From Pontiellaceae bacterium B12227 (GTDB lineage Bacteria; Verrucomicrobiota; Kiritimatiellia; Kiritimatiellales; Pontiellaceae): 64,000 bases of DNA. The notes beneath the pieces were generated by a model that saw nothing but the letters and a program-made list of their open reading frames with translations, had not been told where the DNA came from and made no database searches. Every line of letters begins with the position of its first letter. Position 1 is the stretch's first letter. This document shows, piece by piece, positions 1-64,000 of this stretch. Location of the stretch: assembly GCA_029432775.1 (NCBI GenBank), contig JAROAZ010000017.1, forward strand, positions 1-64,000, written 5' to 3'. Made by a program: the position numbers and the translations under genes.

Positions 1-108
1 CGCGCGCTGCCCATTGCCGACGTTGCGGATATCGACCACCCAGTCGGGGTCCCACGCGCATGGCGGCGCAACGAGTCCGGCCTGTTTGAGCTCCTTGGGC
101 TGCCCCCC
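1..108 (-). pseudogene. IS91-like transposase fragment, cut by the window edge
   Basis: Read on the minus strand this stretch encodes GQPKELKQAGLVAPPCAWDP followed by DWVVDIRNVGNGQRA and runs off the left edge. The W-V-V-D/H-x-x-x-V-G-x-G-x-x-A pattern resembles the middle of IS91/IS801-type Y2 transposases, where it precedes a K/R-Y-L-A-x-Y-V segment. An in-frame TAA at 109-111 sits directly upstream, so the visible 5' part is missing. The assignment rests on one short motif and could be wrong. Confidence 0.4.
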
Positions 109-111
109 TTA

Positions 112-136
112 AACTATGACATTTAAAATGTGAAAT
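112..136. repeat. Degenerate copy of the TTCACAC/GTGTGAA palindrome
   Basis: The stretch AACTAT-GACATTTAAAATGTGAAAT matches the right arm of the double palindrome at 60901-60930 (AACTAT-TTCACACATTTAAAAGTGTGAAAT) except for a few missing or changed bases in the middle. It lies about 40 bp before the IS3-type OrfA remnant, so it may be part of an insertion-sequence end. Confidence 0.4.
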
Positions 137-172
137 CTCTCAGTAAGATAAACCTGAACATGGGAGATGAAC

Positions 173-310
173 ATGAAGAAGAAGCGTTATTCCGAAGTGC
201 AGATCATCGGGATTCTGAAAGAGAACGAAACGGGCATCCCGTGGGGCATTCGTCCGCCACACCCTGCAAACATTGGGCGCAATGGAGCGTTCGAATCCCA
301 CCCCGAATAA
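173..310 (+). pseudogene. IS3-family transposase OrfA, truncated remnant
   Basis: The frame starts MKKKRYSEVQIIGILKENET, which is the characteristic N-terminus of IS3-family OrfA (K-K-x-R-(F/Y)-(T/S)-E-x-Q-I-I-x-I-L-K-E-x-E-x-G). OrfA is the helix-turn-helix subunit that is normally about 90-100 aa and is frameshifted onto the DDE integrase OrfB. Here the similarity stops after about 23 residues and the frame closes at 45 aa with unrelated sequence. No OrfB follows. GGGAGATGAAC just upstream could be the old ribosome site. It is a dead fragment of a once-inserted element, next to another transposase fragment at 1-108. Confidence 0.7.
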
Positions 311-316
311 ATGAGT

Positions 317-1531
317 TTAATTCGTCAGCGAGCCGAGTTCGCGGGCTAGTTCGACGGCGATCTGCTCTTTTTGGCAGTTGGAGCGCGTGGTTTGCAGCGA
401 GACATCGAGGATGCGTTCGCGGATCAGCATGAGGTCGCGCAGTTCTTCCAGTCGTCCGGTGTTCATCGTTTCGAGATCGGTATTCAGCTGGTTCAGTAAC
501 GGTTTGATGCGATCGTTCCGGTTGTTGTCCTGTCCGTAGTAGGACTCGGCTGATTTCATGAGCACTCTGAGCCGATGTTCAATGATGGAGCGATGCAGGT
601 TTTTTGCGGACTCGGTGAGCAGTTGTTCCTGCTGGAAAACAGCGATGTCGGGATTGCGCGTTCCCCATGGGAGGACGAAGGAGGCTGAAAGACCAATGGT
701 GTTTTCGCCGTTGTTATAGTCCACCTCATAGAAGGGCTGGATATATTTCAGCCGGAAGCCGTCGTCGGAAACGGCGACTTCTTCGGCGGCCTGCAGTGAG
801 CGGTATTGCAGGTCGAACTGTTTGTAGTCGGAACGGTTGGAGAGGGCCTGCTGCATGAGTGTATTGAATTCGGTTTCTTTCGGCATGCCGACCAACGCTG
901 TGGTGGACATTTTTTCCAGGTCGGCCCCGTGGCCCAACAGCAGACGAAGCTCCTGCTTAATATCGAGTAAATCGTGTTTGACCTGCTCGTGGTTGTTGAC
1001 GAGTTCGAGATAGAGGCTGTAGAGCTTGGCGCGTTCGGTTACGGTCAGCTGGTTGAGTTCAACACCTTCGTTGGCTTTTTCGAGATAGGGCTCCAGCCAC
1101 TGCAGCTCTTCGTTGAATACTTCGAGCTGTTTGTTAAACATGCGGTATTCGCAAAATCCGCGGTAGACATCGAGCAGCTCATCCCATTCGAGGGCCGAGA
1201 CGCGGAGCTGTTCTGATTGAGCAACGAGCATGAGTTGCTCCCGCAGTTTATCTTTGTTCCAGCGGTCGGGCAGATACATCCGAAGCGCCACACCCACTTC
1301 GCTGTCGGTGATCCTGGGGCGAAGTTCCATGCCGAACTCGGATCGGCTTTTGGCCTGGGCGCGGGCCTGCTCGGCCGCAGTGGCTTCATCGAGAATCACC
1401 CGTTCGGACCGGCTCTGAACCTGTGCTTTCAGCTCGCCGTTTTGCATCAGGGTATCGAGGTCCTGCCCGTTGGAGAGGGCCGGAGCGATCAGGAGGGGAG
1501 CTAATAATAAAAACCGCGTACTTTGCATCAT
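317..1531 (-). CDS. TolC-family outer membrane channel protein
   Basis: About 404 aa. The N-terminus MMQSTRFLLLAPLLIAPALS reads as a Sec signal peptide. The rest is long alpha-helical, coiled-coil-like sequence rich in E, Q, L and R (for example around residues 45-230 and 250-400), as in the periplasmic barrel of TolC/OEP proteins. The ATG at 1531 overlaps the TGA of the upstream HlyD gene as ATGA and has GGGAAAAAG before it, so it is preferred over the ATG at 1546. It is the last gene of the five-gene minus-strand operon and would supply the outer-membrane exit for the HlyD adaptor. The family call is from composition, helix pattern and context; the substrate is unknown. Confidence 0.75.
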   Translation of the reverse strand: MMQSTRFLLLAPLLIAPALSNGQDLDTLMQNGELKAQVQSRSERVILDEATAAEQARAQAKSRSEFGMELRPRITDSEVGVALRMYLPDRWNKDKLREQLMLVAQSEQLRVSALEWDELLDVYRGFCEYRMFNKQLEVFNEELQWLEPYLEKANEGVELNQLTVTERAKLYSLYLELVNNHEQVKHDLLDIKQELRLLLGHGADLEKMSTTALVGMPKETEFNTLMQQALSNRSDYKQFDLQYRSLQAAEEVAVSDDGFRLKYIQPFYEVDYNNGENTIGLSASFVLPWGTRNPDIAVFQQEQLLTESAKNLHRSIIEHRLRVLMKSAESYYGQDNNRNDRIKPLLNQLNTDLETMNTGRLEELRDLMLIRERILDVSLQTTRSNCQKEQIAVELARELGSLTN

Positions 1532-2544
1532 CTTTTTCCCATCCACTGATCCAGAATGGAAATATCCGGAACGACAACCACCTGCTCGCCGGGCACGAGC
1601 TCGGTGCCGGCATCGAGTTCAATCACGATGCGGCGGCCGCGCAGAATCTGATCGCCAAAGCCGGTGAAGACCGGAAGTTTGCGAATGTCGGCAGTCACAG
1701 TTTGCACTTCGCCGTGATGGACCGCGCGGCTGGCGGAGGAAATAATCCGGCAGCGTTCGCCCTCTGCAATGTCCATGCGCTTTTCCTCCGGCATGAAGGC
1801 AATGATGCGGGAGGTGGAAACATTGCTGATTCGAACCACGGGGTCGCCGGTTTCGACCACATCGCCGGGCTGATGCAGGACTTCGGCCACGACGCCGGCA
1901 GTGCGGGCGGTCAGTCGGCACTGCGCAACCTGAAGGGCTTTGAGTTCGTCCCCGCTGTACAGATCGGAATCGGCTTCAATCAGCTTCAGCCGTTGTTCCA
2001 GCTGGGCAATCAGGTTGGGATAGTGCGCGAGCACATCTTTAGTGGCGGCAATCTGCGGCCGGACATCTTCCACATCCTGTTCGAGGATCAGGTTTTTGGA
2101 GCGGAGCTCTTCTGTGCGGGCCCACTGGCCTTCCAGTGCCTTCAGTTCGGCGGCGGTTTTGGCCTCTTCGAGTTTGAGGCTTTCAATGTCGACACGGATG
2201 GACTGCACCTTATCGCGTGTTTTCATGAGCGAGGCCTGGTCCATCAGCAACTCAGAGGCGAGCGTTTCGTTATCCAGCTCACCAATGAGCTGTCCTTCAT
2301 GAATCGGATCGCCGAGATTGACCAGCAATGACTTCAGCCGGCCGCTTTCGAGCGGGGAAATATATTCGTAGGTTCGTTCAGCGACTCCATAGAAGCGCAC
2401 ACGGTGCATGCCGCCGGGCAGCATCACCAGCACGGTGATTGCGGCGGCCATCCAGATGAGCCAGGGCCAGCCGTTGAACAGCTGACGTATGAGGTTGCGG
2501 CGGCGATGGCGAAGGGCAGGGCGTTTGAATTCTTTATTTTTCAT
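1528..2544 (-). CDS. HlyD-family periplasmic adaptor (membrane fusion protein)
   Basis: 338 aa. There is one N-terminal membrane anchor (about residues 25-44), then the first half of a biotinyl-lipoyl-like domain (S-P-L-E-S-G-R-L-K-S-L-L-V-N-L-G-D-P-I-H-E-G-Q-L-I-G-E-L-D), a coiled-coil hairpin (about residues 95-205), the second lipoyl half (R-T-A-G-V-V-A-E-V-L-H-Q-P-G-D-V-V) and a C-terminal beta domain. That order is typical of HlyD/EmrA adaptors that bridge an inner-membrane transporter to TolC. AAGGAGG lies 6-7 bases before the ATG. It follows the DUF4956 gene by 12 bp and overlaps the TolC-like gene. No ABC or RND pump gene is present, so the inner-membrane partner is either DUF4956 or encoded elsewhere. 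Confidence 0.88.
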   Translation of the reverse strand: MKNKEFKRPALRHRRRNLIRQLFNGWPWLIWMAAAITVLVMLPGGMHRVRFYGVAERTYEYISPLESGRLKSLLVNLGDPIHEGQLIGELDNETLASELLMDQASLMKTRDKVQSIRVDIESLKLEEAKTAAELKALEGQWARTEELRSKNLILEQDVEDVRPQIAATKDVLAHYPNLIAQLEQRLKLIEADSDLYSGDELKALQVAQCRLTARTAGVVAEVLHQPGDVVETGDPVVRISNVSTSRIIAFMPEEKRMDIAEGERCRIISSASRAVHHGEVQTVTADIRKLPVFTGFGDQILRGRRIVIELDAGTELVPGEQVVVVPDISILDQWMGKR

Positions 2545-2556
2545 GGTCTGTCCTCC

Positions 2557-3255
2557 TTACAGTTCAACGGTTGTGCGCTGCATCACCAGATTGACTTCCG
2601 CAATGGAGTCGACCGCTTCGAGTTTCTTCACCAGATCCACCTGATAGGAGGGATCGATGAGGCGGACCTGATAGGAGTATTCCAGCAGGTCGCCCTGAAC
2701 CGCTTCCCGCATGGCGAGCAGGGTGTAGGCGGAGCAGCACTCGGCCATTACCGTGTCCACCACGCCGCGCGCTTCGTCGTTGTCGGATTCGACCAGGAAG
2801 CGAAGCATGGCTTCGTAGCGCCGGTGGGTGGCGAAGGGAGCCCAGTGCAGCAGGACAATGACGGAACTCAACAGGAAACAACCGGTGACGGCGACGGCGA
2901 ACATGCCGGCCCCGCAGGCAATGCCGAGGCCGAGCGCGGCGAAGAGGAACATCATATCGCGCGGGTCCCGGACGACCGTTCGGAAGCGAATGAGAGACAA
3001 GGCCCCGAGCACGCCGATGCCGCGGGCCAGGCTGTCGCCCATGGACATCATGACCATGCAGGTGATCATGCCGCCGAGAATCAGGGTGTGAACGAATGAC
3101 CGCGAGTAGGAGAGCGACTGGAAGGTCACCTGATACAGTTTGGCCACGACCGAACATAAAACAAAACTCAGCAGCATGGCTGAAATGACGTGTTGAAGGC
3201 TGAGGCTTTGCGAGCTGCCTGCTGCCGATAATAGATCTGTCCATCCACCGTTCAT
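2557..3255 (-). CDS. DUF4956 family membrane protein
   Basis: 232 aa. Several hydrophobic segments lie in the first 140 residues (about 20-40, 52-72, 78-96, 103-137), followed by a soluble C-terminal domain of about 90 residues. The stretch G-V-L-G-A-L-S-L-I-R-F-R-T-V-V-R-D-P-R-D is the family hallmark (a G-x-x-G-A-x-S-x-I-R-F-R-T-x-x-x-x-x-x-D pattern also seen in MgtC-like membrane proteins). The biochemical role of DUF4956 is not established. In many bacteria it neighbours VTC-domain and CotH genes, exactly as here. It starts 12 bp after the VTC gene with AAGGGGAAG ahead of the ATG. Confidence 0.85.
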   Translation of the reverse strand: MNGGWTDLLSAAGSSQSLSLQHVISAMLLSFVLCSVVAKLYQVTFQSLSYSRSFVHTLILGGMITCMVMMSMGDSLARGIGVLGALSLIRFRTVVRDPRDMMFLFAALGLGIACGAGMFAVAVTGCFLLSSVIVLLHWAPFATHRRYEAMLRFLVESDNDEARGVVDTVMAECCSAYTLLAMREAVQGDLLEYSYQVRLIDPSYQVDLVKKLEAVDSIAEVNLVMQRTTVEL

Positions 3256-3267
3256 TACTTCTTCCCC

Positions 3268-4098
3268 TTACATATCTTCCATAAATTCATCGGCAAAGGG
3301 GGCTTCTCCTTTGCCGGTTAACAGGTTTTCCATCCAGATTGCTGTGGAGTATTTACAGTTCCCGCAGCGGATCAAATTAAATTCCTGCACGAGAGCAATC
3401 ATCCAGGTGGGCACCTGCTCTGTACATTTTACTTCCAGCACCAGGGTGGAATCCTTGCGATTGCGCACGAGGCCGCTGTCCATTGAAATAAAGCGGCCGC
3501 CGACGCCCCAGCCATACATATCGGTTACCGGTTGGTAGCAGAGTTTGGAATCGAAGGTGATGCGTGCGTAATGATCAAAGAGACCGGAATAGGCTTCCCG
3601 GCTGTAGTGCACATACACCAGCGGTTTTGCATCGATCTCATTGGTCAGCCGGACAAATTCGCGGAAGGCTTCACGTTCCTTAATGGATTTCAGGTTGAGT
3701 TCATCAACATGTTTCTTGAGGATCCCCGGTTTCCAGGCTTCGAACGGAATACAGGCACGCGATTTAATGACTCGGTCGAAAAATTTGCGTTTAATCTCTA
3801 AAAAGACCGGGGCATCGCCGGGCGGTTTTCCATAGGTGCGAACGCGCAGTTTAAAACGATGGGCCGCTTCCCATTCCTTTGCATAGTGCAGCGAGAGGGC
3901 ATCGGAGTCCATCTGGAGCGTGTTAATGAAGTATTGGCCGCCGGCTTTTTCGCAATGTTTATCCATTTCACAGTAGGGTTGGATAAACTGCTTGATGGGC
4001 TCTACGAGGTGGCGCGGAATAATATACTTGGCCTCAAACCGATCCAGTTCGGTTGAAAAATCAGCACTTTCAAATTTTTGACTGTGTCTATTTATCAT
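3268..4098 (-). CDS. VTC-domain protein, polyphosphate polymerase-like
   Basis: 276 aa, soluble. It begins its fold with E-L-D-R-F-E-A-K-Y-I-I-P, has paired basic strands (H-R-F-K-L-R-V-R-T-Y, then F-L-E-I-K-R-K and V-I-K-S-R), and a late S-T-L-V-L-E-V-K-C strand. This matches the tunnel fold of the VTC catalytic domain, in which Arg/Lys residues line a beta tunnel and an acidic residue holds the metal. In yeast the domain makes polyphosphate from ATP. Bacterial homologues beside CotH and DUF4956 have no settled substrate. No membrane segment or SPX domain is seen. The ribosome site is weak (GGAAATAC 12-13 bases upstream), so translation may depend on the preceding gene. Confidence 0.85.
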   Translation of the reverse strand: MINRHSQKFESADFSTELDRFEAKYIIPRHLVEPIKQFIQPYCEMDKHCEKAGGQYFINTLQMDSDALSLHYAKEWEAAHRFKLRVRTYGKPPGDAPVFLEIKRKFFDRVIKSRACIPFEAWKPGILKKHVDELNLKSIKEREAFREFVRLTNEIDAKPLVYVHYSREAYSGLFDHYARITFDSKLCYQPVTDMYGWGVGGRFISMDSGLVRNRKDSTLVLEVKCTEQVPTWMIALVQEFNLIRCGNCKYSTAIWMENLLTGKGEAPFADEFMEDM

Positions 4099-4194
4099 GC
4101 GTCAGTTGTATTTCCAGTTTCACCGCCGTCGAACCCGGTTTCCGTATTCAATTTTGAGAGGATTGCATAAACTCCATTAAGATTACATTAAGTC

Positions 4195-7100
4195 CTATTT
4201 CAATTCAATGGTTGCGCGGGTGAAAACGGTCGGCCCGTCCGGCGACTGTTCGGTCGTCAGAATGGTGCCGTTTCCCGGAATCTCTGTTGCTCCGGAAACC
4301 GGGCCCCATACCGTTCCGGTTAAGCTATGCAACTGCTGCAGCGTGTAAAGACGCTTCAGTCCGAAATCGGTGGAGGGGTCTGTTTTGCGGGTCGGGATGG
4401 AGACTTCAACCCGGCCGTTCTGCAGCAACTGAATACTCAGGCTGGCAAAATCGTCCCGATTGGTCGGATTGGTGCCGGCGATGAATTCGGCCAGGTTATT
4501 CTGCCCGTCGGCATCGAAGTCGTCTGTTTCGCCGGATAACGGGGCGGCAGGAGAGCCGAAATAGGTCGTTTTCCAATCATCGGAAAGTGTGGTGATGCCC
4601 GCCGCGGAGAGGGGGGACGATCCGGGGGTGCCGTTGCCGTCGGCGGCGCGCCACGAAACAGGATCGTTGGCCGGGGCGGTTGTGCTGATCCGTTCGATGG
4701 ACTGCCCGGCGTTAATGACCGGCCACGGGGCGATGGGTTTGTAGTTCACGGACTCGATTTGGATTTGCGGCACCAGGGCGGGTTCCGGATTGCCGGGATA
4801 GTTCAGCCGAATGTGCTCGCCGCCGTTGTTCAGGTTTCCATCCATTGGACCGAATACATCGATTTCCATCGGGACGGAATACTGTATGCGAAAGGCGAGG
4901 GGGTTGGTTGCGCAGACAATCAGAAACTCGCCGGAGTCCAGTGTGGTTCCGGTCGGGAATGTGAAGCTCGCCGCATCGGTGAGCGACCAGCCGTTGGTCG
5001 GGTATGCGGTGTCGTAGAGCGAAACCGGTTCCGTGCCGGCGTTGTAGAGCTCGATGTATTCCGTTTTTCCAAGGGTTGGAAAATATTTGATTTCGCTGAT
5101 CAGCACCGGCCCGCTTTTCGGTTCGCTGTTTTCCATGCCGGCGGTCTGTGCGGCCATGGGGATAAACTGGGCATCGCCTTCGCTGTCGATCCAGCGCCCC
5201 AGAGAAACATCTTTTCCGGAGGCGTTGAAATCGTGGCTGACCTGATAGCCCTGCAGAGTCCCGTCGGAGAGGGCTTTGCTCAGGATGATCTCATCGCCAA
5301 GCTCGCTGAGGGCGAATGCATCCGGTCCGCTGTTGAACTGACTTTCATGGAGAACAATAAATCCGTCGGCCGGCAGCAACGTGCTGTTGGGCAGGGCATA
5401 TTTTTTCAGGTTGTTCCAATCATCGGAAAGAAACCAGTGGCTGAGGTCGATCACGGAAGAAGTCATGTTCCTGATTTCAACCCAGTCGCCGCCGGTGTCG
5501 GAATGCGCCAGCACTTCATTAATGATGACGGATTCCGGAGCCAGATCGATGTCGGCGTTGCCCGGTGATCCGCCTGTATTCAGGCTGGGACGCCAGGACG
5601 CTTTGTAGTTCCAGGCGGCTGCGTTGGTCTGAGAAGGATCAATGAGCGTGAGCGAGAACCCTTTTCCGTCGGTGTTGTCGTACCAGTCGTCGTTATATTC
5701 GAACCGCTGAATGGTTTCACCTCGGGCATCTTCGAGTTCGACGGAATCGTTGCCGTTGGCCAGATAACCGGCGAAGGGGCCGAGGACGGTCATACCGGCG
5801 GTGTTGTAGTGCAGGGCAAACTCAACCGGATCGCTGGCGACGACAACGTAGCCGCCGGCGGGAATGGTGACGGCGGGGTTGGTGAAGACCAACCCTTCAG
5901 AGAAAAAGGTTCCGCCAATGTTCAGCGGACCGGTGCCGATGTTTTTCAGTTCGACAAACTCAAGGCGATCTTCTGTTAAGTCGGAGCCGTCGGGCAGGGC
6001 CGGGTGATACATGACCTCGGTGATGCGCAGGTAGCGCTGGGTATTGCTGAGGTCCTCCGCCCAGGTCTCGGTGTCTTTCAGCGTGCCGGCGGCATCGTAG
6101 AGCTCCAGGGTTTCGCCGCGGCTGGACAGCATGCCCTTATAGCTGCCTTGCACAAACCGCTTTTCGCCGCCTTTGGGAGAAACGGAACGGCTGCGGAAGG
6201 CGCCGGTGTCGGGGGAGACATAAAAATAGTCATTCGGCAGGACGACGCTTCCGCTTCTGAAAACATGCGTGACGGCATTGCTGAGCGACCAGCCTGAAAG
6301 ATCGACCGCGGTACTGTTGGGATTATAGAGCTCGATATATTCCTCTGCCTGATTTCCCGAAACCGGCGTGACCTCCACATGGGAAATCTGAATGTTCGGT
6401 GAGGCGGCCTGGGCGGCAGGCAGGAGCGACTGGCTGTAGAAATAGGTTCGTGTAGGATTCAGGTAGGCACTGACGGTTCGGTCTGCATTGGCCTGTTCAG
6501 GCGTAAAGTTGATGCCGTAAGCCCAGGAATTGCCCCATTTGTTGTAGTCCAGCAGCAGGTCAGCACCATGGGTTGCCAGCAGGTCGGAAATCAGGTTCTC
6601 ATAATAGCGTTCCTCCAACGGGGTGGATGACGGCTGAAGGAGTTCATCCAGAACCGAGCGCAGCCGGCGGAGATAGAGCGCTTTCAGATCCGGTGAGTCC
6701 CATACGGCTTTCTGGAGTAAGCCCCACGACGGATGCCGCAGATTATTTGCAGGATCTGACCCGTCATGCAGAATTTTAAAGGTTTTATTCCATGTCATTC
6801 CGAACACGAGGTCTTTGTCCCAGGGAAAGACCGACCAGTCGCCGGTTCCGTCGGTGTCGCGATAATAATAATGATTCTTTGCCGCGGTATCGCCATCCCG
6901 CATGAGTGCGGTTAAACAAAGATAGTTGAGCACATTCGCGACATCCATATTATCAAAAACGAAAGACTCTTTTTCCGGGGTCTGGATGCCGTGAACCAGC
7001 GCGTGGACATCGCTGGTGTCGGTGTCTTCTTTTCGTGTTTTCTGCGCTACCCGATGCGTTTTGTAAGCCGTGTCCGGTTCGTCCGTTCCCCAGCCGATGA

Positions 7101-8952
7101 CCTTGTAGAGTTTGCCGTTTTCATCGTAGTCATGTCGGAGGAGGTAGTCCTCGTCCAGTTGTTCTTCAAAATTCTGGACACCGAAGAACGCATTGTTGCG
7201 GCGCAGATGCACGAGGAAGGATTTACAGCCGGGGGCGCCGACCTTTTCATAGGAATTCCAGGCCAGCATGCGGCGCAGGTAGGTTTTGTCGGAGTAGGTG
7301 GTGTTGAGGTTCATCTCCTCCACTTTGCGCTCCGAGGCGTCATACTCAAAGTGGTGGCCGCGGTTGAAGTCAAACTTGTGACTTTTCTTAATGATGGATG
7401 TATTTTCGGTGGATCCGCCCCGGGTACGGGTCATGATGTTATCGTAGAGTTTTCCGTCATAGAAAATGGAGGAGCGGCTTTCGTTTCCGCTGTCCATGAT
7501 GTTGGTGGTCGCAACAAACCAGTGATAGACCGGCATGGAGCTGGTTACAGCAATCTGTGCCATGGTACCGAAAAACTCGGGCGAATTCAGCGGGTCGTAA
7601 AACAGGGGCCAGCGGGAGGTATTGCCCGCTCCGTCTTCGGCGTTGAAACGGTAGCGGATCATTTCGCCGGCGGCATAGGCGGTGGATGGAATGGTGGCGG
7701 TGTAGAGGTCATCACCGGAGTGGGTCATGGGAACAGTGGTTTCTCCGTTGAACATGATTTCGTAGGTCATGGTGATCGCGGCGACGCCATCGGCTTCATC
7801 GATCACCTTGACCGAAACATTCAGATCTTCGGTTTCCAATGGCTGGAAGGGCAGGTGCTGTTCTTTTGAAAACTGCGGACCGATGTTTTCTGTGCCTCCG
7901 ATATTCCCGGCGCCCGGGGTCGGTGTGGAGAAATAGAGCGGGTTCTGCCCGCTGATCAGTTCTGAACTGAACAGGGTGAGTTCCGGTAATAAAAGAAAGT
8001 CGCTGCTGTTGCTGCGGTCGTTCACTCCGTGAATGGCCAGTATGTTGGTGCCCGAGACAAAGGCACTGCCGCCGGACAGTTGATAGGTTTCGAAATCGGA
8101 AGACTCAATCCATTCAAGGGCATCTTCGTCCCATGCGTATGTTCCTGAAATATTCGCCGATGCAATGGGTTCGCCGTTGATGTATGCCCGAAACCCGTCG
8201 TCATACCAGAGGCGCAGGGTCGCCTGGTTGACCTGAGTCCCTTCCGGGACGACGAATGGAATGCGGGTGTAGATGGTTGGGTGCACATTATACATGATGG
8301 ACTCAACATCCATATTGAACAGTCCTTCGTAGCCGGAGGTGCGTTCATAGCCGATGCCGGTTTGTCCGGCGATCCATCCGGTGTCATCGAATCCCGGTTG
8401 CGTCCAGTTCAGCTCCAGCGAATCGTCGGTCGGAACAAACACGGAGCAGGGGGCGCCGGCCGTTAAAACCTGATTGGAAGAAAGGGTTACAGGGACGCCG
8501 AAGGAGACATCATCCACCTGAGCGGGATATTCCGGGGAATAATCAGAGACCACCACGCCGTCCGGGTTGACGAGGGCCAGGTATTCACCGCCGCCAGACA
8601 GTTTGAAATTGGTATGCAGCTCTTCATCGGGATCTTTCCGGTTTTTGTTGGATGCCCGGATCAGGCGGAAATCGCCCGGGCCGAGCACAACCGGGGATAT
8701 TTCCCACTTCGTCAGATCATCCGCTTTGTCCGTCAAATGCCAACCGCCGAGGTTTACGGCCTCGCTGCCCGCGTTGAACAGCTCAATCCAGTCGCTGCGA
8801 TCGCCGTCTTCGTCCTCTAAACCGTTGCTGTTGACGGCCAGAAATTCGCTGATGATGACGTCGGGCTCCGCCTGTACAGGGGCTGCCGAGGCGGCAATGC
8901 CGAGCAGCAGGGCGGCGAAAGCCGTATCGAATCTATTCATCTTATTCTGCAT
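4195..8952 (-). CDS. Multi-lamin-tail CotH-kinase family secreted protein
   Basis: 1585 aa, with a signal peptide (about residues 1-28, ending A-A-P-V-Q-A-E). A first lamin-tail domain (about 30-150; V-I-I-S-E-F-L-A-V-N...W-I-E-L-F-N-A-G...L-G-G-W-H-L-T-D) and a beta-rich stretch are followed by a CotH domain (about 470-850), with R-T-R-G-G-S-T, F-G-V-Q-N-F-E-E-Q and F-P-W-D-K-D-L-V-F-G, the last corresponding to the metal-binding W-D-x-D-x-x-F-G region. Four more lamin-tail domains follow (about 890, 1030, 1170, 1300). The end is a D-F-D-A-D-G-Q-N-N-L-A-E-F-I-A-G-T tail. CotH in Bacillus phosphorylates spore-coat proteins; the substrate here is unknown. It is the first gene of the VTC/DUF4956/HlyD/TolC operon. 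AGG nine bases before the ATG supports the start; an ATG at 8940 is an alternative. Confidence 0.85.
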   Translation of the reverse strand: MQNKMNRFDTAFAALLLGIAASAAPVQAEPDVIISEFLAVNSNGLEDEDGDRSDWIELFNAGSEAVNLGGWHLTDKADDLTKWEISPVVLGPGDFRLIRASNKNRKDPDEELHTNFKLSGGGEYLALVNPDGVVVSDYSPEYPAQVDDVSFGVPVTLSSNQVLTAGAPCSVFVPTDDSLELNWTQPGFDDTGWIAGQTGIGYERTSGYEGLFNMDVESIMYNVHPTIYTRIPFVVPEGTQVNQATLRLWYDDGFRAYINGEPIASANISGTYAWDEDALEWIESSDFETYQLSGGSAFVSGTNILAIHGVNDRSNSSDFLLLPELTLFSSELISGQNPLYFSTPTPGAGNIGGTENIGPQFSKEQHLPFQPLETEDLNVSVKVIDEADGVAAITMTYEIMFNGETTVPMTHSGDDLYTATIPSTAYAAGEMIRYRFNAEDGAGNTSRWPLFYDPLNSPEFFGTMAQIAVTSSMPVYHWFVATTNIMDSGNESRSSIFYDGKLYDNIMTRTRGGSTENTSIIKKSHKFDFNRGHHFEYDASERKVEEMNLNTTYSDKTYLRRMLAWNSYEKVGAPGCKSFLVHLRRNNAFFGVQNFEEQLDEDYLLRHDYDENGKLYKVIGWGTDEPDTAYKTHRVAQKTRKEDTDTSDVHALVHGIQTPEKESFVFDNMDVANVLNYLCLTALMRDGDTAAKNHYYYRDTDGTGDWSVFPWDKDLVFGMTWNKTFKILHDGSDPANNLRHPSWGLLQKAVWDSPDLKALYLRRLRSVLDELLQPSSTPLEERYYENLISDLLATHGADLLLDYNKWGNSWAYGINFTPEQANADRTVSAYLNPTRTYFYSQSLLPAAQAASPNIQISHVEVTPVSGNQAEEYIELYNPNSTAVDLSGWSLSNAVTHVFRSGSVVLPNDYFYVSPDTGAFRSRSVSPKGGEKRFVQGSYKGMLSSRGETLELYDAAGTLKDTETWAEDLSNTQRYLRITEVMYHPALPDGSDLTEDRLEFVELKNIGTGPLNIGGTFFSEGLVFTNPAVTIPAGGYVVVASDPVEFALHYNTAGMTVLGPFAGYLANGNDSVELEDARGETIQRFEYNDDWYDNTDGKGFSLTLIDPSQTNAAAWNYKASWRPSLNTGGSPGNADIDLAPESVIINEVLAHSDTGGDWVEIRNMTSSVIDLSHWFLSDDWNNLKKYALPNSTLLPADGFIVLHESQFNSGPDAFALSELGDEIILSKALSDGTLQGYQVSHDFNASGKDVSLGRWIDSEGDAQFIPMAAQTAGMENSEPKSGPVLISEIKYFPTLGKTEYIELYNAGTEPVSLYDTAYPTNGWSLTDAASFTFPTGTTLDSGEFLIVCATNPLAFRIQYSVPMEIDVFGPMDGNLNNGGEHIRLNYPGNPEPALVPQIQIESVNYKPIAPWPVINAGQSIERISTTAPANDPVSWRAADGNGTPGSSPLSAAGITTLSDDWKTTYFGSPAAPLSGETDDFDADGQNNLAEFIAGTNPTNRDDFASLSIQLLQNGRVEVSIPTRKTDPSTDFGLKRLYTLQQLHSLTGTVWGPVSGATEIPGNGTILTTEQSPDGPTVFTRATIELK
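5067..5081. repeat. 15-bp palindrome site
   Basis: TTCCAAGGGTTGGAA with perfect 6-bp arms, inside the CotH-family gene. Two one-mismatch copies (TTCCAATCATCGGAA) lie at 4571-4585 and 5414-5428 in the same gene, both where D-D-W is encoded. Confidence 0.85.
7834..7848. repeat. 15-bp palindrome site
   Basis: TTCCAATGGCTGGAA inside the CotH-family gene, read on the minus strand as F-Q-P-L-E. It has the same 15 bases as the site at 18140 in the cysteine desulfurase gene. Confidence 0.85.
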
Positions 8953-9094
8953 GTTATTAACCTATAGTTATCCAATATAGATTGAATATATCGCATAAAG
9001 TATCCGTTGCCAGCAGTTTGAGGCTGGTCTTTCGGCGGGGAAATAAAACCGCCTAAAAGGCCGGTGAGGTGTGAATACTTATAGCCGAGTTGAT

Positions 9095-9389
9095 TCAGGG
9101 CATCTCCACTTCAATCCGATAGAAGTTCGGGGGCTCCGGGTGTTCTGTGTCGGTGAACGATCCGGTCGTCAGGCCGGATTTGAGCAGGATAAAGGGTTTT
9201 GTTAAATCGTCACTCCAGTAAACCGTGTAGGTCCGTCCCGGCTTCGCGGTCCAGTGGAGGGTGGGCGCGGAGAAGGTCTCAAGCCTGAAACGGGAAACCG
9301 GATTGGTCGGGTTGGTGTCCGCAACATATTCTTCCAGGTTGTTCTGTCCATCCTGAGCCCAGTCGGACTCGGCCTGCACGCTGTTGTAT
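9095..9389 (-). pseudogene. Orphan C-terminal tail of a secreted protein
   Basis: The minus-strand frame here encodes Y-N-S-V-Q-A-E-S-D-W, then A-Q-D-G-Q-N-N-L-E-E-Y-V-A-D-T-N-P-T-N-P, then about 65 residues ending N-F-Y-R-I-E-V-E-M-P. The D-G-x-N-N-x-x-E-(Y/F)-x-A-x-T-(N/D)-P block and the G-R-T-Y-x-V-x-W-S-x-(D/N)-L block that follows also end the 1951-aa Pmp-like protein at 53597-59452, and the first block recurs in the CotH protein. There is no ATG between the M48 stop at 9390 and the tail, only a possible internal GTG. It is either the leftover 3' end of a deleted large gene or a tail cut off the M48 gene by a frameshift. Confidence 0.6.
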
Positions 9390-10118
9390 TTAACGAAGTT
9401 CAGCGACTCGCTTTTCAATCCGGCTGATGCGATCGGGCATGGCGGGGTGCGAGGAAAAGTAAGCTCCGAACGGGTTTGGACTGCTCGATAGTTGGAAAAG
9501 GTTGGAAAAAAGGCGCGCCCCGCCGAGGGGGTCGAAACCCGCGGCCCGGCTGAGGGCCACCGCAAACCGGTCGGCGCGGTATTCCTGTTCCCGCGAATAG
9601 CCCTGCTGAACCAACTGCGCCAGCATCTGCTGAACGACGGGGCTGATGCCGCGGGTCGGCAGCCGCAGCAGTCCGTTGATCACGGCTTTGGTCAGAAAAC
9701 GCTTGTTGGCATCGCCATGAATTCCGTGGGCAATTTCGTGGGCGATTACGAATGCAATGGCGTCGGAATCTTCGCCGCAGAGGTCGAACAGCTTTTCGGA
9801 GAGATAGATGAAGCCTCCGGGAATAGCGCAGGCGTTCAGTTCGCCGGATTGATCCAGCTTGAAGCGGTGCCGCCGGTTCCTGTTGGTGAGGCAGGCCGTC
9901 AGTTTACCTGAAATTTCCGCCAACCGATTGTTTCCAAGGACTGGAACGTTGCCCTCGTAGACTTGGGCAAGCAGATAGCCCATCTGGAATTCCGCTTCGA
10001 TTTTTTCCGTTTCCGTGCCCGCCAGCGATTTGTGCACCCAGTTCGCTTTGAAGAACAGCGGGGCGGATTTGCGGCCGAGCATATAAGCCAGGCTTCGATT
10101 GGCGGGAATGGGGTCCAT
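9390..10118 (-). CDS. M48-family zinc metallopeptidase
   Basis: 242 aa. The zinc-binding H-E-I-A-H lies at residues 127-131 and the third ligand at E179 in Q-E-Y-R-A-D, as in M48 peptidases of the Oma1/BepA (YfgC) type, which degrade or chaperone envelope proteins. The conserved G-G-F-I-Y-L-S-E-K-L precedes the active site and a S-S-H-P-A-M-P-D-R-I-S-R-I segment ends the domain, so the catalytic part is complete. No convincing signal peptide is seen at the N-terminus (MDPIPANRSLAYML) and the ATG has no clear ribosome site, so the true start could differ or the export signal may be lost. The frame ends exactly where the orphan secreted-protein tail begins in another frame. Confidence 0.85.
   Translation of the reverse strand: MDPIPANRSLAYMLGRKSAPLFFKANWVHKSLAGTETEKIEAEFQMGYLLAQVYEGNVPVLGNNRLAEISGKLTACLTNRNRRHRFKLDQSGELNACAIPGGFIYLSEKLFDLCGEDSDAIAFVIAHEIAHGIHGDANKRFLTKAVINGLLRLPTRGISPVVQQMLAQLVQQGYSREQEYRADRFAVALSRAAGFDPLGGARLFSNLFQLSSSPNPFGAYFSSHPAMPDRISRIEKRVAELR
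9932..9946. repeat. 15-bp palindrome site
   Basis: TTCCAAGGACTGGAA (5-bp arms) inside the M48 gene, read there as V-P-V-L-G-N. Confidence 0.7.
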
Positions 10119-10227
10119 TTGAAGAATATAGCGGCTCTTTTACGGCTAATCAGCGTAAAATGACGGGATTTATCCGGGGTAGAATTTCCCCCTTCGGGCT
10201 TGGTCGGCTTTGGGGGGTGGGGTATGT

Positions 10228-10242
10228 TTCCAACCTTTGGAA
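10228..10242. repeat. 15-bp palindrome site upstream of cimA
   Basis: TTCCAACCTTTGGAA ends 18 bp before the cimA start codon. A one-mismatch copy (CTCCAATCATTGGAA) lies inside cimA at 10744-10758. Confidence 0.85.
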
Positions 10243-10260
10243 AAAACAGGTAAGAACTCT

Positions 10261-11856
10261 ATGAGTACAGAAAACAAAGTCTTTATATACGATACGACCC
10301 TGCGGGACGGTGCGCAGGCCGAGGGCGTTACGTTCTCGCCGGTTGCAAAAATCCACGTGGCTAAAATGCTCGATTCATTCGGAGTGGATTATATTGAAGG
10401 CGGATTTGCCGCCTCCAACCCGAAAGACATGGCCTTCTTTAAGGACATTAAAAAGGAAAACCTGAAGCACGCGAAAATCGCGGCATTCGGGAGCACCCGC
10501 CGTGCAAACGTGAAGGTGGAAGAGGATAAAGGGACGCTGGCCCTGCTGGAAGCGGATACCGAAGTCTGCACCATCTTCGGTAAGACCTGGTTGCTGCACG
10601 TGACTGAGGTCCTGAAAACGACGCCGGAGGAAAATCTGGCGATGATCGAGGATACCTGCCGTTTCCTGAAGGAAAACGGCAAGGAAGTGATCTACGACGC
10701 CGAACATTTTTTCGACGGCTACAAAGACAGCCCGGAATATGCTCTCCAATCATTGGAAGCGGCGGCAAAGGGCGGGGCGGACTGCTTGGTGCTTTGCGAT
10801 ACCAACGGCGGCACGCTGCCGCACGAAGCATTTGAGATCTCTGCGCTGATCAAAGAAAAATTTGATGTTGAAGTCGGAATTCATACCCATAACGACTCGG
10901 AAACGGCCGTGGCCAACGCCATGGAGGCGGTCCGGGCCGGCGCCTCGCAGGTGCAGGGCGTCATCAATGGGTTCGGCGAACGCTGCGGAAACTGCAACCT
11001 CGTTTCCATTGTGGCGAACATTAATTTGAAAACGGATAAAACGTGTCTGGCCGATCCGGAACAGTTGAAAAACCTCAAAGCGGTTTCTCAGTTTGTGAAC
11101 GAGCAGGCGAACCTGCGCGATAACCAGCGGTCTGCCTTTGTGGGCGAAAGTGCTTTTGCACACAAAGCCGGTATGCACGTCGATGGTGTCCGCAAGGTTT
11201 CCCACAGTTTCGAGCACGTGGCTCCGGCGGCGGTGGGCAACGATCGCCGTATTCTCATCTCGGAACTTTCCGGGGCCAGCAATGTGATGGAAAAGCTGAT
11301 GGAGATGGGGCTCGATAATATCGACCGCAAATCGCCGGAAGTGCGCGAAATTCTCCAGACCCTGGAAAAAATGGAGAAGGGCGGCTATGTCTACGAATCG
11401 GCCGATGCCTCCTTCAAAATCCTCATGAAAAAAGTGCTGAAAGAGCACAAGAGCTTTTTTGAACTCGAAGGCTATCGCGTAATCGTCGAGAAGCGCGGAA
11501 AAAATGAACCGTGTATTTCCGAAGCCACGCTGAAACTGAATGTGCGGGGCGAAACGGCCTTTACCGTCGGCGACGGCGACGGGCCGGTGGATGCGCTCAA
11601 TATGGCCTTGCGCCGGGCGCTGAAAAAATTCTATCCGAGCATCAGCGATGTACAGCTGGCAGACTACCGCGTGAGCATTCTCGATCCGGAAGAGGCCACC
11701 GCGGCGAAAACCCGCGTCGTGATCGAATCGTCCGATGGCGATACCTCGTGGGGCACGGTCGGCGTCTCGGAAAATATCATCGAAGCATCCTGGGAAGCCC
11801 TCGTCGACGGCGTGGAATATAAGCTCTTCCTGAATGAGGAAAACGCTGACTCGTGA
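10261..11856 (+). CDS. cimA: (R)-citramalate synthase
   Basis: 531 aa from the ATG at 10261. It condenses acetyl-CoA and pyruvate to citramalate, giving a threonine-independent entry to isoleucine (2-oxobutyrate) synthesis in the cytoplasm. The TIM-barrel domain opens Y-D-T-T-L-R-D-G-A-Q-A-E-G-V, has the metal-site H-T-H-N-D, then G-F-G-E-R-C-G-N-C-N-L and H-K-A-G-M-H-V-D-G-V. The G-A-Q-A-E-G-V variant and F-G-K-T-W and L-C-D-T-N-G-G segments are those of the long citramalate synthases rather than 2-isopropylmalate synthase or homocitrate synthase. A C-terminal LeuA-type regulatory domain (about residues 400-525) suggests isoleucine feedback. The frame is open upstream to 10210, but AGGTAAG before 10261 and the homologous N-terminus support this start. 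It lies alone ahead of valS. Confidence 0.92.
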   Translation: MSTENKVFIYDTTLRDGAQAEGVTFSPVAKIHVAKMLDSFGVDYIEGGFAASNPKDMAFFKDIKKENLKHAKIAAFGSTRRANVKVEEDKGTLALLEADTEVCTIFGKTWLLHVTEVLKTTPEENLAMIEDTCRFLKENGKEVIYDAEHFFDGYKDSPEYALQSLEAAAKGGADCLVLCDTNGGTLPHEAFEISALIKEKFDVEVGIHTHNDSETAVANAMEAVRAGASQVQGVINGFGERCGNCNLVSIVANINLKTDKTCLADPEQLKNLKAVSQFVNEQANLRDNQRSAFVGESAFAHKAGMHVDGVRKVSHSFEHVAPAAVGNDRRILISELSGASNVMEKLMEMGLDNIDRKSPEVREILQTLEKMEKGGYVYESADASFKILMKKVLKEHKSFFELEGYRVIVEKRGKNEPCISEATLKLNVRGETAFTVGDGDGPVDALNMALRRALKKFYPSISDVQLADYRVSILDPEEATAAKTRVVIESSDGDTSWGTVGVSENIIEASWEALVDGVEYKLFLNEENADS

Positions 11857-11870
11857 AACGTGAGCCGTGA
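11854..11870 (-). repeat. TCACGNCTCACGTTTCA element, copy 1
   Basis: On the minus strand this reads TCACGGCTCACGTTTCA. It overlaps the cimA stop codon and lies in the short gap before valS. The same 17 bases with one variable position occur at 23021 and 29409. A matching CGTCACG lies 24 bp further on. Confidence 0.6.
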
Positions 11871-11936
11871 TCATTCATATTTTACAGCTCAATCGTCACG
11901 TAATCAATGATTTAAGAAATAACCTGGAATAGACCT

Positions 11937-14588
11937 ATGGCAGAACTAGCAAAAAAGTATGACCCGAAAGAAGTTGAAGAAAAGTGGTACAAGCAGTGGA
12001 TGGATGACGGTCGTTTTCATGGCGACAGTGCGGACGGGGGCGACCCGTTCTGCATCGTAATTCCGCCGCCGAACGTGACCGGTATTCTTCACATGGGCCA
12101 CGCACTCAATAACAATATTCAGGATATCCTGACCCGTGTTGCCCGCATGCAGGGTAAAAATACCGTCTGGGTTCCGGGTACCGACCACGCCGGCATTGCC
12201 ACCCAGAACGTTGTTGAACGCGCGCTGAAAAAAGAAGGCAAGACCCGCGATGATATCGGGCGCGAAGCTTTCCTCGAACGGGTATGGGACTGGAAAGAAG
12301 AGTATGGTTCCACCATCTCCAATCAGCTCAAAAAACTGGGTGCATCCTGCGACTGGGAGCGCGAGCGCTTTACCATGGATGATGGGCTGAGTGATGCCGT
12401 GCAGGAGATTTTCTGCCGGTTGTATGACAAAGATCTGATTTACCGCGGCAACCGCATCATCAACTGGTGCCCGCGCTGCGAAACGGCCCTCTCGGACGAA
12501 GAGAGTGAGCATGTGGATGTTGAAGGTGCGCTCTATCACCTGCGTTATACGGTGAAAGACAAGAAACAGAAAATTGTGGTGGCCACGACCCGTCCGGAAA
12601 CGATGCTGGGCGATACGGCTGTGGCAGTAAACCCGCGCGATGAGCGCTACAAGGATCTGATTGGCCAGATGGTGGTGCTGCCGATCACGAATCGTGAAAT
12701 TCCGATTATTGCCGACGACTATGTGGATCCGGAGTTTGGAACCGGCCTGGTGAAGATTACACCGGCGCACGATCCGAACGACTTTGAAATGGGCCAGCGC
12801 CACGACTTGGAGCAAATCAACGTGATGACCGATACCGGCATCATGAACGAGAATGCAGGACCGTACGAAGGCATGGACCGATTCGAGTGCCGTAAGCAGC
12901 TGATGGAAGATCTGAAGGCGGGCGGTCTGGTTGAAAAGGTGGACGTGCACCAGCATGCCGTAGGGCATTGCTATCGTTGCGATACCGTGGTGGAACCGCG
13001 TCTGTCTCCGCAGTGGTTTGTGAAAATGAAGTCGCTGGCCCGTCCGGCCATTGAGGCCGTAAACGACGGCAAAATTAAGTTTGTTCCAGAGCGTTGGAAT
13101 AAAACCTATATGGGATGGATGGAAAACATCCGCGACTGGTGTATTTCCCGTCAGATCTGGTGGGGACACCGCATTCCGATTTTCTATTGCGACGGCTGCG
13201 GACATGAGTGGGCATCCAAAACAACGGAAACCGCCTGCCCGAAATGCGAATCGTCTAACGTTCGGCAGGATGAAGACGTGCTGGATACCTGGTTCTCATC
13301 CTGGCTCTGGCCGTTCAGTGTATTCGGCTGGCCGGAGAAGAGCGACGATCTCAATTTTTACTATCCGTCCAAGACGCTGGTAACCGGCAACGAGATCATC
13401 TTCTTCTGGGTGGCCCGCATGATTATGTCGGGTCTCGAAGTGATGGATAACATCCCCTTCGACACCGTTTATATCCACGGTACCGTGCGGGACGATCAGG
13501 GCCGCAAGATGTCGAAGAGTCTCGGCAATTCCATCGACCCGCTCGACATCATTGAAAAGTACAGCTCCGATGCGCTGCGCTTCTCGCTGATGATGATTAC
13601 CGCAACGGGGCAGGACGTTTACATTAACGACGAAAAATTTGAGATCGGCCGTAACTTCGGAACCAAGATCTGGAACGCCGCGCGTTTTATGGAAATGCAT
13701 TCCGCTGATTTCGATGTTAAGGATCTGGCCTTCAACGAAGCCGACCTGACGCCGGACGATCAGCATCTGCTGGCGAAGCTGAACGAAGCCATTGCTTCTG
13801 TAAATGATAACCTCGGACGCTACCGCTTCAACGATGCCACGCTGGCGCTGTATGATTTCTTCTGGCACAGCTACTGCGACTGGTATCTGGAATACGCCAA
13901 GCCGATTCTCTACAAGGGCACGCCGGAGCAGAAGAAGCACACCCTTCAGGTGATGCATTTCTCTTTCTCCACCGCGCTTCGCCTGCTGCATCCGTTCATG
14001 CCGTTCCAGACGGAAGAACTTTGGCATGGCATGGACTACAACCATGAAGATGAAAGCATCATGGTGGCTCCGTGGCCCGAAAAGAACGTGGTTTCCGGAA
14101 TCAGCCCGGCGGTCGTTAAATATGTGGACGGCAAACACGACCTGATTCGCATCGGTCGTATTTTGCGTGCTGAATATGAGTTGGCGAACAAACAGACCGC
14201 GAAGTTCTGTGTGCGCGCTTCGAATGAAGAGGTGGCCGGGCAGATCAACGCGGATCTCGCATCGATCATGGCTGCGCTGAATGCAGAAGAAATCAATGTG
14301 GACGTCGAGTTCACTCCGGAAGGTGCCATGCCAAGCGGTATCAGCACCCTGGGTACGGTCTATATGTCGATTGAAGGTCTGGTGGACGTTGATGCCGAAA
14401 TCAAGAAGCTGACCGCCGAGCTGGACGAAGTGAATGGTTTCATTGCCAGTGTGAAGCAAAAGCTTTCCAACGAAAATTTTGTAAACCGTGCGCCTAAAGA
14501 AGTGGTGGCTGTTCAGGTGAAACGTCAGGAAGAGCTGCTTGAAAAAGCGGACAAGCTCCAGAAGATGATCGAGACCATGAAGGGCTGA
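11937..14588 (+). CDS. valS: Valyl-tRNA synthetase
   Basis: 883 aa, full length for class I ValRS. It charges tRNA-Val. P-P-P-N-V-T-G-I-L-H-M-G-H at about residues 41-53 carries the HIGH signature, G-R-K-M-S-K-S-L-G-N at about 523-532 the KMSKS loop, and W-C-I-S-R-Q-I-W-W-G-H the conserved block before a zinc-like C-x-x-C...C-x-x-C pair (D-G-C-G-H, C-P-K-C). An editing domain (T-T-R-P-E-T-M-L-G-D-T-A-V-A-V) sits between. The C-terminal 70 residues form the coiled-coil arm (L-T-A-E-L-D-E-V-N-G...E-L-L-E-K-A-D-K-L-Q-K-M) typical of ValRS. The start has GGAATAGACCT before it. A palindrome site follows one base after the stop. Confidence 0.97.
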   Translation: MAELAKKYDPKEVEEKWYKQWMDDGRFHGDSADGGDPFCIVIPPPNVTGILHMGHALNNNIQDILTRVARMQGKNTVWVPGTDHAGIATQNVVERALKKEGKTRDDIGREAFLERVWDWKEEYGSTISNQLKKLGASCDWERERFTMDDGLSDAVQEIFCRLYDKDLIYRGNRIINWCPRCETALSDEESEHVDVEGALYHLRYTVKDKKQKIVVATTRPETMLGDTAVAVNPRDERYKDLIGQMVVLPITNREIPIIADDYVDPEFGTGLVKITPAHDPNDFEMGQRHDLEQINVMTDTGIMNENAGPYEGMDRFECRKQLMEDLKAGGLVEKVDVHQHAVGHCYRCDTVVEPRLSPQWFVKMKSLARPAIEAVNDGKIKFVPERWNKTYMGWMENIRDWCISRQIWWGHRIPIFYCDGCGHEWASKTTETACPKCESSNVRQDEDVLDTWFSSWLWPFSVFGWPEKSDDLNFYYPSKTLVTGNEIIFFWVARMIMSGLEVMDNIPFDTVYIHGTVRDDQGRKMSKSLGNSIDPLDIIEKYSSDALRFSLMMITATGQDVYINDEKFEIGRNFGTKIWNAARFMEMHSADFDVKDLAFNEADLTPDDQHLLAKLNEAIASVNDNLGRYRFNDATLALYDFFWHSYCDWYLEYAKPILYKGTPEQKKHTLQVMHFSFSTALRLLHPFMPFQTEELWHGMDYNHEDESIMVAPWPEKNVVSGISPAVVKYVDGKHDLIRIGRILRAEYELANKQTAKFCVRASNEEVAGQINADLASIMAALNAEEINVDVEFTPEGAMPSGISTLGTVYMSIEGLVDVDAEIKKLTAELDEVNGFIASVKQKLSNENFVNRAPKEVVAVQVKRQEELLEKADKLQKMIETMKG

Positions 14589-14589
14589 G

Positions 14590-14604
14590 TTCCAATCATT
14601 GGAA
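14590..14604. repeat. 15-bp palindrome site after valS
   Basis: TTCCAATCATTGGAA starts one base after the valS TGA and is followed by an A-rich run. It is identical to the sites at 16044 and 29392. Confidence 0.9.
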
Positions 14605-14646
14605 AAAATCGGGTGTGATTCAGGGGTAAACCGGAGAATAGTTAAA

Positions 14647-15525
14647 ATGAGTGAAACAACAGATGCTGTAAGACCCGCTCGTATTCCAGAATGGATGCGG
14701 CGCCCGATCCAGACGGATGTCGACTATGCCGAAACGCATGCTACGCTGAAAAAGAACGGGTTGCATACCGTCTGCGAAGATGCCAAATGCCCGAACCGGC
14801 ACGAGTGCTGGAATGCCGGCACGGCAACGGTTATGATTCTGGGTAATATCTGTACCCGCGATTGCCGTTTCTGCTCGATTGCGACCGGAAAGCCGATCGG
14901 ACTGGATCTGGAAGAGCCGCAGCGTGTGGCGGATGCCGTTGAAAAAATGAATCTCAAACATGTGGTGATCACCAGTGTGACGCGCGACGATGTGCTCGAT
15001 GGCGGCGCGGAAATTTTTGCGCAGACCATTACGGCCGTAAAGGATCGTGTTCCGGGGTTGACCGTGGAAGTGCTGACACCGGATTTCTGGGGCCGCAAAG
15101 AGTCGCTCTATAAGGTGCTCGATGCCGGACCGCTGGTTTTCAATCATAATGTGGAAACCGTAAAACGTCTGCAGCGTTCGATCCGTTCAGGTGCAACCTA
15201 TGAGCGTTCGCTGAACATCCTGAAATATGCTTCTGAATACGGCGACCGTTCGATCAAGGTAAAAACCGGCATTATGCTGGGGCTCGGCGAAACGAATGAA
15301 GAGGTGATGGAGTGTCTGCAGGACATCTATGACCACGGTGTTCGGTTGCTGACGATCGGGCAGTATATGGCTCCGACGCGTGACCATGCGCATACCAAGC
15401 GCTTCGTGACCCCGAAAGAATTTGTGGACTTCGAGGATGCCGCTTACGAAGTCGGGTTCGATGCGGTTGCTTCCGGTCCGTTGGTTCGCTCGTCGTATCG
15501 TGCGGATAAGATGATTAAAGCCTGA
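14647..15525 (+). CDS. lipA: Lipoyl synthase
   Basis: 292 aa. This radical-SAM enzyme inserts two sulfurs into octanoyl groups on lipoyl domains. The auxiliary cluster motif C-x4-C-x5-C is at C43, C48 and C54, the radical-SAM C-x3-C-x2-C at C69, C73 and C76, and the conserved C-terminal R-S-S-Y-R-A is present. All are expected for an active LipA. The ATG at 14647 with GGAG 11 bases upstream matches the family N-terminus; the longer upstream frame does not. It lies between valS and a glycosyltransferase. Its need for Fe-S clusters fits the nearby NifU-like and cysteine desulfurase genes. Confidence 0.96.
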   Translation: MSETTDAVRPARIPEWMRRPIQTDVDYAETHATLKKNGLHTVCEDAKCPNRHECWNAGTATVMILGNICTRDCRFCSIATGKPIGLDLEEPQRVADAVEKMNLKHVVITSVTRDDVLDGGAEIFAQTITAVKDRVPGLTVEVLTPDFWGRKESLYKVLDAGPLVFNHNVETVKRLQRSIRSGATYERSLNILKYASEYGDRSIKVKTGIMLGLGETNEEVMECLQDIYDHGVRLLTIGQYMAPTRDHAHTKRFVTPKEFVDFEDAAYEVGFDAVASGPLVRSSYRADKMIKA

Positions 15526-15541
15526 GTGGAGTTTCCAACCC

Positions 15542-16270
15542 ATGGACAACAGCAGCAGCAAAGCGGTTGAAACGTTCTGCGTGCTGATCTGCGCTTTCAA
15601 TGAAGCTGATCGCGTAGGGGACGTTGTTCGTGCGGCGTTGGAACAGCATCCCGTTGAGGTGGTTGTGGTGGACGATGGTTCTGCCGATGCAACGGGAACA
15701 ACCGCTAAGAAGGCGGGCGCCCGGGTGCTGCGCAATCCACAGAATTTCGGCAAAGGCGCCTCACTGAGCCGTGGTTTCGAATATGTCCGCAAGAAGGGCT
15801 ATGAGGCTGTGATTGTGGTCGATGCCGATGGACAGCACGATCCGGCGGAGATCCCGCGTTTTCTGGATGCCTACGAACGGACCGGAATTCCGATTCTGAT
15901 CGGAAACCGGATGGCGGATACAGAAGGCATGCCGCTGACCCGTCGCTATACCAACCGCACCATGGCCTGGGTGCTGAACCGGTTGGTAAAAATCTATGTG
16001 GCCGACCCGCCCTGCGGTTATCGGTTCTATCGTGCGGATGTTCTTCCAATCATTGGAAGCAGGGAAAGCCGGTTCGCTTTTGAATTCGATGTGCTGGTGC
16101 ATGCCGCACTGCGCCGTATCCGTATTGATTCGGTGCGGATTTCAACCATCTACAACCCGAAGCGCCGCAGTAATGTTGCTCCGTTCCGGGATGCCTGGCT
16201 GTTGTTCAAAGTGGTCAAACACCATTTTATGGCCAACCGGGCCGATCAGAAACGCCTCATCGGGTCTTAG
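15542..16270 (+). CDS. Glycosyltransferase family 2, polyprenyl-phosphate mannosyltransferase-like
   Basis: 242 aa GT-A fold protein. It has C-A-F-N-E-A-D-R near the start, V-V-V-D-D-G-S-A-D-A-T, the metal-binding V-V-D-A-D-G-Q-H-D, and P-C-G-Y-R-F-Y-R, a pattern of the DPM1/Ppm1-like branch that moves a sugar from a nucleotide donor to a polyprenyl phosphate. No transmembrane segment is seen, so it would act at the cytoplasmic face. It starts 16 bp after lipA. Its last 4 bp overlap the convergent DUF368 gene, whose family recycles polyprenyl phosphate, so the two may share a lipid carrier (inference). An imperfect palindrome copy (TTCCAACCCATGGAC, 15533) includes the start codon and a perfect one lies at 16044. 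Confidence 0.85.
   Translation: MDNSSSKAVETFCVLICAFNEADRVGDVVRAALEQHPVEVVVVDDGSADATGTTAKKAGARVLRNPQNFGKGASLSRGFEYVRKKGYEAVIVVDADGQHDPAEIPRFLDAYERTGIPILIGNRMADTEGMPLTRRYTNRTMAWVLNRLVKIYVADPPCGYRFYRADVLPIIGSRESRFAFEFDVLVHAALRRIRIDSVRISTIYNPKRRSNVAPFRDAWLLFKVVKHHFMANRADQKRLIGS
16044..16058. repeat. 15-bp palindrome site inside the glycosyltransferase gene
   Basis: TTCCAATCATTGGAA in frame as V-L-P-I-I-G-S, just after the conserved P-C-G-Y-R-F-Y-R block. Confidence 0.9.
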
Positions 16271-17181
16271 TCGGTTTCTTTTTTGCCGGCCATGGTTTCG
16301 ACCAGTGCGATGATCACCATGCCGGAAATCATGATGGCGAGGGCAATACCGGTTTCGGCATTCAGTTCGGGCATTGCGTAGTCGTAGCCGATGACCTTCT
16401 CTTTGATTTCATCCCCGTCCTGGAAAATCTTTATCACGGCTTCTTTCCAGGGCCAGAGAATGGCCAATGAACCGAAGATAAATCCGGTCAGCAGGGCGAT
16501 GGTCTGATCGTGGAATTTTTTAAAGACCCAGGAAAGGATTCTTGAAAAGGCCACCAGCCCGCCCGCAGCACCAATGCCCATCGGAATGATGACTTTCAGG
16601 TTGAAGGTGTTCACCGCTTCGATCATCACCAGTTCATAGTTGCCCATCAGCAGCAGCACAAAGGAGCCGGAGAGGCCCGGAAGGATCATGCTGCACATGG
16701 CCACCGCACCGCACAGAATGAGGTAGGGAACAGACTCATTGCGCGATGCCGGTTCCATGAAAGCAATGCCCACGGCAATCGCCGTGCCGACGATAAACAG
16801 CAGAATGGTTGCAACATTGCGTTGTGAGATTTTCTTCCCGACAAAATAAACGGAGGCCAGAATCAGGCCGAAGAAGAAGGCCCAGACATAGAGCGCATGA
16901 TGTTCGAAAAGGTATTCCAGAATCCGGGCGACCGTGAGGATGCTGCCGATGACACCGATTCCAATGGCGGATAGGAATTTAATGTCCACATGTTCAAACA
17001 GTTCCTTGAACTTAAAGCGGCAGGCCAGTTTGACGGCGGTGAGGTCAAAGGATTTAATGGCATTAATCAGTTTTTCGAAGATTCCGGTCAGCAGCGCCAT
17101 GGTTCCGCCGGAAACGCCCGGAATGACATTGGCCGCACCCATCAGTGCTCCCTTAAATATGTTTACAATGTATTCGATCAT
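16267..17181 (-). CDS. DUF368 membrane protein, polyprenyl-phosphate transporter-like
   Basis: 304 aa with about eight hydrophobic segments. The start M-I-E-Y-I-V-N-I-F-K-G-A-L-M-G-A-A-N-V-I followed by P-G-V-S-G-G-T is the DUF368 hallmark, and the second P-G-L-S-G-S-F inverted-repeat motif (about residues 167-173) is present. Members of this family (PopT) have been shown to flip undecaprenyl phosphate back to the cytoplasmic side for reuse in wall, LPS and glycan assembly. The gene is divergent from the NifU-like gene and convergent with the glycosyltransferase (4-bp overlap). Function is by family, not from a catalytic motif visible here. Confidence 0.88.
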   Translation of the reverse strand: MIEYIVNIFKGALMGAANVIPGVSGGTMALLTGIFEKLINAIKSFDLTAVKLACRFKFKELFEHVDIKFLSAIGIGVIGSILTVARILEYLFEHHALYVWAFFFGLILASVYFVGKKISQRNVATILLFIVGTAIAVGIAFMEPASRNESVPYLILCGAVAMCSMILPGLSGSFVLLLMGNYELVMIEAVNTFNLKVIIPMGIGAAGGLVAFSRILSWVFKKFHDQTIALLTGFIFGSLAILWPWKEAVIKIFQDGDEIKEKVIGYDYAMPELNAETGIALAIMISGMVIIALVETMAGKKETD

Positions 17182-17273
17182 AAATAGCTGCCCCTTTGCT
17201 TGTTAAAGTCGGAGGAAAGTAGTAGGGATTACAGATCGTTAAGTCAATTTCATCTAAAGAAAAGGAAACAATC

Positions 17274-17519
17274 ATGACAGATCAGGAAATCATGGATGCC
17301 GTCAATGTGGTAATGGAAGAAGAAGTCTCGCCGGCTCTGGCTTCGCATGGCGGCGGTGGTGTGGTGACTAAAGTTGAGAACGGTGTCGTTTACATTGAAC
17401 TCGAAGGCGGGTGCAAAGGCTGCCCGGGTGCGCGCATGACCATGAAAAACGGAATCGAAACCCTTCTGAAGGAACGTATTCCGGCAGTTAAGGAAGTGGT
17501 TGACGATACGGCTCACTAA
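17274..17519 (+). CDS. NifU C-terminal-domain protein
   Basis: 81 aa, the size of stand-alone Nfu-type proteins. G-G-C-K-G-C-P-G-A carries the C-x-x-C that binds a transient [4Fe-4S] cluster, after L-A-S-H-G-G-G-G-V-V. Such proteins act as iron-sulfur cluster carriers. AAAGGAAAC before the ATG is a good ribosome site. It lies upstream of the cysteine desulfurase gene but is separated from it by a terminator and about 300 bp, so it is probably its own unit. Nearby clients could be LipA and the B12/radical-SAM-like protein at 63070. Confidence 0.92.
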   Translation: MTDQEIMDAVNVVMEEEVSPALASHGGGGVVTKVENGVVYIELEGGCKGCPGARMTMKNGIETLLKERIPAVKEVVDDTAH

Positions 17520-17525
17520 GCCGGT

Positions 17526-17540
17526 TTCCAAACCTTGGAA
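17526..17540. repeat. 15-bp palindrome site
   Basis: TTCCAAACCTTGGAA, 6 bp after the NifU-like stop codon and 5 bp before a terminator stem. Confidence 0.9.
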
Positions 17541-17545
17541 CAAAC

Positions 17546-17578
17546 GCTCAATTCCGGATCGGGGATTGAGCTTTTTTT
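17546..17578 (+). terminator. Rho-independent terminator after the NifU-like gene
   Basis: GCTCAAT and ATTGAGC form a stem, extended by CC/GG, around a short loop and followed directly by seven T residues. Confidence 0.85.
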
Positions 17579-17827
17579 ATGTGGATTCCGTTGTGGGCGG
17601 CCCTGTTGATACTGCCTTTAATTTGCTTTCGGGAAATTTTGCGCAGAGGAACGGAGGGCACAGAGCCGTTCTTGATTAATTCTCTGCGCTCTTCGTGCCT
17701 CTGCGAGGAATTATCGGCCGGAAGGAGTACTTTAGGTGGATTCGATATGAAGGAGATATGATTCGTCTAATTGGGGTGGAATCCGATCAGTCGTTCCTGT
17801 AGTTTTCGCGGCTCATAAGGAATATGT
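17579..17827. other. Intergenic stretch with a long imperfect hairpin
   Basis: No believable gene is seen between the terminator and the cysteine desulfurase. The stretch holds an imperfect inverted repeat with 24-base arms at 17642-17665 and 17682-17705, built on CGCAGAGG...CACAGAG against CTCTGCG...CCTCTGCG. A 60-codon open frame at 17579-17761 covers the hairpin but starts inside the T-run of the terminator and resembles nothing known. AAGGAGATATG at 17749 looks like a ribosome site and start, but only a very short frame follows. Confidence 0.5.
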
Positions 17828-18985
17828 ATGTATTTTGACTACGCAGCGACCACGCCTCCGAATTCAGAGGTGTTGAAAACATTTGAGAAGGTGAACCGGG
17901 AATTCTGGGCCAATCCGCATGCCCTGCACCGGGCCGGTGTGCGCGCCGAAACGCTGCTCGAGCAGGCCCGTCGGCAGGTGCTGACGCTTTTCGGTGCCGA
18001 AAGCGCATATCGCTGCATTTTTACCGGCGGGGCCACCGAATCCAATAATATGGCGATCAAGGGCGTTGCCCGGCAGTATGAAAGCCGCGGGAAACACCTC
18101 ATTACCAGTGCCGTCGAGCATCCCTCGGTGCTGGGCGTTTTCCAATGGCTGGAAAAAGAAGGGTGGGAGGTCACGATCCTCCCGGTCAATGCCGCCGGTT
18201 GTGTGGAACCGCACATCCTGCAGGATGCATTGAGGCCGGATACCATGCTCGTTTCCCTTATGCACGTGAATAACGAGATCGGGGCCATCAACAACGTTGA
18301 GGCGCTGGGCCGGATGATCAAAACACAGAGCCCTGCATTTTTTCATGTGGACGCTGCGCAGTCGGTCGGAAAAATCGACCTGTCGCTAGCGAACAGTCCA
18401 ATTGATCTGCTGACCTTTTCTGCACATAAGTTTTGCGGGTTGAAAGGATCCGGCGCCCTTTTGCTGAAAAACAAGGTCCAGTTGCCACCGCTCTTTCACG
18501 GGGGCGGGCAGGAGTCAGGCTATCGCTCCGGAACAGCCGATGTTGCAACGGCCGCCGCTCTCGCCAAGGCGCTGAGGATTGCGCTGGAAGGCCGCGCCAC
18601 GGCCTATCAACGCGTTTGTTCTTACAAGCAGACGATTGCGGAAACGTTTTCCGGAATTGATGGAACCGAGCTGAACGGGGCATTGGAGAACAGTTCGCCT
18701 TTTGTGATTAATTATTCCGTGAGGGGTGTGCGCCCGGAAACGATCCTCCATGCCTTGGAAGAGCAGGATATGTATATTTCTACGGTATCAGCCTGTTCGG
18801 CAGCAAAAACGCCGGAGAGCAGTGTGGTGCTGGCACTGACCGGAAATCATGAACGCGCTCAGACCAGCATCCGGATCAGCCTGTCCTCGCTGACGGCCCC
18901 GGAGGAAATCGATGCGCTGTGCGCCACCCTGAAACCGACCATCGAGTCGCTGCGTTTTAAAAAGAAAGTAGGACGAAAGTCATGA
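17828..18985 (+). CDS. Cysteine desulfurase, NifS/IscS-type
   Basis: 385 aa PLP enzyme that takes sulfur from cysteine as a persulfide. Y-F-D-Y-A-A-T-T-P-P opens the protein, T-G-G-A-T-E-S-N-N-M-A-I and the PLP-stacking E-H-P-S-V follow, N-N-E-I-G-A is present, H-V-D-A-A-Q holds the PLP Asp, and the PLP lysine is in S-A-H-K-F-C-G-L-K-G. The catalytic cysteine lies near S-A-C-S-A in the C-terminal part, the short loop of group I (NifS/IscS) enzymes. Its last 4 bp overlap thiI (ATGA), so it is probably the sulfur donor for ThiI. The ATG at 17828 is in frame; another ATG at 17824 is not. The ribosome site is weak. It contains a palindrome site at 18140. Confidence 0.93.
   Translation: MYFDYAATTPPNSEVLKTFEKVNREFWANPHALHRAGVRAETLLEQARRQVLTLFGAESAYRCIFTGGATESNNMAIKGVARQYESRGKHLITSAVEHPSVLGVFQWLEKEGWEVTILPVNAAGCVEPHILQDALRPDTMLVSLMHVNNEIGAINNVEALGRMIKTQSPAFFHVDAAQSVGKIDLSLANSPIDLLTFSAHKFCGLKGSGALLLKNKVQLPPLFHGGGQESGYRSGTADVATAAALAKALRIALEGRATAYQRVCSYKQTIAETFSGIDGTELNGALENSSPFVINYSVRGVRPETILHALEEQDMYISTVSACSAAKTPESSVVLALTGNHERAQTSIRISLSSLTAPEEIDALCATLKPTIESLRFKKKVGRKS
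18140..18154. repeat. 15-bp palindrome site inside the cysteine desulfurase gene
   Basis: TTCCAATGGCTGGAA, read in frame as F-Q-W-L-E-K. The same peptide is encoded by a site in the cytochrome gene (40606, minus strand), and F-Q-W-L-E by one in the last gene (63607). Confidence 0.85.
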
Positions 18986-20217
18986 AATACGATGCCATCT
19001 TAGTACGTTTTGGAGAGCTGTTCCTGAAGGGCAAGAATCGCCGGCAGTTTATCGACCGCCTGTTTCAGACCGTCAGAACCAAGCTGACCGGGTTCAAGGG
19101 CATGGAGCTGCAGCTGAAGTACGACCATATTCTGATTCTGCTCCACGGGGTCGATGAACAGGCTGTACTCAAGCAGCTTGATTTTGTGTTCGGCATTCAT
19201 TCCTACGCCTTGGGAAAAATCTGCGAAAGCACGATGGAATCCATCTGCGAGGCCGCGCTGCCGGTGGCCATCGAAGCGTGTGCCGATGGAAAAGCCATCA
19301 AATTTGAAACCCGCCGCGGCTGGAAAGAATTCCCGCATGGTTCAATACAGGTTTCTCAGCAGGTCGCCGAATATGTAGGCGGCCATGCACCCGAGGGCTC
19401 CATTCTGTTCAATGTGGCCAAGCCGGATCTGGCCATTCGGATTCTGATTAAACCGAAGAATACACTGGTGGTTTCCCGCGAGGTGCCGGCCAGCGGCGGA
19501 CTGCCCATCGGCCTGAACGGACGCAGCTTGCTGATGCTTTCCGGGGGGCTCGACTCGCCGGTGGCCGGATATCTGATGATGAAACGCGGCCTGCAGGTGG
19601 AAGGGCTTCATTTTGAGTCGCCTCCTTATACGACCGCCAAAGCCCGGCAGAAGGTCTATGACCTAGCCGAAAAAATGGCGCACTTTCTCCCGCGCGGAAA
19701 ATTCCGGTTGCACCTGGTGCCGTTCACGAAGCTGCAGAAAGAAATCTTTGCCCACGTACCCGATAGCTACGGGATGACCATTATGCGCCGTATGATGTAT
19801 CGCGTTTCCGCCGGCGTGGCCGAACGCAATTCCATTCGTCTGCTCTCGAACGGGGAAAATCTGGGGCAGGTGGCTTCGCAGACACCCGACAGCATGTGGG
19901 CGATTAACGCCGTAACCGAAATGCCGATCATTCGGCCCGTGGCCTGCATGGATAAAGACGAGATTACCAACATCGCCAAGAAGATTGACACCTTCGAAAT
20001 CTCCATCCGTCCCCACGAAGACTGCTGCACCGTCTTTGTGCCCAAGTCGCCGGCCACAGCCCCTAAAAAAGGGAAGTGCGAACTCTTCGAGAAGGCGTTC
20101 GACTGGGAGCCGCTTGTTCAGGAATGCGTCGAGAATACCGAAATCATCGACATTATTGCCGGCGAGCCTATTGCTCTGGACGGCGACACGACCGACGAAA
20201 TCTGCTCGCTGCTGTAA
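18982..20217 (+). CDS. thiI: tRNA 4-thiouridine synthase ThiI
   Basis: 411 aa. It adenylates and thiolates U8 of tRNA and in many bacteria also serves thiamine thiazole synthesis. Y-D-A-I-L-V-R-F-G-E-L-F-L-K-G-K-N-R is the ThiI N-terminus. A ferredoxin-like and THUMP region (about residues 60-165) precedes the PP-loop S-G-G-L-D-S-P-V-A (about 189-197). D-C-C-T-V-F near residue 345 gives the cysteine at the sulfur-transfer position. There is no C-terminal rhodanese domain, so a partner must supply sulfur, and the overlapping desulfurase upstream fits. The last 50 bp overlap the convergent lipoprotein gene. Confidence 0.95.
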   Translation: MKYDAILVRFGELFLKGKNRRQFIDRLFQTVRTKLTGFKGMELQLKYDHILILLHGVDEQAVLKQLDFVFGIHSYALGKICESTMESICEAALPVAIEACADGKAIKFETRRGWKEFPHGSIQVSQQVAEYVGGHAPEGSILFNVAKPDLAIRILIKPKNTLVVSREVPASGGLPIGLNGRSLLMLSGGLDSPVAGYLMMKRGLQVEGLHFESPPYTTAKARQKVYDLAEKMAHFLPRGKFRLHLVPFTKLQKEIFAHVPDSYGMTIMRRMMYRVSAGVAERNSIRLLSNGENLGQVASQTPDSMWAINAVTEMPIIRPVACMDKDEITNIAKKIDTFEISIRPHEDCCTVFVPKSPATAPKKGKCELFEKAFDWEPLVQECVENTEIIDIIAGEPIALDGDTTDEICSLL

Positions 20218-22258
20218 GGCCACGTTCGGTCCAGAACTCATCCATCGGATATTGATCCGCAACGATCAGTGACAGCGATTTAATTTCCTCTGGGCGGAGT
20301 GCGCGCGGTGGTGCCGTTGCCGTAGCGATATCGATCAAAGCTGAGACCTGATTATAAGCATTTGTGATCAGGCGTGTCGTTTCGAAGGCGCAGGTGAACT
20401 CGTCTCTTTCTGCGTAGTAAACGGCTGTAAGGGCCTGGGCGTCATGCCGATTGCCGGTCTTTTCCATGCGGTCGGCAAGTTCGAGTGCTCGTTCGGGCTG
20501 GTCTTGCCTGAGGTGTATTTCCACCAGATCCTCCAACAGGTTTGCCAGCTCGTAATCGTTCGTCACCTTTACAATGCATTGCTCCATAAAATCATTGGCT
20601 CCCACCGCGGTGAAAAGCAGGGCGAGGTCTTCGTAGACACCTTCTTTGTGCCTTGAGTCGTTCTCTATCAGTTCCGCGGTGTTGAGTGCTTCTACATATT
20701 GCCCTGCACGTGCCAAGTTCTCGGCGATGTAATTAAGCAACAGACCACTTTTATTTCTCTTTTGGGGGTCGTTTTTCAGCGCATCGCGCGCGAGAAGCAG
20801 CAGTTCCGCCGCTTCGTTCATTTGGTTGAGTTGAATTAGAGAGAACGCGAGATCATTTAAAGCATCGGCTTTTTTCCATGGGCGGGTGAATGCCCGGGCT
20901 TCGGCGGTATATTGTTCAAACAGCTCCTTCGATTGTTCTGGATAGCCCAGTTGCGCATATGTTGTTGCCACCTTGCCGATGACTTCATAATCCGGCCAAA
21001 AAGATGGTGTCAGTGCGATATTGAGTGCGGAGGCCACGGTGTTTGCGGCATATTGGCGGTGGCCCTGTTCCGACAGCGCAGTTGCGATTTTGAGCAACGC
21101 CTCGGCCCGATCATCCTCCTTATGTATCAGGTCGATGGTCTTGAACGCGGCATTAATTTGTCGGTTTGTCGCGTAACCGCTGACGGTTTGCAACCATGAT
21201 TTGTCATCGCCGCTGAACTTACTTTCCATTGCGGCTTGGAGCATGCGCGCGCTCATGAACTGACCCGCCGCCGCATAGTGGGCCGCAAGTGTGGAAAGGG
21301 TACGATCGCGGTCGTGTTCTTTTTTGATCGTCATCGTAAACTCAGCCAGTTGCGTGAGTTCGTCTAGAGTGCGATTCCTTCCTGCCATGCGGCGAATGGG
21401 ATAGAAGAGGAAGTCATCTTCATGGTTCCCTTTTTGCAGGATTTCCATCGCGCAGTCAAAATAACCTCCTTCGTCAAAATCGTTCGCTAGGGAGCTTGCG
21501 CGCATGGAATATCCCCGATCAGACGGTTTCATATTCAATGTTCCGGCGGCGAGCCGCATTAGTTCATGACCTCTCTCTTTGTTACCCGCCGAGAGATGAC
21601 GCATGGCGGCTTGAGACAAGCTGTAAGTTCGGGAGATGGTGCTTACGATACTGCTCTCTGGGGTTGATGCAGTAGCCAATCGCTCGGCTGTGGATGCCGC
21701 GCGGTTGGCAGGGTCCGTGGCACCGACCGCATCATACACTCCCGCGATCCGCGTGTAGGCATGCGCCCGCGATAACAGGTTTGTTTTTGCATTTGCTGCC
21801 GCGGTAGCCATGGTCAGCAGGTTGATGGCTTCCTCAGTGTTTCCTGTGTCGATGTGAGCCTCGGCGATCTTGATGAAATCAAAGCAACGCTCATCTTTCG
21901 CGTCGTTACTCATCGTGAGGAGAGTCGCGCAGGCTAGGATGTCCTGTTCGGCTGCGGCCAATGGCCGCAACTGGTCTCCAAGTGCAATGAACTCGTTCAG
22001 CGGGATGCCAACAATGTTGGTAGAGAAATCGGTGGGTTCAGCAAGGAGTGCGTCAAGAGAGCCCGCTGCTGTGGAGTATTCCTCGAACGCGGTGCTATAA
22101 TTCTCCGCAGACAGCATCGCATGGGCGTGGGGCAGGGCTTGATCATAAAGAAGAACGGCCCGTTCTTCTGTGCTCGGTCCGCAGGCTGACAGCAGTAGAA
22201 GGAGCTGAAGACCACCGAGCCAGCGTCCCATGTTCCAATGCGTTCGGAAAAGCTGCAC
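20168..22258 (-). CDS. Repeat-rich (TPR-like) lipoprotein of unknown function
   Basis: 696 aa. The lipobox L-L-S-A-C lies at about residues 22-26, after a hydrophobic stretch (G-G-L-Q-L-L-L-L), so it is probably a membrane-anchored lipoprotein. The rest is helical-repeat sequence with TPR-like units such as A-E-A-H-I-D-T-G-N-T-E-E-A-I-N-L-L, I-A-T-A-L-S-E-Q-G and A-E-N-L-A-R-A-G-Q-Y-V-E-A-L-N. I do not recognise a specific family. The start is a GTG at 22258, 2 bp after the stop of the 228-aa gene with CAGGG upstream, which suggests translational coupling. An ATG at 22231 would remove nine residues without harming the lipobox. The 3' end overlaps thiI by 50 bp on the opposite strand. Confidence 0.75.
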   Translation of the reverse strand: MQLFRTHWNMGRWLGGLQLLLLLSACGPSTEERAVLLYDQALPHAHAMLSAENYSTAFEEYSTAAGSLDALLAEPTDFSTNIVGIPLNEFIALGDQLRPLAAAEQDILACATLLTMSNDAKDERCFDFIKIAEAHIDTGNTEEAINLLTMATAAANAKTNLLSRAHAYTRIAGVYDAVGATDPANRAASTAERLATASTPESSIVSTISRTYSLSQAAMRHLSAGNKERGHELMRLAAGTLNMKPSDRGYSMRASSLANDFDEGGYFDCAMEILQKGNHEDDFLFYPIRRMAGRNRTLDELTQLAEFTMTIKKEHDRDRTLSTLAAHYAAAGQFMSARMLQAAMESKFSGDDKSWLQTVSGYATNRQINAAFKTIDLIHKEDDRAEALLKIATALSEQGHRQYAANTVASALNIALTPSFWPDYEVIGKVATTYAQLGYPEQSKELFEQYTAEARAFTRPWKKADALNDLAFSLIQLNQMNEAAELLLLARDALKNDPQKRNKSGLLLNYIAENLARAGQYVEALNTAELIENDSRHKEGVYEDLALLFTAVGANDFMEQCIVKVTNDYELANLLEDLVEIHLRQDQPERALELADRMEKTGNRHDAQALTAVYYAERDEFTCAFETTRLITNAYNQVSALIDIATATAPPRALRPEEIKSLSLIVADQYPMDEFWTERGLTAASRFRRSCRRPEQ

Positions 22259-22260
22259 GG

Positions 22261-22947
22261 TTATTGCCCTGAAGCTTTAACCAGTGCAAAGAATCGGTCT
22301 TCGTACTTTTCCCAGAGGCCGTTGTTTTTGAGCATGTCGGCGAGGCCGTTGATTTTGGTGGCGTCGCGGGAGGCTTCAAGAAAGGCCTGGTCGATATTGT
22401 CGATGAGCCGTTTTTTCAGATCGAGCGACTGCTGCTGAAAGTCCTGCATGTTGCCCTGTGCCGAATGCTGGACGAGATCGACCATCAGTTTCATCAGGCA
22501 GACTTCCCACGGATCATCCACGCCGATCAGGATGGCACTGAGCGGATCGTTCAATGAGGCGACATCGGTTTTTACCCGGTCGAGCACATTGTCGATATGG
22601 TCGGTGACGGTGTATTCTTTGAGTTCTTTTTTCTCGAGCGCAAAGCCGTATTGAATGATGCGCAGTTCATTGGCGTGCTCCGCCAGCCAGTCGGCATATT
22701 CTTTGGCCTCATCGCCAAGGTCGCCTACATCCACCTGTCCGAGCGACTGCGGCGTGATGATGGCCGGCTTGAGCGCCTTCAGATGGCCTTCGCGGACCAC
22801 GACCTTTTCTATGCTATCCATCTGCTGGCAGACCAGATAGTAGTTCACAACCGTATCTCCGAAGGTCTCAAGATGCCCCGACGGGCTGGAGATCAGTTCG
22901 GTATTATTAACGGCATACCAGAAATCAAATTGTTTGTTGTTGCTCAT
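22261..22947 (-). CDS. Conserved-looking cytoplasmic protein of unknown function
   Basis: 228 aa, acidic, with no signal peptide or membrane segment. It reads M-S-N-N-K-Q-F-D-F-W-Y-A-V-N-N-T-E-L and is predicted mostly helical with a beta-rich first third (E-L-I-S-S-P-S-G-H-L-E-T-F-G-D-T-V-V-N-Y). A paired-helix stretch lies at about residues 150-215. I do not recognise the family. It lies 101 bp downstream of smc on the same strand and directly ahead of the repeat lipoprotein, with which it is probably co-transcribed. It has no ScpA or ScpB features, so a role with SMC is not indicated. Codon use looks like that of the flanking genes. Confidence 0.7.
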   Translation of the reverse strand: MSNNKQFDFWYAVNNTELISSPSGHLETFGDTVVNYYLVCQQMDSIEKVVVREGHLKALKPAIITPQSLGQVDVGDLGDEAKEYADWLAEHANELRIIQYGFALEKKELKEYTVTDHIDNVLDRVKTDVASLNDPLSAILIGVDDPWEVCLMKLMVDLVQHSAQGNMQDFQQQSLDLKKRLIDNIDQAFLEASRDATKINGLADMLKNNGLWEKYEDRFFALVKASGQ

Positions 22948-23020
22948 GGTTGTTGAAGAGTGACGAATGAGTCGTGACCCCTGTGCCTTCGGTTCGGGTG
23001 AGATGGAAGTACTTTACAGA

Positions 23021-23037
23021 TCACGCCTCACGTTTCA
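23021..23037 (+). repeat. TCACGNCTCACGTTTCA element, copy 2
   Basis: TCACGCCTCACGTTTCA followed by ATCGTCAC, in the gap between smc and the 228-aa gene. GTGACGAATGAGTCGTGA at 22960-22977 can pair imperfectly with it, giving a long hairpin. Confidence 0.65.
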
Positions 23038-23048
23038 ATCGTCACGTG

Positions 23049-26000
23049 CTACTTCATAGTCTTCTCGTTGGCTTGATAGTCGGCGAATTTCATCGAGACG
23101 ACTTTGGAGATGCCGCGGGTCTGCATGGTGACCCCGTAGATGACATCGGCCGCGGCAATGGTCTGGCGACTGTGCGTGATGATGACAAACTGCGAGGAAG
23201 TCAGGAAGCCTTTGAGGGCTTCCACAAAGCGGTTGATGTTGGCGTCGTCCAATGCGGCGTCGAGTTCGTCGAGCACACAGAACGGGCTGGGCTTTACCTT
23301 GAAGAGCGAGAAGAGCAGGGCCACAGCGGTCATGGTGCGCTCGCCACCGGACAGCAGCGAAATGGTCTGCAGTTTTTTTCCGGGTGGCCGGGCAATGATT
23401 TCAATGCCGGCTTCCAGCACATCTTCGTCGTCGGTCAATACCAGTTTGGCGGAGCCGCCTCCGAAGAGCTGCTTAAACATGCCCTGGAACTGTTCGTTCA
23501 CTTTGTTAAACGTGTCTTTGAACAGCTCGGTAGTGGTGGCGTTAATCGTTTTGATCATATCCAGCAACTGGGTCTTGGCGGCATTCAGATCTTCCTGCTG
23601 TTTGATCAGGAAAGCATAGCGTTCTTCATGTTCCGCATGTTCTTCGATGGCCACAAGGTTGACCGGACCCATGGAATCAAGTTTTGCCTGCAGTTCGGCC
23701 ACGCGGGTTTCGATGATTTCGCGATCCGGAATCTCATCATTTTCCCAGGTGGGCATCTCGGTTTCCGCAAGCTCTTCTTTGGTCATGTGATAGGCCCCGG
23801 TCACGCGCTCCAGCGCATTATCGTGGCGCATCGTGAACTCGGCCTTTTCGACTTCGAATTTCGATTTTTTGTTCAGTTCAAATTCCAGCCCGTTCCGCAG
23901 GCCGCGCAGGCGGTTTTCGGCGGTGGTCAGAATCTGAATGGTTTCTTCGCGGCGGGCGCGTTCGGCTTCCAATGTCCGGGTGGTTTCTTCCAACCGGATC
24001 TCCAGCGGCTCGACTTTGCTCTGCTCTTCTTCAATGGAAACACGGAGGTCTTCAATGCGGGTGTTGTAGGAATCCACTCCGCTGGAGCGCTCGTTAATCA
24101 GCTCTTCCAGTTCGCCGATGCGCGCTTCCATCGGCTGGCGCCGACTGTTCAGATGTTCAAGAGATGAGTTTTTGTGCGAATAGACGATCCGATGTTCAGA
24201 GGTGATCTGCAACGCTTCATTTCGCTTCTCTTCGATATCGGTTAACACCTTGGTCTGGTCGGCACTTTTGGAGCGGACTTCGGCCTGACGGTCGCGTATG
24301 GCCTGCAACTGAGTGGCAAGGTTTTTGCGCTGTTCAGATCCCTCGCTCGCGTTTTCCTGCAAGGTCTCGAATTCAAAAGAAACGGTTTCAAACCGATCGC
24401 GCGCGGTTTTGGTTTCGCGGACAATAACCTGTTTCTCGCCCTGCTGCAGGGCGAGCTCGCGCCGAAATTCCTGCAGCATCTGGCGGGCATTCTCAATGGT
24501 GGCCACGATGTTGGATTCTTCTCCTCGCAGGGCTTCGAGCGCAGTTTCCAGGGTCTGGATCTCTTTTTCGAGTGTAGAGATTTCTCCCTGCAGGCGTTCG
24601 CGCATCTGATGGCGGGCGAGGGGACTTTTATCTTCGGTTCCCGGCATCCAGATTTCGGAAGAACCGCATCCGGAAACCACGATGCCGTTCTGCGTGACGA
24701 CCACGGTATCGGCCGAAAGCACGGCCGGCAGTTCTGTTTCGGAACCGACCACACGCACGTTCCAGAAGAGGCGGCGCACCAGCGGTGCAACGGCATCTTC
24801 GAACGAGATGCAGTCGAGCAGGGATTTCCCGATGGCGGAGGAATCGAGTACCGCTTCTTCTTTGGCCGAACGCACACTCAGCAGGCGGGCACTGCCGGCC
24901 TCCTGGTCGCGCAACCACTCAAGCGTTTCATGGGCAAATGCTTCATCGCGAACCACAATGGCATCGATGCAGGGGCGGATGATGGCTTCGAGCGCGGTCT
25001 GGTATTCCGGCGACGTGGTCATCTGTTCGGCCAGCGGGCCGATGATGCCGCTTCGGTCGAGCGTAAAATCGGCTGGCGGGTCGAGCAGGGCCTGTGCGCC
25101 GGGAGGGAAACCTTCGGTGCGGGCTTCGCCTCCGGAAAGCATTTCCAGCTGTGCGCGTTTGGCGGCCGCGGTTTTCTGCGCTTCGTTAAGGGAGCGCTCT
25201 TTTTCAACAATCAGATCTTTACGGGAGGCGCGGTCGGAGTTGAGGCTGTTCAGTGTGTCGGCCTGCTCGGCCACCTTGCCTTCCAGCATATCCACCTTGG
25301 CGGTCATTTCCTCTTCGCGTTCGGTGTAGGAGGCCAGCGAACGTTCCAGTTCCGATTTTTCGGTGGCCAGCCGTTCTTTCTTGAGCATCGACTCGCGGTC
25401 GCGGGCGTCGAGCGCATTGAGCTCGTTCTGCATGTTGGAGGCTTTGGAGTCGAGCACCACCGATTCATTGCGAAGATTATTCAGATCCATGCGCGTCGCG
25501 TTCATCCGGTCTTCGACTTCTTTCTGAACCTGCGTCACACGTTCGAGTCCGGCGGCTGCTTCCTGCTTGCCCACTTCGGCTTCGGCGATTTCGGCAATAA
25601 TTTTTTCCAGCTCGGTACGATGGGCTTCCAGACGAATGCGCGCCTCTTCAGTTTCCTGGGTGTTGCGCTGGGCGAGGGTGGTGAGCTCGGCAATCCGGTC
25701 GGTGTTCATCAGAACCAGGTTTTTGGTGCGCTCCAGTTCGCTTCGGGCGGCCGAGGCCTGTTCCATGGCGGTGGAAATGGTTTCTTCCAGCTGTGTCAGT
25801 GCTTTTCTGGAGGACTCCGCTTCGGTTTCGGCGTTCTCTACCTGCTTGTGGAGTTCGTTCACCCTGCGTTCCAGAATCTGCAACTCACCCGTCAGCTCGT
25901 TGATCTTCTGGGCATATTCTTTCAGTTTCTGGTTGGTTACATAGATATCCAGTCCGCGCATCTCTTCGGAAAGGTCTTTGTATCGCTTGGCTTTGCCGGC

Positions 26001-26624
26001 CTGGCGCTGCAGGGAAATGATCTGTCGTTTAACTTCGCGAATCACATCATCAAGGCGGAGCAGGTTGGCTTCGGTGTGTTCGAGTTTGCGCAGGGCTTCT
26101 TTTTTGTCGGCCTTGTATTTTGTGATCCCGGAGGCTTCTTCGAAAACGGTACGGCGATCTTCCGGGCGGGCGGAGAGAATCTGGTCGATCTTTCCCTGTT
26201 CGAGCACGGAATAGGAATCGGTGCCGACACCGGTGTCCATGAACAGGCGGTGAATGTCTTTGAGGCGGCAGGCTTTGCGGTTGAGGAAATAGCCGCTTTC
26301 GCCGGAGCGGAACACGCGGCGGGTAATGCAGACTTCGTCGTATTCAATGCCGAGGGCTTCGGTGCAGTCGGCCAGCGTGATGCTGACTTCGGCCATGCCC
26401 AGCGGCTTGGCGGAATCGGTCCCGTTGAAAATGACGTCTTCCATCTTGGCGCCACGGAGGGCCCGGGCGCGCTGTTCGCCCAGCACCCAGCGGACGGAAT
26501 CAGATACGTTACTTTTGCCGCAGCCGTTCGGGCCGACAATCGCCGTCATACCTGGCTCAAATTCGAGCTTGGTCTTATTCGCGAAACTTTTAAATCCAAC
26601 AATTTCGAGTGTTTTCAGATACAC
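23049..26624 (-). CDS. smc: Chromosome segregation ATPase SMC
   Basis: 1191 aa from a GTG at 26624. It forms the condensin-like dimer that organises and separates chromosomes. Walker A G-P-N-G-C-G-K-S-N lies near residue 32 with the Q-loop Q-R-A-R-A-L-R-G shortly after. Two long coiled-coil arms flank a hinge (about residues 505-660; P-L-A-E-Q-M-T-T...G-C-G-S-S-E-I-W). The C-terminus has the signature L-S-G-G-E-R-T-M-T-A-V-A-L-L-F and Walker B F-C-V-L-D-E-L-D-A-A-L-D-D. GGAGGA seven bases before the GTG and the N-terminus M-Y-L-K-T-L-E-I-V-G-F-K-S-F decide this start over the ATG at 26663. No scpA or scpB gene is in the window. Confidence 0.96.
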   Translation of the reverse strand: MYLKTLEIVGFKSFANKTKLEFEPGMTAIVGPNGCGKSNVSDSVRWVLGEQRARALRGAKMEDVIFNGTDSAKPLGMAEVSITLADCTEALGIEYDEVCITRRVFRSGESGYFLNRKACRLKDIHRLFMDTGVGTDSYSVLEQGKIDQILSARPEDRRTVFEEASGITKYKADKKEALRKLEHTEANLLRLDDVIREVKRQIISLQRQAGKAKRYKDLSEEMRGLDIYVTNQKLKEYAQKINELTGELQILERRVNELHKQVENAETEAESSRKALTQLEETISTAMEQASAARSELERTKNLVLMNTDRIAELTTLAQRNTQETEEARIRLEAHRTELEKIIAEIAEAEVGKQEAAAGLERVTQVQKEVEDRMNATRMDLNNLRNESVVLDSKASNMQNELNALDARDRESMLKKERLATEKSELERSLASYTEREEEMTAKVDMLEGKVAEQADTLNSLNSDRASRKDLIVEKERSLNEAQKTAAAKRAQLEMLSGGEARTEGFPPGAQALLDPPADFTLDRSGIIGPLAEQMTTSPEYQTALEAIIRPCIDAIVVRDEAFAHETLEWLRDQEAGSARLLSVRSAKEEAVLDSSAIGKSLLDCISFEDAVAPLVRRLFWNVRVVGSETELPAVLSADTVVVTQNGIVVSGCGSSEIWMPGTEDKSPLARHQMRERLQGEISTLEKEIQTLETALEALRGEESNIVATIENARQMLQEFRRELALQQGEKQVIVRETKTARDRFETVSFEFETLQENASEGSEQRKNLATQLQAIRDRQAEVRSKSADQTKVLTDIEEKRNEALQITSEHRIVYSHKNSSLEHLNSRRQPMEARIGELEELINERSSGVDSYNTRIEDLRVSIEEEQSKVEPLEIRLEETTRTLEAERARREETIQILTTAENRLRGLRNGLEFELNKKSKFEVEKAEFTMRHDNALERVTGAYHMTKEELAETEMPTWENDEIPDREIIETRVAELQAKLDSMGPVNLVAIEEHAEHEERYAFLIKQQEDLNAAKTQLLDMIKTINATTTELFKDTFNKVNEQFQGMFKQLFGGGSAKLVLTDDEDVLEAGIEIIARPPGKKLQTISLLSGGERTMTAVALLFSLFKVKPSPFCVLDELDAALDDANINRFVEALKGFLTSSQFVIITHSRQTIAAADVIYGVTMQTRGISKVVSMKFADYQANEKTMK

Positions 26625-26709
26625 GCAACATTCCTCCACAAAAGCAAACGCCGACGCTACCATAATACGCGCGAAGCAGGGAAACCGATTTTTTTGCGGA
26701 ATTCGAAAC

Positions 26710-26724
26710 TTCCAATGAATGGAA
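26710..26724. repeat. 15-bp palindrome site between divergent genes
   Basis: TTCCAATGAATGGAA in the 348-bp gap between smc and the HlyD-like gene. Confidence 0.85.
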
Positions 26725-26888
26725 ATTTACAAATATTGGAAGAGATTATTTATGAAGGCGTATTCGGTCAAAGACGGGGAAACGGCGCAACAGGTGGGCA
26801 GAGGGCGGAATGCCCCCCGGATGTTTACAGAGGTTGGAAGAATGAAAACGATGCGCCGCTTGAAGTGCTCGTCATCAAGCGCATTTGA
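26715..26888 (+). CDS. Possible small protein (57 aa), doubtful
   Basis: An ATG inside the palindrome at 26710 opens a frame that reads M-N-G-N-L-Q-I-L-E-E-I-I-Y-E-G-V and ends L-E-V-L-V-I-K-R-I. The amino-acid make-up is protein-like, whereas the overlapping frame starting at 26719 is not. There is no ribosome site and no recognised family. The surrounding gap (26625-26972) must also hold the divergent promoters for smc and the HlyD-like gene; I see no clear -35/-10 pair to assign. Confidence 0.25.
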   Translation: MNGNLQILEEIIYEGVFGQRRGNGATGGQRAECPPDVYRGWKNENDAPLEVLVIKRI

Positions 26889-26972
26889 ATTGGGAACGTT
26901 CTACCCATTTCTAGGTAGACAAGCGCTTGCTCGTTTGCAACCGTATGCTGTTTGAATTTGGGAGAGACTTAC

Positions 26973-27617
26973 ATGCCGGCTAAAAGAAAGTATAATGTCA
27001 AAGGTACAAACGATTTTCTGGTCCTCGGGGCCATCTTCTTTTTCCTTTGTTTATGGGCCATTAAAGATGCCTGGTTTCCCTCCGATAAAGTATTGAAAAA
27101 GCATCCGCTTGAAGTGGTTGCGTCGTTTGAAGCGGCCGGAGCTGTTCAGCAGGTTTTTGTGGAAGTGGGTGAGCCCATCATTGAAGAGCAGGTGCTCGCC
27201 AAACTGCGCTCAGATAAAATGGCGGTCGACTTTGAAGCGGCTAAAACCTCTTATACTGAAAGCAAGAAAAAGCATGCGATGATGGCGGTGGCCCTGAAAA
27301 ATGCCAACACCAACGGTGCTTCAGAACAAGGGCTTGCCGAGATTCAGGCCCGGGTGGATGTGGCTAAAGCGGCAATGGATGAGGCGCTCGCCAAGGTAAC
27401 AGAGCTTCGAACATTTATGGATTCCACAGAACTCAAGTCGCCTTCAAAAGGTAAGATCAAAGAGATTAAAGTGGCCACGCATACGATGGTGGAGGCCGGT
27501 CAGGCGGCAGTTATCATTGATCCGAAGGATCACTTCTATCTGTTTAACAAGAGTTTAGCCATTTTCAGTTTCCTTGCATTCTGGGTCTTTCTGGCCCTCC
27601 ATATCCTCGCCCGTTAG
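26973..27617 (+). CDS. Small HlyD/lipoyl-like membrane protein with two membrane segments
   Basis: 214 aa from the ATG at 26973, which has GGGAGAG upstream. An N-terminal membrane segment (about residues 14-34, F-L-V-L-G-A-I-F-F-F-L-C-L) is followed by a lipoyl-like half (V-V-A-S-F-E-A-A-G-A-V-Q-Q-V-F-V-E-V-G-E-P-I-I), a helical hairpin (about 75-140), a second half (S-P-S-K-G-K-I-K-E-I-K-V-A-T-H-T-M-V-E-A-G-Q) and, unusually, a C-terminal membrane segment (about 188-211). Classical HlyD adaptors lack the last, so both ends are held in the membrane. No transporter or TolC gene is adjacent. The role is unknown. It could instead be a subunit of a larger envelope complex. Confidence 0.7.
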   Translation: MPAKRKYNVKGTNDFLVLGAIFFFLCLWAIKDAWFPSDKVLKKHPLEVVASFEAAGAVQQVFVEVGEPIIEEQVLAKLRSDKMAVDFEAAKTSYTESKKKHAMMAVALKNANTNGASEQGLAEIQARVDVAKAAMDEALAKVTELRTFMDSTELKSPSKGKIKEIKVATHTMVEAGQAAVIIDPKDHFYLFNKSLAIFSFLAFWVFLALHILAR

Positions 27618-27751
27618 AATTCATCTAATCCACTAATTATCACCGGATTAGCTTGACCGAAAAATGCGGCGGACTATTATCCGTGATTCATTTTTTGAAA
27701 AACGGGTTTTCCCTTTATTGAAACGTCTATAACTCAAGGAGATACATCAAA

Positions 27752-28033
27752 ATGACGAAAAGAGATTTGGTAATGCGCATCGCTGACGAAACCGGCCTGA
27801 TTCAGCAGGATGTTTATGCGGTGATTCAGAAGAGCCTCGACTACATTGTGGAAGCACTGGAGAACGACGATACCGTTGAATTTCGTAATTTCGGTGTGTT
27901 CGAAGTTCGCGAACGCAAGCAGCGTATCGGCCGTAACCCCAACAAACCTGAAAATGTGGTCACCATTCCTGCGCGCAAAGTCGTGAAGTTCAAGCCCGGC
28001 AAAATCATGCGTGAACGCATTACCGGCGAGTAA
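27752..28033 (+). CDS. HU/IHF-family DNA-binding protein
   Basis: 93 aa. It is a histone-like dimer that bends DNA. T-K-R-D-L-V-M-R-I-A starts the helical part, F-R-N-F-G-V-F-E-V-R-E-R-K-Q-R-I-G-R-N-P is the beta-arm leading edge, and I-P-A-R-K-V-V-K-F-K-P-G-K follows it. The R-N-P arm tip is the DNA-intercalating proline region shared by HU and IHF; sequence alone does not decide between them. AAGGAG lies eight bases before the ATG. The gene appears to be its own unit, with a hairpin lacking a T-run (CTAATCC/GGATTAG, 27625-27651) between it and the upstream gene. Confidence 0.95.
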   Translation: MTKRDLVMRIADETGLIQQDVYAVIQKSLDYIVEALENDDTVEFRNFGVFEVRERKQRIGRNPNKPENVVTIPARKVVKFKPGKIMRERITGE

Positions 28034-28105
28034 ACTTATTGCCGATTTAAGAATTTCGATTGCCGATTGAATGGCTAACTCATTCAGGGGCGCCCGGGAT
28101 CCGGT

Positions 28106-28133
28106 AATCGGAAATCATCAATCGGAAATCATC
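28106..28133 (+). repeat. Tandem 14-bp direct repeat at the hisS start
   Basis: AATCGGAAATCATC occurs twice back to back and ends two bases before the hisS ATG. The GGAA of the second copy is the only candidate ribosome site. GATTGCCGATT-like words fill the rest of the 28034-28134 gap. Confidence 0.75.
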
Positions 28134-28134
28134 C

Positions 28135-29376
28135 ATGGCAAATAACGAGTTCCAGTCGCTTCAGGGCATGTCTGACATTCAGGCACCGGAGATTTTTCTC
28201 TGGCAGATGATGGAAGAGCGGGCGCGCGCCGTATTCAATAGCTATAGCTACGACGAATTGCGCACCCCGATCCTTGAAAAGCTTTCCGTGTTCCAGCGCT
28301 CGCTGGGGGATACGACCGACGTGGTGAAGAAGGAGATGTATTCCTTTAAGCCCAGCAAGCATGAGCTTGCCATGCGTCCGGAAGGCACGGCTGGAACGAT
28401 GCGCCACTTGGCAGGGCGCGGTGAAGAAGGGCTCAATGCACGAGTTTTCTACATCGGCCCGATGTTTCGCTATGAACGTCCGCAGGCCGGGCGCAAGCGT
28501 CAGTTCCATCAGGTGGGTGTTGAAGCCACCGGCGAACCGAATCCGCTGGCCGATGCCGAAGCCATTGCGCTGCAGAAGAGCCTGCTCGATGCCTGGGGCC
28601 TGACCGGATCTAAAATTCAGGTCAGCACCCGCGGCGAGCCTTCTGATCGTCAGCCGGTTGCCGATGGTCTGCGAGCCGCGCTGCAACCGCATTTGTCGGA
28701 TCTGTGCGATGATTGTCAGCGTCGGATCGATGAAAATGTATTACGCGTCATCGACTGTAAAAACGAAAACTGCCAGAAGGTGGTGGATCAGGTTCCTTCC
28801 GCCATCGAATTTATGAGCGATGCTTCGCGTGCTTATCTCGACCAGGTGATCCATGCTCTGGAAAACATGGGGGTTGAGGTAACGGTGAATCCGAAACTGA
28901 TCCGCGGGCTGGATTATTATGTCCACACCGTCTGGGAAATCAGCCACTCCGCCCTCGGCGCGCAGGATGCGTTGGCCGGCGGCGGTCGCTACGAAATTTC
29001 GCTCGGTAAAAAATCGGTGCCCGGTGTTGGATTTGCCGTTGGTTTTGAACGGGCCATTATGGCCTTGAATGCCTGCGGAATTGAGGGCGAACAGTTTGCG
29101 CCCGATTGCGGCCTTTGGCTGGTGTCGCTGGGCGAAAGTGCATTGACGGAAAATATGAAACTGGCCGCCGAACTGCGCAGTAAAGGCATTCGCTGCGGCA
29201 TGGAGCTTGCCGCCAAAAGTATGAAGGCGCAGATGCGCAAAGCCAATCGTTCCGGAGCGGCCAAAGTGATCATCCGTGGGGATGAAGAAATCGAAAAGGG
29301 CACAGTCATGGTAAAAGACATGGCTGAAGGAACGCAGGAAGAAATCAATTTAGAGGAATTAATTCGTGATGCGTGA
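28135..29376 (+). CDS. hisS: Histidyl-tRNA synthetase
   Basis: 413 aa class II enzyme. Motif 2 is V-F-Y-I-G-P-M-F-R-Y-E-R-P-Q-A-G-R-K-R-Q-F-H-Q, the histidine-specific loops are L-I-R-G-L-D-Y-Y-V-H-T-V-W-E and G-G-G-R-Y-E, and motif 3 is V-G-F-A-V-G-F-E-R-A. The C-terminal anticodon domain (about residues 325-413) is complete. C-D-D-C and C-K-N-E-N-C (about residues 198-217) form a cysteine-rich insert seen in some HisRS. It is followed after about 70 bp by aspS, a common hisS-aspS order. The start lies directly behind a tandem 14-bp repeat. Confidence 0.97.
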   Translation: MANNEFQSLQGMSDIQAPEIFLWQMMEERARAVFNSYSYDELRTPILEKLSVFQRSLGDTTDVVKKEMYSFKPSKHELAMRPEGTAGTMRHLAGRGEEGLNARVFYIGPMFRYERPQAGRKRQFHQVGVEATGEPNPLADAEAIALQKSLLDAWGLTGSKIQVSTRGEPSDRQPVADGLRAALQPHLSDLCDDCQRRIDENVLRVIDCKNENCQKVVDQVPSAIEFMSDASRAYLDQVIHALENMGVEVTVNPKLIRGLDYYVHTVWEISHSALGAQDALAGGGRYEISLGKKSVPGVGFAVGFERAIMALNACGIEGEQFAPDCGLWLVSLGESALTENMKLAAELRSKGIRCGMELAAKSMKAQMRKANRSGAAKVIIRGDEEIEKGTVMVKDMAEGTQEEINLEELIRDA

Positions 29377-29391
29377 CGTATGATTCGTGAC

Positions 29392-29406
29392 TTCCAATCA
29401 TTGGAA
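29392..29406. repeat. 15-bp palindrome site at the tip of a longer hairpin
   Basis: TTCCAATCATTGGAA between hisS and aspS. It is flanked by GTGACGTATGATTCGTGA (29373-29390) and the TCACGACTCACGTTTCA element (29409), which pair imperfectly, so the palindrome sits in the loop. Confidence 0.9.
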
Positions 29407-29408
29407 AA

Positions 29409-29425
29409 TCACGACTCACGTTTCA
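29409..29425 (+). repeat. TCACGNCTCACGTTTCA element, copy 3
   Basis: TCACGACTCACGTTTCA followed by AACGTCAC, ending 15 bp before the aspS start codon. Confidence 0.65.
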
Positions 29426-29447
29426 AACGTCACTCAAGGAGATAACC

Positions 29448-31241
29448 ATGCACAGATACAGAACACATAATTGCGGCGAACTGAGAAAAGAAAATATCGA
29501 CGAAGTCGTCAGAATTTCCGGTTGGATTCACAGTGTGCGAGATCACGGCGGAATCATTTTTATTGACCTGCGCGACCACTACGGTCTGACCCAGGTGGTT
29601 ATCGATCCTTCCCAGCCTTTTTACAAAGGTGTGGAGCACTGGCGTGTTGAATCCACCATCTGTTTTACCGGTAACGTGGTGGCGCGTATTGCTGAAGCGC
29701 AAAACGACCGTCTGGCAACCGGCGAGATTGAACTGGTGGCTACAGCAATGGAAACTCTCGGCGAGGCCAAAGTGATTCCGTTTCAGGTTTCCAAAGATGA
29801 AGAGTGCAACGAAGCGCTTCGTCTGGAATATCGCTTCCTCGATATGCGCCGCGAAAGCCTGCACAACAACCTGATCCTGCGCTCCAAAATCATCTCCCGC
29901 CTCCGCGAGCTGATGACCGGCGAAGGCTTCATGGAAATGCAGACGCCGATTCTGACGAGCAGCTCGCCGGAAGGCGCGCGCGACTATCTGGTTCCGAGCC
30001 GTGTTCATCCCGGTAAATTCTATGCGCTGCCGCAGGCACCGCAGCAGTTTAAGCAGTTGCTGATGACCTCCGGCTTCGACCGCTACTTCCAGATTGCCCC
30101 GTGTTTTCGCGATGAAGATGCCCGTGCCGACCGTTCGCCGGGCGAGTTCTATCAGCTCGATATGGAAATGGCGTTCGCTACGCAGGAAGACGTTTTTGAA
30201 GTAAACGAAAAAGTGCTGCACAAAGTATTCACTGAGTTCTCCGATAAGAAGGTCGACGATATTCCGTTCACGCGACTTCCTTATAAAGAAGCGATGGATA
30301 AGTACGGTTCCGACAAGCCGGACCTGCGTAACCCGTTGATCATTCAGGATGCCTCTGAAATTTTCCGCGACTGCGGGTTCAAAGCGTTTGCCGGTGTGGT
30401 TGCTTCCGGTGGTTCCGTTAAAACGATCGCCGCCAAAGGATGTGCTGACAAGTCCCGTAAATTCTTCGACGACATGATCAAATTTGCGCAGGGCGTCGGT
30501 TCCAAAGGACTCGGCTATCTCTGCTTCCTCGAAGGCGAAATCAAAAGCCCGATCGCCAAATTCCTCAGCGACGACGAAATCGCGAAGCTCAAGGAACTCG
30601 GCAACGTGGAAGACGGCGACGTGATGTTCTTCATTGCGGATAAAGCAAAAGAAGCCACGGAGATTGCTTCGCACGTTCGTGATGAACTCGGCAAGCGTCT
30701 TGAGCTGATCGATCCCGACGTCTTCAAGTTCTGCTGGATTGTTGACTTCCCGATGTATGAGCTCGATGACGAAGGCAAAGTTGAATTTTCGCACAACCCG
30801 TTCTCTATGCCGCAGGGCGGAATGGATGATCTGCAGAATAAAGATCCGCTCGATATTCTGGCCTACCAGTACGACATCGTTGTGAATGGCGTTGAGCTCT
30901 CTTCCGGCGCGGTTCGTAACCACAGCCCGGAAATGATGATCAAGGCGTTTGATATTGCTGGCTACGATGAGTCCGTGGTGGCGAACAAATTCCCGGCCCT
31001 GCACAAAGCCTTCCAGTATGGTGCACCGCCGCACGCCGGTATTGCTCCGGGCGTCGATCGTATGATCATGCTGCTGGCCGACGAGCCGAACATCCGCGAG
31101 GTGATCGCGTTCCCGATGAACCAGAAAGCACAGGACCTGCTGATGAATGCACCGGGCGATGTGGAATTCAACCAGGTTCGCGACCTCCACCTGCGCGTTC
31201 ACCTTCCCAAGAAGGTCGAAAAGGAAGCCGAAGAAAACTAA
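29448..31241 (+). CDS. aspS: Aspartyl-tRNA synthetase
   Basis: 597 aa, the length of bacterial-type AspRS. The order is an N-terminal OB-fold anticodon domain (about 1-110; V-R-I-S-G-W-I-H-S-V-R-D-H-G-G-I-I-F), then the catalytic core with F-M-E-M-Q-T-P-I-L-T-S-S-S-P-E-G-A-R-D-Y and the motif 2 region F-Q-I-A-P-C-F-R-D-E-D-A-R-A-D-R, the bacterial GAD insert (about 290-420), and motif 3 G-A-P-P-H-A-G-I-A-P-G-V-D-R. It charges tRNA-Asp (and tRNA-Asn too if the cell uses the amidotransferase route, which the window does not show). CAAGGAG lies seven bases before the ATG. Confidence 0.97.
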   Translation: MHRYRTHNCGELRKENIDEVVRISGWIHSVRDHGGIIFIDLRDHYGLTQVVIDPSQPFYKGVEHWRVESTICFTGNVVARIAEAQNDRLATGEIELVATAMETLGEAKVIPFQVSKDEECNEALRLEYRFLDMRRESLHNNLILRSKIISRLRELMTGEGFMEMQTPILTSSSPEGARDYLVPSRVHPGKFYALPQAPQQFKQLLMTSGFDRYFQIAPCFRDEDARADRSPGEFYQLDMEMAFATQEDVFEVNEKVLHKVFTEFSDKKVDDIPFTRLPYKEAMDKYGSDKPDLRNPLIIQDASEIFRDCGFKAFAGVVASGGSVKTIAAKGCADKSRKFFDDMIKFAQGVGSKGLGYLCFLEGEIKSPIAKFLSDDEIAKLKELGNVEDGDVMFFIADKAKEATEIASHVRDELGKRLELIDPDVFKFCWIVDFPMYELDDEGKVEFSHNPFSMPQGGMDDLQNKDPLDILAYQYDIVVNGVELSSGAVRNHSPEMMIKAFDIAGYDESVVANKFPALHKAFQYGAPPHAGIAPGVDRMIMLLADEPNIREVIAFPMNQKAQDLLMNAPGDVEFNQVRDLHLRVHLPKKVEKEAEEN

Positions 31242-31307
31242 TGTGGAGTGCTCCGGCTTGACGGAGTTTTTAAGGCGCGGTCAGGCCCGCGCTCTCCAAT
31301 AGTGATA

Positions 31308-31335
31308 AACCGCCCCTTGAACCGGGCGGTTTTTT
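31308..31335 (+). terminator. Rho-independent terminator after aspS
   Basis: AACCGCCC and GGGCGGTT form the stem around a short loop and are followed by a T-run. The T-run ends right at the ATG at 31336, which argues against that ATG being the toxin start. Confidence 0.85.
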
Positions 31336-31345
31336 ATGATTGCAG

Positions 31346-31365
31346 ATATCGCATATGTGCGATAT
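31346..31365. promoter_or_regulatory. Inverted repeat, probable toxin-antitoxin operator
   Basis: ATATCGCA and TGCGATAT are perfect 8-bp arms around TATG, and the repeat ends on the base before the toxin ATG at 31366. XRE antitoxins usually bind such palindromes to repress their own operon. The role is inferred from position. Confidence 0.65.
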
Positions 31366-31707
31366 ATGAATCGTGTGGCTAAGAAAACCTATATTGCGGT
31401 CGAGAAGGTGCGGAAGTTTATTGATCAGCAGTCTGATGTTGTTCAGTCGGAGTATTTGAAAATAGTAGAACAACTTGAATCTGATGGTCGGTTGGTTGAG
31501 CCATATGGCAAGAAGCTCGATAAAGGTTTGTTCGAAATGCGCATACGTCGTGGTGGGCAAACGCGGGTATTATATTTCTACCATGAGAAAGAGTATGTGG
31601 TGGGTGTTCATGGTTTTGTTAAGAAAACGCAGAAAACCCCGCAAAAGGAATTGAAGCAGGCATTTAAGATCATGGGTATGATTAGGCGAGGTGAATACGA
31701 TGAGTAA
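31366..31707 (+). CDS. RelE/HigB-type toxin (phage Gp49-like)
   Basis: 113 aa from the ATG at 31366 (M-N-R-V-A-K-K-T-Y). The core V-E-P-Y-G-K-K-L-D-K-G-L-F-E-M-R-I-R-R-G-G-Q-T-R-V-L-Y-F-Y, with a later G-F-V-K-K-T-Q-K-T-P, is typical of the HigB/Gp49 family, ribosome-dependent mRNA interferases. The toxin gene precedes the antitoxin gene, the order seen in higBA. The longer frame from 31336 starts within a terminator T-run and crosses the inverted repeat, so 31366 is preferred, although it has no ribosome site and the transcript may be leaderless. It overlaps the antitoxin gene by 8 bp. Confidence 0.85.
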   Translation: MNRVAKKTYIAVEKVRKFIDQQSDVVQSEYLKIVEQLESDGRLVEPYGKKLDKGLFEMRIRRGGQTRVLYFYHEKEYVVGVHGFVKKTQKTPQKELKQAFKIMGMIRRGEYDE

Positions 31708-31993
31708 AACAGTGGAAAAAATGCGCAAGGCTCATGAGAAACAGGCGAAGCTGATTCGTAAAAATCCGGCTTTCAATGAGGTATCTGAGGCGTTTGATGT
31801 TGAATACGCTGTCGCAAAGGAACTGCACAAAGCACGAACAAAGGCACAGCTGAGTCAGGCGCAGGTTGCCGAAAAAATGGGAACCACGCAGAGCGTAATT
31901 TCCAGAATTGAGCGTGGAGGAAATGTTTCGGTGGAGACTCTGGCCCGTTACGCCGCGGCATGCGGTGGAACACTCAAGGTTAAGGTTGTTTAA
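31700..31993 (+). CDS. XRE-family antitoxin
   Basis: 97 aa from the ATG at 31700, with GAGGTG upstream; a GTG at 31691 is an alternative. The C-terminal half holds a helix-turn-helix (L-S-Q-A-Q-V-A-E-K-M-G-T-T-Q-S-V-I-S-R-I-E-R-G), then V-S-V-E-T-L-A-R-Y-A-A-A-C-G-G-T-L, as in HigA-type antitoxins. The N-terminal half (E-K-M-R-K-A-H-E-K-Q-A-K-L) is helical and would clamp the toxin. It probably binds the inverted repeat at 31346-31365. It is followed by a palindrome site and a terminator, closing the two-gene module. Confidence 0.88.
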   Translation: MSKTVEKMRKAHEKQAKLIRKNPAFNEVSEAFDVEYAVAKELHKARTKAQLSQAQVAEKMGTTQSVISRIERGGNVSVETLARYAAACGGTLKVKVV

Positions 31994-32004
31994 AAGCTGA
32001 GCAT

Positions 32005-32019
32005 TTCCAATGTCTGGAA
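32005..32019. repeat. 15-bp palindrome site
   Basis: TTCCAATGTCTGGAA, 11 bp after the antitoxin stop and touching the next terminator stem. It is identical to the sites at 35794 and 59621. Confidence 0.9.
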
Positions 32020-32020
32020 A

Positions 32021-32049
32021 CCGCCCCTTGATCCGGGCGGCTTTTGTTT
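32021..32049 (+). terminator. Terminator after the toxin-antitoxin operon
   Basis: CCGCCC and GGGCGG form the stem with a loop nearly identical to that of the aspS terminator, followed by CTTTTGTTTT. With the terminator at 31308 this puts the toxin-antitoxin module between two near-copies of the same terminator. Confidence 0.8.
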
Positions 32050-32164
32050 TATAGGGACAGCGAATTTTCGTATTTCGCCCCGTATTTTTTTGCCAAGATC
32101 AGCCGGGAAGGGCATATTTCCCGGACTTTTTTCAAACATTGGAAACTTCAGGAGAAAATGAATC

Positions 32165-33811
32165 ATGGAACAGTTGAAGAAAAATGAAGCTTTTGGCGGT
32201 CCGGAAGGGCCGGTTGTGCTCGTTATTATGGATGGCGTTGGAATCGGTAAAAACGCGGAAAGCGATTATGTTAAAATTGCGAATACACCGAATCTTGATT
32301 GGTTACGCGAAAATGCGGTTTACAGCGAAATCAAAGCACACGGTGTTGCGGTGGGGCTGCCGGATGACGGCGATATGGGCAACTCGGAAGTCGGCCACAA
32401 CGCAATCGGCTGCGGGCGTGTTTTCGCTCAGGGCGCTGCGCTGGTTGGCAAAGCCATCGAAACCGGCTCCATGTATGAAGGCGACGTTTGGAAAGAACTC
32501 GTTTCCAATGTGAATGAAAAAGATTCTTCGATGCATTTCATCGGCTTGTTTTCTGATGGCAACGTGCATTCCAATATCAATCATCTGGAAGCGATGCTGC
32601 TGAAAGCCAAAGAGCAGGGCGTTAAAAAAGCGCGCATCCATCCGCTGATCGACGGCCGTGATGTGCCGCCGACTTCCGTGCTGGAATATGTTGAGCGCTT
32701 CGACGCGTTCCTGGCTGACATCAACGACGGCTCTGTGGACTACTGCGTTGCTTCCGGCGGCGGCCGCATGAACATCACGATGGACCGCTACGATGCGGAC
32801 TGGAGCATGGTGGACCGCGGTTGGAAAGCTCACGTTAAGGCGGAAGCCACTCCGTTTGCCTCCATGAAAGAGGCAATTGAATCGTTCCGTGCGGATAAAC
32901 CGGGCATTCTCGATCAGGATCTGCCGGCATTCGTGATTGAACGCGACGGCACTCCGGTGGGTCCGGTGGTGGATGGCGATAGTGTGGTCTTCTTTAACTT
33001 CCGCGGCGACCGCTCGCTGGAAATTACCAAAGCGTTTGAAGCGGATGAAATTTCTGAATTCGATCGCGGCCCGAAGCCGGATGTAATTTATGCCGGCATG
33101 ATGCAGTATGACGGCGACCTGAATGTCCCGAAAAAGTATCTGGTGACTCCGCCGGCGATTGACCGCACGATGAGCGAATACCTCTCCAACGCAGGGGTGA
33201 AGCAGTTCGCGATTTCCGAAACCCAGAAATACGGTCACGTGACCTATTTCTTCAACGGCAACAATTCCGGTAAATTCGAAACCGAAACTTGGATGGAAAT
33301 CCCGTCCGATGTCTGTCCGTTTGAAGATGCGCCGGTAATGAAAGCCGTAGAAGTCACCGACGAAGTGGTGAAGGCGATTGAAAGCGGCGAATACAAATTC
33401 ATTCGTCTGAACTTCCCGAACGGCGACATGGTGGGACATACCGGAATCTTCGATGCGGTAAAAACGGCTGTTGAAGCGGTAGACACCGGCGTTGGCCGCA
33501 TTATGGAAGCGCTGAAGAAAGCCAACGGCATCATGGTTTGTTCTGCGGACCACGGTAATTCCGACGATATGTGCGAGCTGGATAAAAAGACCGGCGAGCT
33601 GAAGCTTGATGGTGAGGGCAAGTGCAAGCCGAAGACCGCACACTCTCTGAACCCGGTTCCGGCGATTGTTTATGATCCATCGGGTGTTTCCAATGTTCGG
33701 AAAGCCGATGTTCCAGACGCTGGAATTGCCAATCTGGCAGCAACCTGTATTACCCTGCTTGGCTATGAGCCGCCGGCGGACTACACGCCGAGCATTGTTG
33801 AAGTCGGCTAA
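32165..33811 (+). CDS. gpmI: 2,3-bisphosphoglycerate-independent phosphoglycerate mutase
   Basis: 548 aa. It interconverts 3- and 2-phosphoglycerate in glycolysis. V-V-L-V-I-M-D-G-V-G-I-G starts the phosphatase domain, M-G-N-S-E-V-G-H holds the serine phosphorylated in the reaction, D-G-R-D-V-P-P-T and G-R-M-N-I-T-M-D-R-Y-D lie in the transferase domain, and C-S-A-D-H-G-N-S-D-D-M and H-S-L-N-P-V-P complete the two-manganese site. The length is somewhat above the usual 510-515 aa. CAGGAGAAAA before the ATG is a good ribosome site. The 3' end has a damaged and a perfect palindrome site 23 bp apart. Confidence 0.96.
   Translation: MEQLKKNEAFGGPEGPVVLVIMDGVGIGKNAESDYVKIANTPNLDWLRENAVYSEIKAHGVAVGLPDDGDMGNSEVGHNAIGCGRVFAQGAALVGKAIETGSMYEGDVWKELVSNVNEKDSSMHFIGLFSDGNVHSNINHLEAMLLKAKEQGVKKARIHPLIDGRDVPPTSVLEYVERFDAFLADINDGSVDYCVASGGGRMNITMDRYDADWSMVDRGWKAHVKAEATPFASMKEAIESFRADKPGILDQDLPAFVIERDGTPVGPVVDGDSVVFFNFRGDRSLEITKAFEADEISEFDRGPKPDVIYAGMMQYDGDLNVPKKYLVTPPAIDRTMSEYLSNAGVKQFAISETQKYGHVTYFFNGNNSGKFETETWMEIPSDVCPFEDAPVMKAVEVTDEVVKAIESGEYKFIRLNFPNGDMVGHTGIFDAVKTAVEAVDTGVGRIMEALKKANGIMVCSADHGNSDDMCELDKKTGELKLDGEGKCKPKTAHSLNPVPAIVYDPSGVSNVRKADVPDAGIANLAATCITLLGYEPPADYTPSIVEVG
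33711..33725. repeat. 15-bp palindrome site at the gpmI 3' end
   Basis: TTCCAGACGCTGGAA, in frame as V-P-D-A-G-I. A one-mismatch copy (TTCCAATGTTCGGAA) lies at 33688-33702. Confidence 0.85.
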
Positions 33812-33905
33812 AACCTTCGTCTGACGCAACAAGCGAAAGGTCGCAAAGATGCGGAGCTTGAATGCTTTGCTCTATGCGGCCTTTTGTTTAGTATGTCTTC
33901 AATAT

Positions 33906-34394
33906 ATGAAAGCTGTTTTACAATCTCTAACCATGCTGCTCCTCTGCGGAACTGTATTTGCGCAGGAGACCGCAGAGACTCCGAGCGCGGGCAAACTCGA
34001 TGAATATCTGGCCGCCGGCATGGAAGTGGCCGAAATTCACGTTCCTTACTATGACGACGATGGGGAGCTGCGTGCTCAGCTTTATGGCGGCTATGCCAGG
34101 GTTATGGAAGGCGGCATTGCTGATGTGACCAACCTGCGGATTGATGTCTTTCAGGATGGCGATGTGTTTATGACGCTGTTTGCTCCGCAGTGCTTTACCA
34201 AAATTGATCAATCGGGCGAGAGCAAGCTCCTGGTGGCGTACTCTGATGGCGATGTTTTGATTGATATGCAGCAGATGACCGTGAGCGGACGCGGGTTCCG
34301 GTTTTCGTCGGATGCCAACCGGTTTGAGATTCTGCACGATTCCAAAGTGCTGGTGAAAGAAGCCGCCCGCAGCATGCAGGGGGTGGAGCTGTGA
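33906..34394 (+). CDS. LptC-like LPS-export protein
   Basis: 162 aa from the ATG at 33906. M-K-A-V-L-Q-S-L-T-M-L-L-L-C-G-T-V-F-A-Q reads as a signal peptide or anchor. The rest alternates short beta strands (L-R-A-Q-L-Y-G-G-Y-A-R-V...I-T-N-L-R-I-D-V-F-like...M-T-V-S-G-R-G-F-R-F), as in the jelly-roll of LptC/LptA proteins. It stands directly ahead of an OstA-like gene and lptB, the normal place of lptC, and overlaps the next gene by 4 bp (GTGA). The sequence match is weak and the call leans on context. The frame is open to 33849, but the extra residues would bury the signal peptide. Confidence 0.6.
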   Translation: MKAVLQSLTMLLLCGTVFAQETAETPSAGKLDEYLAAGMEVAEIHVPYYDDDGELRAQLYGGYARVMEGGIADVTNLRIDVFQDGDVFMTLFAPQCFTKIDQSGESKLLVAYSDGDVLIDMQQMTVSGRGFRFSSDANRFEILHDSKVLVKEAARSMQGVEL

Positions 34395-35461
34395 TCCGCA
34401 ACCTTTCCTGTTTTTTATTGAGTATGATTTTGCTGACCTCCTGCTCCAAGCGCGAGCGCTCGGATCCCGATGACGAGGAATGGGCGGAAATCGAGGCGCT
34501 GGCCGATGATGCTGTAACGGTTCCAGGCATTGGAACCACGACAACCAATATGGTTCCAAGCTTTGGACATGTGGATGCAGGGGAGTTTGATCCCTTTATT
34601 CAGCGGCTCGCCGCCATGAAAAGTGTCGTGCGTACTAGCGGTCAGACGCTGCTGACCGGTGAGCGCCTGGTACTGGATCATGATCTGCGCTATGTGCGTA
34701 TGGAGCAGCATGTTGTGGTAGAGGATGACCAGGGCGTTCTAACCACAGAGAGTCTGATCGGTCGTTTTTCCGTTTCGAACGAAGTGGAGTTTGTGGAGGC
34801 TTCCGGTGGGGTGGATCTGGTGAGCAGCAATCGGACGGCATCGGCACATCAGGCCATCTATAACTATCGGAGCGGCTTTGTGCAGCTCGAGGGGCAAGCC
34901 GCGGCCTCGGATGGCGGCAACCGCCTTTCGGGCGAGCGGATTCAGCTTTGGATTAAAGGCGACCGTAAAATGATCTGTGAGCCCAATGCGCTTCTGGAGA
35001 TTTCTGAAACCTCCGGTCTAGAGCTGGAAGGGGTGGGCGGGACCTCTGCAGAAAAGACGGAAGTACGTGGGGATCGAGTGGTTTATGACGAATCCAAGGG
35101 CATGGCGGAGTTAATCGGTAATGTGCGTGTTCGGGATCCAAGGGCGGCATTAAACTGCGAAAATATACGTATTTATCTGAAAGATGATAACGAAATTGAT
35201 TGGATAGAAGCCTCCGGCGAGGTAATAATTCAATCCGATGAGACGAAAGCATTGGCACAGCGTGCAACATATGAAGCAGAAGAGGGGAAATTTGCACTTG
35301 AAGGTGAATCGATGATTAAACAAGGGCCGCATGTGTTGACCGGAGACCGTATTCTTTTCTGGCATGAAACGCAGCGCATGGTGTGCGAACCGAATGCCCG
35401 TGCGCTTTTGCATATCCCGGATGATATCAAAGCAAAATTCCTGAAAGATTTAGACGAGTAG
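34391..35461 (+). CDS. LptA/OstA-like lipoprotein
   Basis: 356 aa with a GTG start overlapping the previous stop. The lipobox L-L-T-S-C at about residues 14-18 makes it a lipoprotein, unlike soluble LptA. Three beta-rich OstA-type repeats follow (L-L-T-G-E-R-L-V-L-D...Y-V-R-M-E-Q-H-V-V-V-E-D near 90; V-R-G-D-R-V-V-Y-D-E-S-K-G-M-A-E-L-I-G-N-V-R-V near 220; L-A-Q-R-A-T-Y-E-A-E-E-G-K-F-A-L-E-G near 290), each resembling the LptA pattern of a variable or masked base strand and a V-x-G strand. It would form the periplasmic bridge for LPS. Palindrome sites lie at 34521 and, imperfect, at 34554. Confidence 0.75.
   Translation: MIRNLSCFLLSMILLTSCSKRERSDPDDEEWAEIEALADDAVTVPGIGTTTTNMVPSFGHVDAGEFDPFIQRLAAMKSVVRTSGQTLLTGERLVLDHDLRYVRMEQHVVVEDDQGVLTTESLIGRFSVSNEVEFVEASGGVDLVSSNRTASAHQAIYNYRSGFVQLEGQAAASDGGNRLSGERIQLWIKGDRKMICEPNALLEISETSGLELEGVGGTSAEKTEVRGDRVVYDESKGMAELIGNVRVRDPRAALNCENIRIYLKDDNEIDWIEASGEVIIQSDETKALAQRATYEAEEGKFALEGESMIKQGPHVLTGDRILFWHETQRMVCEPNARALLHIPDDIKAKFLKDLDE
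34521..34535. repeat. 15-bp palindrome site inside the lptA-like gene
   Basis: TTCCAGGCATTGGAA, in frame as V-P-G-I-G. Thirty-three bases on, TTCCAAGCTTTGGAC (34554) has one wrong base and reads V-P-S-F-G. Confidence 0.85.
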
Positions 35462-36199
35462 ATGGCTGCAGAAGAAACTTATCTGATCCAGACTGAAAAG
35501 CTGGTGAAAGCATATAAAGGCCGCAAGGTCGTTCGTGAAGTTGAAATCAAGGTGAAAGCCGGTGAGATTGTCGGTCTGCTGGGGCCTAACGGCGCCGGCA
35601 AAACCACCAGTTTCTACATGATTGTGGGTTTGGTTAAACCAACGAGTGGAAAAGTCTTTTTTAACGGGAAGAATGTGACCAATACTCCAATGTTTAAACG
35701 GGCTCGAATGGGAATGGGCTATCTGTCGCAGGAACCGTCGATTTTTCGTAAACTGACGGTTCGGGAAAACGTGCTGTCGATTCTGGAAACGCTTCCAATG
35801 TCTGGAAAAGAGCGCAAGCAGCGCCTGGATCAGCTGCTCGACGATCTGAAAATTACCAAGCTGGCAAATCAGAAGGCCTACACACTGTCTGGAGGAGAGC
35901 GCCGCCGTTTGGAAATTGCACGCTCTTTAGTGACCAATCCCGATATTATTCTGCTGGACGAGCCGTTCAGCGGGGTGGATCCATTGGCGGTGAACGATGT
36001 GCAGGATATTGTCCGCGATCTGCGGGATAAAGGATTGGGCGTTTTGATTACCGACCACAACGTGCGGGAAACACTCGCTGTGGTGGACCGGGCCTATCTG
36101 CTGTGCGATGGCCAGGTGCTGAGCGAAGGAAACAGTGAATTTTTAGTTAATGACGAGGTGAGCCGTGAACTCTATCTGGGTCCGCGGTTCAGTATGTAA
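35462..36199 (+). CDS. lptB: LPS export ABC transporter ATPase LptB
   Basis: 245 aa. G-P-N-G-A-G-K-T-T-S-F-Y-M-I-V-G-L is Walker A, Y-L-S-Q-E-P-S-I-F-R-K-L-T-V the Q-loop region, L-S-G-G-E-R-R-R-L-E-I-A-R-S-L the signature and I-I-L-L-D-E-P-F-S-G-V-D-P Walker B. These are the LptB forms rather than those of LivG-like amino-acid transporters. It powers extraction of LPS from the inner membrane by LptFG, which are not in this window. The ATG directly follows the lptA-like stop codon, so the two are probably translationally coupled. It contains a palindrome site at 35794. Confidence 0.95.
   Translation: MAAEETYLIQTEKLVKAYKGRKVVREVEIKVKAGEIVGLLGPNGAGKTTSFYMIVGLVKPTSGKVFFNGKNVTNTPMFKRARMGMGYLSQEPSIFRKLTVRENVLSILETLPMSGKERKQRLDQLLDDLKITKLANQKAYTLSGGERRRLEIARSLVTNPDIILLDEPFSGVDPLAVNDVQDIVRDLRDKGLGVLITDHNVRETLAVVDRAYLLCDGQVLSEGNSEFLVNDEVSRELYLGPRFSM
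35794..35808. repeat. 15-bp palindrome site inside lptB
   Basis: TTCCAATGTCTGGAA, in frame as L-P-M-S-G-K. Confidence 0.9.
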
Positions 36200-36220
36200 C
36201 CCAACCGAAAGGAGCAAGCC

Positions 36221-36517
36221 ATGCAAGTAAGCATCACAGGACGGCATGTTAATGTAACAGACAATGTTAAAGCTCACGTTGAAGATAAGCTTGAGCGGTG
36301 TCTGGGCGTGTTCCCTCGAATAGAAAGTGTTCGCGTGATTCTGGAAGAAGAAAATCGTGATCAGGTATCGGAAATCATTATTCAGGGTTCGAATCACATT
36401 CGTGTCACTGCGAAGGAAAGTTCAGAAAACCTATACGATGCGATCGACCGCTCCATCGAGCATGCCGAACGTCAGATGCGCAAACAGCGCGATAAAATTC
36501 AGGATCATCACAAGTAA
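36221..36517 (+). CDS. hpf: Ribosome hibernation-promoting factor (short form)
   Basis: 98 aa, the short HPF/YfiA type without the C-terminal dimerisation domain. Q-V-S-I-T-G-R-H-V-N-V-T-D-N-V-K-A-H-V-E-D-K-L opens the fold and the end is H-A-E-R-Q-M-R-K-Q-R-D-K. Such proteins bind the 30S decoding centre and idle ribosomes in slow growth. AAAGGAG lies five to six bases before the ATG. In proteobacteria hpf follows rpoN behind lptB. Here it follows lptB by 21 bp with no rpoN, and leads into hprK and ptsH. Confidence 0.93.
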   Translation: MQVSITGRHVNVTDNVKAHVEDKLERCLGVFPRIESVRVILEEENRDQVSEIIIQGSNHIRVTAKESSENLYDAIDRSIEHAERQMRKQRDKIQDHHK

Positions 36518-36542
36518 ACAACTGCATCTCAGGAGGTGAATT

Positions 36543-37481
36543 GTGCCAATAACCGTTAATACATTGTGGAAAGAGGGTTCGGAGACGCTTTCGCTGAGCA
36601 TTGTTGCCGGCGAACAGTATCTGGATCGAAAACTTCCGGAAACCACCATGAACCGTCCAGGTCTGGCGTTGACTGGATTTTTTCAGTATTTTGCGAACCA
36701 GCGCCTGCAGATTTTCGGATTGGCTGAATTCACCTACCTGAAGAGCCTTCCTCAGAAAGAAAAGATGAAGCGTCTGGAAGAGCTGTTTGAACAGCAGATT
36801 CCGGGCATCGTGATCACCCGTAACCGTAAGGCGCCGAAAGAAATTCTGGATCTGGCAGAGGAATATAACGTTCCTGTGCTGCGGACGCCTATGGTGACCA
36901 TGAACTTTGTAAACGAATGTACAGTCATTCTGGAAAAGCTCACGGCACCTCAGGAACGCATTCAGGGAACCTGTATGGAGCTCATGGGGATCGGTGTGCT
37001 GTTGCGCGGGGATCCGGGTATTGGAAAAAGTGAAACGGCTCTTTCGCTGATTGAGCGGGGCTACAGCCTGGTTTCTGATGATGTCACCGAGGTGCGCCGA
37101 ACCAGTCGAGGTGGGCTGGTTTGCTGGGCCAATGAGGTCACGCGCTATCATATGGAAATTCGCGGCCTGGGCATTATTCATGTGCCGAGCCTGTTCGGTG
37201 TTGCAGCCATTCGTCGTCAGACCGAATTGGATCTGGTGATTGACCTGAAGCAGCCGACCGGAAATGAAGACCGCACCGGAGTTCATCCGGACGTGGTCGA
37301 AATTATGGGGGTTGAAGTGCCGTGTATTACGCTGCCGGTCCGCTCGGGCCGTGATATGGCAAATATTGTTGAGGTAGCCGCATTGAATCAGAAGCTCAAA
37401 GAGCTGGGGCACGATGCTGCAAAAGAACTGGATGACAAAATTATTACCCGACTGACGAAAGGGCGGGTGCGCAATGGCTGA
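36543..37481 (+). CDS. hprK: HPr kinase/phosphorylase
   Basis: 312 aa from a GTG with CAGGAGGTG upstream. It phosphorylates HPr on its regulatory serine and removes that phosphate, in response to metabolite levels. The N-terminal domain (about 1-130) is followed by Walker A G-D-P-G-I-G-K-S-E-T-A (about 155-165), the D-D of S-L-V-S-D-D, and the HprK signature E-I-R-G-L-G-I-I-H-V-P-S-L-F-G. The C-terminus overlaps ptsH by 8 bp. With HPr and enzyme I but no sugar-specific enzyme II in the window, the set fits a regulatory, transport-free PTS. Confidence 0.95.
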   Translation: MPITVNTLWKEGSETLSLSIVAGEQYLDRKLPETTMNRPGLALTGFFQYFANQRLQIFGLAEFTYLKSLPQKEKMKRLEELFEQQIPGIVITRNRKAPKEILDLAEEYNVPVLRTPMVTMNFVNECTVILEKLTAPQERIQGTCMELMGIGVLLRGDPGIGKSETALSLIERGYSLVSDDVTEVRRTSRGGLVCWANEVTRYHMEIRGLGIIHVPSLFGVAAIRRQTELDLVIDLKQPTGNEDRTGVHPDVVEIMGVEVPCITLPVRSGRDMANIVEVAALNQKLKELGHDAAKELDDKIITRLTKGRVRNG

Positions 37482-37752
37482 GGAAACCCTGGTTAAAAAA
37501 TTTAAAGTGCTTAATGAATATGGCATTCATGCCCGGCCGGCCGCCCTTCTTGTGAAGGCTGCGGGCAAGTTTGAATGTGATATTTTCATTGAAAAAGATG
37601 GCAATAAAGTATCGTGCAAGAGCATCATGGGCTTGATGACGATCGAAGGCTATCCCGGTTGCACAATGACAGTGACGACATCGGGTGAAGATGCCCGGGA
37701 AGCGATGGATGAGATCGAGGAGTTATTCGTTAATAAATTCGGTGAGGACTAG
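37474..37752 (+). CDS. ptsH: Phosphocarrier protein HPr
   Basis: 92 aa. Y-G-I-H-A-R-P-A-A-L-L-V holds the histidine phosphorylated by enzyme I, and K-V-S-C-K-S-I-M-G-L-M the serine used by HPr kinase (the hydrophobic I-M-G-L-M patch is its docking site). Both regulatory residues are present, so cross-talk between the two phosphorylations is possible. It overlaps hprK and is 5 bp ahead of ptsI. Confidence 0.95.
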   Translation: MAEETLVKKFKVLNEYGIHARPAALLVKAAGKFECDIFIEKDGNKVSCKSIMGLMTIEGYPGCTMTVTTSGEDAREAMDEIEELFVNKFGED

Positions 37753-37757
37753 TTCCG

Positions 37758-39533
37758 GTGGCTGTGCAGCAATCTAAAAGCGAAATTGCCTTGAAGGGGA
37801 TCGGCGTATCCCCGGGCATCGCGGTGTTTAAATCCCAGTTGCTGACCCCTCACTCCGACAGAGCCGTCCAACGCTCGATTTCCAAAGATGAGATCCCGTT
37901 TGAGATTGCCCGTTTTGAAGAAGCTCTGATTGCAACCCACGATCAGATTAAACATATTCAAAAGCAGGTTGCCGAAGTGCTTGGCGATGAGCATGCGAGT
38001 ATCTTCGACGCGCATATTCTGGTCGTTGATGACCGTACGTTCATCGAAGACGTTATTCGAACCATCCAGAGCGACCTGATTAATGTGGAGCCGGTTCTCC
38101 AGGCCGTTGCCAATCGATATGCAGATATGCTGGCGAAGGTGCAGGATTCTTACCTGTCTGAGCGCGCGGCTGATATTCGTGATGTAACCAAGCGCATCAT
38201 GGCGAATCTTGCCGGCGAAACGCTTGATCAGATGAAGCAGATCAAAGAGCCGTGTATTGTTGTGGCTCACGACCTTTCCCCATCGGATACTGCCAGTATT
38301 AATAAAGAAATGGTGAAGGCCTTCATCACCGACCTGGGAAGCTCCACCTCCCATACAGCCATCATGGCCAAAGCGCTGGAAGTGCCGGCTGTGGTCGGTC
38401 TGCACAACATCACGGCGGTTATAAACTCCGGAGATCCGGTGCTGATCGACGGAGCAAAAGGGCTGGTTTTTGTCAATCCAACGGAGTCCCGGCTGGAAGA
38501 ATATCGCAAACGGGCTGCCGAGCAGGAACTGATTCTCACCGAACTGGAAACGCTTCGTGATAAACTGCCGGAAACCAAAGACGGCTATATGGTGCCGATC
38601 ACGGCCAATATTGAACTCCTTGAGGAACTGGAAGGTGTTGATGCACGCGGTGCGAAAGGGATTGGGCTTTTTCGTACAGAATTTCTATTCCTCGGATCTG
38701 AATCGCTGCCGGGAGAGCAGGAGCAATATGAAGCTTATGTGCGGGCGGCGGAAAGCCAGTATCCGTCTCCGGTTGTAATTCGGACGCTGGATCTCGGAGC
38801 AGACAAGCTGCCGACCGGATTCGAAAATCCGGATGAAATGAATCCGTTTCTTGGAGATCGGGCCATTCGTCTGTGCCTTTCGCATCCCGACCTGTTTAAA
38901 ACACAGTTGCGCGCCATTCTTCGCGCCAGCGTGCATGATAATATCCGGGTCATGTATCCAATGGTTTCCTGTGTGCAGGAGGTGATGGATGCGAATACAC
39001 TTTTGCGACAGTGCATGATGGAGCTGAGTAAAGAGGGGTTGCCTTTTAATCAGGATATTCCGATCGGAACCATGATTGAGGTGCCATCAGCCGCCTTGAT
39101 TGCGGACATTATTGCACCTCACGTTAGTTTTTTCAGTCTGGGTACCAACGACCTGATCCAATACACCATGGCAGTGGATCGGGGGAATGAAAATGTGGCC
39201 CATCTTTATAATCCGACGCATATGGCAATCGTCCGGTTGATCGATTATGTCGTTAAGGTAAGCCACAAGTTTGGCTTGTGGACCTGTGTATGCGGTCAGA
39301 TGGCCTCTTCGCCGCAGTTGGTTCCGCTGTTGATCGGCTTGGGGGTGGATGAACTCTCCGTAAGTCCTTCGCAGGCTCCGGTAATTAAAGATGTCATCCG
39401 TAAGCTCTACTATTCCGATGCGGTAGAGCTTGCTCACAAAGCATTGAATTCTTCATCGGCCGGGCATGTTGAACAACTCTGTCACGATCTCATCAAAAAA
39501 ATCGCGCCGGAAGTACTCGAAATTTCAGAGTAA
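37758..39533 (+). CDS. ptsI: PEP-protein phosphotransferase (PTS enzyme I)
   Basis: 591 aa with a GTG start. It moves phosphate from PEP to HPr. The N-terminal HPr-binding domain is followed by the swivelling His domain with L-G-S-S-T-S-H-T-A-I-M-A-K (active histidine) and the PEP barrel with G-I-G-L-F-R-T-E-F-L-F and L-G-T-N-D-L-I-Q-Y-T-M-A-V-D-R. All catalytic blocks are present and the length is that of ordinary enzyme I without GAF or enzyme II fusions. Its last 52 bp overlap the convergent membrane-peptidase gene. Confidence 0.95.
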   Translation: MAVQQSKSEIALKGIGVSPGIAVFKSQLLTPHSDRAVQRSISKDEIPFEIARFEEALIATHDQIKHIQKQVAEVLGDEHASIFDAHILVVDDRTFIEDVIRTIQSDLINVEPVLQAVANRYADMLAKVQDSYLSERAADIRDVTKRIMANLAGETLDQMKQIKEPCIVVAHDLSPSDTASINKEMVKAFITDLGSSTSHTAIMAKALEVPAVVGLHNITAVINSGDPVLIDGAKGLVFVNPTESRLEEYRKRAAEQELILTELETLRDKLPETKDGYMVPITANIELLEELEGVDARGAKGIGLFRTEFLFLGSESLPGEQEQYEAYVRAAESQYPSPVVIRTLDLGADKLPTGFENPDEMNPFLGDRAIRLCLSHPDLFKTQLRAILRASVHDNIRVMYPMVSCVQEVMDANTLLRQCMMELSKEGLPFNQDIPIGTMIEVPSAALIADIIAPHVSFFSLGTNDLIQYTMAVDRGNENVAHLYNPTHMAIVRLIDYVVKVSHKFGLWTCVCGQMASSPQLVPLLIGLGVDELSVSPSQAPVIKDVIRKLYYSDAVELAHKALNSSSAGHVEQLCHDLIKKIAPEVLEISE

Positions 39534-40261
39534 GCAGTGGTCTCGTTTTGACCGGAACGCAGCGCATGAAGACCCTCGCTAACCTGATCGTATAAAAACA
39601 GGATATAAGACCACGTGAGGGTATAGACCGTGGAAATTTCCTGTCCGAGCTGCTGACCGAATGCATCCATTTCCGGAGCTCCGATCAGGACCATCCATAG
39701 GCCGATCACCAGTATGTTCACCCCGTAAATAATCACGTGTGAAAAGATTCGTCCGTGTTCCTGCACATCGGGCTGATGCTCCGCCAGCATGCTGATGGTG
39801 AAGGTTATATGAAACGACCAGGTCAGTCCCACACCTGCCAGCCACCAGATTCGATAGGGTGCGAGGTCGAACTTCAGGCCGAGCAGGTAATACACGGCAA
39901 TCAGAATCACCGTGTAGAATGGAAAGAAATAGGGGGAGAGTGTGATTAGGAAGTTGGTTTTTGAAAGCTCAACATGACCGCCGGATTTCCCGACTTTCAT
40001 TTTACCAACGCGCCCGCCCATCATGAGCGCCCAAAGCGCATGGGTCAGTTCATGTCCCAGCACATAGGTGCGGACCGGGCGGGGCAGCAGGAAAAAAATG
40101 ACGACCCAGATGAGAAAACCAATCGGCAGGGCCCAGGCCTCCATGTGGGTGGAGAGTTCAGTTGTAACCGTTTGGTTGTAGAGTTGATAAACGGCAACGG
40201 ATATCGCCCAGCAGAGCGGTATCAGGCCAAGGCCGATCAGCATCTTGATGAATTTCCACAT
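39482..40261 (-). CDS. M50-like membrane metalloprotease candidate
   Basis: 259 aa from the ATG at 40261 (M-W-K-F-I-K-M-L-I-G); ATGs at 40276 and 40309 would add 5 or 16 residues, the longest reading through palindrome sequence, and none has a good ribosome site. About six hydrophobic segments are visible. V-L-G-H-E-L-T-H-A-L lies after the second and gives an H-E-x-x-H zinc motif in a membrane setting, as in site-2-type peptidases. The usual second motif (N-x-x-P-x-x-x-L-D-G) is not seen, so it may be a divergent or inactive member. It lies just downstream of the cytochrome gene on the same strand. Its 3' end overlaps ptsI by 52 bp. Confidence 0.6.
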   Translation of the reverse strand: MWKFIKMLIGLGLIPLCWAISVAVYQLYNQTVTTELSTHMEAWALPIGFLIWVVIFFLLPRPVRTYVLGHELTHALWALMMGGRVGKMKVGKSGGHVELSKTNFLITLSPYFFPFYTVILIAVYYLLGLKFDLAPYRIWWLAGVGLTWSFHITFTISMLAEHQPDVQEHGRIFSHVIIYGVNILVIGLWMVLIGAPEMDAFGQQLGQEISTVYTLTWSYILFLYDQVSEGLHALRSGQNETTAYSEISSTSGAIFLMRS

Positions 40262-40276
40262 GGCCGATAAAACCAT

Positions 40277-40291
40277 TTCCAACGATTGGAA
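40277..40291. repeat. 15-bp palindrome site, paired
   Basis: TTCCAACGATTGGAA between the membrane-peptidase and cytochrome genes. An imperfect copy (TTCCAATCATGGGAA) follows at 40300-40314, 23 bp apart start to start. Confidence 0.9.
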
Positions 40292-40317
40292 GCAACGGCT
40301 TCCAATCATGGGAAAAA

Positions 40318-42696
40318 CTACTGAGCTGCGCGGAGGCGGCGCTCCTGATTCGAGGCATAGCGTTTGGCATCCATGGGCAGGCGCTGGTCCAGTTTAGCCT
40401 TTTTATAGACCGCCATTGCTTCTGAAATCCGGCCCTCACGCTCCATTCCGCCGGCCAGGTTGAAATAGGCCTCCGCCGACGCCCGGTCGGTGTCGATGAT
40501 GCGCAGCAGCATCGGTTCAGCCTCCGCCATGCGTCCGTTCTGCTGCAGGAAGTAGATATAGGTTGAGGTATAGTTCCAGTTCTCGGGAACCAGAAATGCG
40601 GCTTTTTCCAACCATTGGAAACCTTCGCGGCTGTTTTTCCGTGCGAGCAGGATGCCCAGATTATAGGCCGCCTGCGGCATTTCGGGGTCGGTTTTAAGTG
40701 CCGTCTTCAGGTGTCTTTCGGCATCGTCGTTATTGCCGAACTCGGCGTCGAGCAGGGCCATGTTGAAGTTAACCATCGCGCTCTCCGGTTCAACCTTCAG
40801 CGCCCGTTCCAGCATGGCATAGGCATTCGTGCTGTCACCGGACCGCGCGTGCACCATGGAGGCATTGATCATGGGCTGAATGACATCGTCGCGCAGATCG
40901 AGCGATTTGTTATAAGCCGCGAGCGATTCCTGCGGTTTGCCGATGCGGTCATAGTAAATGCCCTGGTTGTAATGGGTTGACCAGCGGTCGGGGAAGATGA
41001 TGAGCGAGTTCCAGTATTCAGCATGGGCCTTTTCATAGGCGGTCTGCTCTTCTTTGGTATAGCCGGCAAGGTTGCGGGCCAGCAGAGCGCCGGCGGCGCG
41101 GATGCGCACGGTGCGGAACTTGTCGGAGCAAGCATTCAGCAGGCCGGTTGTCGACTCGACTGAATCATCGTACTGCAGCGAGGCGGCAGCGGTGGCGCGA
41201 ACCCACTCGTGTTTGTTTTCAAGCTGTTTGCGGATGGCCGGCCATTTTTCAGGGAAGGGGCAGTTGTTCAGCAGGCGAAGCATGGCAACGGCGGACGGGG
41301 AATCGCATTTGGGGTTGTCGAAATAGGCCAGAATTTCCGGCAGTTTTTCCCAGTCGCCCTCGCGGCAGAGCTGAATGATGCGACCCTGCTCGATAATCGG
41401 CTTGCCTGAATCTTCGCCAAACCACTCTTTCACATGTTTGTCGGCCCATTCGACATTGGCTTTATCGTGGCCGTTATAGTTGCCCATGATGGCATCCTGA
41501 TCGTGGTGGCAGAGGTTGCAGGCATTCGGCGAGCCGAATTCCAGTGTTGCGGCTGGAGAGGGCGGGCGGAAGGTGTGGTCGGAGCGCGACATAAAGGCCT
41601 GCGCCGTGGTCGGCATATGGCAATCCACGCACGTTACGCCGGCTTCGACTGAGTGGTGCGAATGCGCAAGAATGTCGTCCACGCGCTCCTGATGGCAGGG
41701 CAGACACGACTGGTTCGGATTATCCTTAAAGCGGAAGCGGCCGGATGAGGTGTGGCAGTGAATACACTCAAGCTGACCGGAAATAGCACACTGGTTGGCC
41801 ATCCAGCCGGTCTGTGTGTAGTTTTCGCCGAGGTCGCGTCCGTCGGGCCAGAAATCGCGATCTTCATAGGAGGTCAGGTCGTAGTGGTCGAAGTAGAGTT
41901 CGCCGGGGGTGAAGTCGCGCGTCAGGATGGTGCCTTTAGCATGGCACGGGCCACAGGTGGCATCGCGCTGGGCCATATCCAGATCTTCATGAAAGCGAAG
42001 CAGTTTCAGATCGACCAGTTCTTCGCCTTTTGCGGCGGCTTCTTCGGCCGCTTTCACGTGGGCTTCGGCCGGTCCGTGGCAGGTTTCGCAGTTGATGCCG
42101 GGTTCGTTCCAGGTGGTGGTGTAGGAGTCGTCTTCCGGATTATAGTTTTTTTCCAACTGACTGACGTGGCAGTCGTGGCAGGAGGTGTTGAAGGTGAGCT
42201 GGCGGTCGGTCCAGTGCAGAGCTTCGTCCTGCGGTTCGTCTTCATGGAAATTACGAACCATACTCCCGGCGGAATCGTACCATTCTCCCTGATGCACATA
42301 ATAGGCCACCGGGGCCACCTGAAGTTTTCCTTTGTCCATCGGAATCAGGAAATAGCGCACGTTCCGGCCGCCGAAGGAAAAGCGGATGCGCCAAGTGGTT
42401 TCCTGTCCGCAGGGCGAGGTGCCCCGCAGAATGCCGCCATGCTCATCGAATTCGACGATAAATTTTTCATCGTTCACCATAATCGGCTCGGTCATGGGCT
42501 CGAGGGTTTTGGTCAGCGAAACGCTGAAGGCCTCCATGGCTTTTCCGTGGTGTGAGGTGCTCCACAGTTCATAAAACCGCTCGTGGCAGACGATGCAGTC
42601 GGAGGAGCCGAGATATTCGCCCTGGTCGGTGAAGTCAATCGCCTGACTTCGGGCGCAAATGATCAGAAGGGTGGTGATGCAAATTATTTTTTTCAT
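40318..42696 (-). CDS. Octaheme c-type cytochrome with HEAT and TPR repeats
   Basis: 792 aa with a signal peptide (M-K-K-I-I-C-I-T-T-L-L-I-I-C-A-R-S-Q-A). Eight C-x-x-C-H heme sites begin at about C34, C173, C203, C248, C311, C331, C356 and C393. C-E-T-C-H-G-P-A-E-A-H and C-V-D-C-H-M-P are classic multiheme tetraheme-like blocks. After about residue 430 come HEAT-like repeats (V-R-A-T-A-A-A-S-L...V-R-I-R-A-A-G-A-L-L-A-R-N-L) and from about 580 TPR units (Y-N-Q-G-I-Y-Y-D-R-I-G-K-P-Q-E-S-L, Y-N-L-G-I-L-L-A-R-K-N). It is a periplasmic electron carrier or reductase combined with a protein-binding part. Substrate unknown. No cytochrome c maturation gene is in the window. Confidence 0.9.
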   Translation of the reverse strand: MKKIICITTLLIICARSQAIDFTDQGEYLGSSDCIVCHERFYELWSTSHHGKAMEAFSVSLTKTLEPMTEPIMVNDEKFIVEFDEHGGILRGTSPCGQETTWRIRFSFGGRNVRYFLIPMDKGKLQVAPVAYYVHQGEWYDSAGSMVRNFHEDEPQDEALHWTDRQLTFNTSCHDCHVSQLEKNYNPEDDSYTTTWNEPGINCETCHGPAEAHVKAAEEAAAKGEELVDLKLLRFHEDLDMAQRDATCGPCHAKGTILTRDFTPGELYFDHYDLTSYEDRDFWPDGRDLGENYTQTGWMANQCAISGQLECIHCHTSSGRFRFKDNPNQSCLPCHQERVDDILAHSHHSVEAGVTCVDCHMPTTAQAFMSRSDHTFRPPSPAATLEFGSPNACNLCHHDQDAIMGNYNGHDKANVEWADKHVKEWFGEDSGKPIIEQGRIIQLCREGDWEKLPEILAYFDNPKCDSPSAVAMLRLLNNCPFPEKWPAIRKQLENKHEWVRATAAASLQYDDSVESTTGLLNACSDKFRTVRIRAAGALLARNLAGYTKEEQTAYEKAHAEYWNSLIIFPDRWSTHYNQGIYYDRIGKPQESLAAYNKSLDLRDDVIQPMINASMVHARSGDSTNAYAMLERALKVEPESAMVNFNMALLDAEFGNNDDAERHLKTALKTDPEMPQAAYNLGILLARKNSREGFQWLEKAAFLVPENWNYTSTYIYFLQQNGRMAEAEPMLLRIIDTDRASAEAYFNLAGGMEREGRISEAMAVYKKAKLDQRLPMDAKRYASNQERRLRAAQ
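40606..40620. repeat. 15-bp palindrome site inside the cytochrome gene
   Basis: TTCCAACCATTGGAA, read on the minus strand as F-Q-W-L-E-K within the TPR part. Confidence 0.85.
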
Positions 42697-42818
42697 AGTG
42701 GATCCATTTAAAGGGTTGGTTTATACGATGTACAGCCCTTTCCTATGCTTGGTATAACTAATAGACGTGTGTTTTCGACTGGTTTTGACAGATTAAACCT
42801 ATTAAGTTCCTGCGCTTG

Positions 42819-43460
42819 ATGACTGACAAAAAAATAACCATTTTATTCGATTTCGATGGCACTCTCGCCGAGACGATGATGCTTATTCATGACGTATTTA
42901 ATCGTTTATCGCGTGTTTACGGGTATAGGCATATGCCGGAAGAGGACATCGAAGAACTGCGCCATCTAAGTATGCGTGAATTTATTGATCACTACGGAAT
43001 CCCGTTATGGAAGGTTCCGCTGATTGCCATTCACGCGCGCCGGATGATGCATGATGAAATGGATCAGATTCACCCGCCGGCCGGTTTGGTGGAGACACTG
43101 ACAAAAATCCACGAAAGCGGCCGCTATGTGATGGATATTCTGACGTCTAACCGGCCGAAGAATGTGTTCCGTTTTCTGGCGCAGCACCAGATCAACTGGT
43201 TCGATGAAGTGGAATCGACTCGAGCTATTCTCAGCAAAAAACGGCGGGTGGAGAAATACATCCGTACGAAAGGGCTGGATCCGGAAACGCTTTTTTACAT
43301 AGGCGACACAACGGTGGACGTGGAGAGTGCCCGTCATGCGGGGGCTAAAACGGTGGCGGTCTCGTGGGGGCTGAATACCCGCGAGGCGCTTGAAAAAGTG
43401 AAACCCGATTATCTGCTGGACCATCCCGGCCAGTTGCTCGATATTTTTCCGGCGGTTTAA
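42819..43460 (+). CDS. HAD-superfamily phosphatase, phosphoglycolate phosphatase-like
   Basis: 213 aa. F-D-F-D-G-T-L-A-E-T holds the nucleophile Asp and motif I, I-L-T-S-N-R motif II, K-K-R-R-V-E-K the motif III lysine, and F-Y-I-G-D-T-T-V-D-V-E-S-A-R motif IV. A helical cap lies between motifs I and II (about residues 18-90). This is the Gph/PGP branch; the real substrate may be any small phosphate ester. The ATG at 42819 lies behind CTTG with no clear ribosome site (a TTG at 42816 is in frame). A palindrome site follows 4 bp after the stop. The gene is divergent from the cytochrome gene; the 122-bp gap must carry both promoters. Confidence 0.88.
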   Translation: MTDKKITILFDFDGTLAETMMLIHDVFNRLSRVYGYRHMPEEDIEELRHLSMREFIDHYGIPLWKVPLIAIHARRMMHDEMDQIHPPAGLVETLTKIHESGRYVMDILTSNRPKNVFRFLAQHQINWFDEVESTRAILSKKRRVEKYIRTKGLDPETLFYIGDTTVDVESARHAGAKTVAVSWGLNTREALEKVKPDYLLDHPGQLLDIFPAV

Positions 43461-43464
43461 CGGT

Positions 43465-43479
43465 TTCCAATGGTTGGAA
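43465..43479. repeat. 15-bp palindrome site, paired
   Basis: TTCCAATGGTTGGAA, 4 bp after the phosphatase stop. The next site starts 32 bp later. Confidence 0.9.
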
Positions 43480-43496
43480 ACCCGATATAGTTTCAT

Positions 43497-43511
43497 TTCC
43501 AATGAGTGGAA
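43497..43511. repeat. 15-bp palindrome site at the kinase ribosome site
   Basis: TTCCAATGAGTGGAA ends 6 bp before the kinase ATG. Its right arm (GTGGAAGG) doubles as the ribosome-binding sequence, so a bound protein could block translation or transcription start. Confidence 0.85.
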
Positions 43512-43517
43512 GGCTTT

Positions 43518-45656
43518 ATGGAAGACGGGGACAGCAAGGATCTGGAGCAGGATTTCAGCGAGCGTATGGAAACGCTGCGCAGTTTTTACAATACAGATGC
43601 GCTGGAAATGTCGGATGCAGAGGTGGAATCGCTCACGCCGATCCTGAACTCTCTGAATGACAGCAATTTCCGTTATCATGAGCTCGAAAAAATCGGTGCC
43701 GGCGGCGAAAAAAGAATTACACTGGCTCATGATCATCGGCTGGATAGGCGGGTGGCCATGGCGCGGGCGGTTCGCAATGGTGCGCCGCAGGATCTTGAGC
43801 AGTTTTTACGTGAAGCCCGTCTAACGGCCAATCTGGCACACCCGAACATTATGCCGGTCTATAACATGGGGCTGGACGAAGAGGGCGAGCCCTTTTTTTC
43901 CATGGAACTGATTCCCGGCGACAGCCTGAAATCCATCGTCAGAAAGCTGCGGGATGCGGATGATGACTATCGAAACGACTATCCCGTTGAAACGCTCCTC
44001 AACATTTTTTTGAAAGTATGCGATGCCATTGCCTATGCGCATTCGCGCAATGTTCTCCATCTCGACATTAAGCCTGACAACATTCGGGTGGGCGAATTCG
44101 GCGAAGTGCTGGTATGCGACTGGGGGCTGGCCCGGGTCATCAACGGTGAGGATGATTCAGTTGGTATGGAAACGACGGATCTGGATGGCGATATTCTGAA
44201 TGATATGACGCTTTCCGGAACCATGAAAGGCACGCCGGGCTTCATGGCGCCTGAGCAGACGCAAGCCTATGGGGTGAAGACGCCGCAAACCGATATCTAT
44301 TCGCTGGGCGCTCTGCTTTATATGTTGCTGACGTTCAAGTTGCCGGTTGAAGGGGAGTCTGCCAATGAGGTCATCCAGAATACACGGGCGGGCAAGGTAA
44401 TCTCGCCGCGCCGCCGCCGGCCGGACCGTCGCGTTCCGAAGAGTCTGGTTGCGGTCATTATGAAGGCGTTGGCTTTCGAGCCGGAAAAACGGTACGGAAG
44501 CGTGATGGAGTTCCGCCGCGAGATTCAGCAGTTTCTGAGCGGCCATCCCACGCACGCGGAGCATGCCGGCTGGATAACAAAGACCTCTTTGTTGCTGCAA
44601 CGGCACAGTCGCGTGGCCTTTATTCTTATTTTCTTTCTGATGCTGTTGGCTTTTGTAATCAGCGGAAACCTCGTGGCTATCAGTCGCGAGAAGGCCGAGG
44701 CGGTGGCGGCCCGTAAAAATGCAGAAGCCAACTTCCAGCTGTATAAAAAAGAGCAACAGGTTTCGCAGGCGCTGGGAGAAGGGCTTGGCGAGGCGGTTTC
44801 ATATACGGTGCGCAGCCGCGACTTTGTGAATGCCGCCTCCATGATTCAACTGTTGGAAACCGGGCTCAAGGAAAATATTGATACCGTCAAGCGGCAGAAC
44901 CTCTACGAACAGAAGGGAATACTCCATTTTGTGCTGCAGGAATTTAATGCAGCCAACGACAGCTTTGAGGCGGCGGGACAGTCGAAACGTATTGGGCAGC
45001 TTCGTGATTTAAGTCAGAAATATTCAGAGATAAAACCGGTGGATAATAAGCGGCTCACCGATCAGCAGTTGGCCGGTCTGTTCCGGGAAGCTACAACGGC
45101 GCACCAAATGACCTTGTTCTATGTTTATTACCATCATATGCGCCGCCGCCCGTCGCGTGCCAAGGCAGAGGATTACGTTCCGTTGGCTGCTGCTGTACTG
45201 GATAAACTCAACTATACAAATTATTCTAAAAAGAACGGGCTGAAGTTTAAAACGGATAAGAATGGAAATGCACTGAACCTCTCCGGCTCTCCGTATACCG
45301 TATTCTCTATTAATATTATCGGGGTATACCGCAGGAATGTACTCACGCCGTTGCAGCTGAAATCGCTGGATATCAGCAATACCCGGTTGGAGCATCTGTA
45401 TGAATTGCGGGGAATGCGTTTGGATGAGCTGAATATATCCGGAGTGCAAATTTCGTCGCGGACCCGCTCGTCCATGCTGAATCAGGTGAATCCCTTAAAG
45501 CTTCAGCGGGTGCTGCTGGATATCAACACCTTCCCGAATGATACGCTGGATGCACTTCGCCAGAAAATGGAAGTTGTGGATGCAAAATCGGAAGCCGCGC
45601 GGCTGAAAAAAGAGCAGGCGCTGAAAAAGAGGGCGGCCAAAAAGCCGGGAATATAA
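43518..45656 (+). CDS. Ser/Thr kinase-like transmembrane protein lacking the usual lysine
   Basis: 712 aa from the ATG at 43518. The kinase domain spans about residues 53-343. The catalytic H-L-D-I-K-P-D-N (181-188), D-W-G (201-203, in place of DFG) and A-P-E (244-246) are intact. The VAIK position reads V-A-M-A-R (79-83), so alanine stands at 82 where the ATP-anchoring lysine is expected, and the glycine loop is degenerate (G-A-G-G-E-K-R). R83 or K65 might substitute. A single membrane helix follows (about 366-387), then a coiled coil and a C-terminal part with two leucine-rich-like turns (L-K-S-L-D-I-S-N-T-R-L, L-D-E-L-N-I-S-G-V). It is convergent with an ECF sigma factor gene with no gap, which suggests a signalling pair. 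Confidence 0.85.
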   Translation: MEDGDSKDLEQDFSERMETLRSFYNTDALEMSDAEVESLTPILNSLNDSNFRYHELEKIGAGGEKRITLAHDHRLDRRVAMARAVRNGAPQDLEQFLREARLTANLAHPNIMPVYNMGLDEEGEPFFSMELIPGDSLKSIVRKLRDADDDYRNDYPVETLLNIFLKVCDAIAYAHSRNVLHLDIKPDNIRVGEFGEVLVCDWGLARVINGEDDSVGMETTDLDGDILNDMTLSGTMKGTPGFMAPEQTQAYGVKTPQTDIYSLGALLYMLLTFKLPVEGESANEVIQNTRAGKVISPRRRRPDRRVPKSLVAVIMKALAFEPEKRYGSVMEFRREIQQFLSGHPTHAEHAGWITKTSLLLQRHSRVAFILIFFLMLLAFVISGNLVAISREKAEAVAARKNAEANFQLYKKEQQVSQALGEGLGEAVSYTVRSRDFVNAASMIQLLETGLKENIDTVKRQNLYEQKGILHFVLQEFNAANDSFEAAGQSKRIGQLRDLSQKYSEIKPVDNKRLTDQQLAGLFREATTAHQMTLFYVYYHHMRRRPSRAKAEDYVPLAAAVLDKLNYTNYSKKNGLKFKTDKNGNALNLSGSPYTVFSINIIGVYRRNVLTPLQLKSLDISNTRLEHLYELRGMRLDELNISGVQISSRTRSSMLNQVNPLKLQRVLLDINTFPNDTLDALRQKMEVVDAKSEAARLKKEQALKKRAAKKPGI

Positions 45657-46262
45657 TTATTCCAGCTCGTCACGAAGGTGGCGGATTTCCTGAATCAACC
45701 GCTCTTTGACCCGGTTCTTCAAACGATAGACCGAATTTTCTTTCAGATCCAGTTCGGCGGCGATCTCTTCAACACTTTTGCCTTTCAGCGTGAGCCGGAA
45801 CGCATCAACTGCTTTCCCGGAGAAGAGCGGTTCAATGTTTTCGAGGGCCAGGTTGGTCAGATGAATTTCCCACTCCCGCTCGGCAATATTATCGATTTCC
45901 GGCAGGCGAATGGCTTTAAGATAGGTCAGGGTGTCGTCCTGTCCTGCTTTTTCGAGGCGTTTTGCCTCGCGGGTGCGTTTGCGGATAAAGTCGGTAACAC
46001 AGTTCTTGGTCACGGTGCTGAGCCAGCTGCGGAAACGGTTTATTTTCTCATAATCCATTTTCGGCAGGCTGTTCCAAAGGTTGATCAGCACCTGCTGAAG
46101 AATGTCTTCGGTGTCGTGTTCTGAAATATTCATGCTGCGAATAATTGCATAAATATAACGGCGGTAAACGCGTACGAACTCTTCCCAGGACTGTTCGTCC
46201 TGTTGGTTCTGCACACGTTGAATGAGTGTTGCTCTGGTTTGGTACTGGTCTTCTGCCGCCAC
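45657..46262 (-). CDS. ECF-type RNA polymerase sigma factor
   Basis: 201 aa with a GTG start preceded by GAGGG. Region 2 is W-E-E-F-V-R-V-Y-R-R-Y-I-Y-A-I-I...T-E-D-I-L-Q-Q-V-L-I-N-L-W with F-R-S-W-L-S-T-V-T-K-N, and region 4 is F-R-L-T-L-K-G-K-S-V-E-E-I-A-A-E-L-D-L-K-E-N-S-V-Y-R-L-K-N-R-V. There is no adjacent anti-sigma factor. The neighbour is a kinase-like membrane protein that ends on the adjoining base. In PVC bacteria such sigma factors are often encoded beside Ser/Thr kinases. The ATG at 46269 opens a different frame and is not used. Confidence 0.92.
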   Translation of the reverse strand: MAAEDQYQTRATLIQRVQNQQDEQSWEEFVRVYRRYIYAIIRSMNISEHDTEDILQQVLINLWNSLPKMDYEKINRFRSWLSTVTKNCVTDFIRKRTREAKRLEKAGQDDTLTYLKAIRLPEIDNIAEREWEIHLTNLALENIEPLFSGKAVDAFRLTLKGKSVEEIAAELDLKENSVYRLKNRVKERLIQEIRHLRDELE

Positions 46263-46511
46263 GATTCATCCCTCTGAGTTTTGCGAACAGACAAGCTATG
46301 GGCAGTGAACCGAAAATGCAAAGTAAAAAGACCGCGAGCCGGGCAGGCTCCTCAACGATAAAATTGATCCCCTGGCTGGAAATATATGTGTTTTATATGT
46401 TCGATCGGATTGACATTGGTCCCGTTTCTTCATAAAAACGCAACAGTTTCAGAGAGAAACCGCTTCTCTTGTTCCGGGAATTCCTTAACAACACTCCATT
46501 CCAACTATTTC

Positions 46512-47129
46512 ATGTCGGGTTTAAAACGTAACGCAATTGTGATCGGCATTACCGGTGGAATTGCCTGCGGAAAATCGGAGGTTGGCAGGATTCTCGAAGA
46601 GATGGCGTTTTCTGTGTGCGATGCCGACTGCGTGGCACATGCTCTGATGGACAAGGGGTCCGCCGTATTCCGCAAAGTGGTCGATCATTTCGGTGAACAG
46701 ATACTTACGGAAGAAGGCGAAATATCACGTCCGGTTCTTGGGAAAATCGTGTTTGAAGATCCTCAGCAGCTAGAACAGTTGAATGCATTGGTGCATCCGG
46801 CCGTTCGGGCGGTGCTGAGTAAATGGATCGAAGAAATGCGGGCTCGGGGAAAACCTTCGGCCATTCTGTTGCCGCTGCTGTATGAAAGCGGGATGCAGAA
46901 TCTGAAGTGGGATGCCGTGGTATGTGTTTCCAGTCCGGAAAACGATGTTTTCCAACGATTGGAAAAACGGGGACTCAGTCCGGAAGAGGCTGAAATGAGA
47001 GTTCGCTCCCAGATGCCGCTGGCTGAAAAAGAGAGCCGGTCGGATTATGTGCTTCCAAACATTGGAACACTGGGAGAACTAAAGTTGGCAGTGCGGAAAA
47101 CCGTGGATGCCATCATGCAGGAAAGGTAA
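46512..47129 (+). CDS. coaE: Dephospho-CoA kinase
   Basis: 205 aa from the ATG at 46512. It phosphorylates dephospho-CoA in the last step of CoA synthesis. [13 protein letters not shown] is the P-loop, [10 protein letters not shown] the conserved substrate-site block, and L-P-L-L-Y-E-S-G-M the lid region. No ribosome site is visible. The frame is open upstream to 46386, but the extra sequence is not protein-like. It stands 2 bp ahead of rho, an unusual but plausible operon. Two perfect palindrome sites lie in its 3' half, 103 bp apart. Confidence 0.93.
46950..46964. repeat. 15-bp palindrome site inside coaE
   Basis: TTCCAACGATTGGAA, in frame as F-Q-R-L-E-K. It has the same sequence as the site at 40277. 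Confidence 0.9.
47053..47067. repeat. 15-bp palindrome site inside coaE
   Basis: TTCCAAACATTGGAA, in frame as L-P-N-I-G-T. Confidence 0.9.
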
Positions 47130-47131
47130 AT

Positions 47132-48820
47132 ATGAGCGACGAAAACGAAGTGGTTAACGAAGGTGCCGAACAGGTGGATCAACCCGTTGCACCGGCCAAG
47201 AAAAAAGCAGCAAAGAAGAAGGCTTCCAAGAAAAAGGCCGTAGCGAAAAAGACGGCGGTTTCCGCGGTCGCGACCGAGGCACCTGCTGAAACGCCTGCCG
47301 TACCCAAGCCGGCTGAAGCCCCGGCACCGGCGACCGAAACCGCTTCTGCGCCGGCGGAGAAACCGGCCGACAAGCCGGCCTCTGAAAAGCCTGCGCAAGG
47401 TGCTCCCCAGGGAGAGCAGAAAAGACAGCATCACAATGACCGTCCGCAGCATCGCGATCGGCATCAAAACAACGGCAAGAACAACAATAAGAAGAACCGG
47501 AATAACAAGAATAAACAACGACGGAACGAAGAGCCTCCGCCGAATGTGGATAATCTTCCGGCGCTCTCCCTGCACGAAATGCAGGTCACCAATATCAACG
47601 ACATCAAGGTGCTGGCCGAAGAATACGGTCTGCAGGACTATGCTGGCTACAGCAAGCATCAGCTGATTTTCGAATTGCTCAAGGTACACGGCCGCCGCGG
47701 CGGACCGCTGCAGGGGCGGGGTGTGTTGGAAATTCTCCCCGATGGATTCGGTTTCCTGCGTTCGCCGCTGAACAGCTATCAGCCCGCACCGGACGATATC
47801 TATGTTTCCCCTTCACAGATCCGACGCTTCGGTATTCGCACCGGTGACTTTGTGGAAGGATCCATTCGTGCTCCGAAAGAGAAAGAACGCTTTTTTGCAC
47901 AGTATAAAGTCGAAAAAATTAATAAGCAGGATCCCGAAATGGCCCGTCGCCGCGTGCCGTTCGAAAACCTGACGCCGCTGTTCCCGGACGAACGTCTGGT
48001 GATGGAAACCGCAAATCCCAAAGAGATTTCCATGCGCGTCATGGATATTGTGACGCCGATCGGTAAAGGGCAGCGCGGCCTGATTGTTGCCCCGCCGCGT
48101 ACCGGTAAAACGGTCTTGATGCAGAAAATGGCGAATGCCATCTCTGAAAACAACCCCGAGTCGAAGTTGATCATTTTGTTGATCGACGAACGTCCCGAGG
48201 AAGTAACCGACATGCGCCGCAATACGAAAGCCGAAGTGCTGGCATCAACCTTTGACGAGCCGCCGGAACGCCACACGCAGGTTGCAGAGATTGTAATCGA
48301 AATGTCCAAGCGTCTGGTGGAGCAGGGGCAGGATGTGATCATTCTGCTCGACTCCATCACCCGTCTGGCCCGCGCATATAACACCACCTCGCCGCACTCC
48401 GGCAAGATTCTCTCCGGTGGTGTCGATTCGAATGCGCTGCACAAACCGAAACGTTTCTTCGGTGCGGCACGTAACATCGAAGGCGGCGGAAGTCTGAGCA
48501 TCATTGCCACTGCGCTGGTCGATACCGGAAGCCGTATGGACGAAGTGATCTTTGAGGAATTCAAAGGCACCGGTAATATGGAACTCGGGCTGGATCGCGA
48601 ATTGGTGAACAAGCGTATTTACCCGGCGATCAACATCGAAAAATCCGGCACGCGTAAAGAAGAGCTGCTGCTGCACCCCGATGAGCTGCAGCGCATCTGG
48701 ACGCTGCGCAAGGCGCTTAAAGATGTTCCGCAGGTCGAAGCCATGGAACTGCTGATCAACCGGCTCAAGAAAACCAACAACAATCTGGAGTTCCTGATGA
48801 CCCTGCAGGGCAATCAATAA
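47132..48820 (+). CDS. rho: Transcription termination factor Rho
   Basis: 562 aa hexameric RNA helicase. The first 130 residues are an extra Lys/Ala/Pro- and then Asn/Arg-rich tail ([14 protein letters not shown] and [12 protein letters not shown]), probably an unstructured RNA-binding extension as in other long Rho proteins. The Rho N-terminal and cold-shock-like domains ([15 protein letters not shown]) follow. The ATPase core has [25 protein letters not shown] and [17 protein letters not shown] (not the R-A-G-K of E. coli) is a common variant. Confidence 0.97.
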
Positions 48821-48842
48821 GAGAACTTCCAGGGTTGGAACG

Positions 48843-48872
48843 AAAGGCGGTCTTCGGGCCGCCTTTTCTTTT
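48843..48872 (+). terminator. Rho-independent terminator after rho
   Basis: GGCGGTC-TTCG-GGCCGCC is a GC-rich stem with a stable TTCG tetraloop, flanked by AAA and followed by TTTTCTTTTT. A shortened palindrome copy (TTCCAGGGTTGGAA, 14 bp) lies at 48827-48840 just before it. Confidence 0.9.
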
Positions 48873-48932
48873 TGCCGCCTTTTGACACGCAGTCTTTGAT
48901 GATCTATTATCTCTTTGTGAAACGGGGGTATT

Positions 48933-49886
48933 ATGCGGACTGTAGCCAAAGTGAATGCCGTATTGTTGGCGGGAGACCGGAGAGCCAGTATTGCTCTCCA
49001 TAATGAGAATAAAGCATTTCTCGAACTGAGAAACAAACCGCTCTTCATTCATGTGCTCGAAGCGTTGCTCGGTGCCGAGATGGTCGGGGATGTGGTGGTG
49101 GTCGGCCCGAAAGATCGGATTGTCCAGACCTTGGAAAAGCACGGCATCACGGAAGGTGTCGTTGTGGTCGAGCAGCGTGAAAACATGATCGAGAATTTTA
49201 AGGTCGGTTATGTCTGTTCTCTCGGGCTGGAGGAAACGGTGCCGTTCTGGAGTCTTAAAAATTCCGGGCATGATGAAACCCCGGTGCTGGTTGCCCCCTG
49301 CGACATTCCCATGATGCTGCCTGAAGAGGTCGACGAATTTCTCATGCGTTCTAATATGCATGAATATGACTATTCCATCGGCGTCACTTCAGAGGATGTG
49401 CTGAGGCAATACCACCCCGCGCAAAATAAGCCCGGTATCCGGATGATCTATTTCCACGTAAAGGAAGATCTCATGCGGCATAACAACCTGCATGTTGCCA
49501 AGCCGCTGACATTTGACCATCTCGACTACATTGAAAAGATGTACGAATGGCGCTATCAGACTCGTTTAGCCAATATACTGCGGATGATCTTCTCCATGCT
49601 GACGAATGGTTGGCGGCTCATGAAGAGCCTGCGTGTGATCATTCTGATGCAGCTTTCGCTTTACTACGATCGGCACGGGCATCCTAAGCTTGCTGATCAG
49701 ATGCGTTCTCTCGTCGGTTTCAACCGATTGTCAGAGGGAATCGGTAATGCCCTTGGGGCCCGTGTAGAGATTGTCTACACGCACTTTGGCGGAGCCGCTC
49801 TGGATGCGGATAACGAGAAGGATCTGGCGGTCATAGATCAGCGCTATGATGAATGGATGAAATTCCAACGCGGTATGCACACTTAG
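48933..49886 (+). CDS. MobA-like nucleotidyltransferase family protein
   Basis: 317 aa. The N-terminal 200 residues resemble a GT-A-type nucleotidyltransferase. V-N-A-V-L-L-A-G-D-R-R with a K-A-F-L-E-L-R-N-K-P-L-F-I-H-V-L-E-A-L-L segment corresponds to the L-A-G-G...K...L-x-x-x-P-L-x-x-x-x-L pattern, and V-A-P-C-D-I-P-M-M holds the metal Asp. The usual G-G-G loop is altered to G-D-R-R. The C-terminal third is helical (R-M-I-F-S-M-L-T-N-G-W-R-L-M-K) and is not recognised. Substrate unknown; molybdenum cofactor genes are absent nearby. The last 4 bp overlap the convergent NfeD-type gene. An imperfect palindrome copy lies at 49132. Confidence 0.8.
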   Translation: MRTVAKVNAVLLAGDRRASIALHNENKAFLELRNKPLFIHVLEALLGAEMVGDVVVVGPKDRIVQTLEKHGITEGVVVVEQRENMIENFKVGYVCSLGLEETVPFWSLKNSGHDETPVLVAPCDIPMMLPEEVDEFLMRSNMHEYDYSIGVTSEDVLRQYHPAQNKPGIRMIYFHVKEDLMRHNNLHVAKPLTFDHLDYIEKMYEWRYQTRLANILRMIFSMLTNGWRLMKSLRVIILMQLSLYYDRHGHPKLADQMRSLVGFNRLSEGIGNALGARVEIVYTHFGGAALDADNEKDLAVIDQRYDEWMKFQRGMHT

Positions 49887-51277
49887 CCGTGTGAAATATC
49901 TTCCACCACGATACGGTTGCCGTGGACTTCGATGACGCGAATTTCGGTTTGACGGGGGATGTAGTCGCCCTGAGTCACAACGTCCAGCTTGCGCCCGTCA
50001 AAATAAGCCGATCCTCCGGGTCTCAGATCAGAATGCGAGAGGCCCTCGAGACCCAATAGCGAAAGGTCTTCTTCCGCATCGGGAACTACTTCATCCAATG
50101 TCAGATGCTGGAACGCCCTGGTTTCAGGAAGAAAGCGACCGGCAAGCAGCATGAGGACGGTAACGAGAGCAAAGGAGCCGAAGACCGTGAGCAGGGGAGT
50201 TGAAAAAGTGACCGGTTCAAGCGAGATCGGCCGCCATGTGCCGGGCATATTTTCCACCATCATGCTAACCAATGCCACAAAGATGCAGAAGATGCCACTG
50301 ATGCCGGCAAAGCCGAAGCCCGGAATTACAAAAATCTCGACCGCAAGGAGAGCAATGCCGAGGAACAGCAGAAGGATATCTTCATTTCCGGCGAGCCCCG
50401 CAATGTGCTGTCCGAAATAGAGCAGCAGTAAGAAACTGATTCCCAGAATACCGAAGAGACCGAACCCGGGAGTTTTAAATTCCAGCCACAGGCCGCCGAA
50501 TCCTACCATCATCAGAATCATCGTGACGGCCGGGTTGGCAAGAAAACGGGCAACGCGCTCTGCTCCGGTGACCTCCAGAATATTCTTTTCCGCATTTTCA
50601 AGCCCGAGGATTTTCAAAAGGTCATCAACGTCTTCGGCCGTTCCTTTTGAAAGCAAGGGGCGCTGATCCTCACCGACCAGCCGTTCGGCTTCCGTATTCG
50701 TGAGTGTTAGCAGGCGGCCTTTCTCGCTGATCACCTCACCGTCGATGCTGTATTCCATATCCGCCCGCACCATCGCTTCGGCCATCTTCGGGTCGTAACC
50801 CCCTTGCTCTGCCGTTGCCCGCACCATGGCCGCAACTGCGGATGTCATTTTTTCTTCAACGGCATCCGGCAGCTCCTGCACACCGCCCTGTGGCGACATC
50901 ATGAGCGGGGTGGCGGCTCCGATCACCGCGCCGGGAGCCATGTAGATGTTCGGGGTGGCCAACGCAATGATCGCGCCGGCCGAATAGGCCTCATGTTCGA
51001 CAAAGGTATACACCGGAATGTCGGTGTGCTTGATTACGTTGATGATGCCTTCGGCCGAATCGACCCGCCCGCCCGGCGTATCCATTTCGAAGATTATCGC
51101 GTCGGCTTTATTCCGAACCGCTTCGTCCACGCCACGTCGAACCACATAGAGCAGAGCGGGCTCGATGGTCTTTTTGATCGGGATAATATAGACGAGCGGA
51201 GTTTGGTTCGTCCCGGAGGCCTGCACCGAACTGACCATAAACAAAGCGAGTAAGCTGAATAGATACTTTCGGATCAT
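49883..51277 (-). CDS. NfeD-family membrane serine protease (ClpP-like)
   Basis: 464 aa. The signal peptide (M-I-R-K-Y-L-F-S-L-L-A-L-F-M-V-S-S-V-Q-A) is followed by a crotonase/ClpP-like protease domain with D-T-P-G-G-R-V, the nucleophile Ser99 in E-A-Y-S-A-G-A and Lys143 in E-E-K-M-T-S-A as the base, as in long-form NfeD (1510-N type). Four to five membrane segments (about residues 235-370) and a C-terminal OB-like NfeD domain (G-L-S-H-S-D-L-R-P-G-G-S-A-Y-F-D-G...V-T-Q-G-D-Y-I-P-R) complete it. These proteases usually partner stomatin-like proteins; no such gene is adjacent. Confidence 0.93.
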   Translation of the reverse strand: MIRKYLFSLLALFMVSSVQASGTNQTPLVYIIPIKKTIEPALLYVVRRGVDEAVRNKADAIIFEMDTPGGRVDSAEGIINVIKHTDIPVYTFVEHEAYSAGAIIALATPNIYMAPGAVIGAATPLMMSPQGGVQELPDAVEEKMTSAVAAMVRATAEQGGYDPKMAEAMVRADMEYSIDGEVISEKGRLLTLTNTEAERLVGEDQRPLLSKGTAEDVDDLLKILGLENAEKNILEVTGAERVARFLANPAVTMILMMVGFGGLWLEFKTPGFGLFGILGISFLLLLYFGQHIAGLAGNEDILLLFLGIALLAVEIFVIPGFGFAGISGIFCIFVALVSMMVENMPGTWRPISLEPVTFSTPLLTVFGSFALVTVLMLLAGRFLPETRAFQHLTLDEVVPDAEEDLSLLGLEGLSHSDLRPGGSAYFDGRKLDVVTQGDYIPRQTEIRVIEVHGNRIVVEDISHG

Positions 51278-51307
51278 CGTGTTCTCCCGTTAATGCAAAC
51301 CCAGTTT

Positions 51308-51322
51308 TTTCCAGACCCTGGA
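51308..51322. repeat. 15-bp palindrome site
   Basis: TTCCAGACCCTGGAA with perfect 6-bp arms, flanked by a T-run and an A-run, in the 93-bp gap between the protease gene and the smaller Pmp-like gene. Confidence 0.9.
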
Positions 51323-51370
51323 AAAAGGAAAGGAAAATAGGAAGGGGATTGCATAAGGAAAACGTGCGGT

Positions 51371-53575
51371 TTATTCGGCGTGGACGCGGAAGAAGGTTGC
51401 GCCGTTGGTCGCCTGCATTTCCCATTCGACGGCCTCGCCGGCATCGTTCCAGACATTGGAAGCCAGGTTGGTGGTCTGTTTCATCTGCAGGCTCAGGTGC
51501 AGCGTGCCGCCTTCGGCCTGAACCATCAGCGCGCCCATGTTGAGGTCCTGAATCGAGTCGGCGGTATAGAGTCCGTATGCGGCGGGATCGGCGATCACAC
51601 TGGCGGCGCCTGCGTAAAGGGCTGCTCCCTCGTTGTAGGTGGGCGAGAAACCCATTGCCACTTCGTCGCCGTCTTGGCGCCCGTCGCCATCGGTGTCGTC
51701 GTTGTCGAGGTCGGAGCCCAGCGCGACTTCTTCAGCGTCGGTGAGGCCATCGTCATCATAGTCGGCGGCTCCCGCAAATTCATAGGCGCCCATATCCACA
51801 TAAGCCCCCGGGTTTGCATCGCCGTCGAGCGGGCGGGGCAGGCCGTGGAAATCAGTCAGGATGGGGGGGGACTGCATGACGCCGGCATCGATGCAGGGCG
51901 AGTCGGGGCGGAGATGGAGCAGCGCGTCGGCGAAAAGCGGTGCGTTGGTCGTGCCGCCGGAGGTCAGATCGGGGCTGCAGCATGCGATGGTCGTGGGGGA
52001 GCTGTACAAGTCGTCTCCATGGCTTTGGGCGATGTTTCCGACAATGATGGTGTTGAAAAGCGAGCCAGCGTAGCAACCCCCGCCGTTGGAGCTCGCAAGA
52101 TTCCCTTTTACGGTACAGTGATATAGGGTGCAATCGTAGCTTCCACCGCCGAGCGTTGCAGAGTTTCCGGTGATGATACAGTTTTGCAGGGTGTTGGTTG
52201 ATGCATACTCGGCGCATCCGCCGCCGTTGTTCGCAGCGTTTCCTGACACGATGCATTGGCGGAGCGCACTGTTATAGCTTCCTCCGCCAGATTCCGCCGT
52301 GTTGTCCATGAGTGTACAGCCGGTCAGTGTGCCTTCGCGTGATCCCCCTCCTGTAGATGAGGCCGTATTATCCGACAGCATGCTGTTGTGAAGGGTTCCT
52401 GCATAGGTTCCGCCGCCATCGACGGCGGTGTTGGATTCGATGATGCAATTGGTCAGTGCGCTTGAATGACAACCGCCGCCATAGATGGAGGCGGTATTTC
52501 CTGAAATTAAACAATCCACTAACGTGGATGTGTGGCATCCTCCGCCATAAGCGGCGGTGTTGTTTTTGAGTTCGCACAGGGTCAAGGTGCTTTTGTAGAC
52601 TCCTGCGCCCTTTGATGCAGTATTTAGGGTGAGGTAGCAGTTGGTTAGAATGGCCCAATAGCTTCCGCCTCCATAGTTGGTTGCGGCATTGGCCGTAAGG
52701 GAGCAATCTGTTAAAGTTCCATAGTAGGTTCCTCCGCCAGACGCCGTGGCAACATTGGCGGTGTAGGTGCAGTTAGAAAGCGTTCCAAATGCACTGCCCG
52801 CTCCAAAGCTTGCGGAATTATTAGAAAAGGAGCAACCCGTTAAATCTCCTTCGTAGCTTCCTCCTCCAAAGTTGGTTGCAAAATTGTCCACAAAGGTGCA
52901 ATTCGTTAAAATTCCGTGTGAGCTTCCGCCTGCGCTTAATGCAACATTGCTGGTGAAGGTGCAATTTGTAAAGCTACCTAAGAAGCTTCCTCCGCCATAA
53001 CTTGCTGCCCTGTTTCCTGAAAATGTACAATCCGTGAAAATGCCTTTATATGCCCCGCCACCAAAATTGATCGCTATTGAATCTTTGATGTCGCAGTTTT
53101 TAATTTTGGGTAAATTTGAGCCCGCACAAATTGCACCGCCGGATTGGTCATATATGGCATCGCCCGTTGCGTCGTTGGCGTATCCCTTTTGCAGGGTAAA
53201 TCCGTCCAACTCTCCCTTCGTCATATACACGCAGCGCACCAGCACATCATTCCGGCCTAATGAGACATTGTTTCCGGCAATAATCGTATTTTCCGTAAGG
53301 CCCCAGGATTGAACACGGATATCTTTGGTGATCACCACCCGATTGAACGAGCTGTAGCCGGGCGTTACGGTGTGGCCCAAATTATAGATGCCTTCATACA
53401 CCATCACGGTGTCGCCATCTGATGCCGCATCGACGGCCGTCTGGATCCTGTTTGCTGCGGTGCCCCAGCTGGAGTAGGGGGGCGTGTCGGAACCGGTCGG
53501 CGACACATAAAAGGTCGCGGCCATCGTGCTGGAGGCCAGTAAGAACAAGGATAGGCCGAGGGCGGTTGTTTTCAT
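51371..53575 (-). CDS. Pmp-repeat beta-helix secreted protein (734 aa)
   Basis: The signal peptide is M-K-T-T-A-L-G-L-S-L-F-L-L-A-S-S-T-M-A-A. T-F-Y-V-S-P-T-G-S-D then begins a right-handed beta-helix. From about residue 145 to 520 there are some 15-16 short repeats of the form N-C-x-(F/L)-x-x-N-x-A-x-x-x-G-G-G-(S/C), the F-x-x-N plus G-G-(A/G) pattern of Chlamydia polymorphic membrane proteins. After P-C-I-D-A-G and D-M-G-A-Y-E-F come Asp-rich Ca-binding-like repeats (D-D-D-G-L-T-D-A-E-E-V-A-L-G-S-D...D-G-D-G-R-Q-D-G-D-E) and a C-terminal domain. No autotransporter barrel is seen. The role (adhesin, lyase or shell protein) is unknown. It lies 21 bp downstream of the 1951-aa homologue, so the two are probably one operon. 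Confidence 0.88.
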   Translation of the reverse strand: MKTTALGLSLFLLASSTMAATFYVSPTGSDTPPYSSWGTAANRIQTAVDAASDGDTVMVYEGIYNLGHTVTPGYSSFNRVVITKDIRVQSWGLTENTIIAGNNVSLGRNDVLVRCVYMTKGELDGFTLQKGYANDATGDAIYDQSGGAICAGSNLPKIKNCDIKDSIAINFGGGAYKGIFTDCTFSGNRAASYGGGSFLGSFTNCTFTSNVALSAGGSSHGILTNCTFVDNFATNFGGGSYEGDLTGCSFSNNSASFGAGSAFGTLSNCTYTANVATASGGGTYYGTLTDCSLTANAATNYGGGSYWAILTNCYLTLNTASKGAGVYKSTLTLCELKNNTAAYGGGCHTSTLVDCLISGNTASIYGGGCHSSALTNCIIESNTAVDGGGTYAGTLHNSMLSDNTASSTGGGSREGTLTGCTLMDNTAESGGGSYNSALRQCIVSGNAANNGGGCAEYASTNTLQNCIITGNSATLGGGSYDCTLYHCTVKGNLASSNGGGCYAGSLFNTIIVGNIAQSHGDDLYSSPTTIACCSPDLTSGGTTNAPLFADALLHLRPDSPCIDAGVMQSPPILTDFHGLPRPLDGDANPGAYVDMGAYEFAGAADYDDDGLTDAEEVALGSDLDNDDTDGDGRQDGDEVAMGFSPTYNEGAALYAGAASVIADPAAYGLYTADSIQDLNMGALMVQAEGGTLHLSLQMKQTTNLASNVWNDAGEAVEWEMQATNGATFFRVHAE
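51447..51461. repeat. 15-bp palindrome site in the Pmp-like gene 3' end
   Basis: TTCCAGACATTGGAA, in the stretch coding the non-repetitive C-terminal domain (minus strand S-N-V-W-N-D). Confidence 0.8.
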
Positions 53576-53596
53576 GGTTGTTTCTCCTTATTGGGG

Positions 53597-56500
53597 CTAG
53601 TCGAGTCGGACGTTAATTTTATAGTAGGAGTTCGGGAGGTCGTTTCCGAAGCCGATCACATCGTGGGGATAAGGCAGGGTGTAGCCTTTGTCCTGAAAAC
53701 CATCCACGAGGTTGGTGCTCCAGCTGACGCCATACGTGCGGCCTGCGACGGAGGGCGACCACTCCAGGGTGATCCGGGTAACGCCGGGCGTTTCGGTATC
53801 GATTCTCGTCGTCTGTGTAACTTTGAGGTACGAGAGCGGATCGAGCGGGTCGGTTCCGGCGATGAATTCCTGAATGTTGCTGTGCGGGTCGGTATCTGGA
53901 TTTTCTGCGGCGACGGCGTTGGTGACGCCGCCGAAGTTTTCGAGTTCCCAGCTGTCATCCATTCCATCGCTGTCGGAATCGCCGTTGAGCCACATTTCGA
54001 AGGCACCCATATCGACGTTGCCGTATCGAATGCGAGGCAGGTTGTTATAATCCCCTTCGGTGGAAACGTAGGTGTCATTGCCTGCGTTGATACAGGGCGA
54101 CGTGTTTGCGAGATAATAGTCGCTTCCCCGGACGAAAATATTCGGCGAGTGGCTGATAAACTGCGGTGCGTTTGTGATGTTGAGATTATAAGCATTGGCG
54201 GTGAGTCCCGGGCTGCAGCAATATTTTGCACTGGCTCCCCGCAAATTGATGTCCGCTGTCCAGCAATAGTTGTAGTAGATGATGGAGTTGTAGACGCTGC
54301 CGGCGTTAACCCCGCCGCCCTGGTCGGCTCCATTTTCCACGACCGTGCAGTTCCGCAGGGTTGCGCTGCTGCTGCCTCCTCCGTATTCCACCGCAAAGTT
54401 GTCGCGAATGATGCTGTTGCGGGCGGTGCCTTTATACATGCCGCCCCCTTGGCTGACGGAGGCCCGGTTGTGGGCGACTTCGCAGCGATCAATGTCGCAA
54501 GATGACAGGCCGCCGCCGGACGGTGCTGTATTGCTGCTGATGGTGGAGTGGGTCAGGATGCTGTTGTATGCCGCACCGCCCTCTGCCGAGGCCGTATTGT
54601 TCGAAAGAGTACAATCGGTCGCGGTGCTGCCATTGAGTCCTCCGCCATAATCGGCCGTGTTGCCAACGATCGTGGAATCGATCAGACTGCTTTCATGAGA
54701 TGCTCCTCCGCGGGTGGCGGCGTTGCCGGTGAGCGTGCAGTATTCCAGCGTGCCGCGATAGGCTCCAGCTCCATTGTAAGCCGCGCAGTTTTCGAAGGTC
54801 GAATAGGTGATTCGGGGCGTGTTGTTTTCGCAGTAGATGCCGCCTCCTTGATTGTCGCCCGAACCTTGGGTTGAGGCCGCGCCGTTTCGAATGACCAGGC
54901 CTTCGAGTACGCATTCGCTATAACCCAGGTTGAAACAGCGGGTGCTGCCGCCGCCGTCAACAATGGTAGGTGTTGAAGCCGCGCGACCCCGCAGCAGGAT
55001 CGGTTTGTCGACTAGAATCGGTTCCGTGACGGTATAGGTTCCTGCACCGATCTGAACGCGACCTTTATAGATGTTTTGCGCGTCCACGCCCGCTTGAATG
55101 GTCTGCTTGGCGCTGGCCCAGCTTGTGCCGTCGTTGTCGTCATTGCCGGACGTTTTTACAAAGATGTCCGAGTCTGCTGTGGAAACCACTTCGACAATCT
55201 GTGTGGTCGAGAAGCCCTGTGGATAGGTGTCGTTGAAGCCGGTCAGGATGACCTCAACGTTTTGACTGATGGATCCCGGCCAGGTGTGGGTAAAGGTTCC
55301 TGCGCTGTTGGTCATCATGGTTCCGTCGCCGAGGTCGATCACGGTTTTCGATACTTGCCCTTCAACGATTACGGAATAGGTGCCTTCGGTATAGACCAGA
55401 ATCGGCGACGGGCCGTACAACGCCATTTCGATGGGGCCGGTGAGCGTTGCGCCCACTTCATCGCAACCCATGGCGGGCGGCGTATTCCATGCTTCGCCAT
55501 CGCGGTCGGTGCCGGAGGCATAGGCGGGATCGCCCGCGCCGATGCAGGGCGATGCGGCGGCAATGTGCGAGGAGGAGATCAGCATCGGATTGTTGGTGAT
55601 GCAGCCGTTCTCGCCATGCGTCGCGTCGGGCGAGCAGGTGTGGTGGGGGGACGAACTGAGCATGTCGCTTCCGTCGCCCGCGGCGGTGTTGAACCAGACA
55701 ATACAGTTGTTGGCGTTGCCGGAATACATGCCGCCGCCGTCCGTGCCGGCCTCGTTGGCCGTGATGGTGCAGTGGTTCGCGGTGGTGTAGTACAATCCGC
55801 CGCCAGCCGTGATCGCTTTGTTTCCGCTGAAGACACAGCTGTTTGCGATGCCCTGATGCATGCCGCCCGCATGATTCATCGACTGGTTGCCGAGGAAGAC
55901 ACAGCGGTTCGCGGTTCCCTGGTACATGCCGCCCGCGCTGTTGAGCCCTGTGTTTCCTATGAACCGGCAATCGTTCGCGACGGCTTGGTACATGCCTCCG
56001 CCCTGGCTGGCGGTGTTATTTTCAAACGTGCAGCTGTTGGCCGTTCCGGAGTACATGCCGCCGCCATAGCCGCCCGAGGTGTTGTCCCGGAATTCGCAGG
56101 CTGTCGCAATGCCGCCATACATGCCGCCGCCCTCATCGCGGCAGCTGTTTTCGATAAATGTGCAGCCTTGTGCATGGCCGAGATAGAGTCCGCCGCCTTC
56201 ACCGCTCAGACACCAGTTATTGGTAAAGACGCAGTTGATGGCCGTCCCGTAGGCCATGGCGCCGCCTCGGGTTGCTGCATTGCTTTCAAATATGCAGTTT
56301 TCGATTTGCGGGGAGAGGGAATAGCCGCAGAGCACGCCGCCGCCGGAATACCCCTTGGTGCTTTCTTGATTATTGCCATTGCGGAAGGTGATTCCGTAAA
56401 CCGTGGTGTGGTTGTCGGCAATGTCCAGGCAGCCGACTCCGGTGTATTGGTTGGATGAGCCTCCATCAATAATTGTGTATTCAGCCCCGTTGAGGCCGAT

Positions 56501-59452
56501 CAGCTGGATCTCGTTTTCAATCAGAAGGGTTTCGGTCAGCTCGTAGACGCCGTTGGAGATGATCACCTTTCCGCCAATGAACTCCTGCGCATCGATGGCG
56601 GCTTGGATGGTTTGCTTGGAGGCGGCCCAGCTTCGTCCATCCGCTGAATCATTCCCGTTGGTGGACACGTAGAGGGTGTTAAAGTCGGTCGCGCGAACTG
56701 TAATGGAGTTGGTGACCGCGTTCAGAATTTGGCGGTGCTCGTCGTAGGCCGAAACAACCATGTTGTAGGTGCCGGGCGTTGTCCATGTATGGGAGATGGG
56801 GCGAATGGCCGTGTTGATGGCGGTCTGCCCATTGCCGAATTCAACATAGTCGCTGAAGAACGCCCCTTGAATATCAACGGTAAAAAAGGCCTGGAAGCCT
56901 GCGGGGATATCGGACGGGCCGTCGACGGTGATCGAAACCTCGGAGGCGACATAGGGAAGCATCGGTTCGTCGCAGCCCATGGCCGGATTGGTGCGCCAGT
57001 GTTCCCCGTCGATGTCGAGGGTGTCGCGCGGAATGGTTCCCGACCCGGCACACGGTGAACTCAATTCAATGTGAGAAGCAGAAACGAGTTGCGGATTATT
57101 CGTGATGTTGCCGTCCACACCGTGTTCAAGGTCGGGCGAGCAGGAGTCGGTAGCGGTGCTTCCGTATATATTATCGTTGCCATTGAGGGCGGTGTTGAAC
57201 CAGACGATGCAGTGATCCAACGTTCCGCCATAGCTTCCGCCGCCGGTGCCTACCGCATGGTTGTCGGTGTAGGTGCAGTGCGTAGCGTTTACATTGTACG
57301 TTCCGCCGCCTTGTTTGAATGTTTTATTGCCTCGGAAAACGCAATTTTCGGCGGTTCCTGACCACATGCCGCCGCCTGGGGAGGTATCGCCGCGGTAGTT
57401 GGGAATGCCTTCGTTGAACAGAAACTGGCAGTCGAATACGTGGGAATCTCGTGCTCCACCCCCGTAGGTTCCCTTGTTTTCTTTGAAGATGCAGCGGGCG
57501 GCGTAACCGTCCTGAATGCCGCCCGCGCCGTTGGCGCTGGTGTTATGCTCAAAGAGGCTGTCCACCGCATAGCCTGCCTGCATTCCCGCCGGGCCGTTGC
57601 TGCCTGTGTTCAGCCTAAAGGTGCAGTTGGTGGCGGTTCCGCGCCACATGGCGCCACCGCCATTGACGGAGTTGTTGGCGGTCAGGGTGCAGCTATCGAC
57701 GACGGGGTTGAGCCCCGAACAATAAACAGCGCCGCCGCCCGTGGCGAGCGGGCTATAGCCTCGGCCATCGCGGAGGGTCAGGCCTTTCAGTGTGCAGTGG
57801 CTGTTGTACAGCATGAAACAGCGGGTGTGGTTGCCGTCGGCGGTCACGGTGGTGTTTTCCGTGCCGTTGAGTCCTTCGATGCGAATCTCTTTTTCAACGC
57901 AAATTTCGGAGGTGATGGCATAGGTTCCGTTGGAGACCAAAACCAGTCCGCCCGCCACGTCCTGCGCATCGACCGCTTCTTGAATGGTGTGCATGGCGGT
58001 TTCCCAGCTTTCGCCATCAAAGGGAGATTGGCCGTCTTCCGAAACATAAACAGTGGTCATGTTGTCGGTGTGGGAATAGACCACATTGGAAACGGAGACG
58101 CCGCCGGGATAGTCATCGTTGTATCCCGTGAGCACCACTTGAAAGTTTCCGTGCCCAAAGGTGTGCGAGATTTCAGTGCTGGTCGGATTGGTGACGGCCG
58201 TGCCGTCGCCAAAGTCGAGAACGGTCTGGGTGACCGGGCCTTCGACATAGGCCTCGAAATGAATCTCTTGATTTGCTGCTGCGAGTTCCGGGGTCGAAAG
58301 CGTCAGCGTCATCTCGCCGCCAACGGTGGTTTTAATTTCATCGCATCCGATGGACGGTGTGGCATTCCATGCTTCGCCGTCGATGTCGGTGAGGTGGGTC
58401 AGATAGCTCGCGCTTCCTGCCCCGATGCATGGGGAGGTGGCGGCAATATGCGAAAATGAAACCAGCTGCGGATTATTGGTGATGTTGTGATTTCCGTCAT
58501 CGGTTTGGGCTTCGGGAAAACAGGAATAGCGGGCTTTAGTCTGACTTTCAATATTGTTTTCCTGATGCACCGCCCGGTTGTTCCAAAGGATGGAATTGTT
58601 GGCGGTGCCGCCATACATGCCGCCGCCCTGCGATGCCATATTGTCGAAAAAGGTGCAGTTGTTGGCGGTGCCTTTATACATGCCGCCGCCTTGGGCTCCC
58701 CCTTGGTTGGCCGTCACGACGCATTGGTTCAGCGTCGATTGGTAGGCGCCCCCGCCATGGGTGGTTGCGATATTGTTGATGAAGGTGCAGGCTCTGGCCG
58801 TCCCGCCTTTTAGGCCAGCTCCATAGGTGGCCGTGTTGTTTCTGAAAGTACAGCGATAGGCGGATCCATCCTGCATGCCTCCCCCGTATGTCGCCGAGTT
58901 GTCAACGAACAGGCAATATTCCGCTTCGGTGGATCGGGCGCCACCGCCATAGGTGCCTGCGTTGTTCGTGAAGATGCAGCCGTTGGCCGATCCTTTATAC
59001 ATGCCATTGCCTTGGTTGCCGGAAATGATGCAGTTCCATACGAACGGGGTGTTGTCATCGCAATAGATCCCGGTGCTGGCACCATCTTTAATCGTCAGGC
59101 CAACGACCTGGCAGGCGTTGGTGCCTAAATCCAATACATTGTTCAGGTTTTCCCCGTTGATGATGCTGTGATCGGCATATTCCAAGGAGAGGAATGCGCC
59201 GCGCAGAACGATGTTGTTAGTCACCTCCAACGTTTCTGAAGGGGTATAGATTCCACGATAGATGATGACCTCATCGCCATCCTCCGTCACATCAATGGCC
59301 TGCTGAATGGTGCGCGCCGCCGTCGTGGCATTGGTGTAAGGCGCGGTCGGTCTTTGACAGGTCTGATCCACATAAACCGTCTTGGCTTGAGCGAAACCTG
59401 CAGTACAACAGATGAGTGCGATGATCCAATGCTTGGTGTTTAAAATATTCAT
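53597..59452 (-). CDS. Giant Pmp-repeat/PKD surface protein (1951 aa)
   Basis: The signal peptide is M-N-I-L-N-T-K-H-W-I-I-A-L-I-C-C-T-A-G-F-A-Q-A. Four tandem modules of about 460-500 residues start near residues 23, 466, 925 and 1427. Each opens (V/L)-Y-V-(S/D) or I-F-V-K, then G-x-S-W-x-x-A-x-x-T-I-Q-x-A-(V/I)-D-A-Q (weaker in the first), runs through 7-10 Pmp-type repeats (C-x-F-x-x-N-x-A-x-x-x-G-G-G-M), and the first three end in D-x-D-G-E-x-W-x-x-x-P-x-(I/M)-G-C-D-E plus a PKD-like domain (D-F-G-D-G-T, H-T-(F/W)). The last ends in a D-S-D-S-D-G-M-D-D-S-W tail with S-N-I-Q-E-F-I-A-G-T-D-P. The signal peptide and repeats indicate an extracellular fibre or adhesin; no membrane anchor or barrel is seen. 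The repeats make it prone to recombination. Confidence 0.88.
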   Translation of the reverse strand: MNILNTKHWIIALICCTAGFAQAKTVYVDQTCQRPTAPYTNATTAARTIQQAIDVTEDGDEVIIYRGIYTPSETLEVTNNIVLRGAFLSLEYADHSIINGENLNNVLDLGTNACQVVGLTIKDGASTGIYCDDNTPFVWNCIISGNQGNGMYKGSANGCIFTNNAGTYGGGARSTEAEYCLFVDNSATYGGGMQDGSAYRCTFRNNTATYGAGLKGGTARACTFINNIATTHGGGAYQSTLNQCVVTANQGGAQGGGMYKGTANNCTFFDNMASQGGGMYGGTANNSILWNNRAVHQENNIESQTKARYSCFPEAQTDDGNHNITNNPQLVSFSHIAATSPCIGAGSASYLTHLTDIDGEAWNATPSIGCDEIKTTVGGEMTLTLSTPELAAANQEIHFEAYVEGPVTQTVLDFGDGTAVTNPTSTEISHTFGHGNFQVVLTGYNDDYPGGVSVSNVVYSHTDNMTTVYVSEDGQSPFDGESWETAMHTIQEAVDAQDVAGGLVLVSNGTYAITSEICVEKEIRIEGLNGTENTTVTADGNHTRCFMLYNSHCTLKGLTLRDGRGYSPLATGGGAVYCSGLNPVVDSCTLTANNSVNGGGAMWRGTATNCTFRLNTGSNGPAGMQAGYAVDSLFEHNTSANGAGGIQDGYAARCIFKENKGTYGGGARDSHVFDCQFLFNEGIPNYRGDTSPGGGMWSGTAENCVFRGNKTFKQGGGTYNVNATHCTYTDNHAVGTGGGSYGGTLDHCIVWFNTALNGNDNIYGSTATDSCSPDLEHGVDGNITNNPQLVSASHIELSSPCAGSGTIPRDTLDIDGEHWRTNPAMGCDEPMLPYVASEVSITVDGPSDIPAGFQAFFTVDIQGAFFSDYVEFGNGQTAINTAIRPISHTWTTPGTYNMVVSAYDEHRQILNAVTNSITVRATDFNTLYVSTNGNDSADGRSWAASKQTIQAAIDAQEFIGGKVIISNGVYELTETLLIENEIQLIGLNGAEYTIIDGGSSNQYTGVGCLDIADNHTTVYGITFRNGNNQESTKGYSGGGVLCGYSLSPQIENCIFESNAATRGGAMAYGTAINCVFTNNWCLSGEGGGLYLGHAQGCTFIENSCRDEGGGMYGGIATACEFRDNTSGGYGGGMYSGTANSCTFENNTASQGGGMYQAVANDCRFIGNTGLNSAGGMYQGTANRCVFLGNQSMNHAGGMHQGIANSCVFSGNKAITAGGGLYYTTANHCTITANEAGTDGGGMYSGNANNCIVWFNTAAGDGSDMLSSSPHHTCSPDATHGENGCITNNPMLISSSHIAAASPCIGAGDPAYASGTDRDGEAWNTPPAMGCDEVGATLTGPIEMALYGPSPILVYTEGTYSVIVEGQVSKTVIDLGDGTMMTNSAGTFTHTWPGSISQNVEVILTGFNDTYPQGFSTTQIVEVVSTADSDIFVKTSGNDDNDGTSWASAKQTIQAGVDAQNIYKGRVQIGAGTYTVTEPILVDKPILLRGRAASTPTIVDGGGSTRCFNLGYSECVLEGLVIRNGAASTQGSGDNQGGGIYCENNTPRITYSTFENCAAYNGAGAYRGTLEYCTLTGNAATRGGASHESSLIDSTIVGNTADYGGGLNGSTATDCTLSNNTASAEGGAAYNSILTHSTISSNTAPSGGGLSSCDIDRCEVAHNRASVSQGGGMYKGTARNSIIRDNFAVEYGGGSSSATLRNCTVVENGADQGGGVNAGSVYNSIIYYNYCWTADINLRGASAKYCCSPGLTANAYNLNITNAPQFISHSPNIFVRGSDYYLANTSPCINAGNDTYVSTEGDYNNLPRIRYGNVDMGAFEMWLNGDSDSDGMDDSWELENFGGVTNAVAAENPDTDPHSNIQEFIAGTDPLDPLSYLKVTQTTRIDTETPGVTRITLEWSPSVAGRTYGVSWSTNLVDGFQDKGYTLPYPHDVIGFGNDLPNSYYKINVRLD
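58581..58595. repeat. 15-bp palindrome-like site in the giant Pmp-like gene
   Basis: TTCCAAAGGATGGAA (5-bp arms), where I-L-W-N-N is encoded. Other modules have related codons here without the palindrome, so this one may be chance. Confidence 0.5.
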
Positions 59453-59620
59453 TCAGAATTCCTAAAGTGAAGTTAGATGAGAATTTTATAAACAGAGATT
59501 TATAAAGTTATAAATCAATGCGGTCGTAATGACTAACTAAAATACAGGGTATATTATACGTGTATAAGGGTATCGGTGATTGGGTATATGTATGCTTATT
59601 TATAAAAAGGAGCCGAGAAC

Positions 59621-59635
59621 TTCCAATGTCTGGAA
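59621..59635. repeat. 15-bp palindrome site upstream of the SDR gene
   Basis: TTCCAATGTCTGGAA, ending 9 bp before the SDR start. The right arm plus AAAGGT overlaps the ribosome-binding region. Confidence 0.9.
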
Positions 59636-59644
59636 AAGGTACTT

Positions 59645-60367
59645 ATGATGTCCTACATGAATTTAAAAGGTAAGCGGGCATTGGTTACGGGGGGAGCGGT
59701 GCGGATTGGACGGGCCATTACAGAGGCTCTTCAGGCCGCAGGGGCGGAGGTGGTGGTGCATTACCTCAGCTCGGCCGAAGAGGCGGAGGCGCTTTCTCCC
59801 TTTACCGTTCAAGGTAACCTGTTATCGGCTGATGATTGCGCTCGGATGGTCGAAAAGGCCGGCCCGCTCGATATTCTGGTTAACAACGCCTCTCTTTTCA
59901 CCAAAGACCGTTTAGCGGACGGGTTTCCCGAGCGGGTGCTGCGTGAGTTTCAGGTGAACCTGTTTGCCCCGATGGAATTGACCCGCCTTTTTGCGGTGCA
60001 GGCTGAAGAGGGCGCGGTGATTAATCTGTTGGACCGTCGGATTCGGGCTAATGATACGAAAGCGCTGCCTTATTCAATTACAAAAAAGGGGCTGGAGGAG
60101 CTGACCAAGCTATCGGCCTTGGAGCTTGCGCCGAACATTCGCGTAAATGCGGTTGCGCCTGGTCCGATTCTTCCTCCGCCGGGTGAGAGCGGAGAAGATT
60201 TTGCGGTGCGGGCCGGTAATGTGCCGTTGGAACTGTTTCCAACCCCTGGAAATATAGCTGAAGCCGCGCTGTTTTTATTGAAGGCCGATTACTGTACGGG
60301 GCAGGTTATTTATGTGGATGGCGGGCAACACCTGCTCGGCAACGGAGTTTTTGATCAAGGAGTGTAG
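59645..60367 (+). CDS. SDR-family reductase, pteridine/dihydrofolate reductase-like
   Basis: 240 aa Rossmann oxidoreductase. T-G-G-A-V-R-I-G-R-A-I is the cofactor loop, with the Arg characteristic of the PTR1/FolM group; N-N-A-S and the catalytic Y-S-I-T-K-K (Tyr-x-x-x-Lys) follow, and P-G-P-I-L-P-P is the substrate loop seen in pteridine reductases. It is followed after 77 bp by folB, so a folate or tetrahydromonapterin role is likely (context plus motif). AAAGGT lies before the ATG; ATGs at 59648 and 59657 are alternatives. A palindrome site is inside at 60237. Confidence 0.85.
   Translation: MMSYMNLKGKRALVTGGAVRIGRAITEALQAAGAEVVVHYLSSAEEAEALSPFTVQGNLLSADDCARMVEKAGPLDILVNNASLFTKDRLADGFPERVLREFQVNLFAPMELTRLFAVQAEEGAVINLLDRRIRANDTKALPYSITKKGLEELTKLSALELAPNIRVNAVAPGPILPPPGESGEDFAVRAGNVPLELFPTPGNIAEAALFLLKADYCTGQVIYVDGGQHLLGNGVFDQGV
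60237..60251. repeat. 15-bp palindrome site inside the SDR gene
   Basis: TTCCAACCCCTGGAA, in frame as F-P-T-P-G-N, a surface-loop position before the conserved I-A-E-A-A helix. Confidence 0.85.
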
Positions 60368-60444
60368 CGGCTTCGCCGCAATTTAGGATTTTGGATTGTC
60401 GATCGTTGATTTTCGGGTCCGCGACGGCGTTTAGGAGAAAAGGC

Positions 60445-60792
60445 ATGGACAAAATTTTTATTCGGGATCTGGCGTTACGCTGCATTATCGGTATCTATCC
60501 GGAGGAGCGTCGTGAGAAACAGGACATTGTTATTAATGTTGAGATGCATACAGATCTCCGCGCAGCGGGTCGGACGGACGATCTGAACGATACGGTTGAC
60601 TACAAATCGATCAAGAAAGCCATCCTCCAGCTGGTCGAGGGCAGCGGTTTCCAGTTGATTGAATCGCTGGCGGAACAGATTGCCGACATTGCGCTAAGTA
60701 ACCAAAAGGTTGAGCAGGTGATCGTCACGATCGACAAACCCGGAGCTCTTCGTTTTGCAAAAGCTTCTGCGGTGGAAATAACACGCCCGTAA
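60445..60792 (+). CDS. folB: Dihydroneopterin aldolase
   Basis: 115 aa from the ATG at 60445 with TAGGAGAAAA upstream. It cleaves dihydroneopterin in folate synthesis. I-R-D-L-A-L-R-C-I-I-G-I-Y-P-E-E-R-R-E-K-Q is the family start, D-T-V-D-Y-K-S-I holds conserved substrate residues, F-Q-L-I-E-S-L-A-E contains the pterin-binding Glu and K-P-G-A-L-R-F-A-K the late catalytic lysine region. The gap to the SDR gene contains GATTTTGGATTGTCGATC-type low-complexity words. Together with the SDR it forms a small folate unit. Confidence 0.93.
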   Translation: MDKIFIRDLALRCIIGIYPEERREKQDIVINVEMHTDLRAAGRTDDLNDTVDYKSIKKAILQLVEGSGFQLIESLAEQIADIALSNQKVEQVIVTIDKPGALRFAKASAVEITRP

Positions 60793-60846
60793 TCACTGGA
60801 CTTTTTGAATCTGAAGAAATTTCCTCACGTGGCTATTAATATATAG

Positions 60847-60928
60847 TTCACACTTTTAAATGTGTGAAATGGTGCATATGCCTGTGTTTATGTGGGATTG
60901 AACTATTTCACACATTTAAAAGTGTGAA
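60847..60928. repeat. 82-bp double palindrome (MITE-like or regulatory)
   Basis: Two 22-bp elements, each itself a palindrome with TTCACAC and GTGTGAA arms around an AT-rich centre (60847-60868 and 60907-60928), are exact reverse complements of each other. With two more matching bases the inverted repeat is 24 bp at 60847-60870 and 60905-60928. The 34-bp middle contains CATATG and no gene. The whole lies between folB and accA. Confidence 0.8.
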
Positions 60929-60997
60929 ATTAGCGGGGTAATCGTGTGTTTTGGGGCAGGAGGAAGATTGCCTTCTTATGCAGAAATGGAAGTCAGG

Positions 60998-61966
60998 TTA
61001 TGCAACTGATCCTTCAAATTCGCCCATGGCGCGGAACTTGTCGTACCGATCCTGAAGAATTTCTTCTTCAGACATTTCCTGCAGTTCGGCCAGGTTTTTC
61101 AGTACTGCGGCTTTCAGATTGGCGGCTGCAGCTTCCGGGTCGGTGTGCGCTCCGCCTTTCGGCTCGGGAATAATTCCATCGGCCAGTTTCAACTCCATGA
61201 GGTGTTTTCCCGTAATTTTAAGCGCTTCGGCGGCTTTATCGGAATAGGCGCGGTCTTTCCAGAGAATGGCTGCACAGCCTTCCGGAGAGATTACGGAGTA
61301 GTAGGCATGTTCCATAATCAGGATGCGATTGCCGATGCCGATTCCCAACGCTCCGCCGGAACCGCCTTCACCAATGATTACACAGATGATCGGAACTTTT
61401 AGGTTGAAGCATTCGCGCAGATTAACGGCAATGGCTTCGGCAATATGTCGCTCTTCTGATTCGAGACCGGCATAGGCGCCTTTTGTGTCGATCAGAGTCA
61501 CAATCGGCACATTGAATTTGTCGGCCAGCTTCATGAGCCGCAGAGCTTTACGATAGCCTTCCGGATGGGCGCAACCGAAGTTGGTTTCCACGTTGGTTTT
61601 GGTGTCGCGACCTTTCTGCGAACCGATAATCATGACTTTTTGTCCATCAATTCTGGCAAAGCCGCCGACAATGGCGCGATCATCGCGATGGATGCGGTCG
61701 CCGTGGATTTCCACGAAATCGGTGGTCATGGCTTCGATGTAATCCAGAGTGTAAGGGCGGTTGGGGTGGCGCGCCACCTGAACTTTCTGCCAGGCGGTCA
61801 GGTTTTCGTAGATCTCGTTGCGAGTCTGCTCGATCTTGTCCTTCATGTTCTGAATTTCGTGGGACACATCAATGTCCTGTTCCTGACTGAAGGCCTCTAG
61901 CTCTTTAAGTTTCGTTTCGAGTTCGTGAACCGGACTCTCGAATGGAAGGCTGAATTGTGCGCTCAT
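60998..61966 (-). CDS. accA: Acetyl-CoA carboxylase carboxyltransferase, alpha subunit
   Basis: 322 aa, full length. It transfers the carboxyl from biotin to acetyl-CoA for fatty-acid synthesis. The N-terminal helix pair (L-E-T-K-L-K-E-L-E-A-F...I-E-Q-T-R-N-E-I-Y-E-N-L-T-A-W-Q-K-V-Q-V-A-R-H-P) is followed by R-P-Y-T-L-D-Y-I, F-G-C-A-H-P-E-G-Y-R-K-A-L-R, I-G-E-G-G-S-G-G-A-L-G-I and Y-S-V-I-S-P-E-G-C-A-A-I-L, which form the crotonase-fold site. GAGGAG lies before the ATG. The biotin carboxylase, BCCP and AccD genes are not nearby. Confidence 0.96.
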   Translation of the reverse strand: MSAQFSLPFESPVHELETKLKELEAFSQEQDIDVSHEIQNMKDKIEQTRNEIYENLTAWQKVQVARHPNRPYTLDYIEAMTTDFVEIHGDRIHRDDRAIVGGFARIDGQKVMIIGSQKGRDTKTNVETNFGCAHPEGYRKALRLMKLADKFNVPIVTLIDTKGAYAGLESEERHIAEAIAVNLRECFNLKVPIICVIIGEGGSGGALGIGIGNRILIMEHAYYSVISPEGCAAILWKDRAYSDKAAEALKITGKHLMELKLADGIIPEPKGGAHTDPEAAAANLKAAVLKNLAELQEMSEEEILQDRYDKFRAMGEFEGSVA

Positions 61967-61989
61967 GCAGTGCTCCTCTTAAAAAAAAA

Positions 61990-62943
61990 TTATTCGCTGA
62001 TTATAACGGTTGTTTTACGCGGGACCAGATCAAAGAGTTCTTCAACATCTTCGTTCAGCATGCGGATGCAACCGGCACTGGACTGCTGCCCGATACTATC
62101 GCGTTCCCAGGTTCCGTGAATTCCGAAACCGGTGATTTCGGGGTGCTCTTCTGATACAATTTTCATCCACCGCGTACCCAGCACGTTTTCAGGGTCGCCA
62201 TATTCGATCTGCTTGCCGTCGGTGAATCGGGTCCACGGCGGCTCCGTAATTTTATCCACAATTTTAAATTCAACGGCCGGGGTTTTTCCGAACTTTCCGG
62301 TTCCCACCGAATAGCGTTTAAACAGCTGATCCCCAGCCATCAGGTCGAGCGTGTTGCGCGACTTAGAAACACGAATGCTGAAATCACCATTATAAACCAC
62401 CACGCCGGCGCCGGCCCGGATGGTGTCGGTCTGCATACCGTTCATCATTTTAATCAGTGCAACGGTGGTGTTGTATTTTTTGGCAATCTTCTGCAGGTAA
62501 TCGCCCGACTGAATCGAGTAACGCTCTTTTCCGGGCATAGGAATCGGCGACTTCAGGATTTTCATGTTCACATCGCCCAGCAACTTGATGGCTTCCGGAT
62601 CGGGGGAGGCGGCCACAATCTGATCCAACTGCCTTTTAGCTTCCGCCAATTGGCCGGCATCGAGTGCGGAACGCGCATCGGAGATGGCGGATTGAACTTC
62701 CGGCGAAGCCTGAACGGCAATTATCGGTGCCGGCGCGAGGCCCAGCGGTTCCGGTTCAAAGCTGGCTGCAGGAGCAGCCGGTTCCGGAACATTCACAGCT
62801 TCTTCGTCTGATTTTTTGCCTTTGGACCAGACCAGATACGCACCCACAAGGACGATCTGTATAATAATGATGATAACGAAAACCCGTTTCCAACCCCCGC
62901 CGCCGCGGTTGTTGTAGGAGCCTGCATAAATTGGTTTTGCCAT
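61990..62943 (-). CDS. L,D-transpeptidase with LysM domain
   Basis: 317 aa. An N-terminal membrane anchor (about residues 18-37, V-F-V-I-I-I-I-I-Q-I-V-L-V-G-A-Y-L-V-W) and a Pro/Ala-rich linker lead to a LysM domain (about 143-190; Y-S-I-Q-S-G-D-Y-L-Q-K-I-A-K-K-Y-N-T). The YkuD domain has F-G-I-H-G-T and S-S-A-G-C-I-R-M, whose cysteine is the nucleophile of the H-G-T...S-x-G-C-I-R-M signature. It cross-links peptidoglycan or attaches proteins to it in the periplasm. It lies 23 bp upstream of accA on the same strand. The ribosome site is weak. Confidence 0.93.
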   Translation of the reverse strand: MAKPIYAGSYNNRGGGGWKRVFVIIIIIQIVLVGAYLVWSKGKKSDEEAVNVPEPAAPAASFEPEPLGLAPAPIIAVQASPEVQSAISDARSALDAGQLAEAKRQLDQIVAASPDPEAIKLLGDVNMKILKSPIPMPGKERYSIQSGDYLQKIAKKYNTTVALIKMMNGMQTDTIRAGAGVVVYNGDFSIRVSKSRNTLDLMAGDQLFKRYSVGTGKFGKTPAVEFKIVDKITEPPWTRFTDGKQIEYGDPENVLGTRWMKIVSEEHPEITGFGIHGTWERDSIGQQSSAGCIRMLNEDVEELFDLVPRKTTVIISE

Positions 62944-63069
62944 AGTCGAGAAACCTTCGTTCGGTTAAAGTTTCGCATTTATGCATAATCCGCTTCCGCC
63001 CTGCAATAATAATACGATTACAGATGGAAACACGGGCCCGATACAGGTACTTTTCCAAACCTTGAAACT

Positions 63070-64000
63070 ATGAAAATATTGCTTATAACACCCCCACTAC
63101 TGCAACCGAACACGCCCTATGCCGCCACACCGCTGCTTACCGCCTGGCTTAAATCGCTTGGGCATGATGCGGTTCAGAGTGATTTGTCGCTGAAACTGCT
63201 ACTTAAACTTTTTTCAAAGGAAGGCGTGGCAACGCTCAGTCGCGAACTGGGTATTCCAATGGATGCTGCGGAGCCCTATCTGGAAACAGTGGAAGAGGTG
63301 CTCGGTTTCCTTCAGAACAGAAATCCGGGTGCGGTGGGGAAAATCCTGCAGCGCGGCTGGTTGCCGGAAGGCGAGCATCTGGCCCGGGCCTATGAGCTGG
63401 AAGAACAGTTGCAATGGAACTTCCGGGGATTGGAAGCGGAGGACCGTGCCCGCTATCTGGCCGGGCTCTATCTCGATGACATTGCCGATGTCGCCTCGGA
63501 GCTTGATCCACATTTTGGATTTTCACGCTATGCTGAAAGCCTGACCGCAAGTCTTCCGGACTTTGGAATTATTCGCGATGAGCTGGAGCACGGCGATTCC
63601 ATCTTTTTCCAATGGTTGGAACAACTGGCCGATGATGAAATGCGGAAGCATCGGCCCGATATGGTGGTGTTAACCGTGCCGTTTCCGGGGTGTCTGCTCG
63701 GTGCACTGATTATTGCCCGCCGGATGCGGGCAACGCATCCATTAACGCACATTACCATGGGCGGCGGCTATCCGAATACAGAGCTGCGGGAGCTGAAGGA
63801 CCCGGCCATCTTTAATTATGTCGACAGCATCACGCTCGATAGCGGCTTTCTCCCGCTTCAGCGTCTCGCTGAAGGCGGTAAGCTGGTCCGCACCTTTGTC
63901 TGCGAAAATGATGCTGTGGTTTTCCAAACCTCGGAAGCCGAAGAGGTGGCCCACGCCGATCTGCCGGCGCCAGATTTCCAGGGATTGGAACTCGATCATT
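63070..64000 (+). CDS. B12-binding-domain radical SAM-like protein, 5' part only
   Basis: The frame opens at the ATG at 63070 (M-K-I-L-L-I-T-P-P-L-L-Q-P-N-T-P-Y-A-A) and stays open to the window end (310 codons). The opening L-L-I-T-P-P-L...P-Y-A-A-T-P-L-L-T-A-W-L-K-S-L-G-H and later P-D-M-V-V-L-T-V-P-F-P-G-C-L-L-G-A-L...H-I-T-M-G-G-G-Y-P-N-T-E-L match the Rossmann-like cobalamin-binding half of B12/radical-SAM proteins. The C-x-x-x-C-x-x-C motif would lie beyond the edge. A helical insertion of about 130 residues (about 45-180) splits the domain. Several palindrome sites lie inside. A damaged copy (63053-63067) sits 2 bp before the start. Confidence 0.75.
   Translation, partial: MKILLITPPLLQPNTPYAATPLLTAWLKSLGHDAVQSDLSLKLLLKLFSKEGVATLSRELGIPMDAAEPYLETVEEVLGFLQNRNPGAVGKILQRGWLPEGEHLARAYELEEQLQWNFRGLEAEDRARYLAGLYLDDIADVASELDPHFGFSRYAESLTASLPDFGIIRDELEHGDSIFFQWLEQLADDEMRKHRPDMVVLTVPFPGCLLGALIIARRMRATHPLTHITMGGGYPNTELRELKDPAIFNYVDSITLDSGFLPLQRLAEGGKLVRTFVCENDAVVFQTSEAEEVAHADLPAPDFQGLELDH
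63607..63621. repeat. 15-bp palindrome site inside the last gene
   Basis: TTCCAATGGTTGGAA, in frame as F-Q-W-L-E. A variant with one changed arm base (TTCCGGGGATTGGAA) lies upstream at 63421. Confidence 0.85.
63976..63990. repeat. 15-bp palindrome site inside the last gene
   Basis: TTCCAGGGATTGGAA, in frame as F-Q-G-L-E. A one-mismatch copy (TTCCAAACCTCGGAA) lies at 63922-63936. Confidence 0.85.

Follow-up and report, generated by a model that had tools for sequence, protein, structure and literature searches.

What does the interrupted palindrome TTCCA-N5-TGGAA do in the genome of Pontiellaceae bacterium B12227, where it recurs throughout a window of 64,000 bp (the whole stretch of DNA analyzed)? 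A sequence-only reading had claimed 27 perfect copies, and our count returned all 27, from position 5067 to 63976-63990 (Table 1). Order-4 Markov simulations of the window (n = 30) contained 0-2 copies, with a mean of 0.37. When up to one arm mismatch is allowed, the window has 52 matches versus 2.67 expected from dinucleotide shuffles, and none of 100 shuffles reached 52. Eleven of the 13 near-copies listed in that reading are one-mismatch 15-mers at the place given, but the one at 48827 has an N4 spacer, which makes it a 14-mer, and the one at 49132 was misplaced (it is really at 49122). Extension of the arms to 6 bp by T/A, said to apply to most copies, is seen for at least one arm in 21 copies out of 27 but for both arms in just 9.

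The enrichment of the palindrome is real, in the window and in the genome. Across the whole B12227 genome (6.29 Mb, 206 contigs) there are 2297 copies of TTCCA-N5-TGGAA versus 6 of the reversed pattern, a density of 365 per Mb or about one per 2.7 kb. Neither a Markov-like frequency nor a lack of enrichment genome-wide and in relatives, which the sequence-only reading had named as grounds for abandoning the idea, was found; relatives from the same class are also enriched. Among spacings from N0 to N20, N5 alone is enriched, with 351 copies in 951 kb and 1-6 at each other spacing. Changes of the second arm position to A or G occur at background level (2 vs. 1.8 and 2 vs. 3.8 expected) and the excess of T>C changes is modest (15 vs. 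2.8), thus the core CCAN5TGG alone is hardly enriched.

The spacer follows a rule of its own. Its first base is A/G and its centre G/C in all 27 window copies. In the 951 kb, a first A/G is combined with a last C/T in 315 of 351 copies, and 329 of 351 have G/C at the centre. The consensus is RNSNY and the full motif TTCCA-RNSNY-TGGAA. Spacers had been described as not conserved: their sequence does vary, but within the limits of R-N-S-N-Y. The outer spacer bases (x1 and x5) are independent of each other (A..C seen 65 times, 66.4 expected), which argues against a hairpin and fits protein half-sites, unlike a stem.

Table 1. Perfect sites in the 64,000 bp window, with their state in the relatives G001 and G009 where given.
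Site	Position	Context and conservation
TTCCA-AGGGT-TGGAA	5067..5081	perfect site
TTCCA-ATGGC-TGGAA	7834..7848	perfect site
TTCCA-AGGAC-TGGAA	9932..9946	in CDS; kept in G009, one mismatch in G001
TTCCA-ACCTT-TGGAA	10228..10242	called intergenic; kept in G001
TTCCA-ATCAT-TGGAA	14590..14604	valS/lipA gap; kept in G001 and G009 with other spacers
TTCCA-ATCAT-TGGAA	16044..16058	in CDS; absent without gap in G001 and G009 (change in place)
TTCCA-AACCT-TGGAA	17526..17540	called intergenic; kept in G001, different spacer
TTCCA-ATGGC-TGGAA	18140..18154	in CDS; not kept in G001 or G009
TTCCA-ATGAA-TGGAA	26710..26724	perfect site
TTCCA-ATCAT-TGGAA	29392..29406	hisS/aspS gap
TTCCA-ATGTC-TGGAA	32005..32019	perfect site
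TTCCA-GACGC-TGGAA	33711..33725	in CDS; not kept in G001
TTCCA-GGCAT-TGGAA	34521..34535	in CDS; not kept in G001
TTCCA-ATGTC-TGGAA	35793..35807	in CDS; not kept in G001
TTCCA-ACGAT-TGGAA	40277..40291	kept in G001, different spacer
TTCCA-ACCAT-TGGAA	40606..40620	in CDS; kept in G001
TTCCA-ATGGT-TGGAA	43465..43479	first of pair 32 bp apart (3 turns); kept in G001
TTCCA-ATGAG-TGGAA	43497..43511	second of pair 32 bp apart; kept in G001
TTCCA-ACGAT-TGGAA	46950..46964	in CDS; kept in G001
TTCCA-AACAT-TGGAA	47053..47067	in CDS; kept in G001
TTCCA-GACCC-TGGAA	51309..51323	called intergenic; kept in G001
TTCCA-GACAT-TGGAA	51447..51461	perfect site
TTCCA-AAGGA-TGGAA	58581..58595	perfect site
TTCCA-ATGTC-TGGAA	59621..59635	perfect site
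TTCCA-ACCCC-TGGAA	60237..60251	perfect site
TTCCA-ATGGT-TGGAA	63607..63621	perfect site
TTCCA-GGGAT-TGGAA	63976..63990	perfect site

We compared sites with their orthologous positions in two relatives that are 78% identical, G001 and G009 (44 site comparisons, some counting the same site in both relatives). In G001 the arms are kept at 24 of 33 sites, versus about 9-17% of windows. The sites kept are 14 of 22 in genes (9.4% of all windows) and 10 of 11 in gaps (17.4%), or 13 of 22 and 9 of 11 when gapped alignments are rejected. Arm positions that are fourfold degenerate are conserved in 31 of 41 cases, versus 45.1%. G009 keeps 4 of 8 sites in genes and 2 of 3 in gaps, with 12 of 16 fourfold-degenerate arm positions conserved (vs. 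45.5%). Spacers differ between orthologous sites whose arms are kept, and the site at 14590 is retained with three different spacers in B12227, G001 and G009. Other sites were gained or lost in place by substitution, such as that at 16044, which aligns without a gap. On the question of whether the site is inserted or selected, which the sequence-only reading had posed, the alignments show substitution in place and arms conserved beyond controls. The palindrome is held by purifying selection in the window's genus, even inside genes.

At least 50 copies were found in 44 of 131 Kiritimatiellia genomes and in none of 256 genomes of other classes. Within the class the enrichment is patchy, with hundreds of copies in many relatives. 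Two genomes of the window's genus (G004 and G018) have 20 copies each, of which 8 and 9 obey the spacer rule. Given that some genomes of this genus are nearly without sites, the function is dispensable.

In other families, the copies form mostly intergenic rows of two to six with steps of 31/32 bp, or three helical turns. Among 48 nearest neighbours within 200 bp of each other (pieces of five genomes), 21 are at 31 bp and 23 at 32 bp, the remainder including one at 30 bp and one at 22 bp; the phasing at 10.5 bp is strong (R 0.943). Further spacing peaks at 21/22, 52/53 and 83/84 bp appeared across 117 array loci. The window's own genome shows weak phasing (R 0.31, n = 37, p ~0.03), and none was detected in G001 (R 0.11, n = 23, p 0.76), thus association between dimers may not matter in the window's genus. 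These phased arrays, the spacer rule and the confinement to one class lay beyond the view of the sequence-only reading.

Tandem duplication as the source of the phasing is unsupported in G048 (n = 7) and G057 (n = 11), where adjoining linkers are no more alike than random ones. It may apply to G201 and to some of the named arrays: neighbouring linkers resemble each other more than random ones do, both in the named arrays when pooled (0.469, n = 52, vs. 0.286) and in G201 (0.633, n = 3, vs. 0.407), indicating that some arrays grew by duplication. In G057, several arrays have linkers in common and in matching order, some arrays thus being copies. The earlier preference for a dimeric protein's binding site over simple copying is indirectly supported by the strict N5, the independent outer spacer bases, the arms kept while spacers change and the substitution in place, and by the helical phasing in relatives, although copying contributes in some of those relatives.

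By home-made gene calls (hexamer score), which make all gene/gap splits approximate, 246 of 351 copies (70%) in the window's genome lie inside predicted genes, spread along them and in all three frames. Besides genes, sites occupy gaps of every orientation (tandem, divergent and convergent), and some follow directly after stop codons. Gaps are enriched 2.4-4.5 fold in this genome, and convergent gaps are the most enriched class here, in G001 and in G112. With 54 sites, G009 shows weak gap enrichment (0.6 fold for divergent and 1.2 fold for convergent gaps). The divergent class leads in G048, with 10 of 28 sites where 0.3 are expected; none of 14 clusters there is genic and, in a separate count, 1 of 28 sites is. 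Genes hold 18 of 59 sites in G112 and 25 of 147 in the named arrays of relatives.

A palindromic dimer site with enriched gaps could represent the operators of one global transcription factor governing many promoters, and the rank of divergent gaps in G048 is as for a regulator. In addition, pheS has an array at its 5′ end in three genomes. However, the genic majority of copies in the window's genome and the lead of convergent gaps in three genomes speak against operators, as do the genes adjoining arrays, among which we found no recurrent regulator and no strongly recurring gene family. We consider this explanation unlikely.

The resemblance to HIP1 proposed by the sequence-only reading holds for abundance and also for coding location. 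According to excerpts of PMC4390886, HIP1 and the alternate HIPs of cyanobacteria are, as here, short palindromes in very many copies, bound to lineages and lost or replaced between relatives. A methyltransferase and biased mismatch repair would create and keep such sites, as proposed for HIP1, and this suits a patchily distributed palindrome that is far above Markov expectation genome-wide (2297 vs. 6 of the reversed pattern; 27 vs. 0.37 in the window), mostly genic in all three frames, and gained and lost by substitution in place. HIPs, however, are contiguous, whereas the Kiritimatiellia site is an interrupted 15-mer with a constrained centre, and its 365 copies per Mb compare with 1000-2000 per Mb for HIPs (excerpts of PMC4390886). 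The phased arrays of relatives are a Kiritimatiellia feature, unlike HIPs, and together with the RNSNY rule they are unexpected of a modification target. A core that is hardly enriched alone also speaks against this origin. An origin of this type is thus quite unlikely.

REP, BIME and REPIN elements with RAYT transposases are intergenic palindromes that are sometimes clustered. Spread by such Y1 transposases would agree with the mostly intergenic rows in several families, the copied arrays of G057 and the presence of Y1_Tnp genes in 45 of 56 class genomes searched. The sites of the window's genome differ in having no conserved flank or loop, in changing by substitution and in being mostly genic (246 of 351), although extragenic location is more nearly seen in relatives. 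Arms are constant while centres and flanks vary, and sites arise in place inside genes. Across the 56 genomes, Y1_Tnp does not track the sites: site-bearing G057, G101 and G191 yield no match, and site-poor G054, G069, G076 and G299 carry 7-21 matches. Spread of this kind is very unlikely overall and, given the change in place and the independent halves, largely refuted for the window's genus.

A DNA-uptake or self-recognition signal could also be dispersed over genes and gaps in thousands of copies in one class, but it is very improbable, as phasing and spacer rule point to an assembling dimer and uptake sequences are not known to take the form of spaced palindromes set in helical register. 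RNA hairpins or terminators at gene ends, suggested by the palindrome, the copies just past stop codons and the enriched convergent gaps of the window's genome, are extremely improbable because each arm has just two G-C pairs, x1 and x5 show no preferential pairing, most copies in that genome are genic and the phasing points to duplex DNA.

Our preferred explanation, to which we give a probability of roughly 0.6, is that TTCCA-RNSNY-TGGAA is the site of one putative dimeric, self-associating DNA-binding protein of Kiritimatiellia with an architectural role. About 2300 copies, selection inside genes and rows at three turns make a docking site for a putative chromosome-shaping protein most likely. 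With the TTCCA halves one helical turn apart, a dimer would contact the helix from one side and read two major grooves in succession. Bound dimers would associate on sites spaced by three turns (31/32 bp) or at times by two (21/22 bp), and such rows on one face would suit a wrapping or filament-forming complex. In the window's genus, dimers would occupy mostly single sites dispersed over the chromosome, in genes and gaps. The role may be chromosome folding or the marking of domains or gene ends, possibly with secondary effects on transcription; an architectural role is suggested by site location, as it fits sites in all gene contexts.

Known architectural sites offer parallels. MatP/matS, Noc and Fis use short palindromes, bound by a dimer and dispersed over the chromosome irrespective of genes; the sites here are likewise short dispersed palindromes but differ in having thousands of exact copies. 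Nine large contigs sampled each carry 0.215-0.525 sites per kb and, unplaced on a chromosome map as they are, give no sign of a matS-like restriction to one region. Lrp/AsnC sites are 15 bp long. Excerpts of PMC2995911 describe them as palindromic dimer sites clustered two or three turns apart on one face, with DNA wrapping by Lrp-family regulators, so such an assembly has precedent; 44 of the 48 neighbours above are at 31/32 bp.

The sequence-only reading had called for a conserved helix-turn-helix protein that binds the site; none of the four DNA-binding families we checked (Lrp, Fis-like HTH_8, LysR and IclR) tracks the sites, nor do the Y1 transposases, the fifth family checked. Lrp/AsnC (PF01037) is present in 75 of 80 genomes, site-rich and site-poor alike, as one gene or, in 14 of 80, as two, and has no match in site-bearing G003 and G007 (89% and 88% complete). 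Its recognition region is variable among site-rich genomes, in a comparison made without G046, G073 and G101 and with other proteins picked for G045, G057 and G120. A perfect site lies within 500 bp upstream of 1 of 26 Lrp genes (in G139, with an off-rule centre), these being 26 of 31 genes, without those of G045, G046, G073, G101 and G120. On these three counts we rejected Lrp/AsnC as the binder. A Fis/NtrC-type HTH_8 family with an LGTTRRILRYR segment occurs in 32 of 80 genomes at 86 bits or more (next match, 55), and in genus g1 its carriers have more sites per Mb (p 0.003). It was rejected because it is absent from site-rich G034, G040, G048, G112 and G134 and present in G055, which has 3 sites; with a profile derived from members of f1 and f2, low scores are possible for distant orthologues. 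LysR was rejected with no match in 12 site-bearing genomes of the 55 searched (G029, G034, G040, G048, G049, G052, G057, G101, G112, G191, G201 and G275). The IclR box, TGGAAATNATTTCCA, consists of two pentamers with N5 spacing; it has the same pentamers and N5 as the Kiritimatiellia site, with the halves in opposite order. An IclR-type HTH has some match in 50 of 55 genomes but none in site-rich G134 (467 sites, 100% complete), and IclR was also rejected.

A full-text literature search for spellings of the motif gave no match. A study of genome-wide spaced motifs (PMC5217627) lacks TTCCA and has TGGAA a single time, within a CRISPR repeat. Three phylum names are absent from it and also from the main text of a REP survey (PMC12306157). 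The description of Pontiella agarivorans (PMC10880615) does not use “palindrom,” “motif” or “nucleoid.”

If the putative architectural protein exists, Kiritimatiellia, a class with few cultured members, would have a dispersed architectural DNA code, defined to the single base, present in thousands of copies and under measurable selection in coding sequence, and in relatives set in exact helical register. A bolder picture, plausible but tentative, is of sequence-addressed bacterial chromatin: a dedicated self-assembling dimer would bind a 15-bp code and, in several families, assemble on mostly intergenic arrays with three-turn steps as boundary or wrapping elements between genes. In the window's genus the code would have expanded into thousands of selected sites, mostly single and mostly genic, and the system would have been lost repeatedly within genera. 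Fourfold-degenerate positions reveal the constraint that such a DNA-binding code would place on coding sequence, and the site-rich and nearly site-free species of one genus offer a natural experiment on site function.

The 27 perfect copies of TTCCA-N5-TGGAA that the sequence-only reading had counted by eye in the window were confirmed, as was their excess over background: 30 order-4 Markov simulations of the window yielded 0-2 copies (mean 0.37). With up to one mismatch allowed, 52 matches were found versus 2.67 in shuffles. The enrichment extends genome-wide, with 2297 copies in the window's own genome (G000, 6.29 Mb) versus 6 of the reversed control pattern, AAGGT-N5-ACCTT. Spacing is strict: in 951 kb of G000 (about 15% of the genome), from which the spacing and spacer statistics derive, the N5 arrangement occurs 351 times and N0-4 and N6-20 occur 1-6 times each. 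Among longer spacings, N21 was found 11 times, N22 10 times and each of N23-30 2-5 times. The control pattern itself occurs 55 times in G108 (family f44 of another class; 2.4 Mb), which has no TTCCA-N5-TGGAA, and is perhaps another iterated spaced palindrome.

The spacer follows a rule. A purine (A/G) at its first position combined with C/T at its fifth was found in 315 of the 351 G000 copies, and 329 have G/C at the centre, giving the extended motif TTCCA-RNSNY-TGGAA; the commonest spacers are ATCAT/ATGAT or ACCAT/ATGGT. The spacer's two outer bases vary independently of each other (A..C 65 versus 66.4 expected; G..C 25 versus 22.5). As a hairpin would prefer pairing bases, this favours two protein half-sites. 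Single-mismatch variants with the N5 spacing exceed background as well, above all TTCCG (90 versus 8.7) and ATCCA (66 versus 5.8); at the second arm position, A or G is at background level and C is modestly elevated (15 versus 2.8).

Predicted genes contain 246 of the 351 copies (70%, versus 89% of random places), in all three frames (104/85/57) and spread along the genes without clear trend. Gaps are enriched 2.4-fold (tandem), 2.95-fold (divergent) and 4.5-fold (convergent), with similar values in G001 (121 sites; 3.8, 2.6 and 5.0) and smaller ones in G009 (54 sites; 2.0, 0.6 and 1.2). All nine large G000 contigs carry sites, at 0.215-0.525 per kb. The lowest density is that of G000:C11 (L001-L010), roughly half the median for the contigs sampled; this contig could be acquired DNA, or its position on the chromosome could account for the value.

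Purifying selection acts on the sites. Stretches of two relatives from the same genus, G001 (65 kb, 77.6% identity) and G009 (31 kb, 77.9% identity), were aligned to part of G000. In G001, the arms match at every one of their ten positions in 14 of 22 in-gene and 10 of 11 gap sites (13 and 9 when gapped alignments were rejected), versus 9.4% (genes) and 17.4% (gaps) of all windows of the same alignments and 10.5%, in both, of windows 30-60 bp from sites. Fourfold-degenerate positions are identical at 31 of 41 places within arms versus 45.1% elsewhere. For G009, the arms are identical at 4 of 8 in-gene and 2 of 3 gap sites, and fourfold-degenerate positions at 12 of 16 within arms versus 45.5% elsewhere. 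The spacers themselves do differ between the genomes. Sites absent from the relatives align there without gaps, indicating that sites change by substitution, not insertion.

Across the phylum (387 genomes counted), 44 of the 131 genomes in the window's class, by our own count of genome rows, have at least 50 copies, and none of the 256 in other classes exceeds 30. Within the window's genus, copies range from 5 to 2297 across 28 genomes. Few copies fit the spacer rule in the low-copy genomes G004 (8/20), G018 (9/20) and G014 (12/24), so little of the system is left in them. Paired sites were found on at least 117 stretches when named genomes were scanned. Titles among the matches listed were Kiritimatiellae, Kiritimatiellia, Kiritimatiellales, Pontiellaceae, Lentisphaerae, Verrucomicrobia, Verrucomicrobiota and uncultured MAGs, plus Spartobacteria (three stretches) and Firmicutes (one), which we took for mislabels. 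The window's class is very probably Kiritimatiellia. The paired site also occurs on twelve stretches of IMG/VR viral contigs (L351-L362), either phages or proviruses of site-bearing hosts or host DNA within contigs.

Rows of copies, mostly intergenic, occur in families f8, f9, f12, f17, f19, f20, f28 and f29. In pieces of five genomes chosen by place, with the arrays in G048:C1 and G201:C1 known beforehand, the 48 nearest-neighbour distances of up to 200 bp are 31 bp (21 times), 32 bp (23 times), and 30, 22, 62 and 136 bp once each (R 0.943 at a 10.5-bp period). All-pair distances in the 117 named loci peak at 21/22, 52/53 and 83/84 and at multiples of 31.5, the 31/32 peak being built into the paired-site search itself. 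Gaps hold all 14 clusters and 27 of 28 sites in G048, 11 of 12 sites in G201 and 39 of 59 in G112, where 2 others lie close to the ends of contigs; among the named arrays, 25 of 147 are inside predicted genes. Phasing is weak in G000 (R 0.31, n=37, p 0.03) and absent from G001 (n=23). In G048 and G057, neighbouring linkers resemble each other no more than random linkers do; in the pooled named set (0.469 versus 0.286) and in G201 (n=3) they are more similar, suggesting that some arrays grew by duplication. In G057 (L017-L020, L210, L218), arrays at several scattered places repeat the same succession of linkers and often sit at the ends of contigs; they form a dispersed repeat composed of the palindromes.

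Features with coordinates or locus identifiers
Location	Feature	Observation
Window 3268-8952	VTC-domain protein adjoining 1585-aa protein	The latter has five lamin-tail stretches and a CotH kinase domain
Window 14590	Site	Three different spacers in G000, G001 and G009
Window 16044	Site	Absent from relatives
Window 43465/43497	Site pair 32 bp apart, the one clear case in the window	Both members conserved in G001
Window 51371-53575	734-aa protein of repeated NNTAxxGGGxY-type units	Presumably a beta-helix surface protein; weak TSP3, the sole Pfam match to either repeat protein
Window 53597-59452	1951-aa protein of the same type of units	Presumably a beta-helix surface protein
L271, G000:C140, about 229.8 kb	Stand-alone 70-residue Fis-type protein (HTH_8)	LGTTRRILRYR-like segment
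L091:1384-2433, L099, L217/L225	pheS 5' end in three different genomes	Phased arrays; loci 69-80% identical there

Among candidate binders, Lrp fits the array geometry best; a published account describes Lrp site clusters two or three turns apart and wrapping of DNA (PMC2995911). As the binder it is not supported: 75 of 80 genomes carry the gene, rich or poor alike, its recognition region differs among site-rich genomes, and only 1 of 26 genes read has a perfect site in the 500 bp upstream (in G139, with an off-rule centre). The Fis-type family looked promising, its carriers having more sites per Mb within the genus (p 0.003). It is not supported either: site-rich G034, G040, G048, G112 and G134 lack it, and G055, with 3 sites, has it. 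Read by eye, the same HTH_8 terminates an apparent response regulator in family f2 and genus g2 (among L272-L275 and L277-L280), and in G288 and G050 it ends an open frame whose GAFTGA motif is of the kind seen in sigma-54 activators. The occurrence of LysR, IclR-HTH and Y1 transposases does not follow that of the sites.

The site is a spaced palindrome with independent half-sites, held in helical register in relatives. The copies in coding sequence are at odds with a classical operator role alone, and a HIP-type role fits neither the arrays nor the spacer rule. The known kind that it resembles is the abundant dispersed binding site, here putative; its combination of traits was met in no paper of our literature search, which went mostly by listings. 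A putative dimer would read two major grooves one turn apart, with dimer-dimer contacts at two or three helical turns, and the role would be architectural, given that sites are maintained within genes as well as in gaps.
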